In this document: in pieces, positions 1-41,719 of the stretch
How the letters are laid out: each line of letters starts with the position of its first letter
Position numbering within the stretch: the first letter of the stretch is position 1
Assembly (NCBI GenBank): GCA_023383035.1
Contig: JAHDYE010000004.1
Span: 1-41,719, forward strand
Reading direction: 5' to 3'
Length of the DNA: 41,719 bases
Source of the DNA: Burkholderiaceae bacterium
Lineage (GTDB): Bacteria; Pseudomonadota; Gammaproteobacteria; Burkholderiales; Burkholderiaceae_E
The notes under the pieces: model-generated
The model's database searches: none
Seen by the model: the letters and a program-made list of their open reading frames with translations, nothing else
What the model was told of the DNA's origin: nothing
Translations under genes and position numbers: made by a program

Positions 1-836
1 TGCTGTCGGTGCTGCGCTGGGCCGAGAACCCGCGCAACGGCATCGCCGGCTTTCGCGCGCTGCAGCTGATGACGGGCATCGGGCCGGCCATCGCGCGGCG
101 CTGCCTGGAGGCCGCCGACGAGGCGGCGCAGGGTCTGCTCGCGGCGCTGAGCGAATTTCCCGCTCCCGCGTCGGCGACCGAAGAGTGGCGTGGTTTCGTT
201 GCGCTGATGCAGGCGCTGCGCGATCCGGCGGCGCGCTGGCCGGCGCAGCTCGGGCCGCTGCGCTGCTGGTACCAGCCGCTGCTCGAACGTCGCTACGACG
301 ACGCTGCGGTGCGCGCCGCCGACCTCGACATGCTGCAATCGATCGCCGCGCAGTTCGGCTCGCGCGAGCGCTTCCTCACCGAGCTTGCGCTCGATCCGCC
401 GCAGGCCACCGGCGACGTCGGCGACGATGCGCTGCGTGACGAGGACTACCTGGTACTGTCCACCGTGCATTCGGCCAAGGGACAGGAGTGGGACGCGGTC
501 TACGTGATCAACGTCAACGAGGGCAGCTTTCCGAACGAGTACGCGACCGGCCGTCCCGAGTCGATCGACGAGGAGCGCCGGCTGCTGTACGTGGCGCTGA
601 CGCGCGCGCGCGACGCGCTGTACCTGCTCGAACCGCAGCGCTATCACCTCACGCAGCAGCCGCGCCACGGCGATGCCTACGTGCACGGCGCGCGCAGCCG
701 CTTCCTCGACGACGCGCTGCTCGCGCGCTTCGATCGCGTGGCGCCACTTGATTCCCCGCCCCCTCGGGGCAGCGGCGACGACGCGGGTCGCCTGCCCGCA
801 GTCGACGTGGCAGCGCAAGTACGCGACATGTGGTGA
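1..836 (+). CDS. UvrD/Rep-family ATP-dependent DNA helicase, C-terminal part (5' truncated by window)
   Basis: Contains VLSTVHSAKGQEWDAVYVINVNEGSFP and DEERRLLYVALTRARDALYLL (SF1A helicase motifs V/VI); frame is open to the window edge. Confidence 0.93.
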   Translation, partial: LSVLRWAENPRNGIAGFRALQLMTGIGPAIARRCLEAADEAAQGLLAALSEFPAPASATEEWRGFVALMQALRDPAARWPAQLGPLRCWYQPLLERRYDDAAVRAADLDMLQSIAAQFGSRERFLTELALDPPQATGDVGDDALRDEDYLVLSTVHSAKGQEWDAVYVINVNEGSFPNEYATGRPESIDEERRLLYVALTRARDALYLLEPQRYHLTQQPRHGDAYVHGARSRFLDDALLARFDRVAPLDSPPPRGSGDDAGRLPAVDVAAQVRDMW

Positions 837-989
837 ACGTCCGCGCCGGCACGCGGCGCGGCTGGGCGCGATCCGGCGTTTCGACTCCGAAGGTGTGGCT
901 GTACGCCGAAACGGAATCATGTATCGAGGACGCGAACCATTGCATTTTTGACGCATCGTGTCGAGACTGTCGAGACGAGACCTGCACCC

Positions 990-3224
990 ATGCGTTTCGA
1001 CCGTTTCACGACGAAGTTGCAGCGGGCCGTGTCGGATGCACAGGACGCTGCCGCCGGCCGGGGCGACCCCTGCATCGGGCCGCTGCATCTGCTCCTGGCG
1101 CTCATCGAGCAGGACGACGGAACCACCGGTTCGCTGCTTCGGCGCTGCGACGTTCACCTCGGGTCGCTCAGGACCGCGCTTGCGCACCAGCTCGATCGCG
1201 TCTTCCCTTCCGGGGCGTTCGCCGGGGAGATCCGGACCGAACATGCCCTCGAGCGCATGCTGAAGCTGGCCGAGCGCAAGGCTGCCGCGCGCGGCGACCG
1301 CTTCGTCGCCACCGAGATGTTCCTGCTCGCCGCCTGCGAAGACGATAGCGACATCGGACGGATCTGCAGGGATCACGGAGTGCACAGGCAGGCGCTCGAG
1401 CAGGCGGTGGAGGCGGAGCGCCGCGGGCGACCCGTTGCCGATCCGGCGGCGGAGAATCGGCGCGGCGCCCTGGCACGCTATGCCTCGGATCTCACCGAAC
1501 GCGGGCGGGCGGGAGGGATCGACCGGGTGATCGGGCGCGACGACGAAATCCGCTGCGTGCTCCAGATCCTGCAGCGGCGTACGAAGAACAACCCTTTGCT
1601 GATCGGTGCGCCCGGCGTGGGCAAGACCGCGATCGCCGAGGCCGTGGCGCAGCGGATCGCGCTGGACGAGGTACCGGAGACGCTGAGGGGAAAGCGGGTG
1701 CTCTCGCTGGACATGGCGGGCATGATCGCGGGTGCGAAGTACCGCGGCGAGTTCGAGGAACGTCTGAGAGCCGTATTGACGGAGATCGCCGAGGAGGCAG
1801 GGCGGATCATCCTCTTCATCGACGATCTTCATTCGATCGTGGGTGCCGGCAAGGCCGCGGGCGCCGCCGAGGCCGGTGCCTTGCTCAAGTCCGCGCTTGC
1901 CCGCGGTGAGCTGCATTGCCTCGGTACGACCACCGACGACGACTATCGAAGACACGTCGAAGCGGATGCCGCGGTCGACCGGCGCTTCCAGAAAGTGAGG
2001 GTGGGCGAGCCATCACCCGCACTGGCCATCGCCATGCTGCGCGGGCTGAAGTCGCACTACGAAGCGCATCACGACGTCGACATCACCGATCCGGCGATCG
2101 TTGCCGCGGCGGAGTTGTCTCATCGCTACATCGCCGGTCGCTTCCTTCCAGACAAGGCGATCGACCTGATCGACGAAGCTGCGTCGCGCATCGCCGTCGA
2201 TGCGCCGCCGCCACGGCGAGACACGGGAGGCGGGCCGGTGCGCGAGAAGGTGGGCGCGTCGCACATCACCGAGCTGGTTTCCCGGATCACCGGCCTGCCG
2301 CTTCCCGGAGGATCGTCCGACGAGCGCGGCAGGCTTCTCGCGATGGAAGCGGAGATGCGGCAGCGGGTCGTCGGGCAGGATCATGCCGTGGCGCTGATCT
2401 GCGACACGATCCGCCGCGCGCGTGCCGGTCTCGCGGATCCAGGGCGTCCCGTCGGTTCCTTCCTTTTTCTCGGTCCGAGCGGCGTCGGAAAGACCGAATC
2501 GTGCAAGGCGCTCGCCGCGTGCCTGTTCGACCGCGAGGAACGCCTCATCAGACTGGACATGAGCGAGTTCGCCTCGGCCCATGCGGTGGCGCGGTTGATC
2601 GGCGCGCCGCCCGGCCACGAGGGCTACGAGGACGGTGGCCAACTGACCGAGGCAGTGCGGCTCAATCCGTATTCCGTGATCCTGCTCGACGAGATCGACA
2701 AGGCGCATCCCGAAGTGCGCGACGTGCTGCTGCGGGTGCTCGACGAAGGCCGCCTGACCGATCGCCGCGGTCGTACCGTGGATTTCCGCAATACCGTCGT
2801 TGTGATGACCTCGACGTCGGAGAGCGACGCGATCGCAGCGATCGGGGATGCCGGCTGCGCCGCGTTCGGACAGGCCGTGCGGGCGCGGGCCGGGCGGCAA
2901 TTCGGGCGGGACTTCGTCGACCGGATCGACGAGGTCGTGGTGTTCCATCCATTGCAGAAGCGGCATCTCGAGGACGTCGCCCGGATCCGGTTCGAACGCC
3001 TGCGACAGCGGCTGGCGAGCCGGGGCGTGAGGGTCCGGATCACTGCCGAGGCGCTGGCCGATCTGACCGGGTCGGCCTGCCATCCGGCTGCGGGAGCTCG
3101 CGTGCTCGAACGCCTGATCCGGGAGCGTATCGAGAACCCGCTCGCACGGTCCGTGCTCGACGGCACGATCGGTCCGGGCGATACCTACACGGTCACACGA
3201 ACTGCGCGCCGAAGCGGCTCCTGA
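990..3224 (+). CDS. ClpB/ClpA-like AAA+ ATPase (two AAA domains, Clp N-domain, no M-domain)
   Basis: Clp N-domain (FDRFTTKLQRAVSDAQ), Walker A GAPGVGKTA and GPSGVGKTE, Walker B ILFIDDLH and VILLDEIDKAHPEV; ATG at 990 preferred over the TTG at 948 in the ORF track. Confidence 0.9.
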   Translation: MRFDRFTTKLQRAVSDAQDAAAGRGDPCIGPLHLLLALIEQDDGTTGSLLRRCDVHLGSLRTALAHQLDRVFPSGAFAGEIRTEHALERMLKLAERKAAARGDRFVATEMFLLAACEDDSDIGRICRDHGVHRQALEQAVEAERRGRPVADPAAENRRGALARYASDLTERGRAGGIDRVIGRDDEIRCVLQILQRRTKNNPLLIGAPGVGKTAIAEAVAQRIALDEVPETLRGKRVLSLDMAGMIAGAKYRGEFEERLRAVLTEIAEEAGRIILFIDDLHSIVGAGKAAGAAEAGALLKSALARGELHCLGTTTDDDYRRHVEADAAVDRRFQKVRVGEPSPALAIAMLRGLKSHYEAHHDVDITDPAIVAAAELSHRYIAGRFLPDKAIDLIDEAASRIAVDAPPPRRDTGGGPVREKVGASHITELVSRITGLPLPGGSSDERGRLLAMEAEMRQRVVGQDHAVALICDTIRRARAGLADPGRPVGSFLFLGPSGVGKTESCKALAACLFDREERLIRLDMSEFASAHAVARLIGAPPGHEGYEDGGQLTEAVRLNPYSVILLDEIDKAHPEVRDVLLRVLDEGRLTDRRGRTVDFRNTVVVMTSTSESDAIAAIGDAGCAAFGQAVRARAGRQFGRDFVDRIDEVVVFHPLQKRHLEDVARIRFERLRQRLASRGVRVRITAEALADLTGSACHPAAGARVLERLIRERIENPLARSVLDGTIGPGDTYTVTRTARRSGS

Positions 3225-4251
3225 TGACGTCGGGCGCGACGCCGTGAGTGATGAACACGAGCCTCGACGTTCGCTCCTCGTCGGGCCAGTGGTCCAGCCA
3301 TGCAACGGGGAAGAACACATGCTGGACTCCCTGGATGACTGCCGGCATGTCGGGCGCGTCATCGACGTGGAGGATTCCCTTCACGCGCAGCAGGTTCGCA
3401 CCGAACTCCAGCGCGAGCTCCTGCAGGAACTCGTTGAAGGCGCGGCTGTCCACCGCCCGGTGCAGCTCGACGACGAAGCTCGTGATGCCTTCGTCGCTCT
3501 TCCGATGCCGGTGTACGTGGGCGTGACCGCACGAGTCGTCATGGCACTCGTCGTGGTCCCCGGCCGCCTCGATCATGTCCGAGAGCCCGGCGAAAGTGGC
3601 GGCGACCCCCCCCCTGTCGCCGAGGCCGTGCAGGATCGCCGGATCGATCACGCCGCGGACGGCTTCATGGAAGGTTCCGGTACGGTTGATGGCGCGAATC
3701 CGCGCGATGAATTCCTCGTACGCCTGCGGTTCCGACAAGGTCTCGACCAGATCGCGTTTCGATACCACGATCGCATCGGCCAGGGCCGCCTGCTTCACGG
3801 CTTCCGGGAACCGGTCGAGCGCCGACGCGCCGGCAATCGCATCCACCATCGTCAGCACGCCGCCGAGGCGGAACCGGTCCAGCAGGTGCTGGTCGGTCAT
3901 CAAGGTGTGCAGGATCGGGGCGGGATCGGCCAGTCCGGTCGTTTCGACGACGACCCGATCGACGCGGGGGACGCGGCCCGCATCCATCCACATCGCCAGG
4001 GAACCGAGCTTGTCGGCAAGGTCGCCCCGTATCGTGCAGCAGATGCAGCCGTTGTTCATTTCGACCATCATCTCGGTGCTCGACTCGACCAGCAGGTGGT
4101 CGACGCCGATCTCGCCGAACTCGTTGATGACGATGGCCGTGGATTCCATCCCCGGCTGCCTGACGAGATGATTGAGGAGCGTCGTCTTGCCGCTGCCGAG
4201 GAAGCCGGTGATGACGATGACCGGTATTTTCCGACCGTACGGGTTGCTCAT
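3193..4251 (-). CDS. CobW/COG0523 G3E-family GTPase (putative metallochaperone)
   Basis: Walker A GFLGSGKTT, CXCC motif GCICC, His-rich segment HDECHDDSCGHAHVHRHR, CobW C-terminal region. Confidence 0.93.
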   Translation of the reverse strand: MSNPYGRKIPVIVITGFLGSGKTTLLNHLVRQPGMESTAIVINEFGEIGVDHLLVESSTEMMVEMNNGCICCTIRGDLADKLGSLAMWMDAGRVPRVDRVVVETTGLADPAPILHTLMTDQHLLDRFRLGGVLTMVDAIAGASALDRFPEAVKQAALADAIVVSKRDLVETLSEPQAYEEFIARIRAINRTGTFHEAVRGVIDPAILHGLGDRGGVAATFAGLSDMIEAAGDHDECHDDSCGHAHVHRHRKSDEGITSFVVELHRAVDSRAFNEFLQELALEFGANLLRVKGILHVDDAPDMPAVIQGVQHVFFPVAWLDHWPDEERTSRLVFITHGVAPDVIRSRFGAQFV

Positions 4252-4293
4252 GCCACTTCTCGGCGGGGAGAGACAGATTGTCGACAGGCGGCC

Positions 4294-5607
4294 TTACCCG
4301 CCGAAGGCAAGGCGCGGCAGGAACAGGACCAGCTCCGGGAACGCGACAATGGCCATGATCACCACGAAGAGTACGTAGAAGAACGGCATCACCCCACCCA
4401 CCAGTTCGCCGAACGAGTACTCGGGCCGCAATCCCTGCAGGATGAAGAGGTTCATGCCGACCGGCGGCACCAGCAGCCCGGCCTGGATGAGCATCGTCAT
4501 CAGCACGCCGTACCAGATCGGGTCGTAGCCGAGCGCGGTGATCATCGGGAAGACCAGCGGCAGCGTCATCACCATCGCGGCCAGGTCGTCCATGAATGCC
4601 CCGAGTACCAGGTAGAACGCGATCACCGACATGAGGATCGCGAACGGCGACCAACCGATCGACATGACCGCGCGCGTCAGCTCGTTGGTGACCTGCTCGT
4701 AGGTGAGATAGATGCCCATCAGCTTCGCGGCCCAGTAGATCGCCATGACCATCGCGGTGGTCTTCACGCTTCCGGCCAGGGCTCTCGCCATTATTTTGCG
4801 ATCGAGAAGACGCAGGGCGGCGGCGATGAGCAGGGTAAGGCCGCATCCTATGGCTGCGGCTTCGGTCGGGGTGGCCATGCCCGTGTAGATGGAACCCATG
4901 ACGCCGACGAACAGGATGACTACCGGCCAGACGGCCCACAGTGCACGGACACACTCCGCCCACGACCGGCGCGCCACCGATTCCGCGCCCGCGACCAGCG
5001 CGGGATGTACATGTATTCTCAGCGCGATGTACATCATGTATGCCAGCGTCAGGACGATTCCCGGGATGATGCCGCCGAGGAATAGCTGGCCGATCGATTG
5101 ATCGGTCATCGCGCCGTAGACGATCAGGCTGATGCTTGGCGGGATCAGGATGCCCAGCGTTCCGCCCGCGGCCACTGATCCCGCCGCGATGGGGCGGGCG
5201 TAGCCCCGCTTCTCCATTTCGGGCAATGCGACGGTGCCGATGGTGGCGCAATTCGCGACACTCGATCCCGAGCACGCGGCGAAGGCGGCGCCGACCAGTA
5301 TGTTCGCGTGCAGGAGCCCGCCCGGAAGAAGCCGGTCGAGTAGCGGATAGATCCCCGCGTAGATGCGGGCGCTCAGTCCGGATTCGAACAGGATGTAGCC
5401 CATGAAGATGAACATCGGGATGGCGCACAGCACGAAACTGCTCAGGCCGTCCCAGGTGACCGGACCGAGCGCCAGGCCGAGCGCGGGGTTGGCGAAGTAG
5501 ATCGACCCGACGGCGACGAGACCGAGGGCGAACACGATGGGCACCCCGAAGAAGATCAACGCCACGAGCGCCAGCACGTAGATCGACAGGAAGAAGGATG
5601 TGTCCAT
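4294..5607 (-). CDS. dctM: TRAP transporter large permease subunit (DctM family)
   Basis: Multi-TM protein with DctM motifs (GVPIVFALG, AAFAACSGSSVANCATIGTVALPEMEKRGY, LGILIPPSISLIVYG). Confidence 0.95.
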   Translation of the reverse strand: MDTSFFLSIYVLALVALIFFGVPIVFALGLVAVGSIYFANPALGLALGPVTWDGLSSFVLCAIPMFIFMGYILFESGLSARIYAGIYPLLDRLLPGGLLHANILVGAAFAACSGSSVANCATIGTVALPEMEKRGYARPIAAGSVAAGGTLGILIPPSISLIVYGAMTDQSIGQLFLGGIIPGIVLTLAYMMYIALRIHVHPALVAGAESVARRSWAECVRALWAVWPVVILFVGVMGSIYTGMATPTEAAAIGCGLTLLIAAALRLLDRKIMARALAGSVKTTAMVMAIYWAAKLMGIYLTYEQVTNELTRAVMSIGWSPFAILMSVIAFYLVLGAFMDDLAAMVMTLPLVFPMITALGYDPIWYGVLMTMLIQAGLLVPPVGMNLFILQGLRPEYSFGELVGGVMPFFYVLFVVIMAIVAFPELVLFLPRLAFGG

Positions 5608-5635
5608 GCTCCGGTCTCCGTTGGTCGGCCGCCGC

Positions 5636-6139
5636 CTACCGGCCCGCCACGCCGCTTTTTCTGCCCGGCATTCCGATCGCCATCCAGACGATTTCCAGGA
5701 AAAGCTGGACGATGAACAGGCCGAGCCCGATCGTCACGATCAGTTGCGGCGGCCCGAGCGGGGATGGCTGCGGATAGAACGACATCCGGTTCATGGCAAT
5801 GCTGCGAACGGAAACGTCCCACATCTGAACGAACGCAACCGAGAGGAACACGAGGCCCAGGATATATCCGGCCAGCATGATCCAGGGCTGGAGCGCGTCC
5901 GGCATGCGGTGCAGGAGGATGTCGGCACGCACGTGGCCGCCTTCGTGCAGCGTGTAGGACGCGCCCCAGAACGCGATCAACGGAACCAGGTACTCGGAAT
6001 ACTCGAGGGCATACGGCAGCGAGACGTAAAACAGCTTGGTCGCGACCAGTTCCGCGAGGATCAGGAGCATCATCAGGACGATCCCGGCCCCTGCCACGTA
6101 GAGACTGATCACGGACAGGATCGAGCGCGCGGCCTTCAT
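5636..6139 (-). CDS. dctQ: TRAP transporter small permease subunit (DctQ family)
   Basis: About 165 aa, 4 TM segments, lies between DctM and DctP; ATG at 6139 (MKAARSIL). Confidence 0.88.
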   Translation of the reverse strand: MKAARSILSVISLYVAGAGIVLMMLLILAELVATKLFYVSLPYALEYSEYLVPLIAFWGASYTLHEGGHVRADILLHRMPDALQPWIMLAGYILGLVFLSVAFVQMWDVSVRSIAMNRMSFYPQPSPLGPPQLIVTIGLGLFIVQLFLEIVWMAIGMPGRKSGVAGR

Positions 6140-6146
6140 CGCGCGC

Positions 6147-7181
6147 TCACTCGGCGACGGCCGCGGCAATCTTCTTCATCAGTGCCGCGGCCTCGGGCGT
6201 GGTCTGGCTCACCCAGCGCTCCCGGCATACCTGCGCCTTGGCGCGTCCCTTCTCGATCTCCCCCGGCGCGACGGCGACTTTCTCCATCCCCTTGACGACC
6301 AACTGCTCCATGACTTCCATACGAGCGTTCCAGTAGGCGTCGGCCGTGGCCGTGAGGTATTTCGTGGCTTCCCTGGCGAGAATCTCCTGCAGGTCGGCCG
6401 GCAACGACTTCCAGGCCCTCTCGCTCACCAGCGTGACGTAGATGGGAACGTTCGGAGTCCATCCGGTACTGACGTACTTCGTGACCTCGTACAGCTTCAC
6501 GTCGAGCGCGGCGCGCAGTCCGCCCGAATTGCCCGCTACGACGCCGGTGGCAAGGGCGGTGTACGTTTCGTGGTACGGGATGACCATCGGCGTTGCGCCC
6601 ATCTGCTCGAACCAGCACGCCAGCTGTTTCTGCCAGGCGCGGAACTTGTTTCCCTTCCAGTCATCGGCGGTCTTCAGCGGCACCTTGGACAGCATGTGGT
6701 CGAACTCCGGCATCATGGTGCCGAGGATCCTGCTGCCGAACCTGCGCGAAGTGGTGGCCTGCAAATCGGGCATCGCCGCGTCGAGCGCCTTTCGCACGTC
6801 GTCGCGCGTCTTGAACAGCAGCGGATGCGACAGCGTCTCCCATTCCGGAGCCTCGACCATCGCGGCGCTCATCGTGGTCCCCATTTCCAGCAGGCCATCG
6901 GCCACTGCCCGATGGTGCGTGAAGCTCGAGAACCCCAGCATGCCGCCCGGGTACACCTGGATCTGCAGACGGTTGTTCGAGGCCGCGGCGACCGCGCTGG
7001 CGAATGCGGTCGCCTTCTGCCCTTCCAGCGAGCCGATCGACGGAAAGTAGATGCCGAAGCGCCACTTGAAGGTCTTTCCGGTTTCCTGCGTCTGCGATTG
7101 CGCGAGGGCCGGAGCCAGAGCCGCGAAAAGCAGACACGTGCACAGCAGGCACAGGCGCTTCCATCCGGTCGATCGATCCAT
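6147..7181 (-). CDS. dctP: TRAP transporter substrate-binding protein (DctP family)
   Basis: Signal peptide then KWRFGIYFPSIGSLEG...; MPEFDHMLSKVPLKTADDWKGNKFRAW; ATG at 7181 (MDRSTGWKRL). Confidence 0.92.
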   Translation of the reverse strand: MDRSTGWKRLCLLCTCLLFAALAPALAQSQTQETGKTFKWRFGIYFPSIGSLEGQKATAFASAVAAASNNRLQIQVYPGGMLGFSSFTHHRAVADGLLEMGTTMSAAMVEAPEWETLSHPLLFKTRDDVRKALDAAMPDLQATTSRRFGSRILGTMMPEFDHMLSKVPLKTADDWKGNKFRAWQKQLACWFEQMGATPMVIPYHETYTALATGVVAGNSGGLRAALDVKLYEVTKYVSTGWTPNVPIYVTLVSERAWKSLPADLQEILAREATKYLTATADAYWNARMEVMEQLVVKGMEKVAVAPGEIEKGRAKAQVCRERWVSQTTPEAAALMKKIAAAVAE

Positions 7182-7182
7182 G

Positions 7183-8583
7183 TCAGTTCTCCCCGAGGGT
7201 TGCCGGCACGTCGTGCCGGGGCAGCGGCGCCGCCGCCAGTTCGATCTGCTCCAGGTGCGCGAGCAGACGTTGTGTTTCGGCGTGAGATATCCCTCCGGCA
7301 TCCGCGCAGCGGAGGAACTTCTCGCGCAGGCGCTCGTCGGACAGCGGCTTCTCCGGCATGCCGGTCGGTTGCCCGAGATAGCCCCGGATCTCGCGCCCGT
7401 CGTCGATCGTCAGCGTGACGCGGGCGCATTCGGGCGCCTGCTCGTTCTGCAGGGAGTCGTCCCTGTGCATCACGACCTTCTCCATCGCCGCACGAACCTG
7501 CGGATCGGCCAGCGTGGCGTCGCTCAGGCTCTCGATGTCGAGCGCTCCTTTCGCCAGGACGACGCCGATGGCGAAAGGCATCGAGAACTGGGCCTGCTGG
7601 ATACTGCGCGGCCGGTCGTGAACCAGGCTGATCGCGACCGTCGGCGAGACTTCGTAGACAGCCCGGTGCACGCGATCGCCGGCGATACGGTGTTCACGGA
7701 GCAGGTGCTGGGTCAGCTCGACCGCGGCGTGCGCCCCGGAGCAGACGGGATACTGCTTGAAGAGTATGCCGGGCTCGACGAGACGCCAGATCGTGCCCAG
7801 CGTGTCGAGGGCGCCAGGATCGGCCTTGCCGTCGTTCAGCAACTGGATGAAGCCGTTCCTGTCCTCCAGTGCGGCGGGCGGGCCGTCGAGGCCCGCGGCG
7901 GCAAGCAGCGCCGCTTCCACGCCGATCGCGGCGGCGCGGCCGGCCAGGTAGGGTTTCGCGTCGGTACCGAAGGCGGCCTTCATCCCGCATGCCTGGATTG
8001 CCGCCAGCGAGAGCGCGACAGCCGTTTCGGCTTGCGCAAGCCCCAGCGCCCTGGCGCTCGCGGCGGCAGCCCCGATGGCGCCGAACGTGCCGGTGCTCCA
8101 CCAGCCCTTGTAGTAGTGCTGCGTGGTGCAGACCAGCGCGACGGCATACGCGACTTCCGACCCCACGACGAAGGCCTCCAGCAGTCGGCGCCCGTCCTCG
8201 CCGGCATGCTCGGTCGCGGCGAGGGCGGCCGGCAGCACGACGGTCGATCCGTGCATGATCCCCGTGTAGCTGGTGTCGTCGAAGTCGAGGAGATGCCCCG
8301 CGGTACCGTTCACGAGCGCGGCACCGACCGGGGAAAGCCGGTCGCGCGAGCCGATGACGCTTGCGGCTTCCGACGGGTAGGACTGCCTGGCGTATCCAAG
8401 GATGCACTGCCGCGCCGGATGGCGTGCCGCGGCCAGGGTCACGCCGATCGTGTCGAGGATGCAGCGCTTGCCTGCGTGGACCACTTCGGCGGGCATCTCG
8501 TCCAGTCGCGCAGCCTGGCACCAGGCTGCGATCCTCTGGAGCAACGTGATGCGCGATCCGGAGAGAGCGCCCGTCATGCGCAC
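7183..8583 (-). CDS. MmgE/PrpD family protein (canonical HLLDFDD motif)
   Basis: NGTAGHLLDFDDTSYTGIMHGSTVVLPAALA; start is GTG at 8583 or ATG at 8577. Confidence 0.9.
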   Translation of the reverse strand: MRMTGALSGSRITLLQRIAAWCQAARLDEMPAEVVHAGKRCILDTIGVTLAAARHPARQCILGYARQSYPSEAASVIGSRDRLSPVGAALVNGTAGHLLDFDDTSYTGIMHGSTVVLPAALAATEHAGEDGRRLLEAFVVGSEVAYAVALVCTTQHYYKGWWSTGTFGAIGAAAASARALGLAQAETAVALSLAAIQACGMKAAFGTDAKPYLAGRAAAIGVEAALLAAAGLDGPPAALEDRNGFIQLLNDGKADPGALDTLGTIWRLVEPGILFKQYPVCSGAHAAVELTQHLLREHRIAGDRVHRAVYEVSPTVAISLVHDRPRSIQQAQFSMPFAIGVVLAKGALDIESLSDATLADPQVRAAMEKVVMHRDDSLQNEQAPECARVTLTIDDGREIRGYLGQPTGMPEKPLSDERLREKFLRCADAGGISHAETQRLLAHLEQIELAAAPLPRHDVPATLGEN

Positions 8584-8690
8584 GGTCCGTCCCGCGCGGC
8601 GTCGATCATCGCGATCTCCCGCTGTCTGTCGCCAGGCCGAACCTCATCGCGCGCTCCCCACGTGACCGCTTTCCCGGGTTTCATACTTGT

Positions 8691-8704
8691 TCGCTATAGC
8701 GAAA
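8691..8704. promoter_or_regulatory. Perfect 14-bp palindrome TTCGCTATAGCGAA, candidate IclR-type operator
   Basis: Exact palindrome in the divergent intergenic region 8584-8918; closely resembles the site at 17444-17457. Confidence 0.6.
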
Positions 8705-8732
8705 CGATGATACGGTCTTGCGTACATCCGCA

Positions 8733-8762
8733 TTCTTGGGTTAACTTGATGGCTCTGTCAAG
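8733..8762 (-). promoter_or_regulatory. Candidate sigma70 promoter for the MmgE/PrpD-TRAP operon (TTGACA-N18-AAGAAT)
   Basis: Minus strand TTGACA (8762-8757), 18-nt spacer, AAGAAT (8738-8733); palindrome 8691-8704 lies downstream. Confidence 0.4.
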
Positions 8763-8918
8763 CGGCGCCGATCCGGTCTTTCCTCGAACCCCGAAAGATG
8801 GCATTCGCTGATTTCCCCCCGAAACGCACGTCCGGCTGCCTGGCCGGCCTTCCGGCGGAGCAGTCCGGACTTCCGGCTCGTGCCGCGGCCGCATCCAGCC
8901 CCGAACCGGATGCCGGCG

Positions 8919-10325
8919 ATGCCTGACAGCAAGGAGTCGTACGCCATTGCCGAACGGCTATCGTCGCTGGCCGGATGGGCTGCCGATCATGGGGCGATGG
9001 AGATCCCGGATGCGGTCGTTCGACGGGCTGCCATCGTTCTCTGTGACGACCTCGCGGCAATCGTGTCGGCCAGCAGGGATCCGCTGCTCTACGGTCTGAC
9101 CGATCAGCTCATGGGCGATGCTGGCAGACCGGCAGCCACCGTGTTCCGGGGCGGGCGGGTTCGCACGGACCGGTACAGCGCGGCCCTCGCGAATGGAGCG
9201 GCCGCACCCTGGAACGAGCTCGACGGAGGTTCACGCCGCGTCCCCTGTCACTCGGGAACCTACGCCCTTCCTGCCTTGCTCGCCGAGGCGGAAGCGGAAG
9301 GCCTGTCGACCCGGGAAACGCTGCGATGCCTGGTCGTCGCCTATGAAGTCGTGACACGAATCGCGCTGGCGTTCGGCCAGCCGCGGCTGGATCTGCATCC
9401 GCATGCGCTCTTCGCTGCGCTCGGAGCGGCGGCGGCTGTTGCCGCAGCGCGTCGTTACGACCGTGCGAGGTTCCTCGATACGCTGGCGATCGCGTCGACG
9501 CTTGCCGCTCCGGGGCCGTTCAGCCATGCGGTCAGGGGAAGCTTCGTCCGCAACATGTGGGTGGGCGCCGGCTCATGGGCCGGATTGAGAGCTGCCGACT
9601 GGGCCCGCTGCGGGCTCGCCGGCCTTTTGGAAGCGCCGTGCGACGTGTTCCATGGCGTGTTCCGGACCGGATGCGATCCGGAGTCGCTGATCGCCGGTCT
9701 CGGTGCGGATTGGCAGATCGAACACGGCTTCCACAAGATCTATCCGTGCTGCCAGTACGCGCATTCGACCGTCGAGGCCATCTCGGAACTCCTGCCGCAG
9801 CTCCCGCCGGGCCTCCGCGGCCGCGACTGCGAGGAACTGGTCATAGAGATCCACGAGAAAGGCCGGCTGCTCGACGAAAGGCAACCCGCCACGGTGCTGG
9901 CGGCCCGCTTCTCCATTCCGCACATCGCCGCGGTCGCCGTCGTCCATGGTCGTGTCGATACGGAAACGCTCGGAGCCGCAAGCCTCGTCGACCCGCTGGT
10001 CGCGGCCGTGAGACATCGCGTCGCGCTCAGACCCTACGTGCCGGATCTGCTTCCGCCGAACGACCGACCCGCCCGCGTCAGCCTCGTCTTCGCCGGCGGC
10101 GCGAAGTTCCAGGCCGAATGCCTGTGCGCACGCGGATCGCCGAGCAAGCCATTCGATCCGGAGACGATCAGGGCGAAGGTGGCCGGTATCTGCGAGGGCA
10201 TCTACCCCGGCATGTCCGAGGCGATGGACCGTCTCGTCGCGCTTCACGCAGCCACGCTGGACTCACCGTGGGAAGAGACGGTTTCCCTCATCGCCGGACC
10301 GACCACGTCCGGCTCGAACCGATAG
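8919..10325 (+). CDS. MmgE/PrpD family protein, divergent subgroup
   Basis: MmgE/PrpD-like fold segments (VVRRAAIVLCDDLAAIV, ALANGAAAPWNELDGG, CHSGTYALPALLAEAE, HGFHKIYPCCQYAHSTVEA); starts also possible at 8880 or 8910. Confidence 0.82.
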   Translation: MPDSKESYAIAERLSSLAGWAADHGAMEIPDAVVRRAAIVLCDDLAAIVSASRDPLLYGLTDQLMGDAGRPAATVFRGGRVRTDRYSAALANGAAAPWNELDGGSRRVPCHSGTYALPALLAEAEAEGLSTRETLRCLVVAYEVVTRIALAFGQPRLDLHPHALFAALGAAAAVAAARRYDRARFLDTLAIASTLAAPGPFSHAVRGSFVRNMWVGAGSWAGLRAADWARCGLAGLLEAPCDVFHGVFRTGCDPESLIAGLGADWQIEHGFHKIYPCCQYAHSTVEAISELLPQLPPGLRGRDCEELVIEIHEKGRLLDERQPATVLAARFSIPHIAAVAVVHGRVDTETLGAASLVDPLVAAVRHRVALRPYVPDLLPPNDRPARVSLVFAGGAKFQAECLCARGSPSKPFDPETIRAKVAGICEGIYPGMSEAMDRLVALHAATLDSPWEETVSLIAGPTTSGSNR

Positions 10326-10336
10326 CAAAAGCACGC

Positions 10337-11200
10337 ATGGAGCACTCCTACACCCTTACCGCTTCCTGTCCCGACCGCGTCGGCATCATCGCCCGCGTCG
10401 CCTCCTTCATCGCCGAGCACGGAGGGTGGATTCTCGAGTCCAGCTATCACTCGGATGCCGACAACGGATGCGCCGGCCGCTACTACATGCGCGTGCAGAT
10501 GAAGGCGGACTCTCTGGCCTTCAGGCTGTCGGAGCTGCGACAGCGATTCGCGCCGATTGCCGAGGAATTGCAGATGACCTGGCGCGTCACCGATTCCGCG
10601 GTGAGAAAGCGTGTCGTCGTTCTGGTCAGCAAGCAGGGGCACTGCCTCTACGATCTGCTGGCCCGCTGGCAGAGCAAGGAGCTCGATGTCGAGATCCCGT
10701 GCGTGATATCGAACCACGACGCGTTGAGAGGGTTCGTCGAATGGCACGGGATCCCGTTCCATCACATCCCGGTTTCGGGCGACAACAAGGCCGAAGCCTT
10801 CGCCGAAGTGCAGCGGATCTTCGAAGAGGTCCATGGCGACGTCATGGTCCTGGCACGCTACATGCAGATCATTCCGCCCGATCTGTGTGCCGCGTATCCG
10901 GTCCGGATCATCAACATCCATCATTCATTCCTGCCGAGCTTCGTGGGCGCCCGGCCCTATCACCAGGCGTACGAGCGCGGTGTCAAGCTCATCGGCGCGA
11001 CCTGCCACTACGTGACGGCCGATCTGGACCAGGGGCCGATCATCGAGCAGGACGTGATCAGGATCGACCATTCCGACTCCGTCGACGATCTCGTCAGGTA
11101 CGGCAAGGACATCGAGAAGACCGTGCTTGCCCGGGGTCTGCGCTTTCACCTGGACGACCGCGTGCTGCAGCACGGCTGCAAGACCGTCGTCTTCCGCTGA
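10337..11200 (+). CDS. purU: Formyltetrahydrofolate deformylase
   Basis: ACT-like N-terminus (ASCPDRVGIIARVASFIAEHGG), GDVMVLARYMQI, INIHHSFLPSFVGARPYHQAYERGVKLIGATCHYVTADLDQGPIIEQD. Confidence 0.96.
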   Translation: MEHSYTLTASCPDRVGIIARVASFIAEHGGWILESSYHSDADNGCAGRYYMRVQMKADSLAFRLSELRQRFAPIAEELQMTWRVTDSAVRKRVVVLVSKQGHCLYDLLARWQSKELDVEIPCVISNHDALRGFVEWHGIPFHHIPVSGDNKAEAFAEVQRIFEEVHGDVMVLARYMQIIPPDLCAAYPVRIINIHHSFLPSFVGARPYHQAYERGVKLIGATCHYVTADLDQGPIIEQDVIRIDHSDSVDDLVRYGKDIEKTVLARGLRFHLDDRVLQHGCKTVVFR

Positions 11201-11237
11201 GTCCACCAGAGTTCATCGATATCGAGGGGGAGAGATC

Positions 11238-12449
11238 ATGAAGAACAACGGTGTCCTGCCGGGCGTTCGTTCACCGATGATCGGCAGGTCCGGCGAGCGC
11301 CGGCGTTTGCTGCGTGCGGGTTCCATTGCTGCGGCGGCGCTCGCGGGCCCCGGCCTCGTTCGGCCGGCACGAGCGGCAAACGTGGTCAGGATCGGTCACA
11401 CGCAATCCCTCACCGGCCCGTCTTCACCGTGGGGGATCCGTGCCCGCGACGGTGCGGTCCTGGCCGAAAGCGAGATCAATGCAGCCGGCGGATTCACGGA
11501 CCGCAAGGGCAACCGGTACACCCTGCAGATCGCTGCGGCCGACATGGCCAACGATCCCAAGCAGGCGATCACGCTGTTCCGCCAGCAGGCAAGCGACCCG
11601 ACGATCGTCGCGTCGATGGGGCCCACGAACTCGGTCGGGTTCCTGCCATGCATTCCGGTGGCCAGCCAGATCGGGCTGCCTTTGGTAGGTAACGGATCCG
11701 GCGCCCCGGTGAAGGAGTGGAACCCCTGGGTCTATCGCGTGAATCTCGTTGCCGATGTCGCGACCCCGATGTTCCTGAAAGTGGCTGTCAAGGCGGCACG
11801 GGTGCAGCGACTGGCCGTGATCTTCGACCAGACTCAGGACGCACAAGTGGCCGATGCGCGGTTCTGCCAGGCACTCGCGCGCGAGGTCGGGTACGAGGTG
11901 GTTGCCTACGAGGCATATCGAAGCGGCGATCAGGATTTCTCGCCGCAGCTCACCAAGATCCGCGCCACCCGGCCCGATGCGGTCTTCGTGGCGGCGTCGA
12001 CGGGTGACGGAGTGAGAGTCGTCACGCAATTGCGCGAAGCCGGCATTTCCGCGCCTCTGTTTACCGGGTACGGAGTGCTGGTCGATCCGGTCTACTGGGA
12101 CGGGACCAAGGGCGGCATCGATGGCGGATACACATGGGTCGACCAGGATCTGAAGCGCGCCGGCGGGGCGCTGAGGAACTGGCTCGACACCTACAACAAG
12201 AAGTTCGCGCTCGAGGCGACGTCCTATTCGGTATACGGCTACGATGCCGTCCACACGATCGTGGAGTGCATCAGGCAGGCAGGCGGAACCGATCGCGGGG
12301 CGATCAGGGAAGTCATGAGCAGTCTGGAATTCATCGGTCCTCTGGGCACCCGGGTGACTTTCAAGAACCCGCCGACCGGCAACAACCTCACTCCATCGTT
12401 GACGGTCATGAAGATCGACGGAAGAGGGTCCGGACAGACAATCGCGTGA
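11238..12449 (+). CDS. Branched-chain amino-acid-type ABC transporter substrate-binding protein (Peripla_BP_6)
   Basis: Arg-rich signal sequence, VVRIGHTQSLTGPSSPWGIRARDGAVLAESEINAAGG; followed by LivGFHM-type genes. Confidence 0.93.
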   Translation: MKNNGVLPGVRSPMIGRSGERRRLLRAGSIAAAALAGPGLVRPARAANVVRIGHTQSLTGPSSPWGIRARDGAVLAESEINAAGGFTDRKGNRYTLQIAAADMANDPKQAITLFRQQASDPTIVASMGPTNSVGFLPCIPVASQIGLPLVGNGSGAPVKEWNPWVYRVNLVADVATPMFLKVAVKAARVQRLAVIFDQTQDAQVADARFCQALAREVGYEVVAYEAYRSGDQDFSPQLTKIRATRPDAVFVAASTGDGVRVVTQLREAGISAPLFTGYGVLVDPVYWDGTKGGIDGGYTWVDQDLKRAGGALRNWLDTYNKKFALEATSYSVYGYDAVHTIVECIRQAGGTDRGAIREVMSSLEFIGPLGTRVTFKNPPTGNNLTPSLTVMKIDGRGSGQTIA

Positions 12450-12492
12450 GGTCTGCATCCACCGGAAACGACGCGGGCGTCAACGAGCGGCG

Positions 12493-13272
12493 ATGATGAT
12501 TGCCGGTTCGACGGGCGGTGCCCGACCGATACTGAGCGTGTCGGACGCGACCAAGCGATTCGGCGGGGTCGTCGCGGTCGATGCGGTCAGCTTCGACATT
12601 CCGGAAGGGGCGATCGTGTCGATGGTCGGGCCCAACGGCGCCGGCAAGACGACGCTCTTCAACCTTCTTTCCGGCGTCTATCGGTGCGATCGGGGCCGCA
12701 TCGTGTTCGCCGACGAGGATGTCACGACCGTCGCTCCGGAGCGCAGGGCGGCGATGGGTCTGGCGCGTACCTTCCAGAACGTTCGCCTGTTCGCGCACCT
12801 GACTGCGCTCGAGAACGTCATGGTGGGAGGCTACTGTCGCTCCCTGCCCCGTGAAGCGATCGCCTCTCGGGGCACGACGAAGACAGCGCAGTTCCGGCAA
12901 CGCGCGGAAGAGCTTCTCGATTGGGTGGGTGCCGCTTCGTCGAAGGATCTGATGCCTTCCGAGCTGTCGTACGGCGACCAGAGACGTGTCGAGATCGCCC
13001 GTGCGCTTGCCACCCGTCCTCGCCTGCTGATTCTCGACGAACCCACTGCCGGGATGATCGCGGACGAGGCACGACAGGTGATCGACCTGATGGACAGGCT
13101 CCGCGAAAGAGGAATCACGCTGCTGCTGATCGAGCACAACATGAACGTGGTGAGGGCGGTGTCGCAGAAGATCGTCGTCCTGAACTTCGGAAGGAAGATC
13201 GCCGAAGGGGACCCGGTCGAGGTCATGAGGAACCCCGAAGTGATCAGCGCGTACCTCGGCAGCGAGGAGTGA
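12493..13272 (+). CDS. livG: ABC transporter ATP-binding protein, LivG type
   Basis: Walker A GPNGAGKTTLFN, ELSYGDQRRVEIARALATRPRLLILDEPTAGM. Confidence 0.93.
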   Translation: MMIAGSTGGARPILSVSDATKRFGGVVAVDAVSFDIPEGAIVSMVGPNGAGKTTLFNLLSGVYRCDRGRIVFADEDVTTVAPERRAAMGLARTFQNVRLFAHLTALENVMVGGYCRSLPREAIASRGTTKTAQFRQRAEELLDWVGAASSKDLMPSELSYGDQRRVEIARALATRPRLLILDEPTAGMIADEARQVIDLMDRLRERGITLLLIEHNMNVVRAVSQKIVVLNFGRKIAEGDPVEVMRNPEVISAYLGSEE

Positions 13273-13275
13273 ACC

Positions 13276-13989
13276 ATGCTCGTCGTGAAGGGTCTGAGCG
13301 TTTCCTACCGGGCGGTGCCGGCCGTCGTCGATGTCGCCCTGGAGATCGGGACGGGGGAGGTCCAGGTCATTCTGGGCGCGAACGGAGCCGGCAAGACGAC
13401 GATCATCAAGGCGATCATGGGGCTCGTACGCGCATCGGCGGGTTCGATCCTGTTCGACGGCAAGCACGAGCTCCGCAGGCTCGGTCCCTTCATGATCCAT
13501 CGCCTCGGCATCAGCTGGGTTCCCGAGGCACGTCAGCTGTGGGGCACGCTTACGGTTCTCGACAACATGCGCATGGGCGCGTTCATCGTTCGCGACCGCC
13601 GGCAGGTCGAGCAGCGTATCGCCGAGGCCTTCGAGATGTTCCCGATCCTGAAGGAAAGACAGGGCCAGCTCGCAAGCTCGCTGAGTGGAGGCGAACAGCA
13701 GATGCTGGCGATAGCACGTTCGCTGATGTCCGGCCCCAGACTGATCCTCATGGACGAGCCGTCCCTGGGGTTGGCCCCGATCGTGGTCAATCGGGTATTC
13801 GATCTCGTCGGCCGGATCAGGGACATGGGGATCAGCGTGCTGATGGTCGAGCAGAACGCACGCAAGGCGCTGAGGTGCGCCGACACCGCGTATCTGCTCG
13901 AAGTCGGCCGGGTCGTCGACGCCGGGCCATCGAGCGAAATCGCCGCGCGGGAAGGCGTGCAGGCAGTCTTCCTGGGGGGGAAAGCATGA
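13276..13989 (+). CDS. livF: ABC transporter ATP-binding protein, LivF type
   Basis: Walker A GANGAGKTT, SLSGGEQQMLAIARSLMSGPRLILMDEPSLGLAP. Confidence 0.93.
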   Translation: MLVVKGLSVSYRAVPAVVDVALEIGTGEVQVILGANGAGKTTIIKAIMGLVRASAGSILFDGKHELRRLGPFMIHRLGISWVPEARQLWGTLTVLDNMRMGAFIVRDRRQVEQRIAEAFEMFPILKERQGQLASSLSGGEQQMLAIARSLMSGPRLILMDEPSLGLAPIVVNRVFDLVGRIRDMGISVLMVEQNARKALRCADTAYLLEVGRVVDAGPSSEIAAREGVQAVFLGGKA

Positions 13990-14870
13990 ACCTGTTGCTG
14001 CAGCAACTGCTCAACGGACTGGTGATCGGAAGCACCTACGCAGTGGTGGCCATCGGGTTCTCGCTGACGTTCACGGTGCTGCGAATCGTGAACTTCGCGC
14101 ATCCGGAGCTCTTCATGATCGGGATGTTCGCCGGCGGCTTCTGCGCATCGTATGTGTCGGACAACATCTTCGTCGTCTTCGCGGCGGGCGCGCTCGGGGC
14201 AGGCTTCGCCGGAGCGCTCATGGAGCGAGTGGTACTTCGTCCGCTGCGCCAGCGTGACGTGCTGATGGGCCTGATCGGAACGCTCGGCGTCGCGTTCATG
14301 CTCTCCAACGGAGTGGCGGCTATGCTCGGGCCGGATCCGATTCCGTATCCGCAGGTGATCAAGCATACCCTCGTCCTGCAGGGCGACGTGCTGCTTTCGT
14401 CCAAGCAGGTCAGCAATCTCGTTGTCTCGGTTCTGTTGCTGGCCGGCCTGACCTGGTACGTACGCGGAACGCGCTACGGCCTGGCGTCGCGCGCGCTGGC
14501 CGAACGTCCCGATGTGGCTGCCGCCTTCGGCGTCAATATCCACCGGGTCTCGCAGGCCACCGTCTTCATCTCCTCGGCGATGGCAGGTCTCGCGGCCGTT
14601 TCGATCGGAGTCCTGTATTCGACGAGCTACGCGTTCGTCGGACTCCTGTACGGGCTCAAGTCGTTCATCTGCATGCTGGTGGCGGGAAACCGCTACTTCG
14701 AAGGCGTCATCGTGGTGGCGTTGCTCCTGGGCGTCGTCGAAGCCTTGGTCGTCGGCTACATCTCCTCCGCGTACCGGGATGCCGCTGCCTTCCTGCTGAT
14801 GATCCTCGTGTTGTTCTTCCGTCCGGACGGTCTGTTCGGGTCGTACTTCTCCGGAGGTGACAAGCCATGA
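13986..14870 (+). CDS. livH: Branched-chain amino-acid-type ABC permease, LivH type
   Basis: MNLLLQQLLNGLVIGSTYAVVAIGFSLTFTVLRIVNFAHPELFMIG; ATGA-type overlap with LivF. Confidence 0.93.
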   Translation: MNLLLQQLLNGLVIGSTYAVVAIGFSLTFTVLRIVNFAHPELFMIGMFAGGFCASYVSDNIFVVFAAGALGAGFAGALMERVVLRPLRQRDVLMGLIGTLGVAFMLSNGVAAMLGPDPIPYPQVIKHTLVLQGDVLLSSKQVSNLVVSVLLLAGLTWYVRGTRYGLASRALAERPDVAAAFGVNIHRVSQATVFISSAMAGLAAVSIGVLYSTSYAFVGLLYGLKSFICMLVAGNRYFEGVIVVALLLGVVEALVVGYISSAYRDAAAFLLMILVLFFRPDGLFGSYFSGGDKP

Positions 14871-15736
14871 CGAGCTTTGGCTTCTGGGAGCCGATCGTCA
14901 TCGTCTGCTTCATCAACCTGATCCTGGTTTCGGGCCTTTACGTCAACGCGTTGTCCGGAATCCTTCAGCTTTGCACTGCAGCGATCGCGGGAATAGGCGG
15001 ATACGCGGCGGCAGTACTGGCAGTCAACTTCGGCTGGCCCTTCGTTCCATCGCTCGCGGTTGCAGCCGTTGCGGGTGCCGGGGTCGGTGCGGTCCTGGCG
15101 CTGCTCACCGCCAGGATGGCCCTGTTCGTGCTGAAGCTGACCACTCTCGCCTTCGGCGAAGCCGTGGTCGTGCTCGTATACAACATCGACTATCTCGGCG
15201 GTGCGAACAGCTTTACCGGAATCCCGCTGCGCACGGATCTGGTTGCGGCGGCCTCGGGAGCGATGCTGGCGATTCTGGTCGCCTGGGCAGTGGACCGATC
15301 GACGATCGGCTTCGCCGCCCGGGCCGTTCGTGACGATCCCATCGCCGCCGGATCGGTCGGCATATCGGTGCGCAGGATCAGGGTGATGACATTCACCGTC
15401 GGAGCGGCGATCATCGGTCTCGGGGGCGCTCTCCAGGCACACTACCTGCTGGTCGTCAGCCCGCACGAGCTCGGCTTCTTCACGTCGCTCAGCTTCATCA
15501 TCTTCCTGATCATCGGCGGTACCCAGACCCTTCGAGGGCCGCTGCTCGCGACGATCCTGCTCACTGCCATTCCGGAGGCGCTTCGCTTTGCCGGCGAATA
15601 CCGTCTCATCCTGTACGGGTTCATCGTGGTGATGGTCGTGCTGATGCGTCCCGAGGGCATGGTGACGCGCAAGCGTCCGGGCGGCGGACGGCCGCTCACC
15701 GGCGTTCCGGCCGGTCTTGCCTCGAGCCGGAGGTAG
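14867..15736 (+). CDS. livM: Branched-chain amino-acid-type ABC permease, LivM type
   Basis: SGLYVNALSGILQLCTAAIAGIGGYAAAVL...; ATGA overlap with LivH. Confidence 0.92.
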   Translation: MTSFGFWEPIVIVCFINLILVSGLYVNALSGILQLCTAAIAGIGGYAAAVLAVNFGWPFVPSLAVAAVAGAGVGAVLALLTARMALFVLKLTTLAFGEAVVVLVYNIDYLGGANSFTGIPLRTDLVAAASGAMLAILVAWAVDRSTIGFAARAVRDDPIAAGSVGISVRRIRVMTFTVGAAIIGLGGALQAHYLLVVSPHELGFFTSLSFIIFLIIGGTQTLRGPLLATILLTAIPEALRFAGEYRLILYGFIVVMVVLMRPEGMVTRKRPGGGRPLTGVPAGLASSRR

Positions 15737-15737
15737 C

Positions 15738-17345
15738 GTGTCGGCCGGGATCTCCTGCGGGGAGGCGCTGATGCGCCTGCTGGAGCGCTACGGCGTCGAC
15801 ACGATCTTCGGTATCCCCGGCTATCACACGCTCGACATCTACCGCGGCTTCTCCAGGACGGGCATCCGTCATGTCGTGACCCGGCACGAACAGGGGGCGG
15901 GTTTCATGGCCGACGGTTACGCACGCGCGACCGGGCGGCCGGGCGTCTGCGTGCTGATCTCCGGCCCCGGAGTGACGAATGCCGCGACGGCTCTCGGACA
16001 GTCGTATGCGGATTCGGTTCCGGTGCTGCTGATCTCGAGCGTCAACGAGACGCGCAGCCTCGGCAAGGGCTGGGGAAATCTGCACGAGATCACCGATCAG
16101 CGCGCGGTCACCGCACCGCTGACAGCGCTGAGCGCGCTCGCCCACAGTCCCGACGAACTGCCCGAGCTGTTCGCCCAGGCTTTCACGATCTTCGCTTCGC
16201 GCCGGCCGAGACCGGTCCATATCTCGATTCCGCTGGACGTCCTGGCCATGACCGTCAGCACCGACTGGCCTGCGGTTACGCCTCCGGCGCGCCCGATCCC
16301 GCCGCCGGAAGCCATCGGGCAGGCTGCCCGATTGCTCGCCACCGCGGCGCGGCCGGTCATCGTGATCGGCGGCGGCGCGGTGCACGCCGGCCGCGCGGCG
16401 GTGGCGCTGGCCGAGTGGCTCGATGCGTCGGTCATCGCTTCGAACGCCGGCAAGGGCGTCGTTCCCGACAGTCATCCGCTGAGTCTCGGCGGCAGCATGA
16501 TCCGGGCCGAGGTGCGTGAGCACCTGTCGCGGGCGGACGTACTGCTCGCGCTGGGAACCGAACTCGCCTCCACCGACAGCTTCGTTCCGACGTTGCCGAT
16601 CAACGGGAAGATCATCCGCGTCGACGTGGACGCGTCCAAGTTCAACGATCGATACCCGGCCGCCTGCAGCGTTCCTGGCGACGCCAGGGTTGCTGCCGAG
16701 CAGATGCTGGCGGCGCTCGAGTGTCTTGCGCCGCAGGGTCCCCGCAAGGGAACGGCGGAGACCGTGTCGCAGGTGCGTCGTGATCTCGTTGCCGGCCTTT
16801 CGGAAGTCGAGCGCCGGCACAAGGTGATGCACGACCATCTGCGCCGGGCATTGCCCGAAGACGCGATCATCATGGGCGACATCTCCCAGGTCGTCTACAC
16901 CGGTTCGGCGCTCCTTCCGGTGGAGCGCCCGCGATGCTGGTTCTATCCCGCCGGGTTCGGAACGCTCGGATGCGCGTTGCCGGGTGCGATCGGCGCCAGG
17001 CTCGGCGCGCCCGAGAGACCGGTCGTGGCGATTGCGGGCGATGGTGCGTTCATGTTCACGATGCAGGAGCTGATGACCGCGGTCGAGCTGAAGCTGCCGA
17101 TTCCGGTGATCCTGTGGGACAACGACGGATTCGCGATGATCCGCGACGGGTTCGACGAACGCGGCATTCCTCGCGTCGGCGCTTCCCCGGCGCACCCCGA
17201 CTTTCCGAAACTCGCCGATGCATTCGGCTGCGCAAGCGTGGTGCCCCGCAGCGCCGCCGGGTTCACGGCGGCAGTTCAGCAGGCGCTGTGCGCGCCGGGG
17301 CCGACGCTGATCGTCGTCGCCGAGAATGCCGGCTGGCTGCAGTAG
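15738..17345 (+). CDS. ThDP-dependent decarboxylase/acetolactate-synthase-like enzyme, resembling 5-guanidino-2-oxopentanoate decarboxylase (AruI)
   Basis: CGEALMRLLERYGVDTIFGIPGYHTLDIYRG, RHEQGAGFMADGYARATGRPGVC, GDGAFMFTMQELMTAVELKLPIPVILWDND (ThDP motif); GTG start at 15738. Confidence 0.85.
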   Translation: MSAGISCGEALMRLLERYGVDTIFGIPGYHTLDIYRGFSRTGIRHVVTRHEQGAGFMADGYARATGRPGVCVLISGPGVTNAATALGQSYADSVPVLLISSVNETRSLGKGWGNLHEITDQRAVTAPLTALSALAHSPDELPELFAQAFTIFASRRPRPVHISIPLDVLAMTVSTDWPAVTPPARPIPPPEAIGQAARLLATAARPVIVIGGGAVHAGRAAVALAEWLDASVIASNAGKGVVPDSHPLSLGGSMIRAEVREHLSRADVLLALGTELASTDSFVPTLPINGKIIRVDVDASKFNDRYPAACSVPGDARVAAEQMLAALECLAPQGPRKGTAETVSQVRRDLVAGLSEVERRHKVMHDHLRRALPEDAIIMGDISQVVYTGSALLPVERPRCWFYPAGFGTLGCALPGAIGARLGAPERPVVAIAGDGAFMFTMQELMTAVELKLPIPVILWDNDGFAMIRDGFDERGIPRVGASPAHPDFPKLADAFGCASVVPRSAAGFTAAVQQALCAPGPTLIVVAENAGWLQ

Positions 17346-17396
17346 CGCTGCATCGCCGACCGCTGCAGGTGCGCTGGCCGGACCTGGCACGACGTG

Positions 17397-17425
17397 TTGA
17401 CTCGGAAGAAGCCGCTTGATAGGAT
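17397..17425 (+). promoter_or_regulatory. Candidate sigma70 promoter (TTGACT-N17-TAGGAT) for Mo-hydroxylase operon 1
   Basis: TTGACT 17397-17402, 17-nt spacer, TAGGAT 17420-17425; first CDS at 17564. Confidence 0.6.
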
Positions 17426-17443
17426 GCCGTATCGAAACCGCGT

Positions 17444-17457
17444 TTCGCAGTAGCGAA
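17444..17457. promoter_or_regulatory. Near-palindrome TTCGCAGTAGCGAA, candidate IclR-type operator
   Basis: 12 of 14 bases match TTCGCTATAGCGAA at 8691; sits about 20 bp downstream of the -10 box. Confidence 0.6.
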
Positions 17458-17563
17458 CAGAGTAGGGGCAGCGCAGCGATACGGCCCGGCGCTCGAAGCG
17501 GTCCGGATTCCGTCAGGACGTCAGCCTGCTCCGGTCGGGATCGCCTGCAATGAGGCTTACGTC

Positions 17564-18448
17564 ATGTACGCACAGTTCGGACTCGAGATTCCACAAAGCC
17601 TCGGCGAGGCGCTCGAGATGCTCGCGCCGTCGGGAAATGGAAGCCGGGTACCCATCGCAGGCGGCACGAACGTCCTCGTCGACCTGCGCGCGCGCACTAG
17701 TGCGCCCGACACGCTGGTCAGCGTGGCGCGGCTCGCGGACCTGCGCGGGGTGCGGGAAGCGAACGGCCAGGTGACGATGGGCGGATGCACCACGGTTTCC
17801 GACATCCTGCGAAACCCGGAAATGCGGCGCCTGGGTTCGGCGCTCGTCGATGCGGCAGACGTGTTCGCAGGGCAGATGGTCCGGAACACCGCGACCGTTG
17901 CCGGGAACATCTGCTGCGGGTCGCCGGCAGCGGATCTCGTGCCTGCGCTGCTCGTGCTCGATGCCGCCGTGACCCTCGAGAGCAGCAGAAGCCGGCGCCA
18001 GGTGCCGCTGGCCGAATACTTCACCGGATACAAGCAGTCGGTCCGTGCCCCGGACGAACTGCTGACGCAGATCTGCTGGCCGACGCCGGGCACCGCATCG
18101 GCCAGCCGGTTCTACAAGCTTGCCCGCCGCAAGGGCGATGCGATCACGGTGGTCGGCGTCGCCGTGTCCCTCCAGGTCGAGGATGGAAGATGCCGGAGCG
18201 CGAGGATCGCGCTCGGCGCGGTCGCGCCCTTCGTGAAGCGCGCGACCATCGCCGAGTCGATGCTCGAAGGCAAGGCGCTGACGCCCGATTCGATCGCGAG
18301 CGCGTCCCGCCAGGCCGCGGCGGAGTCGAGCCCGATCGACGACGTGCGCGCCTCGGGCGAGTACCGTCGCAACCAGGTGTTCGTGCTGGTGCAGCGGCTG
18401 GTTGCGCAGACCTGGGCTCAACTTTCATCCGGAATCCGCGAATCATGA
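17564..18448 (+). CDS. Molybdenum hydroxylase 1, FAD-binding medium subunit (CoxM/XdhB-like)
   Basis: PIAGGTNVLVDLRA, ATVAGNICCGSPAADLVPALLVLDA. Confidence 0.92.
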   Translation: MYAQFGLEIPQSLGEALEMLAPSGNGSRVPIAGGTNVLVDLRARTSAPDTLVSVARLADLRGVREANGQVTMGGCTTVSDILRNPEMRRLGSALVDAADVFAGQMVRNTATVAGNICCGSPAADLVPALLVLDAAVTLESSRSRRQVPLAEYFTGYKQSVRAPDELLTQICWPTPGTASASRFYKLARRKGDAITVVGVAVSLQVEDGRCRSARIALGAVAPFVKRATIAESMLEGKALTPDSIASASRQAAAESSPIDDVRASGEYRRNQVFVLVQRLVAQTWAQLSSGIRES

Positions 18449-19098
18449 GCAAGAAGATGACGAAACCCGAGCCGGTCGGAGAGCGTTCGTCCGGAGCGGG
18501 GCTGGCGCTGAAGGATGTCCGGGCGCCCGCGCCGTCGCTGCGTGCGCAGCCGCCCATCGGCCTGCCCGAAGTCGGGACGCGCGCCGCGACGCGGCCGAAG
18601 AAGGAGGTCGCGACGAAATTGCTGACCCTCCTGATCAATGGTGTCGCGCATCGGGTCGCGGTGGCGGCGAACGAGACGCTGCTCGAGACGTTGCGCGGCC
18701 GCGGGAACGTCGAGGTCAAGTGCGGCTGCGAGAAGGGAGACTGCGGCGCCTGCGCGGTACTGCTGGACGGCCAGGCGGTCGACAGCTGTCTGACGCTCAC
18801 GTGGACCGTGGAGGAGCGCGCGATCACGACCATCGCCGGACTCGGTACCGTCGACGCGCCGCATCCGCTGCAGACCGCGTTTGCCGAGACCGGAGCGGCC
18901 CAGTGCGGCTATTGCATTCCCGGGATGATCATTGCCGCGCAATCAATGCTGACCAACGACACCGACAGGCCGACGCTGGACGACATCCGCGTCGGCTTGA
19001 GCGGAAACCTGTGTCGCTGCACCGGCTACGCCAAGATCTTCGACGCCGTCGAAAAGGCGGCCGCGGCGATGTGCAGCGGAGGGGCGGATCATGAGTGA
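18445..19098 (+). CDS. Molybdenum hydroxylase 1, [2Fe-2S] small subunit (CoxS-like) with N-terminal extension
   Basis: KCGCEKGDCGACAVLLDG, CGYCIPGMIIA, LSGNLCRCTGYAKI; start ATG overlaps the FAD-subunit stop. Confidence 0.92.
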   Translation: MSKKMTKPEPVGERSSGAGLALKDVRAPAPSLRAQPPIGLPEVGTRAATRPKKEVATKLLTLLINGVAHRVAVAANETLLETLRGRGNVEVKCGCEKGDCGACAVLLDGQAVDSCLTLTWTVEERAITTIAGLGTVDAPHPLQTAFAETGAAQCGYCIPGMIIAAQSMLTNDTDRPTLDDIRVGLSGNLCRCTGYAKIFDAVEKAAAAMCSGGADHE

Positions 19099-21436
19099 GG
19101 CACGCGGCACCGTGGCGGACACATCGGCCGGCGACGGCATGGCCTTCCGGCAGATCGGCAAGTCGGTGGTGCGTACCGACGTCCCGGGCAAGGTCCACGG
19201 AAAGACGCCGTATGCCGGCGACTACACCATGACGGACATGCTGCACGCGAAGGTGCTGAGGAGTCCGTTGCCGAGCGCGCGCCTGACCAGGCTGGATGTG
19301 AGCAGGGCGCGAGCGCTTCCCGGTGTCGCGGCGGTGCTCACCTACGGCGATCTGTCGAAAGGTACCGTGGCGACCGACATCCCCGGACAGACCGGATTCA
19401 AGCGTCTGAACACCGACCAGCAGATCCTGGTCGACCGGATCGTGCGCTACCAGGGCGAGCCGATCGCGCTGGTGGCGGCCGAGACGCTTTCGATCGCCCA
19501 GGAGGCGATGGACCTCATCGAATTCGATCTGGAGCCGCTCGAAGGCGTCTACGACCCTTTCGCTGCGCTCGAGCCTGACGCGCCGAAAGTGTTCGGCGCC
19601 GACAACATCGTCGCGAGATACAAGATCCGCAAGGGCGACATCGAGGCCGGCTTCGCGGCGGCCGACGTCGTGGTCGAGAACACGTTCCGGACGCAGTACA
19701 TCGAGCACGCTTTCCTGGAACCGGAAGTCGGACTCGGCTGGGTGGACGACCAAGGCGTGATCAACATCCGCTCGTCTACGCAATGCGTGGAACATTACCG
19801 CTATGTCGCCGAGGCGATGGGGCTGCCGCACAGCAAGGTTCGCATTCGCGGAGCGCTGGTCGGGGGAGGGTTCGGCGGCAAGAGCGACGTGACCGTCGAG
19901 CTGTACATCGCATTGCTGACGAAGGCAACCGGCCGCCCCGTGCGCCTTTGCTATACGCGCGAGGATTCGCTCTACGGGCACGGCAAGCGCCATCCGTTCA
20001 CGATCACCCACAGGACCGGATTCGCGCGGGATGGAAGGATCACCGCCTCGAAGATCGACATCACGTCCGAATCGGGGCCGTATGCATTCATGTCGCCGTA
20101 CGTCCTGATGTACGCCACCGAGGCAGGCCCCGGGCCGTACCGTGTCGACAACGTGCATGTCGACTCCCGCTCGGTGGCCACCAACAACATGTACACCAGC
20201 GCGTTCCGCGGGTTCGGCGCGACCCAGGCCTGCATCGCCTACGAGCAGCAGATGGACGAGGCCGCCAGGGTCCTCGGCATCGATCGCCTGGAGCTGAGGC
20301 GCCGCAACTTCCTCAAGACGGGCGATCCGATCGCGACGGGTTTCCAGGTGAGGAGCGCCGTCTGGACCGACCAGTGCATGGAAAAGGCATGGGAGGCGCT
20401 GGGTGAGCGCGCTCCCGACCAGGGACCGGTGAGGATCGGCCGGGGGGTGGCCGCGTACCAGCAGGGGTACGGGCGCCTCATCTGGCTGCACGATACGGCC
20501 GAGGGATGGGTCGGCATCGAAACCGACGGCACGGTGGTCGTCCGTTCCGGAATCACCGACATCGGTGCCGGACAGGGATCGGCACTCGCCCAGATCGCCA
20601 GCGAGCTGCTGGGCGTGGACATGAAGAACATCACTGTCTACAACAGCGATTCATCGACCACTCCGCTGGCGGGAACTTCGACGGCGACCCGGGGTCTGTA
20701 CATGAGCGGCAGTGCCGTGCGCCTCGCGGCCGGTGCCGTACGGAACCGGTTGCTGGAGCGTGCGGGCAGGCAGTTCGGAGTCGAGGCCGGCCGGGTCGAC
20801 ATCGCCGATTCGCGGGTCTTCGTGACCGGCGATGCCGCGCGCTCGATGGATCTCAGGGAACTCGTGAGAATCTGCGCTTCGGAGGGCATTCACCGTTCGG
20901 AGCTCGCGATCTTCCGTGCGCCGTTCGGCGACTGGCTGGATCCGGAAACCGGGCAGGGGCAGGTGCATCCCGACTACACGTACGGCGCTCATGCGGTCGA
21001 GGTTGCGGTCGACACCGAAACCGGCGAGGTGACCATACTCAAGAGCATCGGCGCCCATGACGTGGGTCGGGCCGTCAACCGGGCAGCGGTCGAGGGGCAG
21101 ATCGAGGGCGGAGTCGCGCAGGGGCACGGCTACGCGCTGAGCGAGGAGCTCATCTACAAGGACGGCAAGCTGAAGACGCCATCGCTGAGCGAGTATCTGT
21201 GCCCGACGGCGATGGACACGTGCCGTATCCAGGCGATCGTGCTGGAATCGGGTACCGGACTCGGTCCCTTCGGCGCGAAGGGAATCGGCGAGCCCGGACA
21301 TACCCCGGCATGCGCCGCCGTGGCCAACGCGGTAGCCGATGCAATCGGTGTACGCGTGTTCGATCTGCCGATCACGCCCGAGAAGGTGGTGAAGGCCCTG
21401 GCTGCCGCGGGACGGCAGCCGGGATCGGCCGCCTGA
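19091..21436 (+). CDS. Molybdenum hydroxylase 1, molybdopterin-binding large subunit (xanthine dehydrogenase family)
   Basis: GGGFGGKSDV, SAFRGFGATQ, GPFGAKGIGEPGHTPACAAVANAV. Confidence 0.95.
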   Translation: MSEARGTVADTSAGDGMAFRQIGKSVVRTDVPGKVHGKTPYAGDYTMTDMLHAKVLRSPLPSARLTRLDVSRARALPGVAAVLTYGDLSKGTVATDIPGQTGFKRLNTDQQILVDRIVRYQGEPIALVAAETLSIAQEAMDLIEFDLEPLEGVYDPFAALEPDAPKVFGADNIVARYKIRKGDIEAGFAAADVVVENTFRTQYIEHAFLEPEVGLGWVDDQGVINIRSSTQCVEHYRYVAEAMGLPHSKVRIRGALVGGGFGGKSDVTVELYIALLTKATGRPVRLCYTREDSLYGHGKRHPFTITHRTGFARDGRITASKIDITSESGPYAFMSPYVLMYATEAGPGPYRVDNVHVDSRSVATNNMYTSAFRGFGATQACIAYEQQMDEAARVLGIDRLELRRRNFLKTGDPIATGFQVRSAVWTDQCMEKAWEALGERAPDQGPVRIGRGVAAYQQGYGRLIWLHDTAEGWVGIETDGTVVVRSGITDIGAGQGSALAQIASELLGVDMKNITVYNSDSSTTPLAGTSTATRGLYMSGSAVRLAAGAVRNRLLERAGRQFGVEAGRVDIADSRVFVTGDAARSMDLRELVRICASEGIHRSELAIFRAPFGDWLDPETGQGQVHPDYTYGAHAVEVAVDTETGEVTILKSIGAHDVGRAVNRAAVEGQIEGGVAQGHGYALSEELIYKDGKLKTPSLSEYLCPTAMDTCRIQAIVLESGTGLGPFGAKGIGEPGHTPACAAVANAVADAIGVRVFDLPITPEKVVKALAAAGRQPGSAA

Positions 21437-21492
21437 CGCGCTGAGTCCTGGGCGCAGGCGAGCGCTTCGGCGGGCGGGCAGGCCGGTCGTCG

Positions 21493-22269
21493 TCAGCCCT
21501 TCCAGCCGAGCGCCATCGAGATGTCGCGCGCTTCCTTCGCGGCGAGTGTCCCGAGTTCCTTCAGGAACTGGGGAGCAGCGCGCGCCGTCGGCAGGGAGAC
21601 GCCCAGCGCAGCGACGACGAGGCCGCTGCTGTCGAAGATCGGAGCGGCGACGCCGGCAACATCGGCCCTGTATTCGCCGCGATTGATTGCGTAGCCGACG
21701 CTGCGGACGCCTGCGAGATGCGCCATCAACTCGTTTCTGTTCGTGATCGTCGAGTTCGTGAACCGGCGGCGTCTGCCGCGCAGCATCCGTTCCAGGTCGG
21801 CCTCGGGCAGGAACGCGAGCATCGCCTTCCCGTTCGCGGTGCAATGCAGGGGATGCGGCAGCCCGAGCTGTATGTTCGGGCGCAGCGCATGGTTCGAATC
21901 GAGCTTGTCGAGGAATACCATCTCGCCGCTGCCGGCCAGCGCGGTGATGTGCACGGTTTCGTCCGTGGTGCTCGCCAGCCGTTCGAGAAACGGTCGCGCG
22001 ATGTCGACGATCCGGGATCCCCGGATCGCCCTCTGACCAAGCTCCCACAGCTTGACGCCGAGCAGGTATCGAGCCGTTTCCGGATCACGGGTGAGGAACC
22101 CCTGTTCGGTCAGCGTGGTCACCAGGCGCGAAACCGAGCCCTTCGGCAGTTCCAGACGGTTGCTGAGGTCGGTGATGCCGATCGGACCGTCCGCCTGTGA
22201 AACCGCAATCAGCACGTCGAGGCCGCGCTCCAGTGACTGTACCGTCGTACTTCGCTCGATTCTCTCCAT
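21493..22269 (-). CDS. IclR-family transcriptional regulator 1
   Basis: wHTH TVQSLERGLDVLIAVSQADGPIGITDLSNRLELPKGSVSRLV and IclR effector domain (HCTANGKAMLAFLP). Confidence 0.95.
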   Translation of the reverse strand: MERIERSTTVQSLERGLDVLIAVSQADGPIGITDLSNRLELPKGSVSRLVTTLTEQGFLTRDPETARYLLGVKLWELGQRAIRGSRIVDIARPFLERLASTTDETVHITALAGSGEMVFLDKLDSNHALRPNIQLGLPHPLHCTANGKAMLAFLPEADLERMLRGRRRRFTNSTITNRNELMAHLAGVRSVGYAINRGEYRADVAGVAAPIFDSSGLVVAALGVSLPTARAAPQFLKELGTLAAKEARDISMALGWKG

Positions 22270-22660
22270 ACGGCATGCTCCGCGACGCGATGGGCGCCAG
22301 TGAAGCGCCCGCGACGCGACCCTCGCGCCGCCCGCTCCCGCCCTCCTGGCAAGCCACGAGGATAGCCGATCGCAGGCCCCGCATCGGGCGCGATGCGCGA
22401 ACGGCCTGGGCATGCGAACCGCCGCGCGCGTACGCGCCATGAGCACGACGGCGTACTTCGTGAATCGGCCGCTGGGCGTCGCGCAGCTCGGCGACGTGTA
22501 CGACCGCTCGGGGATCAGGCGGCCGACTTCCGATGCGGCGCATGCGGCGCAACCGGTTCGCAACGGCTTCGTCATCAAGAGACCGGTGCCCTGAGCGTGG
22601 TGAACGATCGGCGCTGCCGTCGGGGGATGGTCGCCGTACGTGCATCTTGATATCGATGTA

Positions 22661-22689
22661 TTGACTTGAGCGGTGCATTGCGCTAAAAA
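22661..22689 (+). promoter_or_regulatory. Candidate sigma70 promoter (TTGACT-N17-TAAAAA) upstream of IclR 2
   Basis: TTGACT 22661-22666, 17-nt spacer, TAAAAA 22684-22689; IclR 2 starts at 22751. Confidence 0.55.
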
Positions 22690-22710
22690 GCACTCATGTT
22701 CGCAATGACG

Positions 22711-22747
22711 GTTATGTGTTTCTCTCTCGCGTACAGTAGGACATAAC
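22711..22747. promoter_or_regulatory. Inverted repeat GTTATGT-N23-ACATAAC directly upstream of the IclR 2 start codon
   Basis: GTTATGT at 22711-22717, ACATAAC at 22741-22747; ATG at 22751. Confidence 0.4.
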
Positions 22748-22750
22748 GGA

Positions 22751-23539
22751 ATGACCGAGGAAAGACGCGTCGGCACGGTGCAGTCGCTCGAGCACGGGCT
22801 CAAGATCCTCGTGGCCGTCTCTGCGGCCGACCGGGGGCTCGGAATCACGGATCTCAGCCGGCATCTCGGCCTTGCAAAGGGTTCGATCTCCCGTCTGGTC
22901 TCGACGCTGGCGCGCTCCTCGTTTCTCGTCCGCGATCCGAGCACCGCCAAGTACCGGCTCAGCACCAGGGTCTGGGAGCTCGGCAACAAGGCGGTGTCGA
23001 GGCTCGATCTGCGCGACATCGCGAGGCCGGTGATGGAGGAGCTGAACCGGGCCACCGGCGAAACCACGCACATCACGGTGCTCACCGAAGACGGGCAGAT
23101 GATCTTCCTCGACAAGGTCGATTCGACCAGGGCGATTCGCCCGAACGTCCAGCTCGGTGCGCCGCATCCGCCGTACTGCTCGGCGAACGGGAAGGCGATG
23201 CTCGCGCATCAGCCCGAAGTGCGCCTGACCAGGCTGCTCAACGGAAGCCTGCGCCAGTACACGCCCACGACGATCACGAGAAAGCACGACCTGCTCGCGC
23301 AGCTCGAGAACGTCAGGAAGCAGGGCTACGCAGTGAACAACGGGGAGTACCGCGAAGACGTGTCGGGAATCGCGGCTCCGGTGTTCGACCACACCGGTCG
23401 GGTCGTGGCGGCACTCGGTGTGTCGGTGCCGTCGAGCAGGATGAACGCCCGCCTGGTCAGGGATCTCGCCCCTCAGCTCAAGAAGGGCGCCCGGACCCTC
23501 TCGCTGGCGCTTGGCCAGCACCGCGACGACGCCTCCTGA
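22751..23539 (+). CDS. IclR-family transcriptional regulator 2
   Basis: TVQSLEHGLKILVAVSAADRGLGITDLSRHLGLAKGSISRLVSTL; YCSANGKAMLAHQPE. Confidence 0.95.
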   Translation: MTEERRVGTVQSLEHGLKILVAVSAADRGLGITDLSRHLGLAKGSISRLVSTLARSSFLVRDPSTAKYRLSTRVWELGNKAVSRLDLRDIARPVMEELNRATGETTHITVLTEDGQMIFLDKVDSTRAIRPNVQLGAPHPPYCSANGKAMLAHQPEVRLTRLLNGSLRQYTPTTITRKHDLLAQLENVRKQGYAVNNGEYREDVSGIAAPVFDHTGRVVAALGVSVPSSRMNARLVRDLAPQLKKGARTLSLALGQHRDDAS

Positions 23540-23593
23540 CGGCCGGCTGAAGCGGTCGGGAGCACGCAGGAAATACCAGGAGTCGGAGTCACC

Positions 23594-25981
23594 ATGTCAG
23601 CGCGGCAATACAAGGCGATCGGAAGCAAGGCGCACCGCAAGGACGGACTGGCCAAGGTCACGGGTACCGAGCAGTACGCGCCCGACGTGTCGGTGCCGAG
23701 GGCGTGGTTCGGCCGCGTGCTGCGCAGCCCCCATGCCCACGCGAGGATCGTCTCGGTGGACACCAGCGGTGCGGAGGCGATGGGAGCCGTGTGCCTGACC
23801 TTCGCCGACGTGCCGAAGATCAAGTACAACGAACGCATCGTCAGCACGCCGCCCCACCTGTATCGGGACCGCTATGTGCTTGCCGACAAGGCGCGCCACG
23901 TCGGCGAGGCCATCGCGGCCGTGGCGGCACCCACCGAAGCGCTGGCCGAGAAGGCGCTGAGGGCCATAAAGGTCGAGTACGAGGTCCTGCCGGCGATCAT
24001 GTCGGCCGACGATGCGCTGAAGGCCGGAGCGCCGTCGGTCCACGAAACGGTTCGTCTGCAGGACAAGGAAATCCCGATCGAGCGCAACGTCGCGGTTTCC
24101 CGACTCGTCGAGGTGGGCGATGTCGAGAAGGGGTTCTCCGAGTCGGACGCGATCATCGAGCGCGAGTTCTCGACCTCGCCGATGTACCACGCGCAGATGG
24201 AAACCAAGTCGGTCGTATGCAAGCCCGCGGCCGACGGTTCGATCACGGTGTGGGCCAGCACGCAGTCGATCCACAACACGCGCCAGCTGCTCGCCGAGAT
24301 CTACGGATTGCCGCTGCACAAGGTCAACGTCAAGCGCGTCGCGCTCGGCGGATCGTTCGGATCGAGCATACAGATGAACTCCGTGACGCCGATCTGCGTC
24401 GGGCTCGCGATCAAGTCGCGGCGGCCCGTGAAGATCGTGACGACGCGCGAAGAGGACATGTACGACCACTGTCGCTATCAGACGCACATCAGGCTCAAGC
24501 TGGGCTACCGGAAGGACGGCAGCCTGGTCGCCGGGCACATGACGGCGACGGTGGAGATCGGGGCGCACAACATCCAGGCGTATCCGTTCCTCGGCGTGAT
24601 CGCCGGCTTCTGGGTCTCGCTCTACAAGTTGCCGAGCATGAAGTACGAAGGCAGGGCGATCTACACCAATCGAACACCTTCGTGCGCGATGCAGGGGTTT
24701 GGCGCGCCCCAGGCCACCTTCGTCACCGAAGTGATGATGGATGAGATCGCCGAGCTGCTCGAACGGGATCCGGTCGACTACAAGCTCGAACAATATCGCG
24801 GGCTCGGCGATACGTTCTGGGGACACGGCCCGACGGTGAAGTCGGTGATCCTCAGCGACGGTGTGCCGGAGCTGCTGAAGATCGGCGCCGAGAAGATCGG
24901 CTGGGCCGGCCGGCCCCGGCCGGGAAGCCAGCACGGCCGCTTGCGTCGCGGCATCGGAATGGCGCGTGGCTTTCACTGCAGCGGAGTGGGCCACCCGAAG
25001 GCCACCGGCGCGGAGATGATCGACTACTCGGGCGCGATCGTGAAGGTCAACGAGGACGGATCGATCGACTATATCCAGTCGCTGATGGATCACGGCGGCG
25101 GAACCAACGAAGCGATCGCGCGCATCGTCGCCGAAGAGATCGGCGTGCCGCTCTCCAAGGTGGGCATTTCGACGGTCGATACCGGCACTACCGTCTACGA
25201 CGTGACCACGCATGCCACGCGCGGGGTCTTCGCCGGCGGCGCGGCGGCGCACAAGGCCGCCAGGACGGTGAAGGCGAAGATCCTGGAGTACGCCGGCCGC
25301 GTGCTGGACGTGATGAAGGAATCGCTCGTCATCGAGCCTTCGGAAGAGCTCGGACAGGGCGTCATCTATTGCCCGAGCTACCCGGAAAGGCGCATGACGC
25401 TCGGAGAGCTGGCGAAGTACCTCCAGATCAACAGCTGGGGAACGATCGCCGCGGTCGAGAGCCTGAGGCAGGTCACGGCCCCGCCGGCCTACGTGACCTA
25501 CTTCGTCGAGGTCGAGGTCGATACGCAAACCGGTCATGTCAGGACGCTGGGCGCAGCGCTCGGCAGCGACTGCGGGACGGTGATCAACCCCGGGCTGGCG
25601 GCCGGGCAACTCGTGGGCGGCTTGTCCAAGGGAGCAGGCTTCGCGCTCGTCGAGGACCACCAGTGGAATCCGAAGACCGGCGAGCTGACGAGCAAGGGCT
25701 TCTGGGTGGACTGCAAGACGCCATCGATCCTGGAGTCACCGGTGCTCGAGCGCCTGCACACCGATTTCGCGCATACGTACGAGCCCACCGGGCCGTTCGG
25801 CGCCAAGGGAGTCGGCGAGGCCGCCCTGAATCCTGCCATCGCCGCCTACGCGAACGCGATCCACAACGCGCTCGGGATCCGCTTCAGGGAGGTTCCGATC
25901 ACTCCCGAGAAGATCCTCTCGGCGCTCGCCGCAGCGAACGAGGCGCCGAAGGTCGCCGAAGCGGAGCTGGTCGCGAAATGA
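23594..25981 (+). CDS. Molybdenum hydroxylase 2, molybdopterin-binding large subunit (xanthine dehydrogenase family, atypical motifs)
   Basis: DGLAKVTGTEQYAPDV, LGGSFGSSIQMNS, CAMQGFGAPQATF, GPFGAKGVGEAALNPAIAAYANAI. Confidence 0.94.
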   Translation: MSARQYKAIGSKAHRKDGLAKVTGTEQYAPDVSVPRAWFGRVLRSPHAHARIVSVDTSGAEAMGAVCLTFADVPKIKYNERIVSTPPHLYRDRYVLADKARHVGEAIAAVAAPTEALAEKALRAIKVEYEVLPAIMSADDALKAGAPSVHETVRLQDKEIPIERNVAVSRLVEVGDVEKGFSESDAIIEREFSTSPMYHAQMETKSVVCKPAADGSITVWASTQSIHNTRQLLAEIYGLPLHKVNVKRVALGGSFGSSIQMNSVTPICVGLAIKSRRPVKIVTTREEDMYDHCRYQTHIRLKLGYRKDGSLVAGHMTATVEIGAHNIQAYPFLGVIAGFWVSLYKLPSMKYEGRAIYTNRTPSCAMQGFGAPQATFVTEVMMDEIAELLERDPVDYKLEQYRGLGDTFWGHGPTVKSVILSDGVPELLKIGAEKIGWAGRPRPGSQHGRLRRGIGMARGFHCSGVGHPKATGAEMIDYSGAIVKVNEDGSIDYIQSLMDHGGGTNEAIARIVAEEIGVPLSKVGISTVDTGTTVYDVTTHATRGVFAGGAAAHKAARTVKAKILEYAGRVLDVMKESLVIEPSEELGQGVIYCPSYPERRMTLGELAKYLQINSWGTIAAVESLRQVTAPPAYVTYFVEVEVDTQTGHVRTLGAALGSDCGTVINPGLAAGQLVGGLSKGAGFALVEDHQWNPKTGELTSKGFWVDCKTPSILESPVLERLHTDFAHTYEPTGPFGAKGVGEAALNPAIAAYANAIHNALGIRFREVPITPEKILSALAAANEAPKVAEAELVAK

Positions 25982-26931
25982 GCGCCGGCGGATCCGGCGG
26001 AAACGAAACAACCGTGAGTCCTGCACGCATGTACACCGCTACCAACACCAGAATCCTCGTGCCGGAGTTCGACTACGTGCGACCGTCCAGCCTGCCGGTG
26101 GCGCTTGCGGAGCTGGCGCAGACGGGCAGGCAGAACCGGCCGATCCTGGGCGGCACCGATCTGCTGGTCCAGATGAAGATGGAGCGCAGGACGCCCACCT
26201 GCCTGGTCGACCTGAACGATATCGCCGAGCTGCGCGGCATCGCCATGACGCAGAAGGGCCTGAGCATCGGCGCTGCCACCACGATCCGCCAGCTGGCGGG
26301 CGCACAGGCCGCGCGCGACCACTATCGCGCATTGGTCGAGGCGTGCAACGCGTTCAGCACGGTCCCGATCATGGTGATGGCGACGATCGGCGGAAATCTC
26401 TGCAACGCTTCGCCGGCTGCCGACACGGCGCCGGCCCTCCTGGTGTTCGATGCTGCCGTCGAGCTGGTATCGCAAGCCGGCAGACGAACCCTTCCGCTGC
26501 ACGAGTTTCTCGTCGGCCCCGGCGAAACCGCCCTGCGTGACGGCGAGATCATGGTGTCGGTCCGGCTCGGCAGACCGGCGCAAGGCACGGGAAGCGCCTT
26601 CATCAAGATCGCCCGCGTGGCGGCGGACATCTCCAAGGCCTCGGCGGCCGTGAGCCTGGTGCGCGACGGTGACAGGGTCGCCGACTGCCGGATCGCGCTC
26701 GGCGCGGTTGCGCCGACGGCGGTGCGCATCGAGCGGGCCGAAGCCTGCCTCGCCGGAAAACGGTTCGACGCGGAAGTTGCCGAAGAGGTCGCGGAGATCG
26801 TCGCGCAGGACATCAGGCCGATCACGGATGTGCGCGCGACGAAAGAGTACAGACGGACCGCGTCGCGGGCGATCGCGATGGACGCACTGAAGACCGCCTG
26901 GAAACGTGCGGGAGAAGGGAGAGTGGCATGA
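25978..26931 (+). CDS. Molybdenum hydroxylase 2, FAD-binding medium subunit
   Basis: PILGGTDLLVQMKM, ATIGGNLCNASPAADTAPALLVFDA; alternative start ATG at 26029. Confidence 0.92.
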   Translation: MSAGGSGGNETTVSPARMYTATNTRILVPEFDYVRPSSLPVALAELAQTGRQNRPILGGTDLLVQMKMERRTPTCLVDLNDIAELRGIAMTQKGLSIGAATTIRQLAGAQAARDHYRALVEACNAFSTVPIMVMATIGGNLCNASPAADTAPALLVFDAAVELVSQAGRRTLPLHEFLVGPGETALRDGEIMVSVRLGRPAQGTGSAFIKIARVAADISKASAAVSLVRDGDRVADCRIALGAVAPTAVRIERAEACLAGKRFDAEVAEEVAEIVAQDIRPITDVRATKEYRRTASRAIAMDALKTAWKRAGEGRVA

Positions 26932-27422
26932 AGCGGCGAGTGGTGAGGTTCACGTTGAACGGCGAGCAGCGGGAGATCGCGGTGTATCCGAACGATCTGC
27001 TGCTGAACGTGCTGCGCGAGCAGGAGAGCCTGACGGGCACGAAGTACGGCTGCGGGATCGGCGAGTGCGGTGCATGCGCGGTGCATGTCGACGGGCAACC
27101 GGTGCTCTCGTGCCTGAAGCTGGCGGTCGCGGTCGAGGGGTGCGACGTGGTAACCATCGAGGGCCTCGCCCGGGACGGCGAACTCGACGTCGTGCAGGAA
27201 GCATTTCTCGATCATTCGGCAGTGCAGTGCGGCTTCTGCACGCCGGGGATGGTCATGATGGGGCGGGCGCTGCTCGACGAGAAGTCGGCGCCCACCGAGG
27301 ACGAGGTACGCGAGCACATGCGCGGCCAGTTGTGCCGCTGTACCGGCTATGCCGGCATCGTCCGCGCGGTGATCGACGCCGGTCAGCGGGAAGCCGGCGT
27401 CGAAGCGGGGGTCGCGCAATGA
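26928..27422 (+). CDS. Molybdenum hydroxylase 2, [2Fe-2S] small subunit
   Basis: YGCGIGECGACAVHVDG, CGFCTPGMVMM, RGQLCRCTGYAGI. Confidence 0.95.
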   Translation: MKRRVVRFTLNGEQREIAVYPNDLLLNVLREQESLTGTKYGCGIGECGACAVHVDGQPVLSCLKLAVAVEGCDVVTIEGLARDGELDVVQEAFLDHSAVQCGFCTPGMVMMGRALLDEKSAPTEDEVREHMRGQLCRCTGYAGIVRAVIDAGQREAGVEAGVAQ

Positions 27423-28801
27423 CGACCCGCGAGATGTGCGATATCCAGATCCGGGGCGGCGTCCTGGTGAGCAGCCAGGAGATGAAGCTGGCCGACGTGT
27501 TCATCAAGGACGGCATCGTGGACAGCATCGAGCGTCCGGACAGCGGCCGGCACGCCCGCAAGGTGATCGACGCGAAGGGCAAGTATGTCCTTCCCGGCAT
27601 CGTCGAGGCGCATCTGCATCCCGTGTACGCCGACCGGCTGGACAGCCTGTCCAGGTCGGCGGTCTACGGCGGGATCACGACGCTGATTCCCTACATCGGC
27701 GCAGTGAAGGCCTGGGGCGTCGAGGGCAATCTCTGGGATGCGGTGAACTACTTCATCGACGAGGGCGCGCGCGATTCCGTCATCGACTTCGGCCTGCACT
27801 GCAGTCTCGTGAGCGGCGATCTGGCCGAACTGGAAAGCCTCATCCCGAAGATCTGCCAGCGCGGGGTGCGTTCCTTCAAGGGCTTCATGGCCTACAGGAA
27901 ACGCGGAATGTTCCTCGGCGACAGCGACATCCTGAGGATCCTGTCCGCGCTGAAGGACAACGACGGCCTGTTCTGCGTGCACGCCGAGAACGGCGATCTG
28001 TGCGACTTCATCGAGGACGGCTTCGTCGCCCAGGGCAAGACCGGGCCCGAGTATTACGGTCCTTCGCGTCCGAACATCGCGGAGGCCGAGGCGGTCTTCC
28101 GGATCCTGACCTTCGCCAAGTCGGTCGATTGCCCGATCTACATCGTGCACGTGAGCACGAAGGAAGCGCTCGACGTGATCGACATGTTCCGGAAGTGGGC
28201 GACTTCGCCCATCTTCGTCGAGACGTGCACGCACTACCTCACGCTGACGAACGAGGAGATGCTCAAGCTCGGCTCTCTGGCCAAGGTCAGCCCGCCGCTG
28301 CGCGAGGCGAACGACATCGATGCGCTGTGGAAGGCGATCGCGATGGGCAAGATCGACGTGATCGGCGCCGATACGGGCGGTCACATGATCAAGAGCAAGG
28401 AGCCGCGATTCGGCAACGTCTTCGCGGCGCCGGGCGGTCTTCCCGGCCAGGAGACGATGTTCACGGTGACCTACGACGAAGGCCACAACCGGCGCGCCAT
28501 CAGCCTGTGCCGGCTGGTGGAGATGATGGCCGAGAAGCCGGCGAAGATCTTCGGACTGTACCCGCGCAAGGGCGTGCTGCAGAAGGGCGCCGACGCGGAT
28601 GTCCTGATCTTCGATCCGACCCGGGAACACGTCATCAACGCAACGAACCAGCATGTCAGGACCGACTACACCATGTACGAGAACCGGCGCGTTCTCGGAG
28701 CCCCGGAACTGGTGATGCAGCGGGGCGAAATACTTCTCGAGAACGGCGAGCTCAAGGCGAGCAAGGGCCGCGCGAAGTTTCTCGAAGCAACTCCCCATTA
28801 A
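27419..28801 (+). CDS. Hydantoinase/dihydropyrimidinase/dihydroorotase-type cyclic amidohydrolase
   Basis: VEAHLHP (HxH), FKGFMAY (carboxy-Lys candidate), CVHAEN, YIVHVSTKEAL, GADTGGH. Confidence 0.9.
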   Translation: MTTREMCDIQIRGGVLVSSQEMKLADVFIKDGIVDSIERPDSGRHARKVIDAKGKYVLPGIVEAHLHPVYADRLDSLSRSAVYGGITTLIPYIGAVKAWGVEGNLWDAVNYFIDEGARDSVIDFGLHCSLVSGDLAELESLIPKICQRGVRSFKGFMAYRKRGMFLGDSDILRILSALKDNDGLFCVHAENGDLCDFIEDGFVAQGKTGPEYYGPSRPNIAEAEAVFRILTFAKSVDCPIYIVHVSTKEALDVIDMFRKWATSPIFVETCTHYLTLTNEEMLKLGSLAKVSPPLREANDIDALWKAIAMGKIDVIGADTGGHMIKSKEPRFGNVFAAPGGLPGQETMFTVTYDEGHNRRAISLCRLVEMMAEKPAKIFGLYPRKGVLQKGADADVLIFDPTREHVINATNQHVRTDYTMYENRRVLGAPELVMQRGEILLENGELKASKGRAKFLEATPH

Positions 28802-28822
28802 CCCGCGACAGGAGCAAGCAAA

Positions 28823-29692
28823 GTGTCGGAACGAATCATCAAGGTGGCGGCGCTTCAGGAGAAGGCGATGCCGCGCACCAGCGTCCAGGAGAAGCTCGGG
28901 CGCACGCTCGAGTTGATCGAGCAGGCGTCGAAGGCGGGCGCCCAGATCATCCTGGGGGGCGAGCTTTCCACCACGGACTACGACCGGTGCTACGGCAAGA
29001 AGGACGTCGGCCTGTTCGCCGAAGCGGAGACCATTCCGGGGCCGTGCACGAACGCCGTGGGCGAGCTCACGAGGACGTACAAGAACTACGTCATCTTCCC
29101 GATGTTCGAGAAAGCCGCCCCGGGCCTGTACTACAACTCGGCGGCGACCATCGGCCCCGACGGTACCGTCGTCGGCACCTACCGCAAGACGCAGGTCGCG
29201 GGCGTCCAGGCGCTCGAGAAGATGTACTTCCGCGCCGGCCAGGATTTCAGGATCCACGAAACGGAGTTCTTTCCCAACGCGAAGTTCGGCACCATCATCT
29301 GCCACGACCGGCGCTACCCGGAGACATCGAGGATCCTCGCGATGCTCGGTGCCGAGATGATGTTCTGCCCGACCGCGGCGCCGGGCTATGCGCACGGGGT
29401 GCACTGGCACATCGTCAACACCGCCAGGGCGGTCGACAACGGCATGTTCTGCGTGTACTCGAACCGTGTCGGCCCGGAGGGCAACAACAACTATTTCGGC
29501 GAGAGCATGATCGTGAACCCGCACGGACAGGTCATCGCGAACGGCGGCGACGGGGTCAACACGTTCATCATGGCCGAATGCGATCTCGCCATCGTCGACG
29601 AGGCGCGCATCGCGGTTCCCACCCTGCGCGACCTGCGCACGGACTTCTGGATGAAGTACTACAACAAGCCGGCCTACGACGTCCTGATCTGA
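28823..29692 (+). CDS. Carbon-nitrogen hydrolase (nitrilase superfamily), N-carbamoyl-D-amino-acid amidohydrolase-like
   Basis: Catalytic Glu (GGELS), Lys (YRKTQV), Cys (TIICHDRRYPETSRI); GTG start. Confidence 0.88.
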   Translation: MSERIIKVAALQEKAMPRTSVQEKLGRTLELIEQASKAGAQIILGGELSTTDYDRCYGKKDVGLFAEAETIPGPCTNAVGELTRTYKNYVIFPMFEKAAPGLYYNSAATIGPDGTVVGTYRKTQVAGVQALEKMYFRAGQDFRIHETEFFPNAKFGTIICHDRRYPETSRILAMLGAEMMFCPTAAPGYAHGVHWHIVNTARAVDNGMFCVYSNRVGPEGNNNYFGESMIVNPHGQVIANGGDGVNTFIMAECDLAIVDEARIAVPTLRDLRTDFWMKYYNKPAYDVLI

Positions 29693-29717
29693 CGGCAGGC
29701 CCCGCCATCGGTGGAAG

Positions 29718-29748
29718 TCACGAGGAGTTCCCGCGGAACTCCTCGTGA
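29718..29748. other. Perfect inverted repeat/hairpin: TCACGAGGAGTTCC-CGC-GGAACTCCTCGTGA
   Basis: 14-bp perfect arms with 3-nt loop, in the nitrilase-soxB intergenic gap; no following T-tract. Confidence 0.85.
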
Positions 29749-29802
29749 TGCCGGCAACGAAGTCAACGAGAGCGCGGATTTTCTCCGCGACGACAACCGA
29801 CG

Positions 29803-31056
29803 ATGCGCTATTCCGCATTCGAACTGGTCAGGCAGGCGCTGAAGAAGAACCGGGACTGGCCCCGCGCGTGGAAGCACGCCGAGCCCAGGAGCTTCTATGA
29901 CGTGATCATCGTCGGCGGCGGCGGGCACGGCCTGGCTACGGCCTACTATCTCGCGAGGAATCACGGCATCACCAACGTGGCGGTGCTGGAGAGAGGCTAC
30001 ATCGGCGGGGGAAACACGGGCCGCAATACGACCATCATCCGGTCGAACTACATGATCGACGGCAATACCGACTTCTACGAGAAGTCGATGCAGCTGTGGG
30101 AAGGCCTCAGCCAGGATCTGAACTTCAACGTCATGTTCTCGCAGCGCGGCCAGCTGAATCTGTGCCATTCGCCGGCGCAGATGGATGCCGCGGCGCGACG
30201 CGGAAACATCATGCGGATGAACGGCATCGACGCCGAGCTGCTGAGCCGCGAGGAGGTGCAGCGGATGGTGCCGGTTCTGGACTACTCCGACGAGGCCAGG
30301 TTCCCGATCGTCGGCGCACTGTACCAGCCGCGCGCAGGCACTGCGCGGCACGATGCGGTGACCTGGGGCTACGCGCGCGCCGCCAGCAGCCTCGGCGTCG
30401 ACATCGTGCAGGGTTGCGAGGTGAAGGGCTTCCTGCGTGACCGGGGAAAGATCGTCGGCGTCGAGAGCAACCGGGGGCCGATCCGGGCGAAGAAGGTGGG
30501 GCTGACCGTGGCCGGCCACACCGGTCAGCTGGCGGCGATGGCGGGTCTGCGACTGCCGATGGAGTCGCACGTCCTGCAGGCGTTCGTCACGGAGGCCATC
30601 AAGCCGGTGCTCGATACCGTCGTCGCCTTCGGTGCCGCGCATTTCTACATTTCCCAATCCGACCACGGCGGACTGGTGATGGGCGGCGACCTGGACGGGT
30701 ACAACTCCTATGGCCAACGCGGCGATCTCCCCGTGATGGAGGAGACGATGGCCGACGCGAAGTCGCTCATGCCGCTCGTATCGCGCCTGCGCATCGTGCG
30801 CCAATGGGCCGGCGTGATGGACATGACCATGGACGGCAGCCCGATCATCTGCAAGTCGCCGGTCGACGGTCTGTATCTCAATGGAGGGTGGTGCTACGGG
30901 GGCTTCAAGGCCACGCCCGCTTCGGGATGGTGCTTCGCGCACACGATCGCGAACGACCAGCCTCACCGGTTCAACTCGCAATTCACGCTGGACCGATTCG
31001 AGCGTGGCCGCCAGATCGACGAAAAAGGCGTGGGGCCGACCCCATGGGCTCACTGA
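29803..31056 (+). CDS. soxB: Sarcosine oxidase subunit beta
   Basis: DVIIVGGGGHGLATAYYLARNHGITNVAVLERGYIGGGNTGRNTTIIRSNY; followed by D, A and G subunits. Confidence 0.96.
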   Translation: MRYSAFELVRQALKKNRDWPRAWKHAEPRSFYDVIIVGGGGHGLATAYYLARNHGITNVAVLERGYIGGGNTGRNTTIIRSNYMIDGNTDFYEKSMQLWEGLSQDLNFNVMFSQRGQLNLCHSPAQMDAAARRGNIMRMNGIDAELLSREEVQRMVPVLDYSDEARFPIVGALYQPRAGTARHDAVTWGYARAASSLGVDIVQGCEVKGFLRDRGKIVGVESNRGPIRAKKVGLTVAGHTGQLAAMAGLRLPMESHVLQAFVTEAIKPVLDTVVAFGAAHFYISQSDHGGLVMGGDLDGYNSYGQRGDLPVMEETMADAKSLMPLVSRLRIVRQWAGVMDMTMDGSPIICKSPVDGLYLNGGWCYGGFKATPASGWCFAHTIANDQPHRFNSQFTLDRFERGRQIDEKGVGPTPWAH

Positions 31057-31066
31057 GGGAAGTGCC

Positions 31067-31363
31067 GTGCTGAGAATCGACTGCCCCTATTGCGGCTGCC
31101 GCGACTACACCGAGTTCACCTATGGCGGCGCAGCGGAACGGGAGTTTCCCGATCTCGGGAATACCGACATCGAGGCGTGGGTCGACTTCGTGTTCATTCG
31201 CGACAACCCGAAGGGGGAGCACGCCGAGTACTGGCAGCACCAGAACGGCTGCCGCCAATGGCTGCGGGTGGTGCGCGACACCGTTGCCCACGAAGTCAGA
31301 TCGGTGACGCCGGCGCGCGCGGGGTCGAGCGTCGGTGAAGTTGCCGGGGTGAAGACAGCGTGA
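31067..31363 (+). CDS. soxD: Sarcosine oxidase subunit delta
   Basis: CPYCGCRDYTEFTYGG...EYWQHQNGCRQWLRVVRDT; GTG start at 31067. Confidence 0.95.
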   Translation: MLRIDCPYCGCRDYTEFTYGGAAEREFPDLGNTDIEAWVDFVFIRDNPKGEHAEYWQHQNGCRQWLRVVRDTVAHEVRSVTPARAGSSVGEVAGVKTA

Positions 31364-34362
31364 ACAAGCAGGCTTATCGACTGAGCGTCGGCGGCCGTAT
31401 CGACCGGGCCCGTCCGCTGTCCTTCGTGTTCGATGGCCGGACCTACACCGGCTTTTCCGGCGACACGCTTGCCTCGGCGCTGCTGGCCAACGGCGTGCAC
31501 CTGGTCGGTCGCAGCATGAAGTATCACCGTCCGCGCGGCATCTTCTCGGCCGGCGTCGAGGAGCCCAACGCGCTGGTCACGCTGCGTCGGGGCGAGCGCC
31601 GCGAGCCCAATGTCCCGGCGACGACGGTCGACCTGTACGACGGGCTGTGGGCCGAGAGCCAGAACCGGTGGCCCTCGCTCGATTTCGACGTGCTCAGGGC
31701 GGTCGACCGCTTTTCGTCGGTGTTCAGCGCAGGCTTCTATTACAAGACGTTCATGGGCCCGACCCGGAAGGCGTGGCGCTTCTACGAGGATCTCATCCGC
31801 AAGACCGCGGGCCTCGGCGAGGCGCCGACCGGGCCCGATCCCGACCGTTACGAGAAAGCCCATGGATTCTGCGATGTGCTCGTCGTCGGCGCGGGCCCTG
31901 CCGGGCTGACGGCGGCGGTCGCGGCGGGAAGGGCGGGCGCGCGCGTGCTTCTGGTCGACGACGCAAGCCAGCCGGGCGGGTCGCTGCTCTCCCACGCGAG
32001 CAGGGATCGCGCGGATTCCTGGCTCGCGCAGACGCTGAAGGCGGTCGAGGAGCTGCCGAATGTCCGCGTGATGCCGCGGACGACGGTGTTCGGCGCCTAC
32101 GACAACATGGTTTTCGGTCTGCTCGAGCGCGTCGGCGATCATCTCGCCGTGCCGGACCCTCACGATGTCCGCCAACGCCTGTGGGTGGTCCGGGCGCGGC
32201 AGGCGCTGTACGCGACCGGCATGATCGAGCGGCCTCTCGTGTTCGGCAACAACGATCTCCCGGGCGTCATGCTGGCGTCGGCCGCGCGGACCTACGCCAA
32301 CCGATATGCGGTGCTGGCCGGTCGCAAGGTGGTCGTGTTCACCAACAACGACAGCGCCTACGAAGCGGCGTTCGACCTTGCGGCGGCCGGCGCGAGCGTC
32401 GCGATGGTCGACCCCAGGCGCGAGGTTCCCGAGGCGCTGAGGCGCGACATCCAGCGGGCCGGCATCGAACTGCATCCGGCGTCCGCGATAGCCGGAGCCA
32501 GTGGCAGGAAGCGGGTGCATGGCGTCGACCTCGTCGACTTCGACGGCAGCGAGCGGACGACGAGTACGGTGAGGGCGCGTCTCGCCTGCGACCTGGTGCT
32601 CGTGTCGGGGGGCTGGACGCCGACGCTGCAGTTGCTGGGCCAGCGAGGCGCGAAACCGGCGTTCGACCAGGCGCGCGGAATGTTCGTTGCCCAACGGGTT
32701 CCGTCCGGCTATCACCTTGCCGGCGGCGCTGCCGGAGAGCGCTCGCTGGCGCGCGGCGTGGCGGGTGCGCACGAAGCCGGCAATGCGGCGGCCCGCGCCT
32801 GCGGATTCACCGCAGGGTCCGGCGACGGCCCGCTTCTGGATGGACTCCCGGTCGAGCGGTCATCGAACGCCGACCTGCCACTGACCGTGATCGCCGATCC
32901 ATCGAACCGGGCGTACCGCAAGAAATTCGTCGATCTCCAGCACGACGTCTGCGTCAGCGACATCGCGCAGGCGCTGGGCGAAGGCTACGAATCGGTCGAG
33001 CACCTGAAGCGGTACACGACGCTCGGGATGGCGACCGACCAGGGCAAGACCTCCAACGTCAACGCGCTGGCCATCGCCGCCGGGATTCTTCGGCGTCCGA
33101 TCGATGCCGTGGGAACGACCACCTTCAGGCCGCCGTTCAGGCCGATTCCGATCGGCGCGCTCGCCGGTTCCGAATTCGGGCGTCACTTCAAGCCGACGCG
33201 TCGTTCGCCGATGCACGACCTTCATGCGCGCGATGGTGCGGTCTTCACCGCAACCGGTCTGTGGCTGAGACCCTGGTACTACCCGGCAGCCGGCGAGCCG
33301 ATAGGCATTGCAAGCGTCCGGGAGGCAGGTCGTGTCCGGGACGGTGTCGGCATGGTGGATATCTCGAGCCTCGGGAAGATCGACGTACAGGGACTGGATT
33401 GCGCCGAGTTCCTGAACCGTGTCTACGTGAACGGCTGGGACACCCTCGAGATCGGCAAGGCAAGGTACGGCGTCATGTTGCGGCCCGACGGAATCGCGCT
33501 CGACGACGGAACGACGTCGCGGATCTCGCAGAGCCATTACTTCATGACCACGACCACTGTCGGTGCGGCCAAGGTCATGACTTTCCTGGAGTATCTGCTG
33601 CAGACCGCCTGGCCCGATCTTCGCGTGCATGTGACGTCGGTCACCAGCCAGTGGGCGGGTATCGCCGTTGCAGGACCGCGCAGCCGCGACGTGCTGGCGC
33701 GGCTGGTCGGCGACGTCGATTTCGACGACGCGTCGTTTCCCTTCATGGGCGTGCGTCACGGCCACCTCGGCGAGGCGCCGGTGCGGCTGTTGCGGATCAG
33801 CTTCTCGGGCGAGCGGGCGTATGAGGTGTACACGCCAGCGGGCTACGGCGAGGCCGTGTGGGAAGCGATCCGCGCAGCAGGCAAGGGTGACGGGATGGTG
33901 GTGTACGGCACCGAAGCGTTGAGCATCCTGCGCATCGAGAAAGGCCATGTGGCCGGCGCCGAGATCGAAGGCAGGACAACGCTGGCCGATCTGGGTCTGG
34001 GGCGTATGGCCAGCAGGAAGAAGCCCTTCGTAGGAAGCACGCTGGCGCGGCGCGAAGGGCTCTCCGATGCCGGGCGTCCCCAACTCGTCGGTCTCGAACC
34101 GTGCCAGCAGGGCGTCGCGCTCAGGGCCGGATCGATCCTGTGCGAGCCCGGCGAGCATCGGGGGCATGGAATCGGGTTCGTGTCCTCGGTGACCTTTTCA
34201 CCCGCGCTGGGCAGGAACATCGCGATCGGCTTCGTATCGGGGGGCATGGCGCGCGAAGGCAAGACCGTCGATGCGGTCTTTCCGCTGCGGAACGAAGTCG
34301 TGCCGGTTCGCATCGCATCGCCGCATTTCGTCGACCCCGAAGGAGAACGTCTGCATGCTTGA
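31360..34362 (+). CDS. soxA: Sarcosine oxidase subunit alpha
   Basis: 1000 aa; N-terminal ferredoxin-like plus FAD domain (DVLVVGAGPAGLTAAVAAGRAGARVLLVDD), C-terminal GcvT-like domain. Confidence 0.97.
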   Translation: MNKQAYRLSVGGRIDRARPLSFVFDGRTYTGFSGDTLASALLANGVHLVGRSMKYHRPRGIFSAGVEEPNALVTLRRGERREPNVPATTVDLYDGLWAESQNRWPSLDFDVLRAVDRFSSVFSAGFYYKTFMGPTRKAWRFYEDLIRKTAGLGEAPTGPDPDRYEKAHGFCDVLVVGAGPAGLTAAVAAGRAGARVLLVDDASQPGGSLLSHASRDRADSWLAQTLKAVEELPNVRVMPRTTVFGAYDNMVFGLLERVGDHLAVPDPHDVRQRLWVVRARQALYATGMIERPLVFGNNDLPGVMLASAARTYANRYAVLAGRKVVVFTNNDSAYEAAFDLAAAGASVAMVDPRREVPEALRRDIQRAGIELHPASAIAGASGRKRVHGVDLVDFDGSERTTSTVRARLACDLVLVSGGWTPTLQLLGQRGAKPAFDQARGMFVAQRVPSGYHLAGGAAGERSLARGVAGAHEAGNAAARACGFTAGSGDGPLLDGLPVERSSNADLPLTVIADPSNRAYRKKFVDLQHDVCVSDIAQALGEGYESVEHLKRYTTLGMATDQGKTSNVNALAIAAGILRRPIDAVGTTTFRPPFRPIPIGALAGSEFGRHFKPTRRSPMHDLHARDGAVFTATGLWLRPWYYPAAGEPIGIASVREAGRVRDGVGMVDISSLGKIDVQGLDCAEFLNRVYVNGWDTLEIGKARYGVMLRPDGIALDDGTTSRISQSHYFMTTTTVGAAKVMTFLEYLLQTAWPDLRVHVTSVTSQWAGIAVAGPRSRDVLARLVGDVDFDDASFPFMGVRHGHLGEAPVRLLRISFSGERAYEVYTPAGYGEAVWEAIRAAGKGDGMVVYGTEALSILRIEKGHVAGAEIEGRTTLADLGLGRMASRKKPFVGSTLARREGLSDAGRPQLVGLEPCQQGVALRAGSILCEPGEHRGHGIGFVSSVTFSPALGRNIAIGFVSGGMAREGKTVDAVFPLRNEVVPVRIASPHFVDPEGERLHA

Positions 34363-34963
34363 GCCGCGCTCAGCGCTGGCTGCGGTCTACCGGCCCGGCC
34401 AGCTCGGCGTCATTCACCGGCCTGCCGTAGTCGCCATATCGGAGCGACGTGGTCGGGCGTTGGTCCAGTTGTCGGGTTGGCCGGGCAGCTTCGAATCCGT
34501 CTGCGACCGGCTCGAAAGACGTCTCGACATGCCGGTGCCGCGGGATTGTCGCGGCGCGACGGAATGCGCCGATCTGTCGATCTTCAGAGTCGGGCCTGAG
34601 CGACTGTGGCTGGCCGCGCGCGCGCACGACGCGCGTCTGCAGGGAATCGATGCGGCGTCGTTCGGCGAAGACGCGGTTGTCACCGAACTCGGACACAGCC
34701 GGACCGTGCTGCGGATCACCGGGTCCTCGGCGCGAGCCCTGCTCAACCGTGGATTGCCGGTGGATCTCGACGACGCCGCGTTTCCCGTCGGAGCGTTCGT
34801 CCAGAGCGCCATCCATCACGTTCCGGTGCTCGTGTACAGGAACGGCGCCGCCGGAGACTGTGCGCTCGACGCGTACGTGCCGCGTGAATACTCCGTGACG
34901 TTCTGGGAGTGGCTGACCGAACATGCGGCGTCGCTCGGTGGCCTGGTCGGGGAGCCGGAATGA
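34355..34963 (+). CDS. soxG: Sarcosine oxidase subunit gamma
   Basis: About 202 aa after soxA with ATG overlap; FRVGPERLWLAAR and the conserved position in soxBDAG. Confidence 0.9.
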   Translation: MLEPRSALAAVYRPGQLGVIHRPAVVAISERRGRALVQLSGWPGSFESVCDRLERRLDMPVPRDCRGATECADLSIFRVGPERLWLAARAHDARLQGIDAASFGEDAVVTELGHSRTVLRITGSSARALLNRGLPVDLDDAAFPVGAFVQSAIHHVPVLVYRNGAAGDCALDAYVPREYSVTFWEWLTEHAASLGGLVGEPE

Positions 34964-35048
34964 CGGCACCACAGTCGTCGTTTCCGATCGCGCCTGCAAG
35001 GCACGCCGGGATGTGGCAGACGCACGCCGGGCCGCGTCCGGAGGTCGA

Positions 35049-36233
35049 ATGCCTCCTATGAGAAGCGATCGCAGTGGGATCCAGGTGGCGATGAGAACAG
35101 CCTACTCCACGGCATTCCGGACGAACCATCCGGGCGCACCCGCGGCAGGCGCGCCGCCGGTACCGCTGGTCCGCTTTCAGAATGTCCAGAAGAGCTACGA
35201 CGGCGCCACACTCGTGGTCAAGAACCTGAACCTCGAGATCAGGAAGCACGAGTTCCTGACCATGCTCGGCCCGTCGGGCTCCGGCAAGACCACGTGCCTG
35301 ATGATGCTGGCCGGCTTCGAGACGGCCACTGCCGGGGAGATCCTGCTGGACGGCCGGCCGATCAACCGGATTCCGCCGGAACGGCGAAACATCGGGATGG
35401 TCTTCCAGAACTACGCACTGTTTCCGCACATGACGGTGCGCGAGAACCTGGAGTTCCCGCTTCGGGTTCGGCGACTTCCGAAGGCCGATATCGACCAGAA
35501 GGTGCAGCGCGCGCTGGGAATGGTGAATCTGGCCGGCTACGCGTCGCGCATGCCCGGGCAACTGTCGGGTGGACAGCAGCAGCGGGTCGCGGTTGCGCGC
35601 GCGTTGGTGTTCGAACCCGCGCTGGTGCTGATGGACGAGCCGCTCGGCGCGCTCGACAAGCAGTTGCGCGAGCAGATGCAATACGAGATCAAGCGGCTGC
35701 ACCTCGAGCTCGGCCTCACCATCGTCTACGTCACGCACGATCAGGACGAGGCGTTGACGATGTCGGATCGCATCGCGGTCTTCGACGATGGCGTGATCCA
35801 GCAACTGGCCGGCGCGACGCAGCTGTACGAACAGCCGGACAACGCATTCGTCGCCCGGTTCATCGGCGAGAACAACGAAATTCCCGGCAGGGTCGTGGCC
35901 ATCGACGGCCAGATGTGCGACGTCGAAGTGGCGGGACCGCGGATCCTGGGCGCGTTGAACGTCGTCGGGGGATCGATCGGGGATTCCGTGACGCTGTCGC
36001 TGCGGCCGGAGCGCATCCAGCTGCGACCGGCACCGGATGGCGGGTTCTCGTGCATCGATGCCCGCGTGCGCGAGCTGATCTACCACGGAGATCACATTCG
36101 CGTGATCGCCGAGATCCCCGGCTCGGTCGAACTGATCGTCAAGATCCCCAACGGAGGGGCGGTCGGTTCGATCGAGGTGGGACAGACCTTGTCGCTCGGG
36201 TGGAGGCCGGGCGATTGCAGGGCATTGAACTGA
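35049..36233 (+). CDS. ABC transporter ATP-binding protein, PotA/spermidine-putrescine type
   Basis: GPSGSGKTTCLMMLAGFE, QLSGGQQQRVAVARALVFEPALVLMDEPLGALD; GGAGG upstream of ATG at 35049. Confidence 0.93.
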   Translation: MPPMRSDRSGIQVAMRTAYSTAFRTNHPGAPAAGAPPVPLVRFQNVQKSYDGATLVVKNLNLEIRKHEFLTMLGPSGSGKTTCLMMLAGFETATAGEILLDGRPINRIPPERRNIGMVFQNYALFPHMTVRENLEFPLRVRRLPKADIDQKVQRALGMVNLAGYASRMPGQLSGGQQQRVAVARALVFEPALVLMDEPLGALDKQLREQMQYEIKRLHLELGLTIVYVTHDQDEALTMSDRIAVFDDGVIQQLAGATQLYEQPDNAFVARFIGENNEIPGRVVAIDGQMCDVEVAGPRILGALNVVGGSIGDSVTLSLRPERIQLRPAPDGGFSCIDARVRELIYHGDHIRVIAEIPGSVELIVKIPNGGAVGSIEVGQTLSLGWRPGDCRALN

Positions 36234-36364
36234 ACGGCAACGGCAATCCGGCGTGACGCCGTGAACCCTTCGTGAGACTGCAGCGCCGGCGCGCGACTGC
36301 AGAGCCTCCGCGGCCGCAGAGCCTGCGGAGCCGTACTCGAGAGATTTCCAGGAGGAGACTGACC

Positions 36365-37435
36365 ATGAGAGCGAAGCGCAAGATCGTACTGGCTGCACTG
36401 CTCGCCGCTGCGGGCATGGGGATTTCGCAGGTGTCGGCGGGCGAAATGACACTGGTGACCTGGGGTGGCGCCTACAAGGCGAGTCAGCAGGAAGCGTTCG
36501 TCAAACCCTTCATCGCGAAGACCGGCCACAAGGTGCTGATCGAGGACTACAGCGGAGGCCTGGCGCAGATTCGCGCCCAGGTGAAGACCGGCAAGGTGAC
36601 CTGGGACGTGGTGGACCTGGAGTTGCAGGACGCGCTGCGTGCATGCGACGAAGGCCTGCTCGAGCGTATCGATGCGAAGGATCTCGAGCCGTCGTCCGAT
36701 GGAACGACGGCTGCCAACGACTACATGTCGGGCGCCATCGACGGGTGCACGGTCGGCAACAACATGTGGGCGAACGTCGTGGCCTACGACTCCACCAAGT
36801 TCAGCGGTGCGGCGCCGAAGACGATCGCCGATTTCTTCGACGTCAAGAAGTTCCCCGGCAAGCGCGGCATGAAGAAGAGCCCGAAAGCCAATCTCGAATG
36901 GGCGCTGATCGCCGATGGCGTACCGCCCGGGGAGATCTACAAGGTTCTCGGCACGCCCGCGGGGATCGATCGCGCATTCAGGAAGCTCGACACGATCAAG
37001 CCGTACGTGGTGTGGTGGGAAGCGGGAGCGCAGGCGCCGCAATTGCTGGCTGACGGCGAGGTCGTCATGACGTCCGCCTACAACGGACGGATCGAGGATG
37101 CGATCGGGCGCGAGAAGAAGCCGTTCGTGATCATCTGGGACGGCCAGATTCCGGTATTCGAGACCTTCGGTATCGTCAAGGGCACGAAGAATCTTGCCAC
37201 CGCCAGGGAGTTCGTACGCTTCGCCACGACGCCGCGCGCCCTGGCCGACATGGCGAAGCAGATCCCCTACGGTCCGCTGCGCAAGTCGGCGCTGGCCCTC
37301 ATGGCGCCCGACGTGAGGTCGCGTCTGCCCAGCACGCCGGAGAACATGAAGACCGCGATTCCGATCAACGCGGTCTGGTGGGCCGACAACCTCGATGATC
37401 TGAATCAGCGCTTCTCGGTCTGGCTGACCCGGTGA
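36365..37435 (+). CDS. ABC transporter substrate-binding protein, PotD type
   Basis: Signal peptide (ALLAAAGMGISQVSAG), MTLVTWGGAYKASQQEAFVKPF; flanked by PotA- and PotBC-like genes. Confidence 0.93.
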   Translation: MRAKRKIVLAALLAAAGMGISQVSAGEMTLVTWGGAYKASQQEAFVKPFIAKTGHKVLIEDYSGGLAQIRAQVKTGKVTWDVVDLELQDALRACDEGLLERIDAKDLEPSSDGTTAANDYMSGAIDGCTVGNNMWANVVAYDSTKFSGAAPKTIADFFDVKKFPGKRGMKKSPKANLEWALIADGVPPGEIYKVLGTPAGIDRAFRKLDTIKPYVVWWEAGAQAPQLLADGEVVMTSAYNGRIEDAIGREKKPFVIIWDGQIPVFETFGIVKGTKNLATAREFVRFATTPRALADMAKQIPYGPLRKSALALMAPDVRSRLPSTPENMKTAIPINAVWWADNLDDLNQRFSVWLTR

Positions 37436-37502
37436 TGCCCGGGCCGGGCCGCGCATGGCGTGGCCCGGCGGACGAAAACGAGCCGAAGCGTCCGTATTCC
37501 GC

Positions 37503-38756
37503 ATGTCGTACCGGGTTCCGGCACTGGACAGATCGGCGATTCCCGACGGGATACGCCTGAAGTCGAGCCTGCGCAGGGCAGACCTGATGGGGCGCGTCAA
37601 GGCCTATGCCCTGATTGCGCCGCTGCTGCTGTTCCTGCTGATGTCGTTCCTGGCGCCGATCGGCGCGGTGCTGTCCAACAGCGTCGACAACGGGCCGCTC
37701 CCCGACCTGATGCCCGAAACCGCGGCGCAGCTGGCGGCCTGGGATCCGGCTGTCTCGGAGCTTCCACCCGATCCGGTGTTCGCAGCCTTCGCGAACGAGC
37801 TGCGCGCGAACCAGGCCAGCGGCGATGTCGGAAAGATCGCCACCCGGCTCAACTACGATACACCCGGCATGCGGGCGCTGATCGTGGCGACCGCCCGCAC
37901 GATCGGACGGCTCGACGTGCCCGTGTCACGCGAAGCGCTGCTGGCCATGGACCAGCGATGGGGCAGCGGGGAGACCTGGACGGCTCTGCGGCGCGCCAGC
38001 GGCAACATCACGCCGGATCACTACCTCAGTGCGCTGGATCTGAGGCGCTCTGCGGACGGCGCGATCGAACGGCAGCCGCCCGACCTGCGTCTGTATCGCG
38101 ACGTCGCGTTGCGCACGCTGTGGATCAGCGCGCTGGTGGCAGGGTGCTGTCTGCTGCTGGGCTATCCCCTCGCGCACCTGCTTGCGTCCCTGCCGTCCCG
38201 GGCGAGCAACCTGCTGATGATCCTGGTGCTGCTGCCGTTCTGGACGTCGCTGCTCGTCCGTACGGTTGCGTGGGTCGTCATCCTGCAGACACAGGGCCTG
38301 TTCAACGATCTGCTCATCTACCTCGGGCTGATCGACCAGCGGATACAGCTGATCTTCAACCGGTTCGGCGTCGTCGTGGCCATGGTGCACATCCTGCTTC
38401 CCTACATGGTCCTCTCGCTGTACAGCGTGATGAAAGGCATTTCGCCGAACTACGTTCGTGCCTCCCGTTCTCTGGGCGCAAGTCCGCTGGTGACGTTCGT
38501 CAGGGTCTATCTGCCGCTTTCGATGCCCGGCGTATTCGCCGGCGTACTGCTGGTATATATCCTCGCTCTCGGGTTCTACGTGACGCCGGCGATCGTGGGT
38601 GGTCCGAACGACCAGATGCTCAGCTTCTTCATCGCCGACCACGTGAACAATTCGCTCAACTGGAGCCTGGCGGCAGCTCTCGGTGTCGTGCTGCTGGCGG
38701 CGGTCCTGGTGCTCTATTTCGTCTATGCGCGGCTGGTTCGCCGCACGTCGGGCTGA
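37503..38756 (+). CDS. ABC transporter permease, PotB type, with a long extracytoplasmic insertion
   Basis: TM-rich; ISPNYVRASRSLGASPLVTFVRVYLPLSMPGVFAG (EAA-loop region). Confidence 0.92.
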   Translation: MSYRVPALDRSAIPDGIRLKSSLRRADLMGRVKAYALIAPLLLFLLMSFLAPIGAVLSNSVDNGPLPDLMPETAAQLAAWDPAVSELPPDPVFAAFANELRANQASGDVGKIATRLNYDTPGMRALIVATARTIGRLDVPVSREALLAMDQRWGSGETWTALRRASGNITPDHYLSALDLRRSADGAIERQPPDLRLYRDVALRTLWISALVAGCCLLLGYPLAHLLASLPSRASNLLMILVLLPFWTSLLVRTVAWVVILQTQGLFNDLLIYLGLIDQRIQLIFNRFGVVVAMVHILLPYMVLSLYSVMKGISPNYVRASRSLGASPLVTFVRVYLPLSMPGVFAGVLLVYILALGFYVTPAIVGGPNDQMLSFFIADHVNNSLNWSLAAALGVVLLAAVLVLYFVYARLVRRTSG

Positions 38757-38758
38757 TC

Positions 38759-39595
38759 ATGTCGTCATTGCCCGAGTATGTCGGCTTCGGCGGGCGCCTG
38801 TGGCACTACGGCATGCGCGCGCTGTGCGCGGCGATTCTGCTGTTCCTGATCCTTCCGATCCTGGTCACCATTCCGCTTTCCTTCAACATCGAACCCTATT
38901 TCTCCTATCCCATGCCGGGGTTCAGCGTGCGCTGGTACGAGAACCTGCTGGAGGATCCGAACTGGATACTCGCGACGAAGAACACGATGATCGTCGGCAC
39001 GGCGTCCGCCGCGCTGGCGACGGTCCTCGGCGTGCTTGCGGCGCTCGGCCTGACGCATCGGAACCTGCCGTATCGCGAAACGATCACGGCGCTGCTCATT
39101 TCCCCAATGGTCGTTCCGGTCGTGATCGCCGCCGTGGGCATGTATTTCTTCTATACGCAGCTCGGGCTCTCCAACAGCCTCCTCGGCCTGATCCTCGCGC
39201 ACGCCGCCCTCGGCACGCCGTTCGTCGTGATCACGGTCAGTGCGACGCTGGTCGGATTCAACGAGAACCTGAGCCGCGCGGCCAGAAGCCTCGGCGCCAA
39301 TCCGTTCCTCGCGTTCTGGAAGGTCAAGCTTCCGATCATCGCTCCTGGCGTCGTGTCCGGTGCGATCTTTGCATTCGCGACCTCCTTCGACGAGGTCGTG
39401 GTCGTGCTGTTCCTCGGAGGCGTCGAGCAGCGCACCATTCCCAGGCAGATGTGGTCCGGAGTGCGTGAGCAGCTGAGCCCGACGATTCTGGCGATGGCGA
39501 CCCTGTTGACGCTGGTCTCCGTGCTGCTGCTGGTTTCGCTCGAGTTGTTGCGGCGCCGGAACGAAAGGATGCGAGGGATGCTCGGCCAGGGTTAG
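38759..39595 (+). CDS. ABC transporter permease, PotC type
   Basis: TM-rich; LSRAARSLGANPFLAFWKVKLPIIAPGVVSGAIFAFATSFDEVVVVLFL. Confidence 0.93.
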   Translation: MSSLPEYVGFGGRLWHYGMRALCAAILLFLILPILVTIPLSFNIEPYFSYPMPGFSVRWYENLLEDPNWILATKNTMIVGTASAALATVLGVLAALGLTHRNLPYRETITALLISPMVVPVVIAAVGMYFFYTQLGLSNSLLGLILAHAALGTPFVVITVSATLVGFNENLSRAARSLGANPFLAFWKVKLPIIAPGVVSGAIFAFATSFDEVVVVLFLGGVEQRTIPRQMWSGVREQLSPTILAMATLLTLVSVLLLVSLELLRRRNERMRGMLGQG

Positions 39596-39605
39596 CGGCG
39601 CCCTT

Positions 39606-39620
39606 GCCTTCGCGGAAGGC
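39606..39620. terminator. Short hairpin GCCTTC-GCG-GAAGGC between convergent genes; possible weak bidirectional terminator
   Basis: 6-bp perfect stem in the gap between PotC and the histidine kinase stop; no clear T-tract. Confidence 0.25.
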
Positions 39621-39673
39621 GGCCTCTTCATGGCCGGGGCTGCGGATGCGCGCAGCTGCCGCCGGCGAGACCG

Positions 39674-41059
39674 TCAAGCCAGGCGTCGCGGCAACTCGAT
39701 CTCGACGACGAGGCCGCCGCCCTCACGATTGCGTGCACCGATGTGCCCGCCGTGCGCCTCGATCGCGCGCCGCGCGATCGCCAGCCCGAGACCGAAACCG
39801 CCGGCCGGGGCGCCGCTGCGCGCGCGCTGGAACGGTTCGAAGATCGCTTCGAGCTCCTCGGTGGGCACGCCGGGTCCGCGATCGGCCACGGCGAGCACGA
39901 ACGCGCCGGGCTGGTTGCCGGATTCCTCGCGCAGCCGCGCGCCCACTTCGACGACCGTCCCTTCGCCGGTGTACTTCACCGCGTTGCGGATCACGTTCTC
40001 GAACGCCCGGTGGATCAGCTCGGCGCGCACCGTCGCCATGGCCGTGGCGTCGCCCGAGAACGTCACGTCGCGTCCGCTCGCCCGCGCCTCGAAGCGCGCA
40101 TCGTCGACGATCGCGGCCACCAGATCGATCAGATCGACCGTTTCCAGCGGCGGCAGCGTGCTGCCGGCCTCCAGCCGGGCCAGTGCGAGCAGTTCGCCCA
40201 CCAGCCCGTCGAGCCTGACGGCGTCGCGCTCGATACGCTCGAGCATCGCCTCGGTGCGTTCGGGGTTCTGTCGCGCCAGCTCGATCGCCGCCTGCAGCCG
40301 CGCCAGCGGCGAGCGCAGCTCGTGCGAGACGTCGTGCAGCAGCCGTCGCTGCGAGGCGATCAGCTGCTGCAACCGGCGCGCCATCTGGTCGAAGTCGTGT
40401 CCCAGATCGGCCAGCTCGTCAGCGCGCCGGCCCATCAGCGGTGCCACGCGCGTGTCGAGGCGGCCTTCGGCCAGCGCCGCCGCCGCACGGCGCAGATGCC
40501 GGATCGGCTTGGTCAACGACCAGGCGAGCAACGCGCTGAAGGCAAGACTGGCGAGCAGGCCGATCGCGGCGATCATGTGCGCGGGCAGCGGTTCGGGCGC
40601 GCCGGCGCGTCGCCCCGGGCGCGGCCCCGGGCGCGCCGGCGCATCCAGTCCGGGGGGCACGAACAGCAACAGGCCGCTCGCTTCGTCGAAGCGCACCACC
40701 CGCGTCGCACGGGGCGTGACCGGGCCGTCGAGCAGCCGGCGCGCGTGCTCCAGCGCCTCGGCCGGCACGCTGCGCCCGAGCAGCTCGCGGCCGTCGCGGT
40801 CCACTGCGTAGACGATCGCCGGGCTCCACGGCGCGCCGGTCTCGTCCAGCAGCGCGCGCAGCGCGGGCACGCCGCCGTGGCGCAGCGTGGCGGCGGCCGA
40901 TTGCAGCGCGAGCGCCGCGCGCGGGCCTGCGGCCAGCGTCGGTTCGGCGCGCTCGACGCGCTGCTGCTGGTGCAGCCACACGAGCGAGCCGACCGCCGCG
41001 CCGGCCAGCAGCAGCGTCAGCCAGAACGCGAGGAAGAACTTCCAGAACAGTCGACCCAT
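39674..41059 (-). CDS. Sensor histidine kinase, CpxA-like
   Basis: HAMP region, LLHDVSHELRSPLARLQAAIELARQ, N and G boxes (VIRNAVKYTGEG, VADRGPGVP, GFGLGLAIARRA). Confidence 0.94.
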   Translation of the reverse strand: MGRLFWKFFLAFWLTLLLAGAAVGSLVWLHQQQRVERAEPTLAAGPRAALALQSAAATLRHGGVPALRALLDETGAPWSPAIVYAVDRDGRELLGRSVPAEALEHARRLLDGPVTPRATRVVRFDEASGLLLFVPPGLDAPARPGPRPGRRAGAPEPLPAHMIAAIGLLASLAFSALLAWSLTKPIRHLRRAAAALAEGRLDTRVAPLMGRRADELADLGHDFDQMARRLQQLIASQRRLLHDVSHELRSPLARLQAAIELARQNPERTEAMLERIERDAVRLDGLVGELLALARLEAGSTLPPLETVDLIDLVAAIVDDARFEARASGRDVTFSGDATAMATVRAELIHRAFENVIRNAVKYTGEGTVVEVGARLREESGNQPGAFVLAVADRGPGVPTEELEAIFEPFQRARSGAPAGGFGLGLAIARRAIEAHGGHIGARNREGGGLVVEIELPRRLA

Positions 41060-41081
41060 CGTCGCTTCCGCCCGCCCGGTG

Positions 41082-41719
41082 TCACTCGAGCAGGAACTGG
41101 TAGCCGCGGCCGCGCACCGTCTCGATCCACGAACGCCCGTCGTCGCGCTGGCCGAGCTTCTGGCGCAGGCTGCTCACGTGCACGTCGATGCTGCGGTCGA
41201 AGCGCGCCAGCGGACGGCCGAGCGCCTGCTCGGACAGCTCGGACTTGTCCACCACGCGGCCGGCCTGGCGCGCGAGCACTTCCAGCAGGCTGAATTCGGT
41301 ACTGGTCAGTGCGAGCGCCTCGCCGCGCCACAGCGCGCGACGCCGGCCCGGCCACAGCGACAGCGGCCCCGCGACAAGCGTCTCGTCGGCGACCGGGCCG
41401 GGCTCGCCCGGCCGCGCCCGGCGCAGGATCGCGCGCAGCCTCGCAGCGAGCTCGCGCGGCGTGCACGGCTTGGGCACGTAGTCGTCGGCGCCCAGCTCCA
41501 GGCCGACGATGCGGTCGACGTCGTCGCCCTTGGCGGTGAGCATCAGCACCGGGACACGGCTGGCCACGCGGATGCGGCGCAGCGCCTCGACGCCGTCGAT
41601 CTTCGGCATCATCACGTCGAGCACCACGATGTCGTAGCCGCCGTCGAGCGCGCGCTCGACGCCGGCCGCGCCGGCGAGCACGGCGGCGGTGTCGAAGCCT
41701 TCCCGCTGCAGGTACTCGC
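41082..41719 (-). CDS. OmpR-family response regulator, CpxR-like (N-terminus beyond the window)
   Basis: YDIVVLDVMMPKIDGVEALRRIR, GADDYVPKP, winged-helix DNA-binding domain (ALTSTEFSLLEVLARQAGRVV...RGRGYQFL); frame open to the window edge. Confidence 0.93.
   Translation of the reverse strand, partial: EYLQREGFDTAAVLAGAAGVERALDGGYDIVVLDVMMPKIDGVEALRRIRVASRVPVLMLTAKGDDVDRIVGLELGADDYVPKPCTPRELAARLRAILRRARPGEPGPVADETLVAGPLSLWPGRRRALWRGEALALTSTEFSLLEVLARQAGRVVDKSELSEQALGRPLARFDRSIDVHVSSLRQKLGQRDDGRSWIETVRGRGYQFLLE

Follow-up and report, generated by a model that had tools for sequence, protein, structure and literature searches.

The window, by which we mean the whole 41,719-nucleotide stretch that was analysed (contig JAHDYE010000004.1 of a Burkholderiaceae bacterium), carries genes for two molybdenum hydroxylases, a hydantoinase-type amidohydrolase (Hyd), a nitrilase-superfamily enzyme (Nit) and the Sox subunits B, D, A and G, together with regulators, transporters and accessory enzymes. 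The features are the following:

3193..4251, minus strand: COG0523 (CobW-type) GTPase, probable metallochaperone (Pfam cobW and CobW_C)
4294..7181, minus strand: TRAP transporter DctM, DctQ, DctP (Pfam DctM, DctQ, DctP)
7183..8496, minus strand: PrpD2, MmgE/PrpD protein (Pfam; phmmer 7bra 178.9 bits, IDS-epimerase 2hp3 166.3 bits)
8689..8705, minus strand: candidate IclR-type operator GTTTCGCTATAGCGAAC, in the promoter region between the divergent prpD2 and prpD1
8997..10325, plus strand: PrpD1, second MmgE/PrpD protein (Pfam)
10337..11200, plus strand: PurU, formyltetrahydrofolate deformylase, C1-folate disposal (TIGR00655 352.9 bits, cut-off 286)
11238..15736, plus strand: LivK-G-F-H-M, branched-chain-type ABC transporter (Pfam, gene calls)
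15738..17345, plus strand: TPP-dependent 2-oxo acid decarboxylase, 5-guanidino-2-oxopentanoate decarboxylase subfamily (NF005712 623 bits, cut-off 500)
17442..17458, plus strand: candidate operator GTTTCGCAGTAGCGAAC, ahead of M1-S1-L1
17564..18448, plus strand: M1, FAD subunit of Mo hydroxylase 1 (Pfam FAD_binding_5, CO_deh_flav_C)
18445..19098, plus strand: S1, 2Fe-2S subunit of Mo hydroxylase 1 (frame with CGCEKGDCGAC and QCGYC/CRC motifs)
19091..21436, plus strand: L1, large Mo subunit of Mo hydroxylase 1 (closest solved relative 3hrd)
21493..about 22269, minus strand: IclR-family regulator (Pfam IclR_C, HTH_IclR)
22718..22734, plus strand: weak candidate operator GTTTCTCTCTCGCGTAC, one mismatch, ahead of the plus-strand IclR gene
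22751..23539, plus strand: IclR-family regulator (Pfam)
23594..25981, plus strand: L2, large Mo subunit of Mo hydroxylase 2 (Pfam)
about 26029..26931, plus strand: M2, FAD subunit of Mo hydroxylase 2 (Pfam, gene calls)
26928..27422, plus strand: S2, 2Fe-2S subunit of Mo hydroxylase 2 (Pfam Fer2, Fer2_2)
27419..28801, plus strand: Hyd, hydantoinase-type cyclic amidohydrolase (TIGR02033; 1nfg match 272.4 bits)
28823..29692, plus strand: Nit, nitrilase-superfamily carbamoylase candidate (Pfam CN_hydrolase)
29803..31056, plus strand: SoxB, sarcosine-oxidase-type beta subunit (TIGR01373 691.9 bits, cut-off 529; 1vrq 489 bits)
about 31070..31363, plus strand: SoxD (Pfam SoxD; TIGR01374 114.2 bits, cut-off 116.5)
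31360..34362, plus strand: SoxA, folate-binding alpha subunit (TIGR01372 1290.5 bits, cut-off 1164)
34400 (start uncertain)..34963, plus strand: SoxG, divergent (TIGR01375 64.9 bits, cut-off 143.95)
35058..39595, plus strand: polyamine-type ABC transporter (PotA, PotD-like, two permeases; Pfam/NCBIfam)

Both Mo hydroxylases are complete, one in the subunit order M-S-L and the other in L-M-S; they, the hydantoinase-family amidohydrolase Hyd, the nitrilase-family amidase Nit and soxBDAG all lie where the initial annotation had placed them. They do not form the one co-directional run that it described, because the minus-strand IclR gene and the divergent plus-strand IclR gene part the two hydroxylases; this divergent pair rules out positions 17564-34963 as a single operon. 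The module is also wider than that interval, spanning about 3193-39595 (about 3.2-39.6 kb), and further comprises an MmgE/PrpD protein of the IDS-epimerase/IRG1-like type, the COG0523 metal chaperone, PurU, the keto-acid decarboxylase and transporters. Neither an aminotransferase gene nor an aldehyde dehydrogenase gene is present in the window.

Using Nit alone as bait, the module was found in six further genomes, all of them MAGs, from Burkholderiales/Betaproteobacteria, Rhodobacteraceae and other Proteobacteria. Seven clusters were therefore compared, that of the window (W) and those designated A to F. As the same genes are linked on six unrelated contigs, their grouping is not due to chance. 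Hyd and Nit are encoded side by side in 7/7 clusters, and each of the seven contigs has a Mo hydroxylase; sox adjoins the Hyd-Nit pair in five of the seven and is absent from C and D. The neighbourhoods of relatives, proposed earlier as a check on the linkage of sox to the hydroxylase block, thus speak for it. Since two clusters lack it, Sox is an optional addition to a ring-opening core, and demethylation would not be universal. Pairwise identities of Hyd track those of SoxB (r 0.98), SoxA (0.89), Nit (0.86) and IclR (0.86), and other SoxA copies in the relatives' genomes are at most 57% identical to the cluster SoxA. Orthologs of L1 are 79-80% identical in D, E and F and 65% in A and C, some of them sitting on other contigs, and those of S1 are 71-79% identical. 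L2 has orthologs of 70-73% identity in D, E and F; A, B and C have a second hydroxylase of a different sort. Searches of 399 genomes of the order, 369 of the class, 398 of the phylum and 246 plus 250 further genomes gave only already-known carriers, so the module is rare, and a plasmid search with Nit gave zero matches. The gene set is so far confined to uncultured bacteria.

Conservation extends to the accessory genes. The CobW-type gene is kept in all seven clusters (56-69% identity between clusters; the F copy is cut by the contig end). PrpD2, nearest to B. subtilis IRG1 and iminodisuccinate (IDS) epimerase, has orthologs in six clusters and a divergent copy in D, the gene coming after soxG or nit in relatives; PrpD1 has relatives in B, in F and in E, where the contig breaks off within the gene. 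The MmgE/PrpD family is broad and frequent in catabolic clusters. A decarboxylase, from one or other of two unrelated families, is encoded in W, A, C and E, and a 61% identical ortholog of the window's enzyme adjoins L1 in E. An aldehyde dehydrogenase is found in A, C and E and a HisC-like aminotransferase in F; the B, D and F contigs carry neither decarboxylase nor aldehyde dehydrogenase.

Regulation seems to be shared as well. The plus-strand IclR protein has relatives of 59-67% identity in A, B, C and D, and a common palindrome, GTTTCGCNNNNGCGWAC, lies ahead of separate operons in the window and recurs in relatives. It precedes L2 in D and IclR in A and B; in C it lies ahead of the aldehyde dehydrogenase-decarboxylase genes and of IclR-carbamoylase-Hyd-Nit. 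Clusters E and F lack it. The whole genome to which the window belongs has three exact sites, two of them within the cluster. Exact sites outside the clusters (G000:C293, G766:C267, G765:C14) have unrelated genes nearby and were taken as chance; that at G766:C37 lies ahead of a Liv-transporter and Mo hydroxylase operon.

These data bear on the view that the genes are mere neighbours, hydroxylases, hydantoinase pair and Sox acting on separate substrates and Sox being fed from elsewhere. Such an arrangement would accommodate C and D, which have no Sox, and the L1 orthologs on other contigs, but it leaves unaccounted for a linkage conserved over several proteobacterial lineages, the correlated divergence of Hyd, SoxB, SoxA, Nit and IclR, an operator-like site common to separate operons and a cluster Sox that differs from the further SoxA copies encoded in the same genomes. 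We regard it as unlikely.

The hydroxylases are of the xanthine dehydrogenase family, with three subunits, FAD, two 2Fe-2S and Mo domains and the catalytic Glu; L1 keeps the Glu of GIGEP as well as Glu/Arg pocket residues. L1 and L2 score far under every equivalog cut-off, so their substrate is presumably not that of any curated member. Hyd scores 366.6 bits against the TIGR02033 D-hydantoinase profile, under the curated cut-off of 393.25. Its binuclear metal-site motifs (HxH, FK, HAEN, HVS, AD) align with those of solved hydantoinases, and AHLHP, FKGF, HAENGD, HVST/HISA and [AS]DT are kept in the seven Hyd members, as is a basic loop, FMAY[RK][KR]RGM, after the catalytic Tyr.

In Nit, the catalytic Glu-Lys-Cys of the nitrilase superfamily is invariant in 7/7 clusters, and all seven proteins have CHDRR, the C-x-D-R-R of D-carbamoylases with its carboxylate-binding pair. 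The earlier description of a D-carbamoylase-like nitrilase holds for this motif, but not for the sequence overall: among PDB entries Nit2 and N-carbamoylputrescine amidase match best, with 95-87 bits, against 65 bits for D-carbamoylase. This greater overall closeness to Nit2/N-carbamoylputrescine amidase counts against the reading that we prefer below. A and C additionally encode a true D-carbamoylase, the A copy matching 8i99 with 366.7 bits.

The genes soxB, soxD, soxA and soxG are encoded together; SoxA and SoxB exceed the curated cut-offs, and SoxD and SoxG fall short of them. SoxB differs from solved sarcosine oxidase near the active-site lysine and the pocket lid, the lid changes including YLWDES to YMIDGN and GWGTGGFKGTPG to GWCYGGFKATPA; as the comparison comprised a single solved sequence and four paralogs, not all of them complete, we do not take the differences as proof.

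The best overall explanation, to which we assign a probability of roughly 0.55, is that the locus represents one regulon for the catabolism of a heteroaromatic N-C-N ring that carries an N-methyl group, likeliest an imidazole, a carboxylated side chain fitting better. Families, linkage, the common promoter element and the kept catalytic residues are read from the sequence; each reaction step and the substrate are what we infer. The core route, that is, oxidation of the N-methylated ring to a hydantoin, opening, decarbamoylation and N-demethylation, is probable, and the order of the chemistry in the initial annotation (ring oxidation, hydantoinase, carbamoylase, Sox) agrees with the family assignments. 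The two Mo hydroxylases would oxygenate both ring carbons adjoining nitrogen to yield an N1-methylhydantoin, which Hyd would open to an N-carbamoyl-N-methyl amino acid. Nit would cleave this, releasing CO2 and ammonia along with the N-methyl amino acid, from which a dedicated SoxBDAG would remove the methyl group to give the amino acid plus 5,10-methylene-THF; PurU would recycle the folate. The COG0523 GTPase may load metal into Hyd. Further points that weigh against this explanation are the sox-free clusters C and D, the B, D and F contigs with neither decarboxylase nor aldehyde dehydrogenase, a window with no aminotransferase or aldehyde dehydrogenase gene, the different second hydroxylase of A, B and C, the breadth of the MmgE/PrpD family and the palindrome-free clusters E and F. 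A search of the literature on catabolism of methylhistidine, on imidazoleacetate-hydantoin, on biodegradation of 1-methylimidazole and on this combination of genes yielded no account of the complete route.

A carboxylated imidazole is a tentative choice of substrate, favoured over bare N-methylimidazole because of the keto-acid decarboxylase, the aldehyde dehydrogenase, the HisC-like aminotransferase and PrpD. An aminotransferase, a 2-oxo acid decarboxylase and an aldehyde dehydrogenase could shorten an N(pi)-methylhistidine-type amino acid to methylimidazole acetate. If the side chain is carboxylated, Sox would act on N-methylaspartate, and PrpD2 might handle or epimerise an aspartate-type intermediate. 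More speculative still is a complete Mo-dependent route for N(pi)-methylhistidine-type compounds (anserine, ovothiol-derived) via 1-methylhydantoin-5-acetate, N-carbamoyl-N-methylaspartate, an N-methylaspartate-specific SoxBDAG and, for the aspartate-type product, an epimerase of the PrpD family.

The exact route of the initial annotation, from bare N-methylimidazole through 1-methylhydantoin, N-carbamoylsarcosine and sarcosine to glycine, uses the identical enzyme order. Solved heterotetrameric sarcosine oxidases are the closest to SoxB, and an anaerobe breaks down N-methylhydantoin via N-carbamoylsarcosine and sarcosine (PMC4417704). That route, however, finds no job for PrpD1 and PrpD2, the 2-oxo acid decarboxylases, the aldehyde dehydrogenases and the aminotransferase, all linked to the module, and the SoxB pocket-lid changes and the basic substrate loop of Hyd also speak against it; we consider it distinctly unlikely.

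Were the ring of the pyrimidine type, Hyd would be a dihydropyrimidinase, Nit a beta-ureidopropionase and the hydroxylases would act on an oxidised pyrimidine. The Hyd score close to the dihydropyrimidinase/D-hydantoinase cut-off and the beta-ureidopropionases among the weaker matches of Nit are in line with this. Yet Nit matches named eukaryotic-type beta-ureidopropionases weakly (about 50 bits) and retains the RR pair of D-carbamoylases, clusters A and C also encode a D-carbamoylase, an enzyme for alpha-amino acids, and the scanned window genes include no dihydropyrimidine dehydrogenase, all of which makes a pyrimidine improbable. A methylated purine of the caffeine/theophylline type, with C-8 hydroxylation and an allantoinase-like step, would suit the xanthine dehydrogenase family of the hydroxylases, but is very improbable given that Hyd scores far higher as a hydantoinase (366.6 bits) than with allantoinase profiles (265.8 bits and lower) and that the scanned genes include none for a uricase-like protein, an HIU hydrolase or an OHCU decarboxylase.

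If the preferred reading, a regulon for an N-methylated N-C-N ring, is correct, imidazole rings would be fed oxidatively into a hydantoin-carbamoyl-amino acid route. Mo hydroxylases would stand where known routes use deaminases or oxygenases, and the N-demethylation step would hand one-carbon units back to folate. A gene set that is rare, looks mobile and occurs in uncultured Proteobacteria would gain a function, and methylated histidine compounds a possible route; an IDS-epimerase-like PrpD would have a physiological role, and a distinct Sox clade a proposed class of substrates.

Several known systems resemble parts of the module and also differ from them. Nicotinate dehydrogenase (3hrd), of the xanthine dehydrogenase family, is the solved protein closest to L1, with the catalytic Glu retained, but equivalog scores of L1 and L2 are far under cut-off. 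The D-hydantoinase and D-carbamoylase pair is resembled in Hyd sequence and metal motifs and in the true D-carbamoylases of A and C; Nit, in contrast, is only about 28% identical to D-carbamoylase, and the known pair includes neither Mo hydroxylase nor Sox. Heterotetrameric sarcosine oxidase SoxBDAG is matched in all four subunits, with SoxA and SoxB above the family cut-offs, whereas the cluster SoxG is far under its own and the lysine/lid region of SoxB is altered. In ergothioneine degradation, ErtD (hydantoin-5-propionate amidohydrolase) opens a hydantoin that derives from an imidazole and bears a carboxylated side chain, the product being a carbamoyl amino acid; Hyd reaches only 238.7 bits (cut-off 650) and 202.9 bits (cut-off 600) with the ErtD profiles, below the cut-offs of NF058539 and NF058538. 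In the creatinine/N-methylhydantoin route, the hydantoin is converted to a carbamoyl N-methyl amino acid, followed by decarbamoylation and demethylation (PMC4417704). The cluster would follow the same order, but its entry would be oxidative, through Mo hydroxylases, and it links PrpD, CobW-type and decarboxylase genes. Its hydantoinase is an ATP-independent metal amidohydrolase, no ATP-dependent two-subunit N-methylhydantoin amidohydrolase (HyuA/HyuB-type) being found among the scanned window genes; its carbamoylase candidate is a nitrilase-family CN_hydrolase, and those genes include no isochorismatase-type N-carbamoylsarcosine amidohydrolase. Because the enzyme types differ, the mimicry of the creatinine route that had been suggested is one of function only.

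The initial annotation had described two molybdenum hydroxylases (M1-S1-L1 and L2-M2-S2; M, FAD subunit; S, 2Fe-2S subunit; L, large molybdenum subunit), a hydantoinase (Hyd, 27419–28801), a carbamoylase-like nitrilase (Nit, 28823–29692) and SoxBDAG (29803–34963) as a single co-directional run. Pfam and NCBIfam scans recovered all these enzymes at their positions in the window, which is an entire contig of a 4.1-Mb metagenome-assembled genome (MAG) with a completeness of 83%. The run itself is interrupted by back-to-back IclR genes that separate the two hydroxylase blocks, and there are therefore at least two operons. The IclR genes, and the flanking genes that belong with the block as well, are as follows:

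21493–22269, minus strand: IclR gene, back-to-back with the plus-strand IclR gene, between the hydroxylase blocks
22751–23539, plus strand: IclR gene, back-to-back with the minus-strand IclR gene, between the hydroxylase blocks
8496–3193, minus strand: PrpD2-TRAP-COG0523, neighbouring the block
8997–17345, plus strand: PrpD1-PurU-Liv transporter-TPP decarboxylase, neighbouring the block
35058–39595: polyamine-type ABC transporter, after soxG

With the nitrilase alone as bait, about 85,000 species genomes were scanned. Six loci matched Nit at 74–80% identity, all of them in MAGs of Burkholderiales/Betaproteobacteria, Rhodobacteraceae or unplaced Proteobacteria. They are referred to as clusters A to F (loci L006 to L011, in that order), the window being W; adjoining contig pieces were joined, genes were called with a codon-usage script (starts are approximate) and the proteins were then grouped. 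Hyd and Nit are adjacent in all seven clusters, and in five clusters (W, A, B, E and F) they are directly followed by SoxBDAG; C and D have no SoxBDAG. Genes for an MmgE/PrpD protein and a COG0523 GTPase come after these in A, B, C, E and F; cluster D has a gene of the CobW type, and its PrpD is more divergent (44–47%). All seven cluster contigs carry a molybdenum hydroxylase, of the L2-M2-S2 type in W, D, E and F, of the M1-S1-L1 type in W, D and E (in F on a separate contig) and of a third type in A, B and C. The sox genes are thus linked to a hydroxylase in relatives too, whereas a consistent lack of such linkage would have refuted the proposed pathway. An L1 ortholog (65%) lies elsewhere in the genomes of A and C; in the latter (contig G766:C238, L030/L031) it neighbours genes resembling, by eye, hyuA/hyuB of ATP-dependent hydantoinases, together with a class III aminotransferase, an aldehyde dehydrogenase and a Liv transporter, an arrangement that may represent a sister pathway. 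Downstream of the third hydroxylase (e.g., L027, L057), which has the order L-S-M, lie the gene of a sulfite-oxidase-like molybdoprotein and two EtfB/EtfA-like genes, and upstream of it a DUF169-like gene (names given by eye).

Across cluster pairs, the identity of Hyd correlates with that of SoxB (r 0.98), SoxA (0.89), Nit (0.86) and IclR (0.86), and less closely with that of PrpD2 and CobW. Further SoxA matches (45–57% identity) occur in each genome behind A–F; where a cluster copy exists, it is therefore an additional, dedicated one. For the window's genome, the cluster copy is the only one shown. No more carriers turned up in other large genome samples, which marks the module as rare; its distribution over different lineages is suggestive of horizontal transfer.

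The same palindrome occurs in the promoter region of the divergent PrpD genes and in the gap upstream of M1. Its extended form, GTTTCGCNNNNGCGWAC, has exactly two exact sites in the window, both intergenic, and a one-mismatch copy precedes the plus-strand IclR gene. The pattern was built from the window sites and broadened once cluster B had been seen, hence matches in the window are not independent. Independent exact sites precede L2 in D, IclR in B and, in C, both the aldehyde dehydrogenase-decarboxylase genes and IclR-carbamoylase-Hyd-Nit; in A, a one-mismatch site precedes IclR. Altogether, six exact sites were counted over seven contigs and none in six Markov shuffles. The window's own 4.1-Mb genome has three, two of them in the window, and the D genome one, in the cluster. 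The shorter form with one mismatch and the long form with two are no more frequent than expected by chance, and the palindrome was not found in E and F. From this shared element, the separate operons of the window would form one regulon. Upstream of IclR in A, B and C (e.g., L008, ~6606–6642) there is a second, weaker copy 20 bases off, resembling tandem operators. Elsewhere in the C genome (G766:C37), an exact site (L062:3901–3917) precedes an operon with a Liv transporter, another molybdenum hydroxylase and, named by eye, rhodanese-like and metallo-beta-lactamase-fold-like genes.

L1 is closest to nicotinate dehydrogenase and L2 to the general xanthine dehydrogenase family. In alignment, both retain the catalytic Glu, together with the Glu and Arg residues that line the pocket of xanthine oxidase. 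Their curated scores are far under every equivalog cut-off, so that hydroxylase substrates cannot be read from sequence. Near the molybdenum site, L2 (23594–25981) has GGSFGSS, kept in D, E and F, instead of the GGGFGGK of other family members. SoxB is closest to solved sarcosine oxidases, with differences from them around the lid and the conserved lysine. SoxG (34400–34963) is very divergent, scoring less than half of its curated cut-off, with the other subunits near or above theirs.

Hyd is closest to D-hydantoinase 1nfg, scores slightly below the D-hydantoinase cut-off and has intact metal motifs. In all seven members the catalytic tyrosine is followed by basic residues, Y[RK][KR]RGM (YRGMNM in 1nfg), which would be suited to an acidic group on the ring. 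Nit retains the Glu-Lys-Cys and the Arg-Arg pair of D-carbamoylase, and is overall closer to N-carbamoylputrescine amidase and Nit2. Clusters A (L006:1340–2284) and C (L008) contain a second nitrilase gene, flanked by the IclR and hydantoinase genes; judged by its sequence, the A copy is a genuine N-carbamoyl-D-amino acid hydrolase (366.7 bits), with which the C copy aligns. This independently points to carbamoyl alpha-amino acids.

For a carbamoyl intermediate to form, the ring must contain an N-C-N unit, and two oxidations would turn imidazole into a hydantoin. The chain proposed initially, from ring oxidation through hydantoinase and carbamoylase to Sox, holds as an order of chemistry; the exact substrate, an N-methylimidazole leading to sarcosine, is probably wrong. 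Three observations point to a carboxylated side chain instead. An AruI-like 2-oxo acid decarboxylase in W and E and a sulfopyruvate-decarboxylase-like enzyme in A and C, two unrelated types, occupy the same context; combined with the aldehyde dehydrogenases of A, C and E and the HisC-like aminotransferase of F, they would make up a sequence from amino acid through keto acid and aldehyde to acid, which matches what conversion of methylhistidine to methylimidazole acetate would need. PrpD2 is closest to IRG1 and IDS-epimerase, which act on di- and tricarboxylic acids. Together with the Hyd loop, these findings favour a carboxylated side chain on the ring rather than sarcosine as the end product. 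N(pi)-methylhistidine would fit, because on opening of the derived hydantoin the methylated nitrogen becomes the alpha nitrogen, as Sox needs; the Sox substrate would then be N-methylaspartate. Alternatively, the genes for decarboxylation might function further downstream, and some cluster contigs lack them.

Membership of the ergothioneine ErtD family was ruled out by score. No description of this gene combination was found in the literature searched, mostly outside subscription journals, and earlier work may exist. From the hydantoin downward, the functions assigned to the cluster resemble the creatinine/N-methylhydantoin route. However, the scanned genes of the window include neither the ATP-dependent N-methylhydantoinase typical of aerobes in that route (PMC4417704) nor an isochorismatase-type carbamoylase, and entry appears to be oxidative; for these reasons we do not consider it a member of the creatinine/N-methylhydantoin route.
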